From the NCBI RefSeq assembly GCF_026745355.1, contig NC_079207.1:12708338-12772337 (forward strand): a stretch of 64,000 bases of DNA, read 5' to 3'. The translations under genes and the position numbers were made by a program. The stretch comes from Beta vulgaris subsp. vulgaris. Taxonomy: Eukaryota > Streptophyta > Magnoliopsida > Caryophyllales > Amaranthaceae. Positions 1 to 64,000 of the stretch are shown piece after piece. The notes beneath the pieces are model-generated. The model made no database searches. It had not been told where the DNA came from and saw nothing but the letters and a program-made list of their open reading frames with translations. How positions within the stretch are numbered: position 1 is the stretch's first letter; every line of letters starts with the position of its first letter.

Positions 1-480
1 AACATCCCGAATTGCATACATTTATGAATCACGATCCTACGCCTTTTATATATTTGTAAATATAATTGTCTAATTTGCTTATAGTTCAAAACAAGTCGTT
101 ATTCACTACCCAATGAGTTTTGTTAGTTTAGTATATTAATTCATTGATATCAGTTTAACCATCTCCCTCTAGTTCGACCCTGCGTACCCTACTACATAGG
201 TAGGAGGCCTGTTAGGATCATTTTTTATACGTTGCAAGAGTCATCGACGAATTTTGCTAATTTATATGTGACGTTGCAGTATAGTTTGTCCAAAGCTTCA
301 GTTTAATTACTTAATAGTCCTACATATGCTTCTCCTCTGCTTAGCTCACTAATCTGTTCACAATTTTACTGGACTCGTGCTTCTTGATATCTTCCTGTTC
401 TATACTATGCTAGATACCTACATCCACCTCTAGTCCTCTACACTCAAAGAAGAATTCCTACCAAGCAGAAAGTAAAAGTT
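1..480. repeat. LTR-like remnant in the CDC48B-like intron at the left edge
   Basis: No exon of the flanking CDC48B-like gene is visible here. Positions about 150-270 hold text of the kind seen near the end of Athila/Tat-type LTRs ('agttcgaccctgcgtaccct' followed by a 'taggtagg' stretch). I read it as a degraded LTR fragment in the intron after the last visible exon. No partner LTR or target duplication is visible, so the family call rests on recollection of similar LTR ends. Confidence 0.3.
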
Positions 481-500
481 CTTTCTTCGAGTATACTGAC

Positions 501-3500
501 CTTCAAATCATTTAATCCCCCGATATCATCCCAAGACACCTTAGGGATTTCAACTGTGACACCTCTTGTTATGCTTGGACCAACTATAGATCTTGCAAGC
601 TTCCAATCATCCATTGTGATGCACCACAAACCATCATTTTCTACAATAACTTTTGATCTCTCCAAAGCAGACATGGCTGCCTCACGACATAAAGCTTCCA
701 AATCAGCCCCCACATATCCATTACATGATGCAGCTACTGCTTGTAAGTCAATACCAGGATCAAGTGGAAGCTTCCTAGTATACAACTGCAAAAACAGAAA
801 CCTGCATAAATAACAGCTTGGTGGTGAAGGTACCATAGCAAGAGGTTTCTACAGAGAGTAAATTGTTTTGTTGATCTAGACAATATGACCATGCAAGTAG
901 AGCTTCTTTATCCAAGCTTACCTTCAGTATTTGAAGGCGCTCATGCTCATTAGGGGTTGTCACCTCAAATTCAGCATCAAAACGTCCTGACCTTCTTAGT
1001 GCTGGATCAATAGCATCAATCCTTCGGATATTAGCAACATAGTATTAGTCACAACATGTAAATAAATTTACTGAAATGCTGAAGTGAGAAAAAAAAAAAA
1101 GGATCAGTGATAAGTGTGTCCATCTTGTTTCAACTCCATCTTGGATTGATAATTAAGATCAAGTTTGTAAAGCAGATCACGAACAACTAACAACAGACCA
1201 GACAATCAACAGAACACAAAGTAAAATAAATTATTAGGCCAACATTTCCATTATCAGCTTCTTATAAGCCTCATTTGTATTTCATATTTTGCCTTTTGCT
1301 CTTATATGAAAACACGTAAGATAAAGCGGTACAAACTACAAATAGAAGCTAGATCCAGCTTCCATCATGAATTAGATATAAATAATTAGGCAACTATATG
1401 ATCAAGAAACAACATCCACACTGAGCATTATCTGTGGCAACATACAGCTTAACGATGCCTCACAGCTTTCAAAAAAACTACACTGAAACCAGAGGTCACA
1501 TGTGACTTGAGCACTTGAGCTTACCAATGACAGAAAAATGAATGATAATTCCCTAGACTTTGCCAGGATACAGAACCAGGACAAGATTGATTAACTCAGG
1601 AACACAGGGGCCCTCAAAATATGACACCGCAAAAGAGCAAACATATAAATATATGGTTGTCTTTATTGCAATCTACTATGTGGAGAGACAGCCAATCATA
1701 TTAGGAAAAATTGATTCTAATAATCCAACCTTTCAGCCGTTCGCTCTAATTAATCTTACCTTTTTTTATTATCCAACCTTTTAGCACTATCTGCTTATTT
1801 TTAACCCTAACGTGTTGAAATAGGTTGGTCACCGGCAGATAGGTTAGTTGGACACTTGTCTTGTTCTAATTTAGTTAATCAATTTTAATTTTAATTAACT
1901 TAACTAAAATAAATAACCACCAAACACCACCCCCAAGGCACCACTGCCAACAACATCACCACCACTGCCAACCACCCCCATTTTACCCCACACCACCACC
2001 ATACAGCAGCGCCATTACAACCACCACCAAACCTCTGCATAGCCTGCCCTGCCACCCAAATTGAATCACCCTTTACCATGACACTGCCCCACCACACCAC
2101 TGCCAACCACCCCATTCCATCAATCTCCGATTTGCATAGGCTGTGGGATGTTAATAATTATAATTTCGCTCCAAAATCCTCAGTAAACTCTTATGCTGAC
2201 GCCCATGTTGTCAGACGAGAAAACATCATCTTCAGCATGTAAGGAAAACAAGAAGCTGCAAACTGAGGACTAATTCCAGGAAAAAGTCTGAGAAACTAAG
2301 CTATTTTATGAAGTCTAAAGATAATTCTTAATTGAATAGTAGAGAGATCCAAGGCATCAAAATAGACAAAAGAAAGTTCACAAACTTACAGTCACATGCT
2401 TGACAAAAAGAACAATAACATCAAAAAGAGGTTGCAGAGACAACAAGCATCAGCCAGATTAACAGTGAAATAATAGTCTCATAGACTAAGCGAGGCATGC
2501 CTTCTAGAATCATAGCCATAGACTATATTGATCTTTCGGAAAAAAAATCATGTTGGAAGCTACAAAACAGCCCACCAGGAGATCAATACAAGAAAGAGAA
2601 GCAAACGATTTCCGACCTGCCAAATTCGAACTAGCAACCTTATGATCATCTGTTTGACCAACTACAGTCCTCAACTAATTTATCTCATCACTTCTCGAAT
2701 CGATTTTCTTCAATTTCGCTTTTCCATAGTTAAATTGAATTCATCATATCAATTCACTCAAATGAGCTCCACACACACAGTTCTCACCACATCGTCTCAG
2801 AAGATGTTGGCGTGAGTGCGGCCGAGATGAGAGGCGTGGGAGGCGGCGGAGGTGGACAGAGATTGGAGGAAGAGGGTGGTGCTGCGAGTTAGGTTTCGAG
2901 TGTGAAGAGGTTGGAGGATTTGAAGCCGGTGGATTTGAGGATTTGGGCGACTGCGGTTTTAGCGAGGGTGTAGGAGAATTGGGAGGAGGGAAGGGTGACT
3001 GATGATGGTTCTGCCACCTTTGGTAAAGGGGGCGTGGGGGTGACTGATGAGCGCGAGAAAGGGAGGTAAGAGAGAGACCCGAGAAGAAAAGAGAAAAATG
3101 GAAAAGAAAAAAACAAAAATATTTAATATTACAAGTTACAACTTCAGCAGGTTACCAGCCTCAAGGTCTAAAATGAGCATATCATGCTAAAAGGTTGGAT
3201 CATTAAAAAATAATCAAAAGGTGGGATTAATTTGAGCGAACGGCCCAAATGTTGGATTATTATAATCAAATTTTTCTTAATTTTATCAGAAAGACAAAAT
3301 AAAAATCTAGACATGCATCCTCCTGCCCTCAAATTCAGCAAGAATAACAATAACAATATAACTAAATTATTCTATAGATAAACTTCACCCAGCAACATAA
3401 GGAAAAGCATTGATCTGAACACCAGTATGGCAATAGATATCAGTTACAAGCATTATGAAGACAGTTGATAGTAATTTCCCAGGAAGATGCTCAAGGTGGA

Positions 3501-5971
3501 GCATAAAAATAAACAGGTTATCATATGGGAAGAAGATTTAAGTACAAAGCAGGATAGTACAGATATCAGAGTAGGGAACAACCTGTTAGTTGATGCTACT
3601 ACCACAAATTGGGGTGCAGTTGATGTGGGCCGATTTGCGTCCATAAGAGTAAAAAGTTGGGAGGCCAATCGAGCATCTTGTTCTCTTCTGCATGTAGCAA
3701 CTTAGGATAATTATCAAGTGCTTGTGCAAAATACCACAACCAGCATCCACATGAAAAGCATGTTTTATGCTATCTTATTATCTTAATCAATATTATATCA
3801 GCATACTTTCATACAAGCACTTTCCTACACATATAAGTCATGAGGCATGAACAGCCTCCTCATGCAACCCTCATAAGTACTCCTTTGCACACAACCAAAA
3901 AATTTGGCCTATCAAAAAAGCTTTTGTTTATCTGCAGAATAAGAGAATACAAATTTATAAATCTATAAACTCGATACTATTCAGGTTTTGGAAAAAAAAA
4001 AAAAATAACACTTGGCCTCACGAATCCAAATAGGTTTTTCAGTTTTCACTTACATATTCCACCTCAATCCTGAAAACCATCAAGCTTCCAGAAACCTTTA
4101 TAAAAGAAAAGAAATAGAGAAAGCAAGTCACCTGGAACTTTATTTTTTTTAATAGAAGTTCACGTCTGCCATTTTTCTACCCCTATTCTATGTCTGTTTT
4201 ACTAGGAGGAGCTTAATTAGAAGACGAAAAATAGATGTAAAAAAGCATTAATAATAGTTAAAGTCCTACATGCTAGATTTGAGTTCATGAAAAGTGCATT
4301 CATCTGTGTCACGTACCTAGAAGCACGACGAGGACAGAGAGCATCGATCTCATCAATAAATATGACAGAAGGCTTGCCTGACATTCCATGAGATGATGCC
4401 TCAGCGAAAGCCTCGCGGAGGACTTTCTCACTCTCTCCAACATGTGCTCTATGAACAGTATGAGGACTGCAGCCAGAACAAGTGCAAGTAAGAACCAACT
4501 AACAGCAAGGAAATGACATATCCACAAGAGAGCACATTTTTACTGTAAAGAATTATGGGGAATAATATTTTTTATGCGAAAAAAAGCTCCAAAGGAAGAT
4601 GGAAAACCTAATAACAGTTAGCTTGGCATCACATTCTCTGACCACTGCACGTACCAAGCTTGTCTGGCAATGCAAATGAAACGCAAAAGTGTTATAAAAA
4701 AACATGAAATAGATCACTCATTTGAATCTTCGGGGGTTTATTTAAAACTACTAGCCTCATTTACTTCTAGCGACTAGCAATAGATTACTTGAGCAAAAAA
4801 ATTTATAAATGCAGCTATATAACATCTCTTATAGTAATATTTTCTCCAACTCTTATTCAAGTACTAATTATCTCAAATCTTATTCAAGTACTAGCATTAT
4901 CTCATGAATCGTACAAATATAATGATAAATCGACATTATACAATTCAGTTCAGTATCTTCATTCTTTGAAATGAAGCAAGGGGATATAATATAGGGTTTC
5001 CCTCGTTCCAAACATAAAGCTACGCTAAGCCCGTAGGACGATCCCCACCACCAAATCATTTGCTCAGGTGACAACACCTTCACAGCTGTGAGTTGCTCAT
5101 GACTTACTCTATAATTACCCCAAAATTACTACTTTCGAGATGGTTTCATGTCTGGAACCTCTAAGTACTAGTTGCAACACATCTTTGTACCCTCGCGGAT
5201 TTTTTGGTGGCTAGTAGGAGATAGAGTAATGTTAATTAATTTGCATATAATATTGTAAAGGAAATCTCATGTCAATGCACATAGTAATAGAACTCCATCC
5301 TCACACGTGAGTATCTTCATAATTTGCCGATGGTAATAGCAATGTACGAAAACGTGCAGTACAATGGACATCATCAAACTAATTCATTACCATTAGTATT
5401 ATTTATTACTGCCTACCAAACAAGCCGTGATTCCCAAGACGAAGCACAAAACAAGAAACACGCAAACAATCAAACAATTTAGATGTGCTCTTTCCATAAC
5501 AATCTTAACTACAACTACTAATACCAAGAATTGTGCACACAATTTTCATAAAATGAGAAATTAGATTGAAACTTACATCATACACCAAATATTCAAATTC
5601 CGGAGAAAAATAACTTAATTAAGGAAGATAATTGCCTCACCTTCCCAGTTCCAGGAGGACCGTAGAGCAACAAACCACGGCGCCACTGAAAAGGTTCAGA
5701 AATTGAGAAACAAAATCGAAAACTGAGAACAAAATCGAAAATTGAAAAAAAAAAAATCGAACATTGAAAAAGAATGAAACTAGAAATTGAAATGAATTTA
5801 AAGAGAGAGAAAGAGAAATACTTTGAGACCGAGATGTTGAGCATGAGAAGAGTAGAGAAGAGGAAAAGCGATGAGTTCTCTGAGAGCTTCAAGTGCTTCG
5901 GAATTTCCAGCAATGGCTTCTTCTGCTCTCCATTTCTTACTACAACTATTTGATTCTTCGCTATTCTCCAT
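501..5971 (-). CDS. CDC48B: CDC48 homolog B-like AAA-ATPase, N-terminal half (7 exons, partial)
   Basis: This is a type II AAA-ATPase of the CDC48/p97 family, closest to the plant CDC48B branch, presumably an ATP-driven unfoldase/chaperone. Exons on the - strand: 5822-5971, 5641-5685, 4608-4663, 4317-4466, 3583-3687, 922-1021 and 501-785. All junctions are GT-AG and the phases join without a break, giving 297 codons. The ATG at 5969-5971 begins MENSEESNS. Walker A (GPPGTGK, then T from the next exon) ends exon 2. Exon 4 has the AHVGESEK pore region and Walker B IFIDEID. Exon 5 has VVVASTN (sensor 1 region) and exon 6 the arginine-finger region [11 protein letters not shown]. Exon 7 gives the helical lid ([15 protein letters not shown]) and the start of the second ATPase domain ([13 protein letters not shown]). 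The second domain lies off the left edge, or has been lost; 480 bp of intron are visible beyond exon 7. Introns are long, one holding a transposon. No frame lesion was seen. Confidence 0.93.
2560..2680 (-). repeat. tRNA-related SINE-like fragment
   Basis: On the - strand there is an A-box-like 'tagttggtcaaaca' and, about 30 bases later, a B-box-like 'gctagttcgaatttgg'. This spacing is typical of the tRNA-derived head of plant SINEs. No poly(A) tail or flanking direct repeat was identified, so it may be only the head of a SINE or a chance match. Confidence 0.3.
2790..3116 (-). pseudogene. captured TAF8-like histone-fold fragment, frameshifted
   Basis: From about 3000 downwards the - strand encodes [20 protein letters not shown] followed by SSNLFTLET and a stop. 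Moving one base into the next frame recovers the expected continuation ([14 protein letters not shown], then GRTHANIF). This pattern, AVAQI...GF...LE.L......YLQ.L...A..A...GR....IF, is the bromodomain-associated histone fold of plant TFIID subunit 8 and related proteins. A stop codon also follows the IF near 2812. I infer a gene fragment carried inside the surrounding TIR element, broken by a one-base deletion near 2886-2890 and by that stop. It is not expected to make a functional histone fold. Confidence 0.6.
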
Positions 5972-7500
5972 TTTTCGAACTGCGCAGTTTTGGCGTCGGG
6001 TTTAAACTTTTAAGGAGAACCGGAGAAGGTTTTCAAGAGGTTTTTGTCCTAATGATGATAAGTTGATAACACATAAGAATGGGCATGGGCTTGAAAGTGG
6101 GGGGCAAAGATGCGAGTGGAGCTCAAGTTTGACTAAAGTCGACTCGAACTCGAAAACTCATACCCAAACTCAACTCGACTCAAAAACTCGCGAATTTCAA
6201 ATATTCAAGCTCGAACTCGAACTCGGAACCTAAACTCGAACTCGAACTCGTTTCAAGCTCGAACTCGAATTTAGTTAAAGATCAAACTCGAAATTTGTTC
6301 CCGCTCGAATTCAGTTCCAACTTCCAGCTACCTATATGCATTCTTTGAAGATTTTGTGTGAACAAGAAATACCAACTCAAAATATATCCCTAAAAGTACT
6401 TAACCATACATCAAACGTCAACATGAAAAGTTTTTTCCGAATCAATCCCGACCAAACAACTAATACAAATTCATTATCATCATATCACTACAAATCCACA
6501 ACAACTAATACAATTTACACATCTCTAGAATATAAATGCAACCTATTTAGCAAATATTTAAGTTAACCCAAACTGAACTTACAACTAAACCTAACAAACT
6601 GAACATATAAACTGAACTTGCAATCTAAACTTATAAACTGAACTTGCAAACTAAATTTATAAAATGAACTTGCAAACTGAACTTAACAAACTTAACCGAG
6701 GATGATCACAAATGCTGAAGGCCATCTAGAATACATGAGTATCACACCAGCATTAGCAATAATAACAGGCAGCTGTCCCAGTCCACCTATACCTTCTGAA
6801 TACACACTTGCATCTATAAAAACCAAACTAAAATCGCAAACTGAACTCACAAACTAAAATCGCAAATTGAACTTAGAAACTAAAATCGCAAACTGAGCTA
6901 AGAAACTGAACTTAAGAACTGAACTTAGAAACTGAACTTAAGAACTGAACTACTGTAATTAGCTTCTAACATTCTAATTCCACAACATCCCTTATTGAAT
7001 TCCATAATTCACAATATCCAAAACAACGACACAAAAAGATCATTGAAGCTAGCGTCGAGTTACCTTAGAATGAGCGGCACCGAAGTGAGGTGGTGGTGTG
7101 GCGAAGGATATCAGTGTCGCTTGGAGTAGCGTCGTTGTCGTGGTGTGCGGGATCGTGGTGGGCTGAAGCTAGCGTCACCTGAACTTCCTCCTTCAGCGTG
7201 GAGATGAATGTCGATGGAGATTGGAGAGAGAAGGGAGGCGTGCAGCGTGCGAGAAGGAGGTGCAGCGTGCGAGGGCTAACCGGCTGATTTTGTGTCTGTT
7301 TTTACTCTTTCACTCTTTCTTTACAATGGACAGTTAAGATTAGATCATTGAGTTTCTTTAAATCTCATCCTTTGATATAATTCTATTTTTATAGGAGAAA
7401 TTCTTCACTTTACCTTTTGGTTATTTTATATAAAAAAAATTTATGTTTTTTTAACGTACAAGTATTTTTATAGGAAAAAAGTTAAAATTTCTTTAAAACA
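5972..7500. repeat. intergenic, repeat-rich; no gene seen
   Basis: Upstream of the CDC48B-like start. From about 6075 to 6310 there is a run of short 'ctcgaactcg' repeats beginning near 'gggcatgggc', which resembles subterminal repeats of a hAT-type element, but only one end is recognisable. From about 6560 to 6960 short imperfect units built on 'aaactgaactta' recur. 7080-7290 is GC-richer and has a repeated 'gtgcagcgtgcgag'. No open frame with recognisable content was found on either strand. Confidence 0.45.
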
Positions 7501-7569
7501 TACTCATAATTCTTGGGATTCTCATGTTTACAGTTTTGATGCATCATATCAAATCCTCCCAAATTTTAC

Positions 7570-8249
7570 ATGAGTCATGAATTACCTCATATGTTTTGTG
7601 AACCCCATGTATATGCTAGTAATTTTAGAGCAATTTTTTTTTATTTTCCTCAATATGAGAATGAATTGTTTTGGAAATACTATCATAGACTTGGCTATTT
7701 TGTTGGTCCTAACCATGGAATTAAAAGTTGGGATATGTGCCTAGTAATTTATGAGGGTTTAAATGAAGAAACTAGGGTGATGTTTGATTCTATGCCTAAT
7801 AGGAAATTTCTAGCCAAATTAAATCACCAGATTATTGTTGGATTTAATTGAGTGGTTGGCTAAGAATAACTATGAATGAGATATGTCTTTATCTGCTAGA
7901 CCAACCCCACAACCCTATAGTTGTATTACACACCTTCTTACTCTTCGGATTGTCACTCTACTTCTCATGCATTTTCTTTATTTTATGTGATATTAGTGAA
8001 TGATTTTAATCTCTCAGCCCAATATGAATTTTATTATTACACTTAAAATTTTCATCCCCAACCGTATATTTATGATGATGATGATACGGGTTGTATAGAG
8101 AATGAGAGTTATGAGGATGATGATCAAATTATAGAAGAGATCAATGTGATGGATATTTTAAAGGAGGAAGAAATCTTGGTTGAAAAACCTTCCTTGGAGA
8201 AGTATATAGATGAGAGTGATATGATTCATGAGTCTTTGTCAGTTCTACC
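7570..8249 (+). pseudogene. retrotransposon gag-like fragment
   Basis: The first frame (7570-7854) contains YYHRLGYFVGPNHGIKSWD and YEGLNEETRVMFDSM. This resembles the conserved gag region of plant Ty3/gypsy elements, where a 'YEGL..E.R...DS' block is common. After the stop at about 7851 the coding sense resumes in another frame near 8080-8249 as an acidic stretch (IEEINVMDILKEEE), then runs straight into the hAT element at 8250. The continuation appears after the hAT copy at 13178. It is a broken structural polyprotein remnant, not a host gene. Confidence 0.5.
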
Positions 8250-8261
8250 TAGAGGTGGCCA

Positions 8262-8560
8262 ATGCGCGGGCTCAACCAGGCACAGCCCTGGACCGGACCG
8301 GTCATGGGACCGCACGGACCGGACCGCCGAGGGAACGGGCATGAACCGGCCCAGGACCGGATAGAGGATAGGGTTGGCGTGGGTCCATAGTTGGGGGGAG
8401 TGGACCGGACCCGACTGCCCTGAACCGGGACCGTAAACCGGCGTGAGACCGAGGGTTAAACCGCCCATGAAACCGGCCCTGACCCTGAACCTGCACATCA
8501 AACCGTTAAAAAACCGGCCCTGAACCTGACCGTGACAAAAACCGCCCCAAAAACCGGCCC
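8262..8560. repeat. left subterminal GACCGG/AACCGG repeats of the hAT element
   Basis: Dense copies of 'gaccgg', 'aaccgg' and 'accggccc' fill this GC-rich stretch, unlike the AT-rich surroundings. The same hexamers recur near the other end of the element. hAT transposases such as Ac bind short motifs clustered near the ends, so I infer transposase-binding sites. Confidence 0.6.
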
Positions 8561-9505
8561 AAAACCGCAATCCCCCTTCTTGCACCGGCGGTCCGACAAA
8601 CAAGAACTTGGGAACCGCGCTTCTCCTACCGACGGTCCGGCGACAACATCTCCCTCCCTCCCTGCGATTCTCCCTCCGGCGGTCCGGCCGTACCCTACAT
8701 GGCCCCTATCCCCCTTCGAAAATAATTGAGGTTGTTTTTGAAATTATGAAGATTGAAAATCAGAATTGTGAATTGTGATAAGATAATGATGAGTGGTGTA
8801 CAAAGTGGAAAGGATAGGATAAGATTAAAAGGGAGAAGAAAGAAGAAATGGGTGGAAAATGAAAAGCCTGCAAGTTGCATCCACCATTTTTAATTTCACC
8901 AGGCACCAACATACTGTTAGTAATAATATCAAAAGAGAGAAGGAGAAAATATAGCCGTATATTGTGTTATATGTGGGCCACGTTGGCAATTTTTTTTTTT
9001 TAAAAAAAAATGAAAGATAATTCATTTGTTACTGTTACTCCCAACATACTGAATGAATTTGCAGGATCATGATGTAATTGCAAGCTTTTGCAATGTAGCT
9101 TTACTATTCATTTGCAGACTGATGAATTATCATCCGCTCACCTCAATTAAGCAAGTATCTCCCAACTCCCAACATACTTCACTTCATGATTTTCCCACCT
9201 CAATAGAATTTCAAAATTAAAATTTCCCCCCCAAATTATTCCTATAAATACCGCATTTTACCAGTTTCATTCTTCACATCTCACATCTCAGCATCTCAAT
9301 TTCATACTCTTAAGTCTTAAACATCCTTCTGTTTCTATTTCTTTGAGTACTACTTAAACATCCTATTCTCCATCTTTATTTATAGCAAAAAAAAAAAAAA
9401 AAAAAAAACTTATTTCGCTTTCTGTTGTCTACTTAGCTAAGTTTTAGTTCCTTAAGCTATTGTTTTACTACATTACTTTAATACTTTAGTTTCTATCTCC
9501 AAAAA

Positions 9506-12234
9506 ATGTCTAAATTTTTACAAAAAAATAACTGGAAGAGGTAAGAGCGGTGGTTCAACTAGCCGAAGGGGTGGTTCTTCTAATTCACCGTCCATCGACA
9601 ATAGCGATTTCATCGAAGATTTAGAACATGAGTCGTTACATGATAATGAAGCATTTGTGCAGCCACCAAACCGACAACCATCTGCTTCAAACATGCAACA
9701 ACCGGGTTAGTGTTCAATAATTAATCATGATTATGTTACATAAAAATGAATCAATAACCATTATGTAAAAAAAAGTATGACTTAGTAGTTAATGGTAGCG
9801 GTGTTATTCAATAATGATTAAGATAATTATTATTGATTATGTTACATAAAAATGATTTAAGCAATAACAATTATGTAAATCAAATAACACTTAGCTAGTT
9901 AATCGTGATTATGTTAATCTTAAATAATTAAGATACTTAATCATGATTATTTAAAAATAATAATATTTTAGCAATAATAATTATGTATAATAAGTACATA
10001 AATAAACTATCACTTAGCTAGTTAATTGTGATTATTAATGATTTAAAATTAAGATAGTTAATCGTGATTTTGTTTAATTAATAATGTTTTTGCAATAATA
10101 AGTATTCATAATAAGAACGTAAATGAACTACCACTTAGCTAATTAATTTTGTATTATGTTAATCGACAATGAGTAAATATATGTTAACTTAAATATCGTA
10201 GATGAAGCCGGTGAAACCGGCGTGGGCAACGACGACGAAGGAGCTGGTGGCTCACAACCTCAAGGTACCAAAAAGGTGTTATGGGTGTGGCCATTCTTTG
10301 AAAAACTTGCAACCAACGAACCCAGACAATGGAAGTGCATTTGCCAACTTTGCAAGAATGCAGGCGTCAACCCACCACCGACTTACAACTAGAGGAACGG
10401 TGGTGGAATGGGGACCTTAGGTCGTCATTTGACCAACAAACATGGCCTTACGACAGAGAATGTTAGCAGTGACGGGGACCGAAACACGCAGACACAACTC
10501 CACGGGTTTGCTGGTGAGATCTCCGGCGCAGGTATGCCTTTCTCCTACAATAGAGATCGTACGATTGATGAATTTGCTAAATATGTTATCACTGTTGAAT
10601 TGTCGTTCAACCATGGAGAAAGTGATGCATATGAATATTTCAATAGAACTGCTTTGCAACCAGCATTTAGGAAAGTCCCTAGGAACACACTTAAGCGTCG
10701 CACACAAACTGCATTTCATCTCTATAGAAGTCATACGATGGAGATGTTCCGTACCTTCAACGGTCGCATTAGCCTTACAACGGACACATGGACCTCGTGT
10801 TTTGGTGAACCTTTTATGTGTGTTACTGCCCATTGGATCGATGATGAGTGGTTTTTGCAGAAACGTATCATTGCTTTTGAGCTTATGGAAGAGAGTCATA
10901 GTGGGTACAACATAAAAGCCCGTTTAATGGAGTGTTGTAAGAAATACCATTTACTTGATAAAGTGTTTTCATTATCTATGGATAATGCAACGGCCAACAC
11001 TAAGGCCATTGATTTCTTGAAGCAGGAAAGTACGTTTAAGCTTATATTAGATGGTCAATTCTTACATGTTAAATGTTGTGCTCATATACTCAACTTGTTT
11101 GTTCAAGAAGGTATAGCTTGTTTACAACCTTTATTAGATCCCATTAGAAATATCGTTAGGGTCTTAAGAAAAAGCCAGGTTAAGAGAAGGTACATGGCAT
11201 GCATTGTGTAAAGAATTCGGCTTGCCGAAGAAGGTCTGGTCTCTTGATACTCCAACTCGATGGAACTCTACTTATAAGCTGCTGAATGATGCAATCAGGT
11301 ATCGTGATGTTATGACTCCTTTATATAATGAAGTTGTTTCGAAAGAAGATATGTTGATTACTGATTATCATTGGACAGTTGCAATGCTTATTCAGGATGT
11401 TCTTAAATCTTTTCACAATGCAACTAACACATTTTCTTTGGTTTATGAACCCAACATTCATTTGGTAATTGTAGAATGCATTAAGGTGGTACATGCCATC
11501 AATGAGAAATTGGATGTGAGTGAAATCAAAGTTGTGCTTGATAGCATGAAGGTAAAGTGGTTTGCATATTTTAGTGAATTTCCGTACATTTATGGTGTTG
11601 CCTGTATACTTGATTCGGCGCTTAAACTTGATGGCCTATCAAACTTGTTAAATTTCTATTATCAATGTTTAGGTGTTTCTTACGATGTTGGCAGTTATGT
11701 TTTGAAGTATAGACATCTTTTGGAGGAACTTCATGATCATTATGTCTCGATTTATGACCCCGATTTCGTTCCGACTCCGGACATACAAATACTGTTCGCT
11801 TTGATTCTTTAATTAATAACATATTGAAGAAACAAAAAACTAGTGTTTTTGGATCCGCTTGCGCAGGGGTGGACGATTATTTGTCCTATCAATTTGAAAC
11901 AGGTTCAGATTTCCACATTCTTAAATGGTGGAAACTTAAGGAAAATCAATTCCCCATTTTGGCTAGAATTGCAAGCGACGTACTTGCAATTCCAGCATCA
12001 ACTATTGCTTCGGAATCAACATTTAGTGCAGGTAGAGTGCTGGATGAAAAAAGGTCTCGTCTATCTCCACAAAGCATCGAGATATGCGTTTGCAAAAAAG
12101 ATTGGGATCAAGCCGAAAAAAGAACGCAAGGATTAAGGGAAGATGAAGCAGAAGAAGATGATCCTTGGATGCTAATGGAGATTGAATCATCTAGCTCATC
12201 CAATGCAGGGGAACATACAGATGGAGGACAATAG
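9506..12234 (+). pseudogene. hAT transposase, degraded
   Basis: The gene encodes a hAT transposase, a DNA-cleaving enzyme that would act on the TIRs of this element. Exon 1 is 9506-9705; an intron with GT at 9706 and AG at 10200-10201 follows; exon 2 runs to 12234. Exon 2 opens with an acidic linker and then a BED zinc finger: WPFFEKL, CxxC at WKCICQLC, and HLTNKH. The core region 10408-11211 includes LTTDTWTS and MDNATANT. The C-terminal hATC dimerisation block is ILARIASDVLAIPASTIASE. Lesions: an extra A in the A-run at 9522-9528 shifts exon 1; TAG at 10390-10392 lies inside the BED finger; a frameshift near 11190-11205; another near 11775-11800. Some could be assembly errors in a long-read genome, but four together make an active protein unlikely. 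Confidence 0.85.
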
Positions 12235-12884
12235 TCAACTGTCAACCAAGACTTCAAATAAAATAAGGTATGTAGAGAACTACGTGGGCTTTGATTCCTT
12301 CGGGATACGTAGGCAGCTTACTCCTTGAAAATTTCAATACAATTGCCAAATTATATTGTAATTCCTTAAAAATTTCAATATAATTGCCAAATTATATTGT
12401 AATCTTCAAATGTAAGTCCAAGCTCCCCCTCCCATCAAGGGGGGGGGGGGGTTTATTAATTTGATTATAAGAATTACATAGAAAATTTTATTGTTCTTGT
12501 AAATCATATATATTGTAAATTATTATTGGTGTAACCATTTAAATTCTTATTGTAAATGTTTTTATTAATTTGATTATAAGTATTACATACAAAATTTTTT
12601 TGTTCTTCTAAATCATATATATTGTAAATTCTTATTTGTGTAACCATTTATATTCTTATTGTAAATTCTTATTGTAAATAAATTAGATACCATAAATCCT
12701 TAATGTACTGAAATTATCATATTTGTAAATTCTTATTTATTGCATATTTATATTTCGATATTGTAAGTTCTTATTATAAAGTAAATATTTAAACGTATAT
12801 GTGTCTTATAATTCGTGGGGATCCATATGTGTCTCCCCGTTTAATGGCTTGTGGGCCGTTGTTAATGACTTGGGGTCATGAACT

Positions 12885-13165
12885 AAACCCGAACCCTACC
12901 CTGAACTGGCCCGCCCTGAACCGCTCTTCCGACCCTGAACCAACCCGCCGTGAACCGTTCTTCCGGCCCTAAACCGGCCCACCTTGAACCGGGTCCAGCC
13001 AGTGGCGAACCGGTGTGTCAACGGTCCCGGTTCCCCTCATCCCAACCCTGACCCTGGACTGGCCCGGCCCGGTACCCTACACGGTCCAGTTCAGGTTTGC
13101 GTCACCTTGGCCCGGCCCGACTGGCAACCCGGCCCTGAACCGACCCAGCCCGGACCATGGCCACG
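12885..13165. repeat. right subterminal repeats of the hAT element
   Basis: GC-rich run of 'ctgaaccgg', 'aaccggccc' and 'cccggccc' units matching those of the left end. Between the transposase stop and this block (12240-12880) the sequence is AT-rich and non-coding, with a G homopolymer at about 12441-12450 and near-duplicate stretches built on 'tatattgtaaattctta'. Confidence 0.6.
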
Positions 13166-13177
13166 TCTAGTTCTACC

Positions 13178-15571
13178 TACTGTTTTTGTGTTTTATGTTC
13201 CTTTTCTATCAAAAGCTTGACCTCATTCCCTCTTCTCCTATATTATATCCTCCTTCATTCCTTATTTCTCCGATCCCTCTTTGAATGACTCTTATGATCA
13301 TGAAATTTATGTATATTCGATTTCTTTCTAACCAGTTGGGTCATGTAAAAAGACTAATAATTTTTCTTTTTCTTCTTTCTCTTGTGGATATAACTTTTTC
13401 TTTGATTTTCCTTTTGCAGGTCTTGTAGAGAATTAAAACTAATTTTTTTACATTTTCTTTGTATATTATTTGCTTTTCTGTGAGATGCATGCAGATGCAT
13501 TTAACAAACTACTGAGGGCTTTGATGAGCTATTCCTGGGAGACAACCCGAGATTTCTAACTTTTTTTTTCTTTTTAGTTTTATATTTAGCAATTTTTTTT
13601 ATTTGATTACTAACTTTTAGAATTTGTGCAAATTGTGATTCAGGGGCTGAGTTCCTATTATTCATTGAGATCAATATCTAGGTACTTGATCTTATGCTCT
13701 GTGAGGAGGTTCAACTAAGGGCTTTCACCCACAACACTCTTGGTATACTCTTTTCTTTCATCCTCTTCAAGTTTTTGAGACTCATATCTCTTTTTGCCAT
13801 TTATTTTGGTTTAATTTGATTGTGTGATTGAGGAAGTTGATTATGTTATGTGGTTGTGGATGTTTCTCTTTTCCTTCCCTTCCCTATATTTCTTTGTCAC
13901 ATTGAGGACAATGTGTTGTTTAGCTTGGGGGGAGGATTTACTTTTTGGGTCATAACTTTCTACATATTTTCATTTAGGTACATTTTTTATTTATCCTGCA
14001 TATTTGCGTATTTTGGCTTTGTGGGCAAACCTTCTGAAAACTTTCACGAGACCTTACTCGTCCACTAGGGCAACCAAGGGGTTTAAAGGGCTTGTTGCAC
14101 ATACTAAGTGCAATCGTGATTCCTACGAAAGTAAGTTAGGATTTATTGCTTTCTTAGTATTAGGAGCATATTAGTTTCATTCATGCATGACATATAATTT
14201 AAGAAATTCTTTCATGATTACATGAAGTATAGGTTTTAATTCACGAGATTGATAAATCATAAGTTTTGGACACATCTTCGATCTTATAATTAAATTTTAC
14301 AAGATTGAGTTGGACGGAATTGACCGCTTCATGGTACGATTGTTTTGCAACTTGAATGGGTTTGTAGTAAGATTGGTAGACATTTTCCAAGAAAGACTTG
14401 ATTTTACTTGGTAAACATAAGCCTAGTGAGGATTTTTCAAGCCTTATAGACTGACGCATCTATATCAGTCTTCTGTTTTTCTTGTGTGATAGTTCCTCAT
14501 GAAGTATGATTCTTGAACTTGCCTTGACACTCCTTCAGACTTATGTGTCATATGCATGTGTTGATATGATTGAGGCGTTCTTTTCATTGTTTTGAGCCTT
14601 CAAACATTTTTCTTTTCATTTATATTATTCCCTTTAATTAATCCATGTTGAGCTTTTGATATCTCATTCTCTTGATCAACCTACGTTACGAGCCTCCAGT
14701 CTTTTATGATTTCTCTACCAAAGCTTTGCTAAGTGGAGTAGCATTAAAGTTCATGTTTTGAGCTTGTGTTTGTGGTTTTTCTATAATCATTTGAAGAAAA
14801 TATGTTGAATGAAAAACATGCTTAAAATTATAGTGTGAAAGTGCAAAATGAAAAGAATGATGAAGAAGCTATGAAGAATAATTCTTAAAAATTGCAACAA
14901 CAAAAAAAAAACTGAAAAAAAGATTGAATAAAAGGTGAAATAATGTTTGTTGGAGTTGATAAAGATGGGTATTATCTTGATTTATTGGCAATGTGCTGTT
15001 GAAGTTATAGTAGAAGTTTTTGTGGCGTTTGTATCTAATGGCCATAGATGTTAAAGTGTTATTTCCTCCACTAGTTGGTTTTTACCACCACATTACCAAA
15101 TATTTTCCCACCCTTACCTTAGCCACACTACAACCCTTGGTAAGTCCTATATATGCATGTTTTTGCCATTTTTAAGTGGAGAATAAGATGATAGTCAAAT
15201 TTAAAGAAAAATACTTCGTTTGAGTTGACTTGGTATATGTTTGAGTGAAAAAATTATTACCTATAAACACATGAGAGAAAGTGTGCTCTACTAAAGTGAG
15301 GTTCATCGAGTTTAATTGAGTCTAACTTGGGGGAAGGTTTGTGATTTGCCATGGCGAGTCAAGTTGTGATTATATGAATTTGTATGAGGTGTGATTTGTG
15401 GTCTATCTTAGTCTAAACTTATACTTATAATAACTTTCATATGCTCGATTTTCATGTCTTGGAGATTGAATGGTTGAACGAACAAGTCTTGTACAAAAGT
15501 TCATTTTACTCTTCCCTTATGAATTAGTTTAGTTTGCTTCAGGACAAGCAAATGTTTAGCTTGGGAGAGTT
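13178..15571 (+). other. non-coding 3' part of the gypsy remnant, ending in a polypurine tract
   Basis: This continues the host gypsy sequence after the hAT element. No long open frame with recognisable protein was found. Two purine-rich boxes occur, 'cttggggggagg' at about 13926 and 'ttgggagag' at 15561, the second directly before the LTR start. The frame at 13850-14068 is hydrophobic and T-rich with no family resemblance, so I left it out. Confidence 0.5.
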
Positions 15572-16078
15572 TGATAAGTGCATATTCTAACATCATTTAG
15601 TTGCATATTAGGGTGCATTCTCATGTAGCATTAGAGCATTCACATTGCATTTATGCATATTTAGGTCTCTTTTTATAAGCTACAATGCTTTCACAGGCTG
15701 TTTGGTATTTTGATGTAATCTCAGTTACTATGGATTCCTTTTTAAGGACATGATGACTAAGACACTTGTATGACCTTCAAAACGATATATCATGTGTCCA
15801 AAACGGATTGGAATTGAAGAGGATACAAAGGACTTTGTGTGATTGTGCGAAATATGATACCTCTGCACCATTTTATCCGTAACTTTTAACACAAAAACAA
15901 TAATGAGGTGATTCTAATTGGGTTGGAAACTAGACTTGAATATCTTTCCAACGATATATTATATGCGCCAAAAAGAGATCTGAATCAAAAGTTATAGCTG
16001 TTTGAAGTTGAGCTGAAGAATTTGACGATTACAGGACAACACATCCGTGTCACTCTGATTTCTTCAAAGCAGTAGCTT
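15572..16078 (+). repeat. partial LTR of the Athila-like element
   Basis: Starts TGATAAGTGCATATTC directly after the polypurine tract. It contains a stretch around 15780-16010 ('ggaaactagacttgaatat', 'tttccaacgatatat') of the type I know from Athila LTRs. The 3' end is missing: at about 16079 the text switches to the asparagine-synthetase duplicate. No second LTR copy is present in the window. Confidence 0.55.
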
Positions 16079-16511
16079 AAAGTTACTACAGGTGAGTTTC
16101 ATAATAATGCACAGAGTAAGATGAATTTATTCAATTCTGCAAGTATACACAGCAAACTAATATATTTAAATTCAAGTGCTGCCATACTGCCTCATGGTCC
16201 TCTTCTTTTCAGCGATTTTTGTAACTTTCAACTGTTCTGCTTATCTACCATCAACTCTCAATGCATATAACATAGTGTTTCTCAAAGCTGTTACTATTAG
16301 AGCTAGTTATTCCACTTCTCTAAATCATGTTAAAACGCCAATTAGAACAACAGGTGTAAAACAGAGTATAGTTGCCAACTATTCTTATCAGTTATCAGCT
16401 GGCTTAGACGCAAAGATATAAGTGGTAAGAAAATTCCAGTTACCCAAAGCATAAGATCTTTAAAAGAAACATTTCTTCACCCTACATGCAGGAACATGTT
16501 TGGTGGATATG

Positions 16512-17189
16512 CAGGGATGAGCAAGGGTAGGGTCTGGGTCGGGTCCAGCTGGACCCTAGACCCGGACCCTATTTTTTTTGCAGACCCAGACCCGGACCCT
16601 AAGGGTCTGAAAAAATTGGACCCTAAGGGTCTGGAGGGTCTAGACCTAAGTTCTTTATATTGCCAAATTTTCAGCATTATTAATATCAATAACTATCTGA
16701 AATTTGCATAATGAAGCAAACACAAAAAATCGCATGAAACAAACATAAGAATTCGCATGAAACAAACACAAACATATAAATTGAAAAAAACGAAACAAAC
16801 CCAAACTTATAAACTGAAAAAAAAAACCGAAACAAACACAATTCACAAACATATAAACTGAAATAAACGAAACAAACACAAACATACAAACTAAAAAAAA
16901 CGAAACAAAACACAACTTACATAAGATTTCAGTATGGGTGTTTTGGTGTTTTAGTTTAGCTTTTAGTCTTTTAGAAAATTAGTTTTTTTAAAAAAAAAAG
17001 TTAAAATGTATATATTAAATAAGTTTAGGGTCTAAAGGTCGGGTCTGGGTCCAAAATTTTGAGACCCGAACCCTAAAAAATTTACTTGGACCCGGACCCT
17101 TAGAGTCTGAAAAAGTTGGACCCAGACCCTTAAATTAGGATCGGGTCCAACAGGGTCTAGGTAGGGTCCTGGACCCATGCCCATCCCTG
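16512..17189. mobile_element. hAT-like non-autonomous element, 678 bp
   Basis: Inserted in the pseudogene; the intact copy reads through at this point (near 50047). Ends are inverted: CAGGGATGAGCAAGGGT and, inverted, CAGGGATGGGCATGGGT. The subterminal regions are filled with 'gggtc' and 'gaccc' units on both sides, and the centre has A-rich 'aaacaaacacaaac' repeats. No coding capacity. The end sequence and subterminal repeats fit hAT, but a matching 8-bp duplication is not evident, possibly through decay. Confidence 0.65.
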
Positions 17190-18439
17190 GAAAACACCAT
17201 CACCAGTAAATCCAAATCTTTCTATCTGCTTACATATGACATCCACAGTACCAAGGTTTCATCCTTCCTCCAACTCCCTCCCAAGTCTCAAGGTCCTGAT
17301 CTCTTTACAAAAACTTTTTTACTATCACGGATCAACTAGAATCATGCCAAAACAGAAATTAAAAAAAATGCACTGCATTGTAGATCAATTTCGAGTAAAT
17401 TTTAATATTTTATAGCTCGTCTAGCTAGCTTTTCAACTTCCAAGCACTTGCAAATTTGCATGAAGGGAACATGTTTCTCCCCCTGTTGGGCATAACAACA
17501 TAATCATCCACAAATTGTACATCAGAACGATCTCATTATGCATCCAAAAACTTCAGATAGATATAGTCTGGTACTTGGTGTATGAAAGTTGTTCTAGATT
17601 TTACAGCCTTTTTAATAAAAAACGATGAGAGAGAAAGTTAGAGAGATAAGCTCTAACCAACAGCCTCAGCCCTCTAGTCCCATTAGAAACCCTAAAAACC
17701 CGATTGTAGTTCCGCGAAAAATTTTGTTTCTTCTCTTAGCCTTTGATTGGGGCTTAATCTTTAGAGTAATCATTGCTTTTCTTCACTCAATTTTTATCCT
17801 CTGTATTCAATTGAGAGTGGGTGAAGTTCAGATTACCCCTATCCATCTTAGGGATAGGTCTGCGGCTGATTTAGGTTTGCGATTATCTAAATTCGCTAGC
17901 TGGCGTGTTATTGAAGCAGTTAATGCAGGGTTTTTTGCTTGTTTGCTTAAATTCATCCTTAATTGCCAGTTTCTCTGGCTGAGGTGGCTCATTTTTAGGG
18001 GTTTTAAGTTCAAATTAGGGCTGAGGTGTTGGTTTTGTCAGATGAGTGAAGTGATGGTTCAGTTCTCTGCTAGTGTGTTGAATGCTATTCTTAATGTCCT
18101 TGTTTCTATTGTCATCATTATTTGGGGTTTCCGGGGCGATTTTTGTATCTTTCCAGTTAGATTTCTTGGTGTTGTTGGATTTTTATCCATCAATTTAGCT
18201 ATTGCATTTAATGCGATTCGAAAAGTCCCTACTCTGGTAAGGATTCATAGTTCTTTTTTTTGGCTCTCCGGAGAAGGCAGGGTCTATAAAAGCCAAGGAT
18301 TTGGTTTAGGTGGTACTCATTCTTTCTCCCTCTGTCATTTGTTCTTCATATTGCTGGTTTTTCTTTATCTAACTTCAAAAAAGTGTGGTAATAGCTTAAC
18401 TTTTCTGTTGTGGTTTTGTGTGAGGATAAACTCGTTCAA

Positions 18440-20093
18440 AGAAGCTTTGTTGTCCGAAGGAAATGGCCAGTTTCAGAATGCTGATGAAGGCGTTGTGGAT
18501 CCTGATGTGCTGGGTGGTGCTCCAGCATCTAGTCCTGCTTCTCTGTCTGTAAGTGACCCTCCGGGTCCCCCAACTTTCCCTGAAGCTATTATATTAGATG
18601 AGTTATCTCAAGTTAAGCAAGACATTGATGATTTATCAAAAACTTGTTTAGTTGGTAAAAGTTGGGTGCTGTTGTTGATTTGAGGACTGTTATGTTTGAA
18701 CAAAGCTGATTGGCAGTTCTGTAAGGGTGATATTGAGTACCTAGATATGGGAATAATGGGTTATGATTAAGTTTGCTAATCCTGGTGATTTGTTTCTTGT
18801 TTGGTCTGAAAGACCTTGGCACGTTCAAGGTGAGTTGTTTGTCATTTATCCCTGGAACCTATTTTGATCCTTATGTGGAAGAAATTAAATATGTGGATTA
18901 TGGGTAAGGATCCTAGATTTCCTGCTGAATTGCTTAACTTTGATTCCATAGCTAACCTGTTAGCTGCTAATATATTGGTGCTTTGATTAGATTGGATACT
19001 CGTTCAGTGTAAACATAAGATAAGGTTTGCCCGAGCATGTGTTAGGGTAGATATTACTGAACCCCTGTTGGAATATGCTGAAGTGACTAGAGCTGGTGGT
19101 GTGAAATGTGGTTATGTTATATGGTATGAGGATTTTTCTGTAGGCTGTTCATTTTGTGGTTGTGATGATCACAGTATTGATGATTGCTTGATTCTGTCCC
19201 CCTCTCCCAAAGAAGTCAAAGTGATGTTAATGAAACATCCAAAAAAGCAATGGCTTGCAGAGTTTATTCAAGGTGCTACTAGGCTAGCTAAGCCTCTTAC
19301 CACTGCTGAGCAAGCTTTAGTGGTTGAGGCTAGGCCTAGACACATTGTTAGACCTCTCTCTGCTTCTGCTACTCCTCCCAAAAAGTTTGTTCCAAAGAAA
19401 AAGTTCCCTGGAAAGTCTTTTACAGGAAAGAAAAATGTTGCTGCTGGTGCTGGGATCTCTATTAGAGAACCTGTTGTTCAGTCCCATCCTACAGTTGCTG
19501 CTTTATCATTGCCTTCTCAGGCTGGAAAAGGTAAGGGGGTGATGCTTGCCCACCCAGTGATTGAAGTGGATTCCTCTGATGATGACTGTGAGTCTGTGAT
19601 GCCTTCTGAGGTCCCTCCTTTCTCTAACTGTCTAGTCAGTAATGCTGTTAATCAGAATGAGAATGTTGCCATGGTGTCTTCTGCTGCTATGACCCTCCTC
19701 CCTCCCTTAGTCCATGATGATTCTATTAAGTCCCCAGTCCCTTTGAGGGTAATTTACCCTGCTGAGCTGCTTGATTGTGGTTTTATATCTGATGCTGATG
19801 GCTTCATGGATGATGAGAATGATTTATATGCTGAGGAAGGTGTCCTATCTGGTATTGTTGAGGACACTTATATCCTGGAAGAAACTGTTCATGCTGGGGG
19901 CTATTCTTCGCAGCCAGATGGCTCTTTTCACTCTCTCCATTCTGAGACCTCAATCATTAAGCAGATTGAGGGGATGGGGGTTGAAGGGGCTAGCATCAAG
20001 GACTCCATGTCTGCCTCTAGTTCAGCTAAGAGAAGGAAGATGGACTCTGATGAAGAATCATCAACAGCAAACCTGAAGAGGGGAAGGACCTAG
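18440..20093 (+). pseudogene. LINE ORF1 (nucleic-acid-binding protein), broken
   Basis: ORF1 of plant L1 elements makes an RNA-binding protein that coats the element RNA. Here the N-terminal part, with an acidic and proline-rich segment (PASLSVSDPPGPPTFPEA) and a short helix (DELSQVKQDIDDL), is in the frame ending at 18683. The DUF4283-like middle (18650-19070) is scattered over several frames with stops. The C-terminal part (19068-20093) is open and carries the zinc knuckle CSFCGCDDHSIDDC (CX2CX4HX4C), then a Ser/Pro/Lys-rich tail. It stops 30 bases before ORF2. Confidence 0.75.
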
Positions 20094-20123
20094 TCGGGTC
20101 TTTCTCTTATCCACTGCCATGAT

Positions 20124-23100
20124 ATGAATATTAGTTTTTGGAATGCTAGAGGATGTAAAAGACCTCTTCTTATGGAGGAAGTAAAAATTTTTTGTAATCT
20201 AAATAATGTTCAAGTCATGATGCTTTGTGAAACCAAAACCTCTTCTCCCCCTACGGAGGCTTTTTCTAGGTTTTGTGGGTTTCACCATCATGACTTCCTC
20301 CCGTCTTTTGGAATGGCAGGTGGCATGTGGATTTTTTGGAAAAATGTTCCTAGTCATCCCTTTTTATTTTCTGTTGATGCCAAGTATGACCGGTTTATGG
20401 TTTGTAATATAAATGTGTTGGCAATGAATATTTCCTTTAAGCTTATTTTTATTTATGCTCCTCCAAACAATAATCTCAAGCTACAATTTTGGGAAGAGTT
20501 AATTAATAGTATTCTTCGGATTTCAGGGCCTTACTTAGTATTAGGTGACTTCAATGAATTAAGTTTTAGTAGTGATAAAGTTGGTGGTGCAACTTTTTCA
20601 TTCGCAAGGTTGAACTATATGAATAGACTTTTTCAGAAGTAGAATGTATTGAATTACCATTCTTAGGATCAGGTTTTACTTGGAAAAAAAAGAGAAGTGG
20701 GCCTGGAAATATCCTAGAAAGATTAGATAAAGGAGTAGCCAATTTAGAATTCTTAAATTTATTCCCTAATGTGAAAGTTCAACATCATGCGTTTACATCC
20801 TCAGATCATTGTCAAGTATCTGTTAAACTCGATATTCTTCAAGGTAGGAAATCCCCCCCATTTAGATTTGATAAAGCTTGGACTACTCGTAAAGATTTTG
20901 AAGTGATTATTAAGAAGGCTTGGTCAACTAGATTTCATGGGTCTTATATGTTTTGTTTCACGAAAAAGTGTAAGCTTCTAAAAGAAAAAGCTAAGAATTG
21001 GGCTACCACCAGATTTGGTAATGTTCTTCGTCAATTAAAAGTGGTTGAAAGTAAATTAAAGTGTATTCAAGAAAACCTTCTGGCTAATCCCAGCTGCCCG
21101 TTTCTTGCTGCAAAGTTGGATAAGTTTCATTTGAAACAGGTTAGGTTGCTAGAATTCCAAGAACTATATTGGAAGACTAAAGCTAAATCAAATCATCTAA
21201 AGCTTAGCGATTCCAATACTAAGTATTTTCATGCCTGTGCGTCCATTAGAAGAAATCGAAATTTTATATCATCCATTGAGGATGATGCTGGTGTTGTTTT
21301 AACAGATCCAAAGGACGTTGAAAATTGTTTTTCAAATTCTTTTGTTCAACGGTTTACGGCTAATCAAGAGTGTTTTTTTGATGAAAACTGTGATTTCTCT
21401 CTGCTAGATAGTATCATTTCAGAGGAGGATAATATGCGTTTGTGTTCGGAGGTTAGTGCTGAGGAAATTAAGAACGCTGTTTTTGAGTTAGATCCTGATA
21501 AAGCACCAGGCCCAGATGGTTTCCCGCCTTTCTTTTTCCAAAAGTATTGGTCGTTAGTTGGTAATTCGGTCTGTCACGCAGTTAGGGCTTTTTTCTTTTC
21601 AGGATCGCTTTTAAAAGAAGTCAATCATACATTTATCACTTTAATTCCTAAAGTGGAATCCCCTTCTAATCCGAATCAGTTTCGGCCTATTAGCCTGTGT
21701 TCTACTATCTATAAAGTTATTGCAAAAATAATGGCTTCTAGATTGAAGATTGTGCTCGGGAAAATTATTCATCCCTTGCAAGGTGCTTTTGTCCCTGAAA
21801 GACTCATCCAAGACAATGTGTTGATAGCGCACGAAGTTTTTCATTCTTTTAAAAAGAAATCAGGGAATCAAGGGTGGTTAGCTATTAAGCTTGATATGGA
21901 GAAAGCTTATGATCGATTAGAGTGGAATTTTATCTTTGCAGTTTTTAAGAAATTAGGTTTTTGTGAGCGATGGGTTGGCTGGATGAAGGAATGTATATCC
22001 TCAGTTTCATTCTCTGTTTTAGTTAATGGGATCCCTGGTGATGTGTTCTATCCTTCTAGGGGAATCCGGCAGGGAGATCCTCTTTCGCCTTATATTTTTA
22101 TTTTGTGTGCTGAAATTCTTGCTAGGCAACTTCATGCAGCCAGCAGAGAGGGGCCTAAGTTAGTTGGTGTCTCTTTGGGTCACTCTCGTGTTAAAATTCC
22201 GTTTCTAACATTTGCAGATGACACTATGATCTTTGCTAAAGCTACTGTCGATAGTTGTACTGTTATCAGGGAAATTCTGGACGATTATTGTAGGATGTCA
22301 GGTCAATTAGTAAATTATAATAAGTCAGCATATCAATGTTCTCCTAACACTGACCCCATTCTCGCTACTTCCTTTGCCTCTATTCTGCGCATGGGTGAAG
22401 CTTGTTCCTTGGGTACATACTTGGGTTGCCCTATTATTGATAGTAAGGTTACTAATAATACCTTTGGGGATATTTAGGAAAAGGTTCAAGGTCAGCTCTC
22501 CAAGTGGAAAGCTAACTCCCTTTCCCAAGCGGGTCGCACGGTCCTCATTCAAGCTAATTTAGCAACCAAGGCTAATTATCAAATGCAATGCTTCTTATTG
22601 CCTCCTCACATAGTGGAATCTCTCGACAAGAGTTATCGGAACTTTTTCTGGAATAAATCTTCAGAATCTACATCCCCTAATCTTATAGGTTGGGATAGAA
22701 TCTGCAAACCAAAGAAAAATGGGGGGCTTGGGTTGAGAAAGGCCAAAGTTATGTATATGGCCTGACAAAAAAGTATATGAAAACTGATGGATTGTTTGAT
22801 TATAGGGTTAAAGCTAATGCTTCCTGGCAGTGGCGCAAACTCATGTCTTTAAGGAATAAGTTTAAGCATGGTCTGCGGTGGGTTGTGGGTAGGGGGGACA
22901 AGATTTCTTTTTGGTTTGACAATTGGGTGTTCCAGTATCCCATTTGCTCAGTTTGTTCGGTCCTCAGCGGTTCTGAGTCCTTGGTTGTTGAGAGTTTTAT
23001 CACCCAGGGTTATCAATGGGATGTAGCGAGGCTTAGGGAGTTTGTCACGGAGGAGGTTTGCCTTGCCATCTGTAGCATCTTCATTCCTAAGCATCCTTTG

Positions 23101-24237
23101 GAGGATAAGTGTGTGTGGGCTCTTTCGCCTGATGGGTGCTATTCTGTTAAATCGGGTGTTCAGCTCATTCAAGGTTCAGGGCTTGAGGTTCATGGTTCCT
23201 TGCTTAGGGTTCCTTTCTTTTGGATTTGGAGTCTCCAGGTTCCTCCCAAGATTAAGTTCTTCCTTTGGAAGATCTGTAATAACGGGCTTCCTACTAAAAA
23301 GAGGCTGGAGGTGAGTCATGTCTTCCTTCCTCTTGAGTGTGTTTTTTGCAATCACCATTCTGAACATCTTCTTCATCTATTTGTGGAGTGTCCCTTTTGT
23401 ATCGATGTTTTTGATATGTTAGGGACCAGGTTTGGTCGGCCTTCTCTTCCTGGTAATCCAGAGGGACTTGCTTTCATCGATTGGTTTTGTGCTTTATCTA
23501 AGAGTAGGTCTTTGCCTGAGTTAGCGAAGATTGCCACAACTTGGTGGTTTGTTTGGTATGCGAGGAATGGTATCACCTTTAGAGATGAGGCTTTTCCGGT
23601 CGTTAAACTTTGCTGGATGATTAAGAATTTTGTGGATCGGTGTAGGGATGACCCTCTTGTGTTGGATCCTTCGCTCCCTGGTAGTGAGTTGCTTCGTAAG
23701 TCCTCTAAGCTTTCAAGGCTAAATGTTGCTTGGGTTGCCCCCCCGGTCGGGTTTTTTAAGCTCAATTTTGATGGGTCAAAGCTGAAGGATGGCTCAGCGG
23801 CCTTAGGTTTTGTTATTAGAAATAGAGAAGGCATGATCAAGCTTTGTGGTGCTCGTTCTTTAAGTGCTGATTCTTCTATTTTGGTGGCTGAAGCTTGGGC
23901 TCTCAGAGAAGGGCTTGCTGGTGCTCGTATGCTAGGGATTAATAAGCTGGTGGTTGAAGGGGACAATCTGTCTGTGATTCAAGCTATTAAGCGTGTTTGG
24001 AAAATTCCTTGGTCTATCCATTCTCTTATTATGGATGCAGGGGAAGAGTTGAAGAATTTTGCGGAGGTCAGTATCAACCATGGAGTTCGGGAAGGGAATG
24101 CTGCAGCTGATTGGATGGCTCATCGTGGTCATGTTTGTTCTAATTTAACTTATTGGTTTGAGTCTCCTGATTTCAATTTCTCTGTAATCATCCGAAAGGA
24201 TGCTTTAGGGTGGCCCATTTCCTGGGAACCTCCCTAG
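20124..24237 (+). pseudogene. LINE ORF2 (endonuclease, reverse transcriptase, RNase H), broken
   Basis: Polyprotein that nicks target DNA and reverse-transcribes the element RNA. Order: apurinic-type endonuclease (start MNISFWNARGC; LCETK; LVLGDFNE) at 20124-20820; reverse transcriptase at about 21430-22480 with APGPDGFPP, QGAFVPERLIQDN, LDMEKAYDR, RQGDPLSPYIF and the catalytic FADD of FLTFADDTMIFA; zf-RVT region (PPKIKFFLWKICNNGLPTK) at about 23240; RNase H at 23750-24130 (NFDGSK, AEAWALREGL, VEGDNLSVI, GNAAADWMA). Lesions: frameshift at about 20640; TAG at 22475-22477; stop at about 22763 followed by a frame change and an apparent deletion of tens of codons before 22777. The RNase H domain itself is open and keeps its acidic residues. 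Confidence 0.88.
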
Positions 24238-25233
24238 TGTTTGGTTTCTGTTTAAAAAAAAAAAAAAATGTATGATGATCACACAGTTGGAACCAGTCAC
24301 AAGCTAAGCATAGAGGCCCCATTATCCCTTATCAGCTAGTTATATCTTATGAAAGATGAAAACATATAAACGAATTATCAAGCCTTTCTACAACATTGAA
24401 GAAGTCCAGCAGATCTTAGACAGATGGGACACCCCAGAAAATTGTAATGCAGCAGCATGCTCTAAGAACTCAAATCTAAAAGAAGAGCTTTCCTCAAATA
24501 TCAGCCACATCACAGAAAATTGAGTTTACCGTGAGCGTGATATGGTCTTGATAGCTGCAAACATCCAATTGTCCGTGACCATTGTCATGATGGCTTCCAT
24601 ATGCGAGATGTAACCTTATTGCCTACCCAACGCAAGGTGGATTCTAGAAATTTGTACTTCTAAAGAGGCGTTATTACACCGCTGATCAGAACGCAATTAA
24701 TCAAATACAGGGTAGTGGATATAATGGGATTTGTGTGCAACTTAACTTTATATAAGTGATGGAGTAGCTCTAACAAATCTTTGTGTGCAACTTAACAACA
24801 TAGCGAAAAAAAAAAGAGAATATCACGGGATACTAATACCAAGGAAAATCATAACGTATATTTTAGATAAGAAAAAAAACTAAGAAATTAACAGAAAGAT
24901 CAAGATGGTAGCATGAAAAAAATAGATCCATTGAACTCGAGGAATTCACCAAAAATTGTCACAGGTAACCTGACTTTTTCCGAAATATGGACTCATTTGG
25001 CAATAGATTGAATGAACAAAACCTCCACCTCACTTCATAAGAATACTCCATATAAGAGTGTTTCATAAGCAACATATGCCAATATTCATAGTGCCTTTTC
25101 TTTCGTAGTAACTATTAATGCAATTTTCTGAATTAACCATCACCAAGGTCTATACTACACACAAATAACTATGCAATGTACACTCAGTGTATAGCTCACC
25201 AAAAGCTAGAAAAACTGCATGGTTATAAATATA

Positions 25234-25490
25234 CTCCCTCTGGTTTTTATTAGTTTACCCACTTTCCTTTTTTGGTTGTCCCTTATTAGTTTACCACTTT
25301 TTTCTGTTTTTGGAATGGTCCCATCAATTGTTTCATATTATCTTTATCTTCTCACTCTACTTTCCTTGGCCTACAACATTAACTTCAATACAACATGCCA
25401 ATAAATTAATACTTTCTCTTTCCTTCTATGACCCACATACCAAAACTTTGTGCCCAAAGAAGTGGGTAAACTAATAAAAAACAAAGGGAG
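25234..25490. mobile_element. Stowaway-type MITE, 257 bp
   Basis: TA at 25232-25233 and at 25491-25492 flank ends reading CTCCCTCTGGTTTTTATTAG and its inverse from CTAATAAAAAACAAAGGGAG. TA duplication and a CTCCCTC-type TIR identify a Tc1/mariner Stowaway-like MITE. It lies in the intron after exon 6 of the pseudogene and is missing at the matching point of the intact copy (about 51478). Confidence 0.85.
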
Positions 25491-25676
25491 TATTATATAC
25501 CAATGCGCCATTCGCAAAGAAAAATATTCTATCTAAGACAAAGGAGGTGAAAAGGAAGCAGTTTAGCTTAGCACCTAGAAAATTGCATTCTGGGTAGTAT
25601 GTTGTGTGATGGATTTTCTCAGGGCACCCAAGACCCTTTCAGCCGGTGAGATAGTTGAAGACCGTAATGTTCCTAC

Positions 25677-26436
25677 TGTTGGATAATTTAGAGTATTTGG
25701 TTGATTGATTTCATGTAACGTATCACTTGAATAACTTGGTTATGGTGTCGTTGTTCAAGTTATGTTAATTATGCATGTAGATTGTTTATGGTGTAGTAAA
25801 CAATAAGTTTGAAGAATAAAGAAACCGTGAACATAATATGCTTGGTGGTTTAGCCAAGCATGATGCAGTGGGCTGGAAATATCACTCGCTCAGCATGCTC
25901 GTGGCATCGCACAAAGGCATCGCACAGTAGCATCGCTCGCTAGGCATACATGCGCAGAGCTGGAGGCGAGGGCTGGAGGAGTCGCACATCGCGACTCGCG
26001 ATGCTCGTCGCGACTCGCGACAGGCCGCTCGCGACTCGCGAGCTCTGTCTCGACTCGCGACGAGAGCCTGTCTTCAGCGTGGCTTTGTGTGCAACGAATG
26101 GTTTTGACGGTTATCTTTGTGTTGTACGTGCATAAAAGTGGTTTTCCACAGATGAAAGACATAGATTTTCAGAATATTTCTCTTAAAAACAAGCACTCTC
26201 TCTCAAGTCTAAGAGTAGATTAATCATCAAACACAAAACTAAAATCTTATTCTCATTTTGACAAGATTCATACGAGCGTGACTCTTGTTGTTCTTCTTTG
26301 TATCTCGAAATTGAATTCCGTGCAACCCGTGCTTCGTATAGGGTCGGAATATCACTTTTGGGAAAGTGTCTACACACGCCTAGAAGATTCGTAGTTCATT
26401 GTATTCATCTTCTTCACCCTTTTTCTAGTTCTAACA
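25677..26436 (+). repeat. 5' LTR of the copia element
   Basis: 760 bp, TGTTGG...CTAACA. Around 25985-26065 it holds a GC-rich cluster with four copies of 'gactcgcga' and their partial inverses, making short palindromes (tcgcgactcgcga). Elsewhere the LTR is AT-rich, so this CpG-dense block stands out. Confidence 0.93.
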
Positions 26437-26460
26437 ATCCAAAAGTGATATTATTTGAAG

Positions 26461-27780
26461 ATGGCTACGGTACGTGAAATGACTTCGAATTTTCAGAAAC
26501 TTGAAAAGTTTGAGGGTGTGGGATTCCGTAGATGGCAAAAGAAGATGCATTTTCTTCTCACTTCTCTTTCGGTGGCATATGTTTTGAGTACTCCAAAACC
26601 CGAGTTTGTGGAAGATGAAACTTTGGAGGCCTCAAGGAGAAGGAACAAGTGGGAGAATGACGATTATATATATGTCGTGGTCACATTTTAAACGGTATGT
26701 CTGACAATTTATTTGATGTTTATCAATTTTATGAATCCGCTAAAATGCTTTAGGATGACCTTGAGTCAAAGTAACATGGCCGAAGATGCATCTAGTAAGA
26801 AGTTCTTAGTTAGTAATTTCAATAACTTTAAGATGAATGAAACAAGGCCTGTGATGGAACAATTCCATGAAATTCAAAGGATTTTAGGAAGTTTTAAACA
26901 ACACAATATTAGTATGGATGAAACTTTATTGTATCTTCAATAATAGACAAATTACCACCAAGTTGGAAGGATGTTAGAAATACTCTTAAACATAGGAAAG
27001 ATGATATAAATGTGGAACAATTGGGTGCTCATCTTCGGATTGAAGAGGGCATTCGGGTTCAAGATGGACAAAAGGAGGTAAATCCTAATTCTTCTACCAT
27101 TAACATGGTGGAGGATGGAAAGTTCGACTCAAATCCTAAGAAGAGGGTAATAATTTCACCAAAGGCAACAACTTTAAGAAGCCTAAGAATGGTGGAGGTG
27201 TTCAACAACGTGGTTGTTGGGAGTGTGGCAAGCCCGGACACTTCAAAAAGGATTGCTTCCTATGGAAGAGGAAAATGAACAAAAAGAATGAGCAAGGTGG
27301 AGGGAAAGGCGAGTCTAGCCAATCCCAAGCCAAACAAGGTACTTGTCACAACTTTCATGTAATTCAGTTTGAATTATATGTGTATGATTTCTGAAATCTT
27401 TTGTGTACAGGATGATTGTTCATGGTATATCGATTCAGGAGCTTCAAGGCATGTGTGCAAGGAGCGGTCTTCATTCAAAACCTTCAAGGAGGTGGACAAT
27501 GGAGAAGTTCTATACATGGGGAATGACTCTACAGCTCAAGTTCTTGGTATAGGACAAGTAGAGTTGGTCTTTAGTTCCGGCAAATCTCTAGTGTTAAGAG
27601 ATGTTGTATTTGCTCCGGAACTTAGGCGTAATCTAGTGTCAGGAGCTATCTTGAATCGAATAGGTTTTAAAATGGCTTTTGAGTCGGACAAATTTATATT
27701 ATCTAAGGGTGGTTTGTTTGTTGGACTTGGTTATTTGTGTAATGGTATGTTTAAACTAGCATTTCAAATGCTTTAGTAAC
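26461..27780 (+). pseudogene. copia gag and protease region, broken
   Basis: Starts MATVREMTSNFQKLEKFEG, the common copia gag opening with a substrate-like W (FRRWQKKMHFLL). The capsid region continues in several frames (MSDNLFDVYQ; EQFHEIQRILGSF). The nucleocapsid zinc knuckle is CWECGKPGHFKKDC at about 27216-27257. The protease region has WYIDSGASRHVC (DSGA active site) at 27420-27460 and LRRNLVSG downstream. Stops and frame changes occur near 26690, 26751, 26772, 26941, 27150 and 27775. Not able to make a continuous Gag. Confidence 0.85.
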
Positions 27781-27799
27781 AATGTGTGTGTTATTAATG

Positions 27800-30470
27800 A
27801 TAATTCTTCTCTTTGGCATTTAAGACTTGGTCATGTTAATTATAGAAAATTATATTCTATGGCTAAGGATGATTTAATTCCTTTTTGATCCAAGTATTGA
27901 GAAGTGTAGAACATGCATGCTTACCAAAATAACTAGGTGTTCTTTCCCTAATAATGTGGAAAGAGATACTAAATTGCTTATTTGGTACATAGTGATCTTT
28001 GTGATTTTCATAGTACACCTTCTTTAGGAAACAAAAAATATATAGTAACATTTATTGATGATCATTCACGATTTTGTTATGTATATTTATTGTCTACTAA
28101 AGATGAAGCCCTAGAAAAATTTGAGATCTATAAAAATGAAGTAGAATTGCAACTAAGTGACAAGGTTAAACGGTTTAGAACCGATAGAGGTGGTGAATTT
28201 CATAATCCTAGTTATTTCCAAGCTTTAGGAATAATACATGAAACAACCGCGGCTTATACACCACAACAAAATGGTGTAGCGGAAAGAAAAAATAGAACTT
28301 TACAAGAAATGGTAAATTCTATGTTATCCTACTCGGGTTTGAGTGATGGTTTTTGGGGTGAAGCGGTTTTAATCCGCTTGTTACATCTTGAACGTGTTCC
28401 TATGAAAAAGAACAAGTTACCCCTTATGAATTATGGTACAAAAGAAAACCAAATCTAAGTTACATTAGAGTTTGGGGATGTAGGGCAATAGTGAAAGTGC
28501 CGGAACCTAAACGTAAAAAGTTAGGTGAAAGAGGAGTTGAATGCATCTTTATAGGATATGCTTCTCATAGCAAATCCTATAGGTTCTATGTTATAGAACA
28601 AAACGACTTTTGGTCGGTTCACACTATTGTGGAGTCAAGGGATGCAATTTTTGATGAAAATAGATATTCATCGGTTCCTAGACCAAAGGAATAACTCCAA
28701 GTACCGAAATTCAAGAAATTGATCAAAATGATGATCATGAGTTAGATGAACAAATTCTAGATGAAAATGTTGCATCTACATCAACTCAACCAAGGAGAAG
28801 TAAACGGGTTAGGAAAGAGAAATCTTTTGGCCCGGATTTTCATGTATATTTGGTTGAAGGATCAAGAGATAGTGTTTTGACTAAATTTCCATATGTCTAT
28901 AATGTGGAAGGGGATCCTTTAACATATGATGAGGCCATGCAATCTCAAGATGCTTCATTTTGGAAAGAAGCTATTGATGATGAAATGGACTCAATCATGG
29001 GGAATAACACATGGGTTTTAGCGGACCTACCTCCTAAATGTAAACCAATAGGGTGCAAATGGATTTTCAAGAAGAAAATGAAAATCGATGGAACTATTGA
29101 CAAGTTCAAAGCCCGGTTAGTGGCACAAGGCTTTTCTCAAAAGCCGGGTATCGATTATTTCGATACATATGCACCTGTAGCTCGAATCTCCACTATAAGA
29201 TTATTGATTGCCTTGCAGCAATTCATAATCTTGTGATCCATCAAATGGATGTCAAGACTGCGTTCTTGTATGGAGAATTAGATGAGGAGGTTTACATGAG
29301 ACAACCGGTTGGATTTGTTGTCAAAGGTCAAGAACAAAAAGTTTGCAAGCTGATTAGATCTTTGTATGGGCTAAAACAAGCACCTAAGCAATGGCATCAA
29401 AAATTTGATGAGGTAGTGTTGTCTAACGGATTCAAATTGAACAATTCAGACAAGTGTGTATATAGCAAATTTGATGACAATGGTCATGGTGTTATGATTT
29501 GCTTATATGTAGATGACATGCTAATTTTTGGAACTGATTTATCCCAAGTTGAGTGGACTAAATCTTTTCTATCGTCTAAGTTCTCAATGAAAGATTTGGG
29601 GGAGGCGGATGTCATTCTAGGAATTAGAATTAAAAGAAGCAAAGGTAAATTGAGTTTGTCTCAATCTCACTACATCGAAAAGGTTCTTAAGAAATTCGAT
29701 GTTAGTGGTTGCTCTTTTGTGTCAACTCCAATGGACCCTAGTGAGAAATTACTACCTAATGTAGGTAGTGCTGTATCTCAACTTGAGTATTCAAGGGTGA
29801 TTGGATGTTTGATGTATGCAATGACGAGTACTAGGCCGGATATCGCATTTGCGGTAGGCAAACTAGTAGGTATACTAGTAATCCTAGTGTACAACATTGG
29901 CAAGCTATTCGTCGTGTGTTAAGGTATTTAGGAAAAACCAAGGACTATGGTTTATCCTACAGTGGATATCCTTCGGTTTTAGAAGGGTATTCGGATGCAA
30001 GTTGGATCTCTAAAAAGAAGATCACTCTTCTACAAGTGGATGGGTATTTCTACTTGGGGGAGGTGCTATATCTTGGGCTTCCAAGAAACAAACTTGCATA
30101 GCGGATTCCTCCATGACTTCGGAATTCATTGCTTTATCTTCCGCAAGCAAAGAGGCGGAGTGGTTGAAGAATCTCATGATTGAGATTCCTTTGTTGCCAA
30201 AACCGATATCGCCCATAGCGATTCATTGTGATAACGATGCTGCTTTGGCAAGAGCATATAGTCAAGTCTATAATGGTAAGTCAAGACAATTGGTGTGCGG
30301 CATAGCTACATCCAAGGACTTATCAAGGATAGTGTAATCACTGTTGACTATGTACGTACAACGTATAATCTAGCGGATTGTTTTACAAAGGCCTTGGCTA
30401 GAGATAATGTAAAGAGGATGGCAATCGGTTTAGGATTGGAGCCCCTCGAGAATCACGAATGAGGGAATCT
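27800..30470 (+). pseudogene. copia integrase, reverse transcriptase and RNase H region, broken
   Basis: The integrase pre-domain (LWHLRLGHVNYRKL) is followed by the catalytic core at about 27980-28390 with HSDLCD, FIDDHSRFCYVYLL, TDRGGEF and the glutamate of PQQNGVAERKNRTLQ. RT spans about 28950-29870: WKWIF-type KPIGCKWIFKKK, QMDVKTAFLYGELDEEVYM, LYGLKQAPKQWH and the catalytic YVDDM. RNase H (about 29910-30330) has EGYSDASW and ADSSMTSEFIALSSASKEAEW. Frame breaks near 27890, 28440, 28690, 29230, 29870 and 30080-30110 separate these blocks. The RT block 29233-29922 is open over 229 codons. Confidence 0.88.
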
Positions 30471-30979
30471 TAACTTAACGCCCAATATGACGTTGGGTCT
30501 TAAGTTCAATAAGATTAATTTCTTCATTTAGATGATTGTAGAACTTTATTCATCCTAAGTTTATATTCTATAACTGTGTTGTATAAGGAGGTTGTAAACT
30601 TAATAGGTCTCTTGTTTTGTGCTTTTCACAGTAGCATGTATTTTAGAGATCTACCTATGTAAGTGTGAAGTTTAGCCGCTTCAAGGAGCTAGTGGGCATA
30701 GCTTTGATACACTTATGAACAGATATGGACACAAGGCTTTATGTGTCGGTTAATAATGAGTTTAAGTAAATTTATCTTGTGTGTATTGTATCTTCGGGTT
30801 TCCATTATGTATTGAAATTGGTTCAATCGTTATCGACACCAATTGGATACGGATACTTGGAATGTGTACTTTACTATATGAAAGTTCAAGTTTTATACAC
30901 TTTCATTTATGCATAAGATGTTTGTTTTGATGATGTTTAGTGCTTATTATCTTATAGAATACTCTAAATGGGGGAGGAT

Positions 30980-31741
30980 TGTTGGATAATTTAGAGTATT
31001 TGGTTGATTGATTTCATGTAACGTATCACTTGAATAACTTGGTTATGGTGTCGTTGTTCAAGTTATGTTAATTATGCATGTAGATTGTTTATGGTGTAGT
31101 AAACAATAAGTTTGAAGAATAAAGAAACCGTGAACATAATATGCTTGGTGGTTTAGCCAAGCATGATGCAGTGGGCTGGAAATATCACTCGCTCAGCATG
31201 CTCGTGGCATCGCACAAAGGCATCGCACAGTAGCATCGCTCGCTAGGCATACATGCGCAGAGCTGGAGGCGAGGGCTGGAGGAGTCGCACATCGCGACTC
31301 GCGATGCTCGTCGCGACTCGCGACAGGCCCGCTCGCGACTCGCGAGCTCTGTCTCGACTCGCGACGAGAGCCTGTCTTCAGCGTGGCTTTGTGTGCAACG
31401 AATGGTTTTGACGGTTATCTTTGTGTTGTACGTGCATAAAAGTGGTTTTCCACAGATGAAAGACATAGATTTTCAGAATATTTCTCTTAAAAAACAAGCA
31501 CTCTCTCTCAAGTCTAAGAGTAGATTAATCATCAAACACAAAACTAAAATCTTATTCTCATTTTGACAAGATTCATACGAGCGTGACTCTTGTTGTTCTT
31601 CTTTGTATCTCGAAATTGAATTCCGTGCAACCCGTGCTTCGTATAGGGTCGGAATATCACTTTTGGGAAAGTGTCTACACACGCCTAGAAGATTCGTAGT
31701 TCGTTGTATTCATCTTCTTCACCCTTTTTCTAGTTCTAACA
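30980..31741 (+). repeat. 3' LTR of the copia element
   Basis: 762 bp, same ends as the 5' LTR, including the GC-rich palindromic block at about 31288-31370. It has one extra C in 'ggcccgctcg', one extra A in 'cttaaaaaacaag' and 'ttcgttg' for 'ttcattg' near 31702. Confidence 0.93.
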
Positions 31742-34104
31742 CCTACATCAACCCACAACGAGTAAAAACACGAAATTAATAGTCAGTAACATGAAAATTC
31801 CAGCATGAAAAGAACAATGAAGAGGACTTATGATCATTGACCTTATATAATTTTAAAAACTTTCAGGCTGATGCCATGTTTACAGGTGAGCTTGAACTTT
31901 CCGCACAGTGAACTAAAATCATAACATACCACTATCAGAAGCTGAAAGCAAGTCAGGCTTCCCAAGAAGTAGAGAGGAACTAAAAGTTTTTAACTCCACA
32001 TGCTTAGGCTCAATCAGCTTCCTCTCCCACGCGATAAGATCTTTTAGCATAGAGTTCATCCCTTCATGCTTTCTGACTTTACCAGACAGACATGCACCAG
32101 CTCTTGAAGCATCAATATCTATGCTGTACACCCCACAGAGGAGTTCTTCCCAGTAATTTATATTACTTTCTCTACCTTCAACTTCAGGATCTAGAGAATT
32201 GATAATAATCAGCATAACGTGGTACAAGTGGGACGTAGAGGAAGACCTATTTGGGTTGACAATTAATCCGCAATTCAGAGAAGCGAGTTGGAAACCTGAA
32301 ACTGAGAACTCTCATTACAATATATAGCAGTTCAATTTACATTCATTCTATCATCTTCTTCATATCTCTTCTAGTAACTGGTTAGATGATCATAAGATGA
32401 TAAGATCTTAACATTTTTTTTTTGTAACGGTTTCATTATCTAAAATATCTACAATTTCTGAACATTTTCGTGGCATCTTATGCCTCTTTTCCTCTTTTAT
32501 GTATATATGGAATTCATCATATTACACCTTTGATACTCCTAAGAATTCTCCTACGACTAATGCATAAACAAGCACATAGGCTCTATCCAATCATATACAC
32601 AAGAATATCCAAATATAAAATTGAAAGGATCATCGTGTAGTCCACTATAAAAATAAATTGAGGGGACATACACACATAATTATCTAATAAGAATGCCTGG
32701 TTTAAAAATACACATTTTATACCCAATTAGTTATAATATTATTGCTATTGGAATATCTATTAGATTTAACCTGAGGCCAAATAGAATGTATGATACTATG
32801 ATTAAATGGTATCATGTTATATATTAGCCACAAATTACAATATCAACCCAAAAAAGCAGTTACGCAAACACAATTCCATGCTGAAAATCTACTTCTAGAA
32901 AAATTTAAAAAACCTCCAACAGCACAGCACGGCTACTGCAGTTCACACCGAATACAGTCATCATCAAGTGGTAAAATTTTACAGGGGAAGAAGGGTGAAA
33001 GAAATAAAACAAGGTAGCAACATTACCTGGCCTCTGAGAAGTGGAGGCTGGAGGTGATATAGAAGAAAAAATAAGCCGAGAATCTCTGAAGTGGGCCAAT
33101 GAACAAGAAGGCTCCTTCTCCCAATCGCATTCCTGCCAAACCACAAGGTCTTGGAGGCATCGTAAGACCGATGGACATGCTTCAGAAAAGTAAAGATAGC
33201 CAATGTCCACAACATCACCCAAAAAGCATCACAGATTATCAAGATTGAGCAGCAATATCATGAATGTTCATCTATCTAAACTAGTCAACATCATGTCTAC
33301 CATAACTTAAGCCCTTTCAATCTACAACAAAAATACATTACTATTGAGGTTTACCATTATAAATAAGGATATTCCCAGAAGCATCAACCAACGGCTGAGC
33401 AACTGGCTTTGTTTCCCTCAATTGGAGCACTGCACCAATAAAACATATCTCTGCAACAGATCGATTTACTCCAATTTCAGTCTCGCCATTGGCACAGCTT
33501 ATACGGTTATGCATATCCGCAAGCACAGAATTTGTTTTCGACGTCCTCATCTCTGGCAACATAAGAATGAAGTTGTGCATCCTTCACCTCGAGGAAAAAC
33601 CTATTTAGTCCCAAGCTATCAGGACCTCTTCTTCGTAAAACGGCTTTCAAATCATCAATTGTAAAGGTAAACTGCACTGAGTATAACAAGCATTCCTTAC
33701 TTTAACACCAAGAAAAATTTCACCACAACATAAGCAAAGATCAAATCTTCAAGCATTATAAATTCAGATCAAATCTTCAAGCATTATAAATACAGATCAA
33801 ATACTAATACTATGAATAAGTAAACCCAACTAGATCATGTTATTCCATAAAATCACAAATTTGGCAATTTCCCACATTACCAAATAACATATAGCATAAC
33901 ATCAACCCAATATTCATTTCATCAAATAGCACTATCATCATTTTGTTCCTAAAAAAAGAAAAAGAAAAAAAGAGGAACATTCACAACAGGCCCCCATCTT
34001 AAAATGGCACTAAAAATATACAGAAGATACACTACTTAAGCAGCTATTAGCTGATGCAAAACTGGGTAAAAAATACATAAAAATGCTTTAATACTTAAAT
34101 CAAG

Positions 34105-36843
34105 CTAGCCAAGTGGCCGAAGCTGCTTCAACAGTTGTACAACTTGCTTCATCGTAGGCCTGATTGAGAGCGTGTCGACGGTGCATTTTACAGCCAGGTG
34201 TAGCACCTCCACCAGATCATCATGTGGACCGCTCTCCCAGATTCCTGCTGCGAAAACCTCCTTTGCTCGACCCTGGCGCAATAGCATATGGGCCCAGGAG
34301 ACAATATTGAATCCGTTCCCATGAGAGGAAAACGATGGATCCAATGCTTTTTTGTCCGAGATCAGCTCGAGCAACACAACACCATAGCTATACACATCAG
34401 CCTTCTCGGACACACGACATGTCATGGCATATTCAGGGGCTAGATAACCAAAGGTCCCAGCAACACCAGTTGTGGCATGGGTTTCGGAATTCTCCAACAG
34501 CCTGGATAAGCCAAAATCAGACAAATATGCATTGTAGTCGTTGTCCAGTAAGATATTGCTTGGCTTCACATCTCTATGTATAACCCTTGGATTACATTCA
34601 TCATGTAAGTATGCAATTGCCTGGGCTACATCCAATGCAATCTTGTGAAGTACTTTCCATTTAATGGACTTTGTCAATCTCTCCTGGATGAACTTTTCCA
34701 AATTACCACCAGGAAGATAATTATAAATGAGGAACATCTCTGTTTCACTGGCGTGATAACCTATGAGGGTAACCAGTTTATCATGGCGAATCCTTCCAAG
34801 GGTCTTAATCTCAGCATCAAACTGTTGAATGCAATGAAACCTTCCAACTGAAAGCCGCTTTACAGCCACGCTCACGTCTGAAGTTATCTCAGCCTTATAG
34901 GTCGCACCAAAGCCGCCACATCCGATGCAGTGGCCAGCACTAAAACAGTCTGTTGCCTTGACAATATTCTGGAATGTCAATGGCACCCCAATGTCAGTGA
35001 AAACTTTGATTTCCCTTCTTTCATACACTTGAATCCTAGAGCTATCTCTAGGAGCACATTTCCTTGTATAAATGAAGAGGACAACAAGTGCCAACAAAAC
35101 AAGAACAATAACTGATGCAGATGCAATGGATGCAATCTCTATTGAGTTGAATTTGTTATTCCCATTACCATAACCACCTCCGGATGGAGATTCTGCATCT
35201 GCTTGCAAATCCTCAGCACTGCTCTGCACAGTGGAGGATGACATTGTTTCATCTGCGGACGAGTTGAGTTCTGAAAGTAACCTTGCCTTTCCAGGTCTCC
35301 TTACTTTACTATGTGAATCAGTGAAATCATTATCCCTGATGCGGTGGATCACACGGAACTTTGTCTTTGAAAGGAAAGAGGAGGTTCTCAAGCAAGCTCT
35401 ACTCATGAAGAATGAAAGATATGCAACGGGTCCCTTGTTCAGCTGGTGAGAATTTGAAATCAATGACGGCAGAGAAGAGCAGGCAATAAATGTGTATCGG
35501 GTGGCTCGCCCAACTATTCTAGGAGCATGATGGTTCTCAATGAGCTTCCCAGAGAGCCTGTTTAAGCTTACATTAACATAAACAAGGCTCTTGCAGTTGT
35601 CAAAAACTCCATCTACTCTCCCAGTAAAGAAATTCTGAGACAAATTTATCACTTCCAAGAGATCACAACTACCCCATTTGCGCGAAATCTCACCCTCGAA
35701 CCCTGCCTTTGGTGCCCAAAGAACTCTCAGTTTTGGCAATGTGGTAATCTCCATGGGAATCATACCTTGGAATAGATTCCTTTCACTACAACAAGTATCA
35801 CCATTTGACTCTCCATTGACTGTACACGATTCATCCAGATTCGACAACACAAGAGCTGATAAGTCGCGACAATTCCCAAGCTCAGCTGGGACGTTACCAG
35901 AAAGGCTATTCCTGGAAACATCCAACACATTGAGCTTCCTAAGCTTGCCAAGCTCATGTGGAACGACGCCTTGCAACACGTTCGAAAACAACAAGAGCAC
36001 TCGTAACTCCCTGCAATCCCCCAAGCTAACCGGTATCTTCCCATTCAATGAATTACTGGACAAATCAAGATACTTAAGATTGACACAATTACTTCCCCAC
36101 ACATCAGGAATTTCCCCTTTTAACCGATTCAATGACAAGTAAAGCCCTGACAACTTAGGGAAACCAGCAACAAACCCCGGAATCAAACCCTCAAGCTGAT
36201 TGGCAGCCAAATTCAGCAACTCCAACCCCACTAATCCTGAAAAGGAACTAGGTATCTCTCCACTAATCCTATTCAAACCCAAATTCAAAACCCTCAATCT
36301 ATTCGAAACCGAATTCGACAACTTCCCAGAAAGCAGATTCCCTTCTAGATCAAGCACCTCCAAAGTCTCTATCCCCCAAATTTCCTCAGGAATCTCCCCA
36401 CTAAATTCATGAAAAGGAAGAGATAAAACCCTAAGTTTCTTCAATTTACCAATCCCAGATAATAATTTCCCACCCAATTTCCCAACTCTACCATCACAAA
36501 TTCTCCTAATCCCTAACCCATAAAACGGAAACTCACTAACATTAAAACAACCAACTTTCCCCAAATGATTACCAGAACCACCGCCGACAATTTTCAGAGA
36601 CGAAACCCTAAATTGAGAATCACAAACCACACCATACCAAGAACAATGATGGGTATCACTAGAATCATTAGCTAATAATACCCAAGAAGAAAGAATTCCA
36701 GACTCATCAGACAATGAAGATTTGAACTCCAACAAAATTTCTCTCTCCTCTAATAATGGTAAATCAAACCCTTTTCCTTTACCAGAAAAGCTGCAAAACC
36801 CAAGTAACAACACCACCTCAACTAGTACAACAAAACGATGCAT
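34105..36843 (-). CDS. LRR receptor-like kinase, RPK2/TOAD2-like, shortened ectodomain
   Basis: Single-exon gene, 912 aa from the ATG at 36841-36843 (MHRFVVLVEVVLLLGF); the longer open frame upstream has no ATG. Likely a plasma-membrane receptor kinase. Order: signal peptide (about 1-22), LRRNT_2 with the CSWYGVVC pair, about ten LRRs, a diverged stretch, transmembrane helix at about 572-592, kinase at about 624-905. Kinase landmarks: glycine loop GCGGFG 641-646, VAVK lysine 662, HRDVKPSN with HRD 756-758, DFG 776-778, APEY 802-805, so all catalytic residues are present and it is an RD kinase. The IEIASIASAS transmembrane entry and the kinase match RPK2, known at about 1150 aa in Arabidopsis. 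The shortfall of about 240 aa is in the C-terminal LRR block: after RDNDFTDS the protein goes directly to a Ser-rich juxtamembrane segment. No premature stop. Confidence 0.92.
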   Translation of the reverse strand: MHRFVVLVEVVLLLGFCSFSGKGKGFDLPLLEEREILLEFKSSLSDESGILSSWVLLANDSSDTHHCSWYGVVCDSQFRVSSLKIVGGGSGNHLGKVGCFNVSEFPFYGLGIRRICDGRVGKLGGKLLSGIGKLKKLRVLSLPFHEFSGEIPEEIWGIETLEVLDLEGNLLSGKLSNSVSNRLRVLNLGLNRISGEIPSSFSGLVGLELLNLAANQLEGLIPGFVAGFPKLSGLYLSLNRLKGEIPDVWGSNCVNLKYLDLSSNSLNGKIPVSLGDCRELRVLLLFSNVLQGVVPHELGKLRKLNVLDVSRNSLSGNVPAELGNCRDLSALVLSNLDESCTVNGESNGDTCCSERNLFQGMIPMEITTLPKLRVLWAPKAGFEGEISRKWGSCDLLEVINLSQNFFTGRVDGVFDNCKSLVYVNVSLNRLSGKLIENHHAPRIVGRATRYTFIACSSLPSLISNSHQLNKGPVAYLSFFMSRACLRTSSFLSKTKFRVIHRIRDNDFTDSHSKVRRPGKARLLSELNSSADETMSSSTVQSSAEDLQADAESPSGGGYGNGNNKFNSIEIASIASASVIVLVLLALVVLFIYTRKCAPRDSSRIQVYERREIKVFTDIGVPLTFQNIVKATDCFSAGHCIGCGGFGATYKAEITSDVSVAVKRLSVGRFHCIQQFDAEIKTLGRIRHDKLVTLIGYHASETEMFLIYNYLPGGNLEKFIQERLTKSIKWKVLHKIALDVAQAIAYLHDECNPRVIHRDVKPSNILLDNDYNAYLSDFGLSRLLENSETHATTGVAGTFGYLAPEYAMTCRVSEKADVYSYGVVLLELISDKKALDPSFSSHGNGFNIVSWAHMLLRQGRAKEVFAAGIWESGPHDDLVEVLHLAVKCTVDTLSIRPTMKQVVQLLKQLRPLG

Positions 36844-37456
36844 CTGAAAAATCAACTTTTATTTTTTTTCTGGGTATATCAACCAAAAAATTAAAAAGAA
36901 ACTATCTTTTTTTTGTTTTTTGTTGGGGATAGATAGTTCAAGTGAAAATGAAGAAGAAAAAGAAGGTTTCTTTATTATTTTTTTTGGGTTTTATTTTTGG
37001 GTTTTTGTTTGTGCTACTAGTGCAAGCTGAAGAGAAAGAAGAAGAAGTGAAAAAAGTTGGATTTTTTTTGCAGAGTGAGTTTTTTTTTTTTGTGAGAGAG
37101 AAGAGGAGAGAGAAAGAGAAAGGAGGTGGCTTGGCTGGGCCGCCGTTGAAGGAGGGTGGGACCCAAGGAGGAGGGGATGGGGGTTGGAGAAATAAATGTG
37201 TGGAGCCAATGGATGGGAACCACGTGGCAATGGAGTCTGGTTCAGAAATGTAGACTAAAAGAGAGAGGTCTGAAATTTGGAAAAGTATGTGATGTTTCTT
37301 TTGTTTTTCCACCAACGTATCAGTTGGGTCAAGCTTTTTACTTGGTCTTAAAAAATCTATACACGAGTCTGGACTCTAATACTTTTTTTTTTTAAGGCGA
37401 GATGGATTAGAATGGTATTAAGTCTATTAACTATTGATCATGATCGGGTACATTGA
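36844..37456. promoter_or_regulatory. upstream region of the receptor kinase gene
   Basis: Purine/pyrimidine-asymmetric sequence: on the - strand a CT-rich leader lies directly upstream of the kinase ATG, broken by T-runs. GA/CT-rich leaders are common in plant receptor kinase genes. No specific TATA box is assigned. Open frames here on either strand reflect the skewed composition. Confidence 0.35.
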
Positions 37457-39195
37457 GGGTGCGCGCTCTCTTCAACTTATTGACATTGAACTTATCTAAA
37501 TTGAACTTATCGAACCTGAACTGAATTGATTGGAACTTATTAAACTTATTGGACCTGATTCAACTTATTGGACCTGATTGAAACTTATTAGACCTTATTG
37601 GCCCTGATTGAAACTTATTAGACCTTATTGGACCAGATTGAAACTTATTAGACCTTATTGGACCAGATTGAAACTTATTGACCTGATTGAAACTTATTAT
37701 ACCTTATTGGTCCTGATTGAAACTTATTAGATCTTATTGAACCTGATTGAAACTTATTAGACCTTATTGGACCTGATTGAAACTTATTTGACCTTATGAG
37801 ACAAAAAAAATTGACGAATAATAGCATAAAAATATTACCCTTAACGTAATACTACCCCTCAAAATTTATTATGAAGTAATAATTATTAAAATTTATCCAT
37901 TAAAAAAATAATTATTATTAATTATCTCATATGATAAATAATGTAACAAAAAAAAGTTACTATTTATATATTTGCCTAGACATAACTTTCACCACTAATA
38001 TATCTAATAGTCTTGTTTTGATTTCATAAAGCATTTGTAGAAAATCAAAAGTTGATTAACATTTATTGCTAACAAGTGATAAATTAGCACATATGAAAAA
38101 TTTATGACTAAAGTAATAGAACTCATTAATTCTCACTCCACTTTCATTTACTTGAAGGTAGTAGAATGCATTAACTTCTTATCTCTCACTCTACTTTCAT
38201 CTCTCACTTGTTACTTGTATTAACTACCCAATTACTTGTATTATAAAAATTTATGTCATGCTATTATTCGTTTACATAATTTAAGGATTTCACTTTCGCA
38301 AGTAGTTGAAACCATGGAACCAAGAGCTGATTTAAATTTGACTGACAAGACGAGAACAAAGAATATGGAGATTATTCGAGTAAAAATTGCAGATGAAATA
38401 TGGTTGGATGTTGGTGAAGAAAACGTATTGATTTAAGAGGATGATGTAGAAGATGAAGAAAAATACTTCGATGGAGAAAGATACTCCGATGAAGAAAGAT
38501 ACTCCGGTGATAATAATGAAGCAACCAATTGATAACATTTATATCTTTCATTGTTATTAGTAACGAAAACATGTTATCTCTAGTTATTTAAAGACGAATT
38601 GCAAAATATTGTAATTATAATGATTATTATTGTTAACCTTATTTGACCATGATTATAATACTTTTTTAATAATGATATAATCAACTAATAGTAAAATATG
38701 AATAATCAAATAATAGACAATGATACAAGTATAATATTGTACATTGTGGTACTTTAATAAAAAATTCTAATAATAACATAATCAGCTAATAGTAATATGA
38801 ATAATAAAATAATAGACAATAGTATAAAATATTTAATAAAATAATAGACAATAATACAAGTATAATACTATATGATCATTGTGGTACTTTAATTAAAATT
38901 CTAATAATAACATAATCAGCTAATAGTGATATGAATAATAAAATAATGGACAATAATACAAATGTTTATTGAACATTGACTGTTTGGACCTTATTGGACC
39001 TGATTAGACCTGATTAAAACTTATTGCACCTGATTAGAACTTATTGGACCTTATTGACCTGATTGTAACTTATTGCACCTGATTGAAACTTATTAGACCT
39101 GATTGGAACTTATTGTCCTAATTGGACCTGATTACAACTTATCTGAACTTATTGGACTTGAAACTTAATTTTTTAAGTTGAAGAGGACACACCCT
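37457..39195. mobile_element. Harbinger-like element 1, 1739 bp, with pentamer-rich arms
   Basis: Ends GGGTGCGCGCTCTCTTCAAC and, inverted, GGGTGTGTCCTCTTCAACTT. Flanks are TGA and TCA, one base off a 3-bp duplication. The arms at 37480-37800 and 38980-39175 consist of units such as 'gaacttattagacctgatt', with AT-rich sequence between them. A short + frame at 38236-38436 ends EIIRVKIADEIWLDVGEE, loosely like the C-terminus of Harbinger nucleases, so it may be a transposase remnant. Superfamily call rests on the 3-bp duplications of the sister elements. Confidence 0.6.
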
Positions 39196-39225
39196 CAATA
39201 GCACAAGTAGATCTAACAAAGTTAG

Positions 39226-39604
39226 GATGCGTTCTCTTCACCTTAATAAATTAAGTTTCATGTCCAATAAGTTCAGATAAGTTCAAATAAGTTTTAATCA
39301 TGTCCAATCAGGGCAATAAGTTACAATCAGATCTAATAAGGTCCAATAAATTCCAATCAGGTGCAATAAGTTTCAATCAGGTCTAATAAGGTCCAATAAG
39401 TTCCAATTGCTAAAAGTTAACAAGGTCTAATAAGTTTCAATTAGGTCCAATAAGGTCTAATAAGTTCTAATCAGGTCAATAAGTTTCAATCAGGTCCAAT
39501 AAGTTGAATTAGGTCCAATCAAGTCTAATAAGTTCAGTTCAGGTCCAATACGTCCAGTTCAAGTCCAATAAGTTCAGGTCCAATAAGGTGAAAAGAACGC
39601 ACCC
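39226..39604. mobile_element. Harbinger/Tourist-like MITE, 379 bp
   Basis: Flanked by TTA on both sides (39223-39225, 39605-39607). Ends GGATGCGTTCTCTTCACCTT and, inverted, GGGTGCGTTCTTTTCACCTT. The interior consists almost only of 'caataagttcaatcaggt'-type units. It shares its ends and repeat type with the neighbours, so they belong to one family. Confidence 0.75.
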
Positions 39605-39837
39605 TTAGTCCTAACTTGGAAATTCGATCTGAAATATCCGATCTGGGTGGTGGGTGGTGTAATTCCTGTCATAACTTATAATTTATCGGGGGTGGGTGCA
39701 GTTTGCGGCATAAGTGAGATTTGATGCATGAGATTAGTGTTGGAGATGAAGAATCTTTATTTTTTTATTACTTTTTTTTTATCTTTTTTCAAACAATTTT
39801 ACCTTTATTATTTTTCCATGATTTTATAAACTCCTTA

Positions 39838-41191
39838 GAGCATCTCCAATGACAAGCAACAATCCTATGTTAGTTTGAATGTGCCCCACATCACCTTTCC
39901 AATCTACAATAAATTTAAGTTACATATTACTCTCACGATGCGTTCTCTTCAACTTAAAAAATTAAGTTTCAGGTCCAATAAGTAAAGATAAGTTCAGATA
40001 AGTTGCAATCAGGTTCAATCAAGGCAATAAGTTCCAATCAGGTCTAATAAGGTCCAATAAGTTTCAATCAGGTGCAATAAGTTCAAATCAGGTCTAATAA
40101 GGTCCAATAAGTTATAATCAAGTGCAACAAGTTTCAATCAGGTCTAATCAGGTCCAATAAGGTCCAAATAGTCAATGTTCAATAAACAATTGTAGTATTG
40201 TCCATTATATTATTATTCATATCACTATTAGTTGATTATGTTATTATTAAAATTTTAATTAAAGAATCACAATGATTATATAGTATTATACTTGTATTAT
40301 TGTCTATTATTTTATTAAATATTTTTATTATTGTCTATTATTTTATTATTCATATTACTATTAGCTGATTATATTATTATTAGAATTTTTTATTAAAGTA
40401 CCACAATGTATAATATTATACTTGTATTATTGTCTATTATTTGATTATTCACATTACTATTAGCTGATTATATTATTATTAAAAAATATTAAATTATGTA
40501 TAGGCAAATATATTTACGCAAATATATAAATAGTAACTTTTTTTGTTAATTATTTATCATAAGAGATAATTAATAATAATAATTTTTTAAAAGGACAAAT
40601 TTTAGTAATTATTACTTCATAATAAATTTTGAGGGATAGTATTACGTTAAGGGTAATATTTTTATGCTATTGTTCGTCAATTGTTTTGTCTAATAAGGTC
40701 AAATAAGTTTCAATCAGGTCGAATAAAGTCAAATAAGTTTCAATCAGGTCCAATAAGGTCTAATAAGTTTCAATCAGGGCCAATAAGGTCTAATAAGTTT
40801 CAATCAGGTCAATAAGTTTCAATCAGGTTCAATCAGGTCCAATAAGTTAAGTTAGGTCCAATCAGGTTTAATAAGTTCCAATCAGTTCAGTTTAGGTTCA
40901 ATAAGTTCAATTCAAATACGTTTAGGGCCAATAAGTTGAAGAGAACGCATCCTCAATAGTAAGCAACAACTAGTTTTAGCTTGAATGTGTCCCGTTTTGC
41001 CAACTAATCTCTTATTCTTGACTATCACCGTTAATTTAACAAATGGGTCCCACCACTTATGAAGAAAGCTATATTTTGAGCAATATTGCTCAAGCAAATT
41101 ATTTGCTTGTTTTACTCCAATAATTGGGCTACTAGTTAAAAACTTTTATAAATTACAAATAAATCTGATTTTACAACCATTGAAAATGCTC
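39838..41191. mobile_element. Tourist-like MITE (outer), interrupted by a second element
   Basis: Ends GAGCATCTCCAATG and, inverted, GAGCATTTTCAATG, flanked by TTA on both sides (39835-39837, 41192-41194). The element is split by the insertion at 39936-40952; without it the outer element is only about 340 bp. 'GAGCATCTCCAA' ends are very common in plant MITEs. Confidence 0.7.
39936..40952. mobile_element. Harbinger-like element 3, 1017 bp, nested and inverted relative to element 1
   Basis: Flanked by TCA on both sides (39933-39935, 40953-40955). Ends CGATGCGTTCTCTTCAAC and, inverted, GGATGCGTTCTCTTCAAC. Its middle (40190-40660) is the reverse complement of parts of element 1: 'tgtctattattttatta' here matches 'taataaaataatagaca' at 38810-38860. 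It is therefore a shorter relative of element 1 in the opposite orientation. Confidence 0.75.
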
Positions 41192-41194
41192 TTA

Positions 41195-42062
41195 TATACC
41201 GACGGTCACTTTATATCCCATCTAAGCCATCTCTATCTCCTTGTTCATTAAAACTAACGTTTCCCAGATTGAAAACTAAAACCCAACCATTGCAATATTG
41301 AGTTCAGATTTTCAACAAGAAGGAATAAGAAATCAACTAGCATTGAGGATGTTGTTATAATATGTGTGTGACCATGGCTATCTAGCCATTAATCAAACAG
41401 ATAGTTACAACTATTATGACTATTCACTTCAATTAAATGCTCTTTAATACACAATATGTTCAACCGTTTTCTTCGTATATTTTCTTTTGTGTCTCACTTA
41501 GTGAATTTGTGAAGCAATAATGATATAGTGTAATGTTTGATTGAAAATATGAAGAGTGATTCAAAAGAGGAAAAAGAGGAGGGAGAAATAAATGTGAGAG
41601 AAAAAATGCCAATTGAAAAGGAAAAAAACCAAATAAAGAAAATGAATAGTTTGTAAAATAATAAAAAAAAAATTAACAAAAATGTATCATCTTATACATA
41701 ATTTAAGTCATCGGATCTCATACCCACCCCTATAAGTTACGTTAGACATTGCACCACCTAAAAATTATTCTACCGCACATACTTAAGCAATAGATAATGT
41801 TGTTCTAGTCAAGTTCGTCTTTTTAATAGATAAGAAAAAATTTACAATTAAGAGGAATATATTTAAAGGAGAGTTGATATACCATATACGTATTTAAGAA
41901 TGTAAAATATACCCCTGTCTTTAAGTAGGATTAATGTGTATAGTGTACAAACTTAGTCCCAACTTTCAACTAAAGATTTTCGTTATTGGTGCCTAGAAAA
42001 CCGACTTCGTTGAGTAGTTGAGAGTATAATGTGACTTGTGATTCGACTTGAGAGCATTGAAT
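41195..42062. other. AT-rich spacer; no gene seen
   Basis: No open frame with recognisable content and no end-to-end repeat structure found on either strand. It separates the Harbinger cluster from the MULE element. Confidence 0.5.
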
Positions 42063-42071
42063 ACCCGCAAA

Positions 42072-42855
42072 GAGAAAGTATTGGGTCAGACGCGTCCGAC
42101 CATAATATCTGGTCGGACGACTTTCAGTTGGTTTCAATTTTTTTCAGTTGGTTTCAATTTTTGTTCAGAAGACCAAATGAAAGAAAAACAACACAAGCTG
42201 AAAGAATTTACACACAAACTGAAAGAACACAGAAGACCAAATGAAAAAAAAAACAACACAAGCTGAAAAAATTTACACACCAACTGAAAGAACACAGAAG
42301 ACCAAATGGAAAGAAACAACACAAGCTGAAATAATTTACACACCAACTGAAAAAACACAGAAGACCAAATGAAAGAAAACCCTGAAGAAAATGGCAACAT
42401 CAAGTGTTCTTCGACCTCACGATTGTTTGCGTAACCCTAACCAATCTTCTCGTTGTCGTCGCCGTAAAAGAAGCCCTTCCGACGGAAATCGCCGATCAAA
42501 TCGTGATTCTCTCTCAACATCACAACCATCAAAGAAGCTTGTGGTGGGACAGGTGAAGATCCTTAAAAGAGGCGAAGAATTGAAGGCGAAATTGTTATTT
42601 GGAGGAGAAAACAACGATTTAGGGTTAAAGTTGTGCTCTACGGCTCCTTTAGGTCCAGATCCAGATGTTGTGAAGAAAGAAATTGAGGTACCGGATCTTT
42701 ACACTGGATTGACGTCGATGATTTCGCCTCCTCCGAGTTCGCTACCTTTTCCGGCGTTTTTGGCTCGCAGAAGTTTGATAAAGAGTCCGAGTTCATTTGG
42801 GTCAGCCCGTCCGACGGAAAGTATCGGGTCAGACGGTCTAACCCAATACTTTCAC
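42072..42855 (+). mobile_element. Pack-MULE, 784 bp, with 9-bp target duplication
   Basis: The 9-bp direct repeat ACCCGCAAA lies at 42063-42071 and 42856-42864. Inside it the ends are inverted: GAGAAAGTATTGGGTCAGAC and, from the right, GTGAAAGTATTGGGTTAGAC, continuing imperfectly for about 30 bp. A 9-bp duplication is characteristic of Mutator-like elements. It carries no transposase but holds a captured host coding fragment, preceded by a short tandem repeat. Both ends also contain 'cgtccgac' palindromic text. Confidence 0.88.
42166..42376. repeat. about 64-bp tandem repeat, just over 3 copies
   Basis: Units start 'gaagaccaaatg' at about 42168, 42231, 42297 and 42359 and share 'aacaacacaagctgaaa' and 'tttacacac.aactgaaa'. 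The array lies inside the Pack-MULE directly upstream of the captured frame. Long frames on the - strand here are by-products of the repeat. Confidence 0.8.
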
Positions 42856-42990
42856 ACCCGCAAATTACAAGTTTACAACCAAAGGTGCTTAAACGATTAT
42901 TATTACAATAAAGTATTCATAATGAAGATTAACACATGGTTTGACACCAAGAAGACATGTAAATGTGATACTAATCCCTCTCTACTTTGA
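42391..42990 (+). CDS. captured PNRC-like gene fragment, chimeric open frame
   Basis: An uninterrupted 199-codon frame starting MATSSVLRPHDCLRNPNQ. It has a basic Arg/Ser-rich N-terminus, then VVGQVKILKRGEEL, CSTAPLGPDPDVVKK and SPPPSSLPFPAF. This order resembles small plant proteins with a PNRC-type proline motif (S-P-P-P-S-x-(L/V)-P-x-P), a motif class linked to mRNA decapping cofactors in other eukaryotes; that functional link is inference. The last 60 or so codons are element sequence and flank, since the frame runs through the right TIR at about 42825-42855 and out to 42990. I read it as a captured N-terminal coding segment kept open within a Pack-MULE. Whether it is expressed is unknown. 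Confidence 0.6.
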   Translation: MATSSVLRPHDCLRNPNQSSRCRRRKRSPSDGNRRSNRDSLSTSQPSKKLVVGQVKILKRGEELKAKLLFGGENNDLGLKLCSTAPLGPDPDVVKKEIEVPDLYTGLTSMISPPPSSLPFPAFLARRSLIKSPSSFGSARPTESIGSDGLTQYFHTRKLQVYNQRCLNDYYYNKVFIMKINTWFDTKKTCKCDTNPSLL

Positions 42991-43422
42991 TAAGGTGAAC
43001 TAAGATTAGCTCCCTTCACCATACAATCAATTTAGCACCCATAAACTCATTTCGAGCCATTGCTTCAGCAAAGTTCCAAAACGACTCATTTCGAAACTCT
43101 AACAAAACACATAAAATGTCGGCAGTACAAACTCAAACTCTCAAAGACTCACTAATACAAAATTCCTCTCTAACAGAGAATTGAGTATATAATATACACT
43201 TTGAATAGGTTACATTGCTCACAATCCCACTTGAAACCCACCAACAGCTATAAGTCCACATCTAATAAAACTTTGCAAGCAAAATTTTCTCATGTCCAAG
43301 ATTTGAATGCATCTATACTTCATGATTAAATGGGTTATAGTAATCCTCGACATACAAGTGAAAAACACTTGCTGCCAGTCTGTAACTAATGCACCAGCAT
43401 GCTCAACAGGGAACACGGGAAT
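42991..43422. other. 3' flank of the ASNSD1-like gene
   Basis: No coding content recognised. On the - strand this follows the stop codon at 43423-43425 and presumably includes the 3' UTR; no clear polyadenylation signal can be assigned. Confidence 0.4.
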
Positions 43423-46400
43423 TTAGTCTGAAGACTTGTAAATGACCACACTGCCAGCAGAGGCTTGATTAGCCGCACGGTTGCTGCCAAAATTCATGCG
43501 GTTTGATTTTTGTGCTATTCTGGACCCAAACTGAAGCAGCAGAGAGAGATATATATTAGCTAATAATATACCAGTCCGTAAATTAACTGCCGGCATGCTG
43601 CAAACAAATTCCTGTATCATAAACTGAAATTTGCTAGTTCTCTACTCGGAGATGCATCTTAGTTCCACCGTCAAATATAGGAAGAGTTTTATGGCAGTCT
43701 CTAAAGTTAAAACGGTATATTACCTGAATGGCTCGTTTCGGCTGAGTTGCTGCTTCGGATAACCCAAGCAATCTAGCAACCTGAAAACAGAGAGAAGGGA
43801 TGGCTCAGTAGGATTATACTTAGGCTTCACTTCAGTTGTGGCAAGAGATTAATATTAGCATGTTGTAAAGGCTATGTACCATGTATGCACAACGTGAATA
43901 GTCCAAGAAATTGGATTAAGAATTAATTTTTCATGATTCGATTTACAAGGAGAGCCAACTTTGTGGGAGGGGGGGGGGGGAGGGTAAAGGGGAAGGATAT
44001 CCCAATTGAGGCACGAGGATTAGACCCCTGTCTCAAGGGTGATAGGTGAAGTAGCTACCACCCAAGCCTCTGGATTATGAATCGATACAATGAGTATGAG
44101 ACAGCTAAGGCAGCACCAGAAAATCAGTCAACCGATAAAATGGCACCCACCTCTCTCAAAATTTTCTTATCACCAGTGCCGCTTGGCTGATTGAGGTTGG
44201 CAATCTCCCACAGCGGAAAATCAAGCAAAATCCTTATGACATCCTCATCCAAGAATGGAAATCTGGCCTAAGGAGAATACAAAAAGGAAATTGTTAAACC
44301 ATCGTGTGACAGTTATTTCATGGCCTAAGGGTAGCGGGGCCATGCCCATAGGTAATAGTACCTCTTTTCCATTGTCGGCAATACATCTATCATCTCTCCC
44401 AAGGTTTCTTTTCCAGATTCTCTGCATATCCAACTTCATTTCCTCATTTAGGCCAAGCCAACTGATTATACCATAAAAAAAGAAGAAGGCATGATTAGCA
44501 AAGCTTATATGGTATATGGAAAAGCATCGATTCTGCTTCCCCTATTCACATAATTCTGAGAGCTGGCAAGAGAATCAGAAATGAAGAGATGCCACAATAA
44601 CTCGGATCTTCTTTATATTCCAATCAAAATGATGATATTGCTAGATTCAGTGAACACTCCTCAATTACAGTGATATCCATTGATCAACATTAATAGTTTA
44701 CAAACTAATGATAATCCTAACAGTGTTTGAAAACCTATGTATATTAGATAGCTATTTACAAAGTATATCGACATAATATTCTATCCTAACAGATATTTAG
44801 TGACAATTGACCTCGAGCCATTGCACTTGGTTTTTTGTCTATCTTAAAGATGGAAATGAATAGTATATTAGTATCTCCAAAACTAGATCCACCAGAGAAT
44901 TTGAAATGTCTCCTCTTCCCACGTTTTCTTGGACTTCTCCATATACTGTCCTCAGATCTATGGATAATCATTAGATATAAATCCCCAAATGGTATCAAAT
45001 TAGAAGTTCACAACAAACCATATGTCGTTCGGTGCGATTAACTTATTAGGTTTTTCCCCCTTTGGGAGGGGGGGATAGTAGAGTAGCTAAAACTTAACAC
45101 ATGATTGATGTATAAAGAAAAGGAAAAAAGTAACAAGAAAAAGGACTACCTGCTATTTCTGTATTTTGTTCTATGCCTACCATATCCAGCACATTGCTCA
45201 TCGGCACCAGAACCAACTAGTAGTATTCTTGCTTCAGACTTGTATCTGAAGCGCTGTAAGCCATCCTGAATAGCGTAATTATTTGCTTCATGCACCCAAC
45301 CGTCACCACCAGCCGCCAACCACAGTGCTATACCAATATTCAGGTCCTAAACAATAACAGAAAATTTGTAATTTCAATTGGTGAACTGCTACACCAATAC
45401 TGCATGCTGGACCATTATCATCTAAGGTGTCTTCCCTGAGTGTTTTATTATCGTATTACAGTTCACCAATTGAAAACTTCACAAATTGCAGATGCTGGAC
45501 AAGATTAGTAGACTAGCCATTATTATCTAAGGTGTCTTCCCTGAGTGTTTTATTATCGTATTACAGTTTGCTTCCGACATGAGAAAATTTTGCTTCCGAA
45601 GTTTTATTGTCTGCAATTTGTGAAGTTCCCAATTTTTAGTAGACTAGAGAATTCTAAAGAAGCTGGAAACTTCACAAATTGCAGATGCAGAACAAGATTA
45701 GTTTCTGAAACTTCTTTAGAAAGTATAAACAGAGGTAATTAGAGTACCATGTAAGTGTTTGCAGGGTTTATTAGAGACATGACATGCTTCATCTCCATGG
45801 TCAGATTCGATAGCTCAGCATCAATCTCCACAAGTCTCCACCTGTATTCTCCATACAATATGAAAAATACGAAAATTAATTGCAATTATCAGAATTAAAG
45901 AGCATTAAGAATCAGCAAGAGAATACTGAACTCAAAACTAAGCCATGTGGCTTTATTCCATGTCAATCTGTCAATGAAAAATCTATCTCAAATGAATGAC
46001 CCTCATCCACTAAACACCTTCACATAATATAATTTGATAAAAGTAACTTTGTGTAATAATTTAAAATAAGGAAAATGCATGTAGATAATCCAACCTTTTT
46101 GCCATCTAAAAAATTTATCTGCTTCTGAAAATGAACAGAAAGAAACCAACCTTTACTAATTCAAAGTAAATATAAATCTGGGTTCACTAGGGGAAGAATT
46201 TCTAATGAAAATGTACAGATACGGCTGTTTAATCATCTTATTTCAAGGAGCATACAAGCAGGGCCGGTTCTGAGGGTAGGCAAGGAGTGCCACCGCCTAG
46301 GGCCCACGATCGTGAGGGGCCCAAAAAAAAGAAATTAACTATGACCAGTTAAATAAAAATTGATACACTTTTTGAATATTTAGTGAAATTTGTGCTATTT

Positions 46401-49400
46401 GACAATTTTTAATATGTGCTTATTTTTTATTGGTATCATTAACAAAATATAGATTATAGTTTTAGGTACGAAGGTTTTAATTATATGGCCTATAAAATAT
46501 TAGGATCGACTCATATATGGGCCTTTATTTTTAGGTCCGCCTAGGGCCCAAAAATTATCAGGAACGGCCCTGCATACAAGTACAACATTATTTTATTAGC
46601 TAAATTACCTTTTCACAAAACCATCACTTCAATGGCCAAATTATATCAGTAAAAATTAATTAGAAGTCAAGAGTTCAAACTTCATTGTTTTCTTTGTTTA
46701 ATTCTTACAAAGAAAACAATAGCAGATATATCATTTAATCTTCATAGAAAATTCTCTCACCAAGGACACTCATATTACCTTCTTTTCTTTTTCTTTTTGC
46801 TTTTGATGACAAATAGTTCAAACTTCATACCTTGCACAGGTCCATTTTAGGGGTTAGGGGTCAGGGATTCAATCTCAACAACTCGTTAGGGTATGACCTG
46901 GTCTCTCTCTGTGTATCAAGAGTCCAAATTCCAGCTTTTTGACTCGATTTTTCTTACAGGGTTAGGTTCATTTTACCCTCTTCAAGTCCCATAGGATCTC
47001 AAGCCTGCTAATTACTAGAAAATTGAGGGGGCTCTGAAGGATGAAGAACACACACACACACACACACACATGCACCCACCCACCCATCCGTTTTTTTTTT
47101 AGATGTAACTCGTTGAATTTGGGTACTATTCATCCACCTCCATTTGACCATCAATTGTTAAAAATATAGTCATGTGGGATCTTGTTGGATTCGTCTTGAT
47201 ATACACTTCCAAATATGTATTGCCTATATTTTTAACATTTATAAAATTAAAGATATTGTGGGTCAAAGTTGTGTCTCGACAAGTGTGAAAAGTCAAATGT
47301 TACATCCATCAAAAGTACTGAGGGAGTATATAAGTTTCCACGGACATTAATTAGAGGTCTCTTCTCCCATTTGCTATAGGGGGCAGGAATCTTGTTTTGT
47401 TGATCTTTTTTAATCTATTACAACACCTTCAAATTTCAAGTTCATTGCCATAACCTTCATCTGCAAAAAGAAATAGGGTCCGCCACGTAGACATAATGAT
47501 GTGCTATTGCTAGAGAGTCCCAGCTACTTCATTATATTTTCCCTTCCAGGTCTCCAATTGACCTCGCCTGGTTTCAGGAAAGAAATCACTTGAAACTTTT
47601 GATTTGACTACCTTGCAATTAAGCGTTGCCTAATAGCTGGTTAGATATAATGATCAATATCTTGTTTGGATAGCAATCATGGAGGGAAAGGTAGAGGAGG
47701 GAAGGAGGGAGGAAGGAGAAGGAAAGGAAGGGAAGGGGAAGGAAGAGTGAGCTTGCATTTTCCTTCCAAATCTTTCCAGCATTGGAAGGATTTGGTTTAC
47801 TAAGAGGCAGGCGGATCTTGAAACTTTTGTTATTGGGGACAATTACCTACTTTAGACCTTTCTATGATAATCTATGATTCTATGTTACATAGATACAGGT
47901 TCGAGTATTCGATTTCGATACGAATTCGAATATGCAATATAGCAAAATCTAAAAAGTACAGATACGGGAATGTTGTCTTAAAGTTGGACACTGGTATGGC
48001 GATACAACTTTTTCTTTATAAATACTTCCTCCGTTCTTTTCCTATTGCAACAATTGAATTTTCACACTATACCCACTACCCTTTTTCACTATGTATTGTG
48101 ATTTTTTCGTAAGGAAAAATATAGTCATATACGGTCTTGTTAGATTCGTCTTGATATGTACTCTTAAAATATCAAATTTTTATAATTCTTACCAAAAAAA
48201 TAAGTAAATACTCCCTCCGTTTCATTTTAATCTACACACTTATACTTTTCACGCATGCCGATGTAAAACTTTGAGAACATATATCTTTAGTTTTGTATTT
48301 GTAAAAATTATAAAAAGTACATATTAATAAAATACATACTAAGATGAATCTAACAAGATCCTACATGACTATGTTTTTATTCACGTATAAATCACACATG
48401 AGGGTCAAAGTGCAATTTGTGAATAGTGCAAAATGTCAAAGTGTGTAGATTAATATGAAACGGAGGGAGTATATTAATAGTTAAAGTTATGCATTGACAA
48501 TCATGAAAACTCAATTGTTGCAATAGAAAAAGAACGTAGGAAATATGTATATGACACTTATCTAAGTCAGCTTTGCTAAAAAAACGAAATAGGACAACGA
48601 AGTTCAAAACTTTAGATAGCATAAAGTAAAAATATGTATAAGAAAATTTTAGATAAAGATAAAAAAATCGATAGTAATTAATGGAATTTTTAAAAGAAAT
48701 AAAAGAAGAAAAATAAAAGAGGAGAAACAAAGGTTTAGCACGTGACTACAAATAAATTTTCTGAAAGAATCCTTTCGGAAAAAAATCAAAAGATACATCA
48801 ACATCATTTTACTGCTTTTCCAGCTGTTGTACTACATAATCTGTGGGTCATGAGTCCTCCACTCCCATTTCCTCTTTCCTCTTCTTTACCAGGTGAGTAG
48901 TGTGTATATACTGCCATGTACAGGTGCAGTACATTTTGGGCCTTTGTTTCGTAATGGGCTAAGGTAAGTAGAATGTTGTAGATTTTTTCTCAAAATCTTT
49001 TAGGGGCCAGACCCGCCTCTGTTAAGAGGGGTAGGAAAATGAATCCTTCTCTTCCTTTCCCTTCAGATTCCCCTATACAAACAAACTATATATTCTTACC
49101 CTTACCCAATAGAGAGAAGTTAAACAGCAGAAAGAAAAGAGGAAGGCGAAAACAGAGTTTTATCTTAGGCAACAAAGACATTGGGATCACATACCTTCTC
49201 AGAGGTGCAATTTTGTTCAGTTCGTTCAGTCCTGTTCTAGCAGTGACTCGATCAGGTGCTGCTTCACCTTCGAAGCTAACATTTAGCAAATCAATGCCAT
49301 CTGAAATTAAGCTCCAATTAATCATTAGTTGACCAGTGACCAAACTAAGATCTGAATATCATAATGATGTTAACAAACAAAGGATTTGTAGTTAAATGAC

Positions 49401-52400
49401 AGGATTCTAATATAGATCATACACATACATCTGGCATCTAGGCATTCATGCAGTATTGCTGCCAGTATCATGGAATCTAACCCTCCTGAAAACAGAACAG
49501 CCACAGGGACAGAGCTCCCTTGCCCGTTGTCATGCATAGCTGTCTCCTAACAATGAGCAAGAACTAAAGTTACTACAGGTGACTTTCATAATAATGCACA
49601 AAGAGAAATGAAGTGCTTCACTTCTGCAAGTATACACTGCAAACTAATATATTTAACTTCATGTGCTGCCTTACTGCCTCATGGTAGCATTTGTTTAGTC
49701 CCTCTGTTTCACAGCAATTACACTCCTCTTCGTTTCGGCGAATTTTAACTTTCAACTGTTCTGCTTATCTACCACCAACTGTTACGCTTATCTACCATCA
49801 ACTGTTAATACGTATAACATAGTGTTTCTCAAGAGCTGTTGCTATTAGTTTTATTCCACTTCTCGATATCATGTTATAAGGCCAACTAGAACGACAAGTG
49901 TAAAAGAGAATATAATCGCCAACTATTGTTATCAGCTGGCTTAGACGCAAAGATGTGAGTGCTAAGAACATCACATTTAGCTAAAGCATAAGATCTTTAA
50001 AAGAAACATTTCTTCACCATACATGCAGGAACGCGTTTGGTGGATATGCAGCCAAAACATCATCTCCGGTAAATCCAAATCTTTCTATCTGCTTACATGT
50101 GACTTCCACAGTACCAAGGTTTCCATCCTTCCTGAAGAGTCGTACCCCCACTCCCTCCCTAGTCTCAAGGTCCTGATCTCTTTACAAAAACTTCTTTACT
50201 ATTGCGGATCAACTAGCATCATACCAAATGAGAAATCAAAGAAATGCATTGCATTGCGGACCAATTTCAAGTAAGTTTTATGGTTCATCTAGCTAGCTTT
50301 TCAACTTCCAAGCACTTGCAAACTGTGCATGAAGGGAACCAATTTCTCCCCCTGATCGGCATAACAAGATAATCTTCCTAAATTGTACATAAGAACAATC
50401 TCATTATGCATCCAAAAACATCAGAAATATAGTCCGGCACTTATTGTATGTAAGTTGTTATAGATTTTACAGTTAAACCTTCAGATGTATGATGTTCACG
50501 CTTCACACAGTTGGAACCAGATACAAGCTAAGCATAGAGGCCTCTTTATCTCTTATCAGCTATATAGACCTTACGAAAGATGAAAATATATAAACGAATT
50601 ATCAAGCCTTTCTACAACCAAGAAGAAGTCCAGCAGACCCTAGACAGATGGGATACCCCAGAAAATTGCAACAAATCAGCATGCTCTAAGAACTGAAATC
50701 TAAAAGAAGAGCTTCCCCTAAATCTCGGCCACATCAGAGAAAATTGAGTACAGTGACTGATATTGTCGTGATAGCTGCAACCATCCAATTGTCCATGACC
50801 ATTGTCATGATAGCTTCCCTATGCGAGATTTGACCCTATTGCCTACCCAATGCAAGATGGTTCTACAAATTTGTATTTTTAAAGAGGGCGTTATTACACC
50901 ATTGATTAGCCAATCAAATACGAGGTAGAGGATAATAATGGGATCTGTGTGCAACTTAATATTATATAAGTGATGGAATAGCTCTAACTAATCTTTATGT
51001 GCAAATAACGACATAGCCAGAATAGAGAGAATATCACAGAATATTAACACCAAAGAAAATCACAAAGTACATTTTAGATAAGAAACAAACTAAGAAATTA
51101 ACAGAAAGATCAGGATGGTAGCATGGAAAACCCATACATTACAGATCCCATAAGCTCGAGGAATTTACCAAAACAGTCACAGGTAACCTGACTTTTTCCT
51201 AAATATGGACTCATTATGCAATAGATCGAATGAACAGAATTAGTCACAGTCTCACAGCTGAGGGTAAAATGAATAAAACTTCCACCTCACTTAAAAAATA
51301 CTATATAAGAATGATCCATAAGCAACATATGCCGATATTCAGAGAGCCTTCTTTCCTAGTAACTATCAATGCAATTTTCTGATTTAACCATCACAAAGGT
51401 CTATACTACAGACAGATAAGTATGCAACATATACTCAGTGTATAGCTCATCAAAAGCTAGAAAAACTGCATGGTTTCAAATAGATTGAATCACGCCATTG
51501 GCAAAGAATATTCCATCTAAGACAAAGGAGGTGTAAAGGTAGCAGTTAAGCTTAGCACCTTAAAGATTGCATTCTGGGTAGTGCGTCGTGCGATGGATTT
51601 TCTCAGGGCAGCCAAGACCTGTTCAGCCGGTGAGATAGTTGAAGACTGTAATGTTCCTACATCAAACCACAACAAGCAAAAACAGGAAATTAATAGTCAG
51701 TAACAAACGGTAACATGGAAAGAACAACGAATATGACTTATGATCATCGAAATTAAAATGATTTTTAAAACTTTCAATCTAATACCATTTTCACAGGTGA
51801 GCTTACTTTTTGCACAATGAACTAAAATTGTAACATACCACTATCAGAAGCCGAAAGCAAGTCAGGTTTCCCAAAAAGTAGAGAGGAATCAAAAGATTTT
51901 AACTCCACATGCTTAGGCTCAATCAGCTTCCTCTCCCACACGATAAGATCTTTTAGCATAGAGTTCATCCATTCATGCTTTCTCACTTTGCCAGACAGAC
52001 ATGCACTAGTTCTTGAAGCATCAATAGCTATACTGTACACCCCACAGGGGAGTTCTTCCCAGTAATTGATATTACTTTCTCTATCTACAACTTCGGGATC
52101 TAGAGAATAGATAAAATCAGCATAATGTGGTACAAGTGGGATGTAGAGGAAGAACTATACGGGTCGACAATTAAGCCACACAATTCAGACAAACGAGTTA
52201 GAAAACTGAAACTGAAAACTGTCGCTAACGATATATAGCAGTTTTAATTACATTCATTGTATTGTCTTCTATATATCTCTTCTAATATCTGGTTAGAATG
52301 ATCATAAGATGATAAGATTTTAACATTCTTTTTTTTCGAGGGGTTCATTATCTGAAAACTCTATGATTTCCAAACATTTTTGTGGCATCTTATGCCTCTT

Positions 52401-54976
52401 CTATGTATTTATGGAATTCATTATATTACACCTTTGATAGTCCTAATAATTCGCCTACGACTAATGCATAAACAAGCAGATGGGCTCTATCCAATTATTT
52501 ACACAAGAATATCTAAATATAAAATTGAATGGATCATTGAATAGTCCATTATAAAAATAAAATGAGGGGACATACACACATAATTATCTAATAAGAATGC
52601 CTGGTTCAAAAACACACATTTATACCCAATTAGTTATAATATTAATGCTATTGGAATATCAATTAGATTTAAACTGACGCCACATAGAATGTATGACTAA
52701 ATAGTCTCATGTTATATATAAGCCACAAATTACAATATCAACCCCAAAAAAGCAGTTACACAGACACAAATACATGTTGAAAATCTACTTCAAATATAAT
52801 TTATAAAACCTCCAACAGCATAGTTACTGCAGCTCACACCAAATACAGTCATCATCAAGTGGTAATATTTTACAGGGGAAGAAGGGGAGAAAGAAATAAA
52901 AACAAGGTAGCAACATTACCGGGCCTCTGAGAAGTGGAGGCTGGAGGTGATATAGAAGATAAAATAAGCCGAGAATCCTCTGAAGTGGGCCAATGAACAA
53001 GAAGGCTCCGTCTCCCCATTGCATCCCTGCCAAACCACAGGGTCCTGGAGGCATCCTAAAACCGATGGGCATGCTTCAGAAAAGTAACGTTTACCATGAA
53101 AGGCAAAACAAAAGGCATATATCACGGAAACTGCCAAAAAGAACTTACCAGTCCAAGAGGATACCTGCCAATATATTACAGCCCAGGGCCCTTTAATTGA
53201 TGAAAGAAGTTCAGGAATTGGTTTCCCACAACAGCTGCTACTATTCCCATGGAACTGGCAACAGCAACAGTTTTCCAAAGACTGCAGCAGGACTTTAGCA
53301 TCATTGCTGTCAAAGCTAACATGGATCCCACCAAATATTTCACCTTCAAAATGAAAGAATGCACCAGTCGATATGCATATTTCTGAGAGTAATATCAACA
53401 TATTCACTACAAGTATAAGAAAACAAAGCATTCATGATCCAAAAACATAAACAGAAGTTTTACCTATGAACTACTTAAAGTACACAGAAAGCAGAACATC
53501 GTATGGACATCCTGACTTTCAAAAAAATGAAATATTTCAAATTCTAAACAGAAAACTCTAGATGTTCATTCTTCAGCAGAAGCAAAATAGACATCCCATA
53601 AAACTGCTTCAAGACCACTCATTTCACTGTCAACGAAAATTCTCAAAAGTAAAAGGCAAAGGAGGGTAAGCAATTTTGTCGAAAAGTAAATAAGGGATGA
53701 TCGGACTACAAGCAAGTTTGAGATAGAGAACAGAAATAATATGGTTATGTAGCCACTAAGTTCCATTTTCCCATCCCAAAAGGAAAAAAAGAGTCCCTGA
53801 TTAAGCGGTAAAATGATGAAAAGAATGCCACTTAAAACAAATCTGTGATGCTCTCCATTGTTCATTCTTAACTTATCATCATAATTGACACCTTTTTTAA
53901 ACACATACTGTAAAGATGGCCAATATTCCACAAGGTCACGCAACAAACATCACAAATTATCTAGATTGAGCAGCAATATCATGAAAGTTCACCTATCTAA
54001 GCTAGTCAACACCATGTCTACCATAACTCAAGCCCTTTCAATCTACAACAAAAATACATTACTATTGAGGTTTACCATTATAAATAAGGATATTCCCAGA
54101 AGCATCAACAAACGGCTGCGCAACTGGCTTTGTTCCCCTCAATTGGAGAACTGCACCCAAAAAACACATCGCTGCAACAGACTGATTTACTCCAATTTTA
54201 GCCTCTCCATTGGCACAGTGTGCACTGCTATGCATATCCTGCAAGCACGAGAGTTCGTTTTCGACATCCTCATCCCTGGCAACACAAGAATAAACTTGTG
54301 CATCCTTCACTTCAAGGAAAACCTTTTTAGTCCCCAAGCTATCAGGACCTCTTCTTCGTAAAACCGCTTTCAAGTCATCAATTGTAAATTTAAACTGCAC
54401 TCAGTATAACAAGCATTCCTTACTTCAGCACCAAAAAAAATCACCATTACTAACATAAGCAAAGATCAAATCTACAATCCTTACAAATTCAAACCAAATA
54501 CTAATACTACCTATAAACAAGCCCAACTATATCAAGTTATAATGACATCAAAATTTTGCAAATTTCCCACATTACCAAATAACATATAGCATAACATCAA
54601 CCCAAACCTAATATTCATATCATCATATAGCATTAACAAAAAAAAAAAAACAAACCATCCCCAACTATATCAAGTTATTACAACATCATAGCATAACATC
54701 AACCTAAACCCAATATTCATTTCATTATATAGCATTAAAGAAAACATTTTGCTAAGAAACAACCCATCAAGTTTTCTTCTTTTCTTTCCTTTTTTTTCTA
54801 TAGCAACTATATTAAGCATGTAAATTATATTAAAGTAGACATTTTTTGTTAATAAAAAAGAGTAGAAATTACTTAACTGGTTGAACATCAGCAGTTGAAG
54901 ATAATAGTTGGGTGTTATTATTAATGGAGGATAAATCAATGGAAATACCATCAAGTATGAATGAAATACCACACAT
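43423..54976 (-). CDS. asparagine-synthetase-family protein (ASNSD1-like), complete, 14 exons
   Basis: Exons (- strand): 54878-54976, 54076-54394, 53165-53343, 52920-53055, 51839-52099, 51559-51656, 49429-49546, 49195-49300, 45748-45841, 45150-45346, 44362-44461, 44151-44267, 43724-43780, 43423-43530. All introns are GT-AG and phases join without a break: 1989 nt, 662 aa. The start MCGIS supplies the N-terminal Cys2 nucleophile of class II glutamine amidotransferases, followed by LRRRGPDSLG and DASGNILIYNGEIFGG. The C-terminal half is an ATP-pyrophosphatase domain with PP-loop SGGLDS (384-389) and GSGADEQCAGYGRH (from 515). That order and GSGADE in place of the ASNS GEGSDE mark the asparagine-synthetase-domain-containing (ASNSD1) family, not the classical enzyme; whether it makes asparagine is not established. 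The 3.35-kb intron before exon 9 holds several MITEs. No lesion found. A broken duplicate lies at 16079-33955. Confidence 0.95.
43950..44095 (-). repeat. SINE-like sequence in the intron before exon 13
   Basis: On the - strand: 'gaggcttgggtggtagctac' (A-box-like) and 'caggggtctaatcctcg' (B-box-like), followed by a C-rich tract that reads as the G-run at about 43971-43981 on the + strand. Consistent with a decayed tRNA-derived SINE, but no direct repeats were matched. Confidence 0.4.
46259..46572. mobile_element. hAT MITE, 314 bp
   Basis: An 8-bp direct repeat CATACAAG lies at 46251-46258 and 46573-46580. Ends are CAGGGCCGGTTCTGA and, inverted, CAGGGCCGTTCCTGA. Subterminal 'cgcctagggcccac' and 'cgcctagggcccaa' are present at the two ends. 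No coding sequence. Located in the large intron before exon 9 of the ASNSD1-like gene. Confidence 0.9.
47048..47070. repeat. (CA)n microsatellite
   Basis: About ten uninterrupted CA units in the large intron of the ASNSD1-like gene, followed by 'cacccacccaccc'. Confidence 0.85.
48025..48543. mobile_element. Stowaway-type MITE (outer), split by a second MITE
   Basis: TA flanks at 48023-48024 and 48544-48545. Ends CTTCCTCCGTTCTTTTCCTA and, inverted, TTTCCTACGTTCTTTTTCTA, with the similarity continuing through 'ttgcaacaattga'. The inner element at 48211-48469 separates its halves; without it and one TA the outer element is about 258 bp. Confidence 0.8.
48211..48469. mobile_element. Stowaway-type MITE (inner), 259 bp
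   Basis: TA on both sides (48209-48210, 48470-48471). Ends CTCCCTCCGTTTCATTTTAA and, inverted, CTCCCTCCGTTTCATATTAA, continuing 'tctacacac'. Nested within another Stowaway-like MITE in an intron of the ASNSD1-like gene. Confidence 0.88.
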
Positions 54977-55075
54977 CTCTCTAATTCTTTCTCTTTTCTC
55001 TCTCCTCTTTTTCCTCTTCTCGACTCTTTTGTACCTTGCCTGTTGACTGGTGTAAAATGAAATTGTACGTGGAAA

Positions 55076-55091
55076 TAAATATACTATATAG
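55076..55091. promoter_or_regulatory. TATA-like element between the ASNSD1-like gene and tRNA-Thr
   Basis: The AT stretch 'taaatatactatatag' lies about 100 bp upstream of the ASNSD1-like ATG on the - strand, followed there by a GA-rich leader. It also lies about 30-45 bp upstream of the tRNA on the + strand, where plant tRNA genes often have a TATA-like element, and a CAA motif is present at 55111-55113. Only 143 bp separate the ATG and the tRNA. Use by either gene is inferred from position. Confidence 0.5.
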
Positions 55092-55119
55092 AGGAGGTCG
55101 AAAAATTAGTCAAAGAACT

Positions 55120-55191
55120 GCCTCCATAGCATAGTGGTAGTGCGTTCGCTTCGTAAGCGAAAGGTCGCGAGTTCGATCCTCGCTGGGGGCT
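55120..55191 (+). tRNA. tRNA-Thr (anticodon CGT)
   Basis: 72-base cloverleaf: acceptor GCCTCCA pairs with TGGGGGC, D arm GCAT-AGTGGTA-GTGC, anticodon arm TTCGC-TTCGTAA-GCGAA (anticodon CGT, reading ACG), variable AGGTC, T arm GCGAG-TTCGATC-CTCGC, discriminator T. The B box GGTCGCGAGTTCGATCC is intact. A T-run just downstream (from 55193) can terminate Pol III. CCA is not encoded, as expected for a nuclear tRNA. Confidence 0.96.
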
Positions 55192-57252
55192 TGTTTTAGT
55201 TTGATTTAGTTATATTATTTTTAAATATTGTACTTTATAAAAATACTACTTTAAATAAATCGTCTTTTTTTTTTTTTTGTTCGTCTGATCTTTTTATTAT
55301 CATATTATAGTCTTTAGAATTTTATAGACAATGAAATGCTCTCGATAATTATTGGGTGATTTGTTGAGTTCATGTTAAAACATGAAATTCATACAATTGC
55401 TAATTATTTTAGCTTCATTTAGTTCTATTATCGTTAAGAATTGTACTTTATAAAAATACTAGTTTAAAAGCTTTGGTTAAGATGATTAAATGCTCTCGAT
55501 GAATATTGGATGGATGGTTGAATAGATAATTAATGTAAATCAACTTTGACAGTAAAACTCTCTCTCTAAAAACCTTCGGAAAACAAAACCTAACCCTAAT
55601 AAAACCCTTCTCCAAGCTCTGCTACAGAGCACGCCAGCTAGGCATGCTCATAAAAAATCAAAACTAAAACCATAAAACTATATCGGAATACCGAAAAATC
55701 GGTCTAAATGGGCGGTTACCGTAACGATAAAAAAAAGTTTCAACGGTATGGTTACGAAACCGCTAATATTAACGGTTAAACGGTACGGTTATGATTTCTG
55801 AGTGAATGGTTAGCCGAAATATTTTTTCTCTATATAATTGTTGTAAAACATGTTCAAACAATTACATTGATTCTAATATTTTTGAAGTTACAACAATTAG
55901 AGTAAGTATGTAATTACTTGAAAACTCTAGTGCTAATATAAACATTATAATTAAGATATGAAGTGAATTATTAGTGTTAGTTATATTTTCCAATGGATTT
56001 AGTATCCACTTTATAATACATTTTATATCATAGTATATATAATATTAAAATATATGCACAAAAAAATTGAAAATATATAGTAGTACATTAAGTAAAACAC
56101 AATAGTATAAATTAAATATCGATTAATGGTTAACCGAAAAACCATATTGAAAAATCGGTTAATCGCTTAAGTAGTAACCGAACGGTTACGGTCACGGTTC
56201 ACAAAAAAGAGCGAACCAAAAATTTCGATTATCGAACCGAAATGTTGTTTCGGGACACTTAAGCACCCATGAACACCCCTAATAACGCTAGCCGGCGGCC
56301 TGCCACAACGTGTGCCGCTTACCAAGCCACCGATTGCCTGCTTACCCTCTCTACCATTGTCAGGTCTTGTGTTCATTTCCCCTCCCTTACCGTACGTCTT
56401 TGTCGGGTTAGTTCGTTTCCCATGGCCCGAACGTCCAGGCCAGAAATTCGGGCCATGGGAAGAATGTCCACGGCGGACGTTCGCCCACGACCCTAAAAAA
56501 AATTCGCCAGTTTTTTCGAGTGAGTGATGGAGGTCGCGAATGGGTGGAGAAGGTCGCAGGTGGGTGGTGGAGGAAGGTGATGGCGGTGGAGCTCGAGAGT
56601 GGGTGGAGAAGGTTGGTGGTGGTGGTGGTGAGGGTGGTGGAGGTAGGTGGTGGTAGTGTGGAAAAGAGGAAGGGTAAAATAGTCTATAAAAATATACTCG
56701 GAGCGATTTTAAGTAATTCTAGGGTGATGTTTAACAAACCTCATTTCTAAACCATAAACCCTGGCCTTACCACAACCACAAGGTAGTTTTTAGGAATGAG
56801 TTAGTTTTATACTTCTAGAAAATTTAGGCATACCAAACGTGTTTGGTCAAATCACTCCACCTTAAAATTATTTGTCCCAACCTTTTTATTTTTATTTTTG
56901 TAAGTATTTAACGTTTTATTTAACTTTTACTATTTCATGAAGTAACTAATTAACAATATGACCATACAACAAACTCATGATTTATTTTTTTCACTTTATT
57001 TTTCAGTCCTTTCAAGAAAATATAAGTTATGACATATTAGGTTTAATAAGTTTAGTTCAATAAAAATAATGCTTGGCACACTTACATAATAAGGCCTAAT
57101 AAGTTCACATGAGTATGATAAATTTGACAAAAACTCATATAAGTTCAACTAGAGAAATTAAGTTGAAACGAACAAACTCTTAAACTTTGCAATCGGATAA
57201 TCGAATGTCTGGTAAGGAAGTAAAAAAAAAAGAACCTTGAAAACATTAGGGT
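55192..57252. other. intergenic region with a hAT-like repeat; no gene seen
   Basis: AT-rich with little coding signal. 55640-56281 is listed separately. 56282-56700 is GC-richer and has G/T-rich 'gtggtggtgg' runs at 56545-56660 that create low-complexity open frames, which I do not accept as genes. Confidence 0.45.
55640..56281. mobile_element. hAT-like MITE candidate with AACGGTTA repeats
   Basis: Left end TAGGCATGCTCATAAAAA and right end, inverted, TAGGGGTGTTCATGGGTG are loosely similar. Both subterminal regions are filled with 'cggttaccg', 'aacggttac' and 'aaccgaa' units. That layout fits a non-autonomous hAT element, but an 8-bp duplication could not be matched. Confidence 0.45.
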
Positions 57253-57260
57253 TAATAAGA

Positions 57261-57998
57261 AGGGGTGTACCAACACATGCTTAGATCAACTGGTAAAGAA
57301 GCTGTTCTAGCTTAATCAGAGGTCTCGGGTTCGAGCCCTGGGAACGCAGCAGTGTATGTTGGGAGAGCTTTCCCCCCAATTGGGGCCTGACCCGGCTCGA
57401 ATCCGGATGAGCCGGATCCAAAAATGGATTTCGGAAACCGGATGGGTTCACCAAAAAAAAAAAATTAAGAAGGGGTGTAGGTTCGATTTGGTTTTAGGGC
57501 AAAACCAAACCAAACCAAAATAAATCCGATTTTCACATTTCCAAGTCCAAATCCAAACCGCAATTTATCCCAAATCAAACCAAACCAAACCGAAATTACA
57601 AAATCAAAATTAAACCAAATCGAAAAATTAAAATTCTTTTATGATGCAAAAAATTGTTTCCAAATCTTACAAATAATACGGAAATTATCAAGTTTCAAAT
57701 CATCAAACATATAAGAATTACTTCAAATTACAATCAAAGCTTAAAATTAAAGTACTAGAACTAATGATAATTGATAAAATTAACAAAAATAATGAAAAAA
57801 GGTAAATACAATACAAGATGGGCAAAGTTTGGTTTGGTCTTTTTTCGATTTTTCAAAAAAACAAAAAAAACAAACTGAAAACTGAAAAAATGAAAATTTT
57901 GCAATCCAAACCAAACCGAAATTTGAAAAAAAAACAAACCAAATTACTAATTCGGTTTGGTTCGATTTTCGTTTCAAACCAAATAGCTTACACCCCTA
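57261..57998. mobile_element. hAT MITE carrying a nested SINE
   Basis: An 8-bp direct repeat TTAATAAG lies at 57253-57260 and 57999-58006. Ends AAGGGGTGTA and, inverted, TAGGGGTGTA. The left TIR is duplicated by the SINE insertion, so it occurs at 57261-57270 and again after the SINE. The subterminal regions are full of 'aaaccaaacc' and 'ggtttggtt' units. No transposase. Confidence 0.88.
57271..57465 (+). mobile_element. tRNA-derived SINE, 195 bp
   Basis: The 14-bp target duplication TAAGAAGGGGTGTA occurs at 57257-57270 and 57466-57479. The head has an A-box-like 'tagatcaactggt' and B box 'gggttcgagccc', about 35 bases apart. The body contains 'gggagagctttcccccc' and 'gagccggatcc', and a run of 12 A at 57453-57464 closes it. 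All parts of a plant SINE are present. Confidence 0.93.
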
Positions 57999-58082
57999 TT
58001 AATAAGGCCAAACTGAACTCAAAATATAAACAAAAACAACAACCAAAAATTACCCCACCAAAAACAGAAATCGGAAATATAT

Positions 58083-58304
58083 GAGGCCGTTCGTTATCGT
58101 TTTTTATTTTCAGTTTTCAGTTTTTTTGGAAACTATAAACAGAAAACTAGAAAAAGTGGTTCACTTTTTAGTTGTCAGTTTCCAAAATCATCATGTTTCT
58201 AATAAATTTCACTAATTTTTTATTCATTATAGGACATAAATCATATAACTTTGAAAATCAAAAAACCAAAAAACAAAAAACCACAGTAATACGAACAGGC
58301 CTAA
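58083..58304. mobile_element. short hAT-like inverted-end element
   Basis: Ends AGGCCGTTCGTTATCG and, inverted, AGGCCTGTTCGTATTA. The interior is rich in 'cagttttcagttttttt' and 'aaaccaaaaaacaa' type runs. No clear target duplication, so ends and superfamily are tentative. Confidence 0.45.
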
Positions 58305-59019
58305 AAGTTTCGTTTCCGATTTTGCTCTCTTTTTCATTTTATCCAAACAACCTCTTGAGTCTTTACGGTCGGCGTTCATCCAAGACAAAAAAAAAACGTA
58401 GTCCACTCTGTAGGGGTGTGCTATATACATCACTTCGTCTTTTTCTTTTGTGTGAAGCATCCTATTTTGTATACTTGGATAAAATTTCCAAAGAGTGAAA
58501 TGACATACTTGTAAAATTCAGTGTGCACAATATTATCAAGTTCAATAGATATTCACCAAATAAAATTTTCTTTTATTTTAGTTACTATTAAAGTTCAAAA
58601 TATAATTCCACAACTATTACCCATTAAAGTAAAATTTGATAATTTACCTTCACTCACCCCATACATTTTTTCCTGTACCATGTTAATACTCTCAGCACCC
58701 CATCTTTTATTATAATTTGGCTTCAACGATGGAGGTCGTTTTAATAAACTACAACACATTTGTTCGGTGAGTACTCAATCAATTGTGTAAATTCAAATTT
58801 ATTGTCAAAGTATACTAGGAAGTCAAATTCTTTTTTCTTTTCTTTTTCAGGGAGGGGTATCATACATGACCCCCTACAAGAGGATCATTTGGATATGATA
58901 TAGATTGTAATACTGAGATACGTTTTTGGAGAACAAATTTGCAAGAACGATTTGATCAATAAAACATTTTAGATAGAACATAAATATTTATACGTTTAAT
59001 TTCCTATGGCATGGACTAA
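58305..59019. other. AT-rich spacer; no gene seen
   Basis: No recognisable coding or repeat structure apart from the start of the tandem duplication at about 58998. Confidence 0.45.
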
Positions 59020-59466
59020 GGCTATGTTTAGTTCACCTGAAATTTTCTGATCTGAACTTATCTGATCTGATCTGAACTTATTTTTTCTGATCTGATCTGA
59101 TCTGATCTGAACTTATTTTTTCTTATCTGATCTGATCTGATCTGAACTGATCAGCTCTGATCTGATTTGATCTGGATTACAAGATCTTATCTTTTATAAA
59201 ATATATTATTACTTTGTAAGTCATTATTATGCAATTTCCTATGGCATGGACTAAGGCTATGTTTAGTTCACCTGAAATTTTCTGATCTGAACTTATCTGA
59301 TCTGATCTGAACTTATTTTTTCTGATCTGATCTGATCTGAACTTATTTTTTCTTATCTTATCTGATCTGATCTGAACTGATCTGCTCTGATCTGATTTGA
59401 TCTGGATTACAAGATCTTATCTTTTATAAAATATATTATTACTTTGTAAGTCATTATTATGCAATA
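58998..59466. repeat. 235-bp tandem duplication spanning flank and transposon end
   Basis: The block beginning 'aatttcctatggcatgg' at 58998 repeats at 59233 and continues to 'ttattatgcaa'. Each copy contains flank, TAA, the left TIR and the TCTGA-repeat arm. The two differ by small changes, including the number of pentamers. Confidence 0.85.
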
Positions 59467-60495
59467 CATTATAAGATATTATTTATAGTATTACTATTAT
59501 TATCATTTTATTTCTATTACAACTTTTACACAACTTTTATTAATAATAATAATTATTATTATCATTGTTATAAGAACAACAACAATAATTATAATCATAA
59601 TATTAATAATTATTACTAAAAATATTTATATAACCCAAGTCATTAATTTATAAGACCACTTGCACAATGTTTCATACTTTCCCTTAAAAAAAATGTTTCA
59701 CACTTGAGAAGTCGGCAGGCTCAACTCTTTTTTTTTCATATAAAATAAAATAAGATATACAAACAACTATGACTCGCGCAAGAAAGAAATAAATAGCGTG
59801 CAACTTCAAGTAGCTAGAGAGATTTGGAATTCAGTAGGAAGAGGTATACCGAATCTAAATTTATAGTTTGTATCTCGCACTTAGCTTATTTTGGAATGTA
59901 ATCCGAACTTAGTAGTTTCGTTGTCATAAATTTGAGCTATCATATTTTATATATTTCTTATTTTTGTGTCAATCTTATGTTCTTAACACGTGGCTTTTAG
60001 TTTTTTATTATTTAATAACAACAAAATAACTTAAAATAATGATAATACTGACATTTATAATGATAACAACAAGATTAATAATAATTGTCAATATTAATAA
60101 TTAATAAGTACAACAACAACAATAATAATCCTTTTGAACAAATGTACTAGTAAATAATAATACTCCCTTTGTATTTTTTTATCTTTCTCACTTAGAATCT
60201 TGACACAATTCACAATTACAGAGAATCTTTTAGATTTTTCTCAATATATAAGAAAAAAGATAGTCATATGGGGTCTTGTTTGATTCGTCTCAATTAGTAC
60301 TTTATTAATATTCAATTATTATAATTTTTACTAATATGTAATAAAAGATATTTAATAATAATGATGATTTTTTAAATATAAGCATGATCTGATTTGGTCT
60401 GATATGATCTGGTCTGATTTGAACTTATTTTTTCTGATCTGATATGATCTGATTAGATCTAAAATAAGCAAAAATAAGGTGAACTGAACATAGCC
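59020..60495. mobile_element. Harbinger-like element with TCTGA-repeat arms
   Basis: Ends GGCTATGTTTAGTTCACCT and, inverted, GGCTATGTTCAGTTCACCT, flanked by TAA on both sides (59017-59019, 60496-60498). The arms are runs of 'tctgatctga' with 'gaacttattttt'. The left end with its outside flank is duplicated in tandem, so a second left end begins at 59255. The centre is AT-rich without coding sequence; a CTCCCTTTGTA-type Stowaway end at about 60174 has no visible partner. Confidence 0.7.
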
Positions 60496-62615
60496 TAAGT
60501 AGTAGAATTTAATTTTCTTTCATAACTATTCTACTTATGCGTTTGTAAACACAAATTTTTGATGTCTGCAAAATGGAATCAAAATATGTGAACAAATGAT
60601 AATTTTATTAATGTAAAATTATGAGTACAATCTCTAAATTAAATATCCACTGGTTCGATCTCCACGAATGATTTGATTTTTCTTGAATGAGGGCCTCTGG
60701 CTTGATCTCCTGAGTTTCTGAACTCTGGAGCAGCTTTCTCTCTCTTTTTTAGTCTTCTCCTTTTTTTGTTTTTTGTTCCCCTGACAAATGAGGAGGAGCT
60801 CTCTATTTATAGAGTTAGAAGAACCCTAGGATTTCCACTTGACCTGCCTCTTGGGCCTCACAAACATAAAAGTCCAACTTTCATTTAATTTGCTCACAAG
60901 TATTTTTGTGGTTGACTTTCCAAAATCAAGATATAATTTGCTCTTTCCTCAAAACGCTCGTCTTCCATGTTTGGCCGGATTTTACGGAATTTGAAGGAGA
61001 TAATTGCTGCTTCAAACTTTAATCCAAATCTTTTGTGGTTTAGGATAAGTAAATTTTCAGAGTTTTATCCAACTCAAAAACTTATTACCTGGACAATTGT
61101 TTATCTTCCAGTCTCATAGGAATTAAGAATCATCCAATGATAACAGAAAACATTATACTTAAAGACTCCCTTGAACTGAACTATAGGTCGAAGAAGATAA
61201 AAATTTTCAATATAAAAATCAATCTAAATCCCTTACGTTTTAGGTTTAGGATAGATAAACTTATAGATTTTTTTTTTATCCAACTCAAACACTTCTTCCC
61301 ACGGCCCACACTATATATATGCACCTTTGACGCCACAAATCTCACTCCACCATCAAAGCAAGACGCGACCTTCTACCGACGCGGAGGACCCGAAACCGAG
61401 ACCGAGCATAAGTCGAAGCCACACACATTACTGCACTGCCCCGAGGCCCTTGCGTTCCCGAGTCGTGGTCTCGCCAGCACTACCACACCCGCATTGCTCT
61501 GCCCCCTGGCCCTGCGTTTCCGAGCCGTGGTCTCGCCAGCACTACCACACCCGCATTGCTCTGCCCCGAGGCCCAGGTGTTTGACAAGATTACGGCAAAG
61601 TGATCGACTTGGTATGATTTTTTTTTTTTCGCGACATCAGAAGATGTTACCATGTTTGATATAACAAAACCTTTAATGTTTCAGTGTAGGTGTGGTTGGA
61701 TAGAGGCAATATGCATACTTGAATAAAGGAAAACAAAACTAATATGTGGCTTTTGTAAACGAACGGGAGAGTGACTATCCTTTCATGAGTGATTAATAAA
61801 ATTGATTTTGTATTCCTTTTGATCATCATGGATGCCATCATGCTTCACCTCTTCAAGTTCACGTTTATTTTTCACCACCTGCCATATTTCATCAACTTTT
61901 CCATTCAAAATTTTCCTTCTTTTTTTTTTACCAATTTCCACAGATGCATCTTCAGATAATGATAGCAGATTTCCTCTAAGTTAATTAACACTTCCATCCT
62001 TGGGGATTTTGTGTGCTTCCATCCCTCTTTTTTAGCCGGTTTATTTTTGGTTGGAGCTTTCGCGGCGACGTCGGCTCTCTCGGCGGCGGACATCGGAAAT
62101 CGAGGTGTTCACCGAGACAAACACGCCAAAAATCGACCGGAATATCGAAATTCCGGCGGCGTTCTTCTCGGCCAGTTTGTCTTTGACTTCTGGGCTCCAT
62201 TGTTTGGGAGTTTTATTTGGTTTGAGGAGAAAGAAAATGAAAGTTTTGTATGCTTTGTTTTGTTAATGGAGGAGAGATAAGAGATAAGACTTGAGGAGTT
62301 TTTTTTTTTTTTTTTTCTGCCACAACAACAATACATAACTCCATGTCCCCATATATCATGGAATTCATGATACATAAGTTGCGTGCTCACGTTTTTTGTT
62401 TCTTTTTTGTTTCCTTTTTTTTTTTTTTTGCTTTTTTGTTTTATTCTACAAATCAATCTCACGTGTTTTTTGGTTGTACCACTAACTCCTTTTTCTTTCT
62501 TTTTTTTTTTTGAATTCTTTTTTTTTTTTTTTTTAACTTTTGTCTTATTATACATACATAAAATATATATGTACAATTCTGACTTTTCTTCCTTTTTTAT
62601 TTTTTCAGGAATAAA
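60496..62615. other. intergenic; possible LTR-like stretch and a 62-bp tandem duplication
   Basis: No gene supported. 60650-60860 includes the palindrome 'ctctctatttatagag', which on the - strand reads as a TATA box (CTATAAATAG) and resembles a retrotransposon LTR promoter; LTR ends could not be fixed. 61441-61570 is GC-rich with two copies of a 62-bp unit around 'tcgccagcactaccacaccc'. 62010-62280 is GC-rich and followed by long T-runs (62298-62540). Open frames here have no recognisable family features. Confidence 0.4.
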
Positions 62616-64000
62616 ATGGTGCGATTTGCATCCGTCAAGGCATCTACTGAAGATCATATGGAGACTGTTGACGATGCAAACGATGAACTTAACGCCCAAT
62701 TACGTCCATATAGCCCCATGATCGGACCTTTTGCGAAGGATTGGGTAGTATTACATTACCCTCCCAGCCTGAAATATTGGTAAAAAGACATTTGTGAAGG
62801 CAAACCATCTGCCCAGAGACCCTCCAAACCAGTTCTTCTCGCCTCTCATCATCATTCATGCACTGAGATCAAACCACTGCCTACACTTCATGAACGCATT
62901 TCACAAAAAGAGGCTAGGTGGAGTCCGAATATGCACATTGGAGTCGAGTTCAGGCACATCCCCTGCCATTGGGAGTGGTTAGAAGACATCTTGCGCCATT
63001 TCAGAAGTGCCCTTTCCCGTATCCATCTACTCGATGCTGTCTATGCCTCCATGTTCATTTATAAGTGCGACAATTCAGTTATGCAAACTTTCTGCGAATC
63101 ATGGTGTCCTCTAACAAACACTGTACTTCTGTCGGAGGGAGAGATGTCTATCAGCTTGTGGGACATTCATGTCCTTGGTGGTTTGCCCATCTCTGGTCTT
63201 CTTTATGACGAGGTGATCCCTGCCAAAGTGTTTGAAGAATCCAAAGCGGAGCACGATCTACGTCTTCCCCACAGTTGTACATACTTGTTTAAAGCTTTTC
63301 GCCACTTAACAACAAAATCAAACAGGTCAGGTGTAACTTTTTTGAAGAATGATGTCGTTTTTGGTTCCGTGACTCTCCCAAGTACTCAGCACCACCCAAA
63401 AGCACACGAAAAAAGGCGATTTACCCCGTATATGCCAAAGATTTTTCAGCATTTGGGAACCCTCAGCCATGGGGCGACACTACTCATGGAGCGCTTCTTG
63501 ACCTAGACATTCCGGAGGCTCATCGTCGTGAAACCTATCTCGCAGCTTTCCTTTCATGTTGGATTTGCTCTTTTGCCCTTCCTTTAAGGAATCGGGGTCA
63601 TATTCGTCATGGCGTTTTCAAACCTGCATCATACCTTGCAAGCGGTCGTGAAATTTCCTTAGCTATTCCTGTCCTTGCGAGCATTTATAGAGGCATGGGA
63701 GAGCTTTGTATTTCCTCTTCACCAGGCAAACATCCGGGTTCATTTCCTGCGCATTTTGTATATGCTTGGATCGCCAGCTACTTTCCAAGCCATCGTTCAA
63801 CCGCACATGTTTCAGTTGGTGCCCGTATGATTAATTTTCACGGTCATGAAGCTGCCTTATCTTTCAATAGCTCAGAAGCAAGGTCTCTTATCCGATCGAA
63901 CAAGTCAATTTCTTGGCTTGCTACTTTTGTGAACAGAAGCAGGGATGAAGATTTCATTGATGATAACATGCAATCCCGTCAGACCGCCGGACTATTCCTT
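62616..64000 (+). pseudogene. plant mobile domain (PMD) protein, broken, runs off right edge
   Basis: PMD (aminotransferase-like plant mobile domain) proteins are found both in host silencing factors and inside transposons. From the ATG at 62616 the first frame has PYSPMIGPFAKDWVVLHYPP and stops at TAA 62781-62783. The homologous text resumes in the next frame (KTFVKANHLPRDPPNQFFSP, LGGVRICTLE), shifts near 62940 to EFRHIPCHWEWLEDIL, LLDAVYASMF, WCPLTNTVLL and SISLWDIHVLGGLP, and shifts again near 63465 to WGDTTHGALLDLDIP, ETYLAAFLSCWICSFALP and FPAHFVYAWIASYF. Order and content fit one PMD reading broken at three points. Splicing is an unlikely explanation because the breaks lack good splice signals at the right places. 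A 'tttttcag' before the ATG may be an acceptor from an upstream exon. Confidence 0.8.

Follow-up and report, generated by a model that had tools for sequence, protein, structure and literature searches.

A broken partial duplicate beside the intact ASNSD1-like gene of Beta vulgaris subsp. vulgaris

In a 64,000-nucleotide stretch of Beta vulgaris subsp. vulgaris DNA (hereafter the window), an intact ASNSD1-like gene and a broken copy of it lie on either side of a receptor kinase gene. The original prediction read the broken copy as duplicate-gene decay, which raises the question of whether a complete second gene ever stood there. Our verdict is a real and ordinary duplicated pseudogene that is probably best worded as copied incomplete, then decayed.

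The two copies and what separates them

The right copy agrees with the 14-exon, 662-codon gene that had been predicted, with GT...AG boundaries at 13 of 13 introns (Table 1). Its protein can be aligned over its full length with orthologs ranging from quinoa to Rumex and is 65–78% identical to six full-length ones. LOC104895781 isoform X2 (P0001, 576 aa, from the same subspecies) is 100% identical over 87% of our model; this isoform begins with the internal Met of codon 87 (54076-54976) and thus lacks the Cys2 end. Our model opens MCGI and so includes the N-terminal Cys2 of class II glutamine amidotransferases, a start shared by 5 of the 7 other aligned sequences (P0003 reads MCGV, and P0001 is without that end). 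Pfam detects GATase_7 (PF13537, 28.7 bits; cut-off 25) and Asn_synthase (PF00733, 68.6 bits; cut-off 21) domains on P0001, and exon 7 of the right copy carries the nucleotide-binding motif SGGLDS, which is SGGVDS in 2 of 8 aligned sequences. The score against true asparagine synthetase (NCBIfam asn_synth_AEB, 89.5 bits) is far under the cut-off of 267.1, which fits an asparagine-synthetase-domain protein; the ASNSD1 name is taken from the NCBI names of relatives and was assigned without comparison to the human protein. No solved structure matched the right-copy protein by sequence at E 0.001. Judged by its sequence, the right copy is a working gene. A tRNA-Thr (CGT) gene, the sole match of an Rfam search, lies on the opposite strand at 55120-55191, 143 bp upstream of the right-copy start codon.

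Table 1 Features of the duplicated locus, in window positions
Feature	Position	Strand	Basis or remark
Right copy, ASNSD1-like gene LOC104895781	43423..54976	-	Intact gene model
RPK2-type LRR receptor kinase, 912 aa, between copies	34105..36843	-	Pfam and tree
Left copy, broken partial duplicate, intron 1 to intron 6	16078..33955	-	Self-BLAST and alignment
Exon 2 remnant	33355..33671	-	Three 1-base losses, one 1-base gain
Exon 4 remnant	33027..33161	-	One 1-base loss; acceptor reads AC
Exon 5 remnant	31930..32190	-	No indel
Exon 6 remnant, downstream of Copia element	25575..25672	-	Last codon TAG
NCBI model LOC130591701 (P0241), 127 aa	25575..32215	-	32215-31930 joined to 25672-25575 across Copia
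Copia LTR retrotransposon	25677..31741	+	LTRs 25677-26436 and 30980-31741; integrase (rve) then reverse transcriptase (RVT_2), Pfam
Copia target site duplication CCTAC, copy 1	25672..25676		Minus strand GTAGG = exon 6 acceptor
Copia target site duplication CCTAC, copy 2	31742..31746		Original intron 5 context
LINE retrotransposon, left intron 6	17607..24278	+	RVT_1, zf-RVT, RVT_3 (Pfam), A-rich end; frames broken
MITE	25231..25493		34-nt terminal inverted repeats, TA at both ends
Insertion, ~0.68 kb	16515..17190		Ends CAGGGATG.../...CATCCCTG
Matching block	16078-16514		Right 49565-50051; self-BLAST
Matching block	17191-17606		Right 50054-50472; self-BLAST
Matching block	24279-25231		Right 50503-51482; self-BLAST
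Matching block	25506-25676		Right 51493-51660; self-BLAST
Matching block	31742-33193		Right 51656-53087; self-BLAST
Matching block	33190-33937		Right 53910-54638; self-BLAST
Matching block	33886-33934		Right 54682-54737; self-BLAST

Self-BLAST of the window returned seven collinear same-strand blocks (E-values ~1e-9 to 0) that take in introns as well as exons, bearing out the claim of a DNA-level duplication; the lack of intron identity that would speak against it was not seen. Over exons and introns together the copies differ at 441 of 4059 compared sites (~89% identical), and the parent introns are kept in the left copy (3165 aligned intron sites, K2P 0.125), which rules out a retrocopy. One edge of the left copy falls within intron 1 (33937 according to BLAST, ~33955 by eye within an A-rich tract), ~150 bp past the kinase stop codon; the other, at 16078, lies in intron 6, ~20 bp before the exon 7 acceptor would be reached. 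The whole genome (569 Mb) was searched with protein and DNA queries and no third copy was found: 16 of 16 matches to P0001 (12 right, 4 left) and 7 of 7 matches to the right block fall within the two copies.

Relative to its working parent, the left copy carries five frameshifting indels, an AC acceptor, an in-frame TAG and absent exons. The predicted frameshifts in exons 2 and 4, the lost acceptor before exon 4 and the stop in exon 6 were all recovered, as was the absence of exons 1, 3 and 7-14: exon 3 is missing inside an 822-bp gap (right 53088-53909) and the others fall beyond the matching stretch. Exons 5 and 6 contain zero indels in 359 bp. Set against plant ASNSD1-like proteins (LOC104895781 and its orthologs), the right copy is alike along its full length, whereas the left copy offers only parts of exons 2, 4, 5 and 6.

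While the breaks listed in the original prediction stand, its description of the left copy missed four mobile-element insertions (hAT-like, LINE, MITE and Copia), which account for ~13.7 of the 17.9 kb. The Copia element has LTRs of 760 and 762 bp with TG...CA ends, 1 mismatch and 2 gap columns between them, a 5-bp target site duplication, and integrase ahead of reverse transcriptase. On the gene strand this duplication corresponds to the exon 6 acceptor (GTAG) plus the first exon base (G), so that an AG stands on either side of the element; only the upstream AG of these two keeps the original intron context. The LINE has endonuclease and reverse transcriptase frames, the endonuclease being read by eye in the list of open reading frames only, and an A-rich 3' end; no target site duplication was seen by eye at 17607/24278, where ~12 bp of target are missing instead. 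The arms of the MITE, which we take to be Stowaway-like, are 94% complementary over 34 nt and are flanked by a TA target duplication. The ~0.68 kb insertion is presumably hAT-like, and a target duplication was looked for there and not seen. To the left of the pseudogene, at 10393-12234, broken frames resemble a hAT transposase by eye; the sole piece compared with Pfam (10396-11208) gave no match.

The kinase between the copies

The receptor kinase predicted between the copies is an intact gene and is not part of the damage. Pfam identifies an LRR ectodomain and a kinase domain, and a 22-sequence tree places the protein with Bienertia and Spinacia proteins named RPK2 (Amaranthaceae), then with Caryophyllaceae and then with Rumex, in keeping with an RPK2-type kinase. 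Across the ectodomain region equivalent to Rumex residues 460-760, beet and seven Amaranthaceae, Caryophyllaceae or unnamed close relatives keep 72-102 residues, compared with 242-318 in the other 14 of the 22 aligned sequences; an LRR block seems to have been lost from RPK2 in one part of Caryophyllales. Short coding stretches of the kinase (36538-36752) match C11 and C2 at 80-86% DNA identity, and these are possibly dispersed gene fragments.

ASNSD1 and RPK2 bear consecutive tags on one contig in Rumex salicifolius (V2J09_012948 and V2J09_012949) and occur on different listed contigs in Bienertia, Silene, Gypsophila, Saponaria, Nepenthes and Ancistrocladus. This adjacency, seen in 1 of 7 Caryophyllales among the best 120 matches listed per gene, hints at an old neighbourhood. 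In the interval separating the kinase from the right copy, 37452-40957 holds a large inverted-repeat element whose arms are full of short GGTCCAATAAG-type tandem repeats, and two ~230 bp tandem copies, 97% alike and with an inner TCTGA repeat, occupy 58998-59465.

Origin of the left copy

We regard it as reasonably probable that the left copy belongs to the unprocessed pseudogenes and arose as an incomplete local duplicate, in the same orientation, of the only ASNSD1-like gene in beet. The duplicated segment would have spanned introns 1 to 6; alternatively, it would have reached further and the 3' half would have been lost afterwards. At the junction, intron 1 would have been fused directly to the DNA that immediately follows the RPK2-type kinase's stop codon, as expected of a tandem duplication ending in intron 1. 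From birth the left copy would then have been without promoter and exon 1, and the enzyme was most likely never made. The changes observed in it would have followed: base substitutions accumulating about as fast as under neutrality, five single-base exon indels, deletion of exon 3 and four insertions.

Divergence between the copies is 0.094 in exons and 0.125 in introns (0.090/0.079/0.113 at codon positions 1/2/3), with dS 0.150 (bootstrap 0.094-0.210) and dN 0.079. Plant substitution rates are 6.5e-9 to 1.3e-8 per site per year. At such rates the intron K2P of 0.125 would mean a duplication age of ~5-10 million years, and by its LTR substitutions the Copia insertion would be very recent, roughly ~0.1 million years or less.

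Amino-acid changes per site amount to 0.089-0.103 on the left branch and 0.072-0.075 on the right. The left branch carries ~26-27 such changes (two stops counted) against 34.3 (sd 5.4) simulated under neutrality at the intron rate, and the probability of 27 or fewer under neutrality is 0.10 at the intron rate, 0.012 at a dS-based rate and 0.61 at a lower rate. Exon indels number 6.1 per kb (5 events), against 14.4 per kb in introns for the two lineages combined; the exon density is close to half of the intron density, which is what a lineage evolving neutrally should show. Of the two tests, the one on amino acids leans slightly towards early constraint on the left copy and the one on indels towards none. 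Amino acids differ at 41 of 267 codons, 14 of them left-derived, 12 right-derived, 10 with both states in outgroups and 5 with neither. Among sites on which the six outgroups are unanimous, 8 have changed in the left copy and 1 in the right; the right copy has changed too, but at variable sites. CpG loss is not clearly faster in either copy (26 vs 22 sites).

These data bear on whether a complete second gene worked for a time, then lost exons 1, 3 and 7-14 and decayed. The original prediction holds as to the duplication and the broken state, and decay from an intact duplicate is only partly supported: both edges are intronic, and exon 1 with its promoter would overlap the RPK2 coding region unless intervening DNA had been deleted, which makes birth in incomplete form simpler. 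The deletion over exon 3 demonstrates that deletions occurred, and the left branch falls a little short of the length predicted under neutrality, but the exon indel density is near neutral, and we judge a formerly complete gene unlikely while giving it real weight. A genome-wide search for a second RPK2, as a trace of a longer duplication, found none: apart from RPK2 itself it gave a gene at C9:67.6 Mb matching at 69% and some short partial matches; the C9 gene was rejected as a duplicated RPK2, as the tree puts it in another clade.

Pack-MULE and Helitron elements carry gene pieces with introns, and a fragment with introns kept and both gene ends missing resembles such cargo. Carriage by a gene-capturing element is nonetheless very improbable given a single copy in the genome, near its source and in the same orientation. 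Terminal repeats were not found around the fragment: 14000-16110 and 33920-34110 share no 11-mer in either direct or inverted orientation. An assembly artefact, e.g., a second haplotype placed in tandem, is scarcely credible: nothing was found in its favour, the copies show ~11% divergence with four insertions in the left one only, and the contig on which NCBI places the two loci measures 72475159 bases (72468723 in the assembly searched), so that a second assembly or version agrees.

Read as an incomplete duplicate, the left copy resembles plant unprocessed (duplicated) pseudogenes in its retained introns, disabling changes, same-strand position beside its parent and inserted mobile elements. 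It differs from them in probably having been without both ends from birth and in having a Copia element exactly on the annotated splice acceptor. The canine merle SINE in PMEL17 is likewise a retroelement at an intron/exon boundary whose target duplication involves the original acceptor (PMC7349775). Compared with that case, the beet insertion is a ~6-kb LTR element in an already broken plant gene and is known here from DNA alone. In the collection of papers searched, none of four LOC numbers occurs, and searches by topic returned nothing on this locus.

The annotated gene over left exons 5 and 6

With left exon 5 as query, a single protein was retrieved, LOC130591701, at 100% identity. This NCBI model takes left exon 5, slightly extended, splices it to left exon 6 and stops at the TAG of that exon. 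Its product corresponds to no more than the linker joining the two enzyme domains and lacks both Cys2 and SGGLDS, and several residues invariant among the aligned orthologs are changed in it (e.g., P262, W288, R355, R356). The dN/dS of exons 5+6 (0.076/0.134) gives a ratio no lower than that of exons 2+4 (0.080/0.163). LOC130591701 is a probable misannotation in a crop reference genome and should be treated as doubtful pending RNA.

Spliced transcripts of the left copy had been named as the observation that would overturn the pseudogene reading, and an NCBI annotation joining exons 5 and 6 approaches this without reaching it. The left copy could still be transcribed, with exons 5-6 spliced across Copia to yield LOC130591701 as a 127-aa product or a noncoding RNA; the annotated protein equals the two joined segments, and with GTAGG duplicated the element is flanked by an AG at each end. 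We hold this to be quite unlikely, as protein similarity may be the sole basis of the NCBI model and the altered invariant residues, absent motifs and unreduced dN/dS count against it. Slightly more doubtful again is that the Copia insertion has been tolerated by splicing. Its target duplication would have re-created the acceptor, so that intron 5 came to include the entire ~6-kb element, and the transcribed remnant would be a young short gene or RNA derived from a dying duplicate.

The left copy provides a well-resolved example of a partial gene copy being dismantled by point changes, small indels, a larger deletion and then mobile elements. With a Copia element lying on its acceptor, it also offers a straightforward way to learn from RNA whether splicing can remove an LTR element by virtue of the target duplication.
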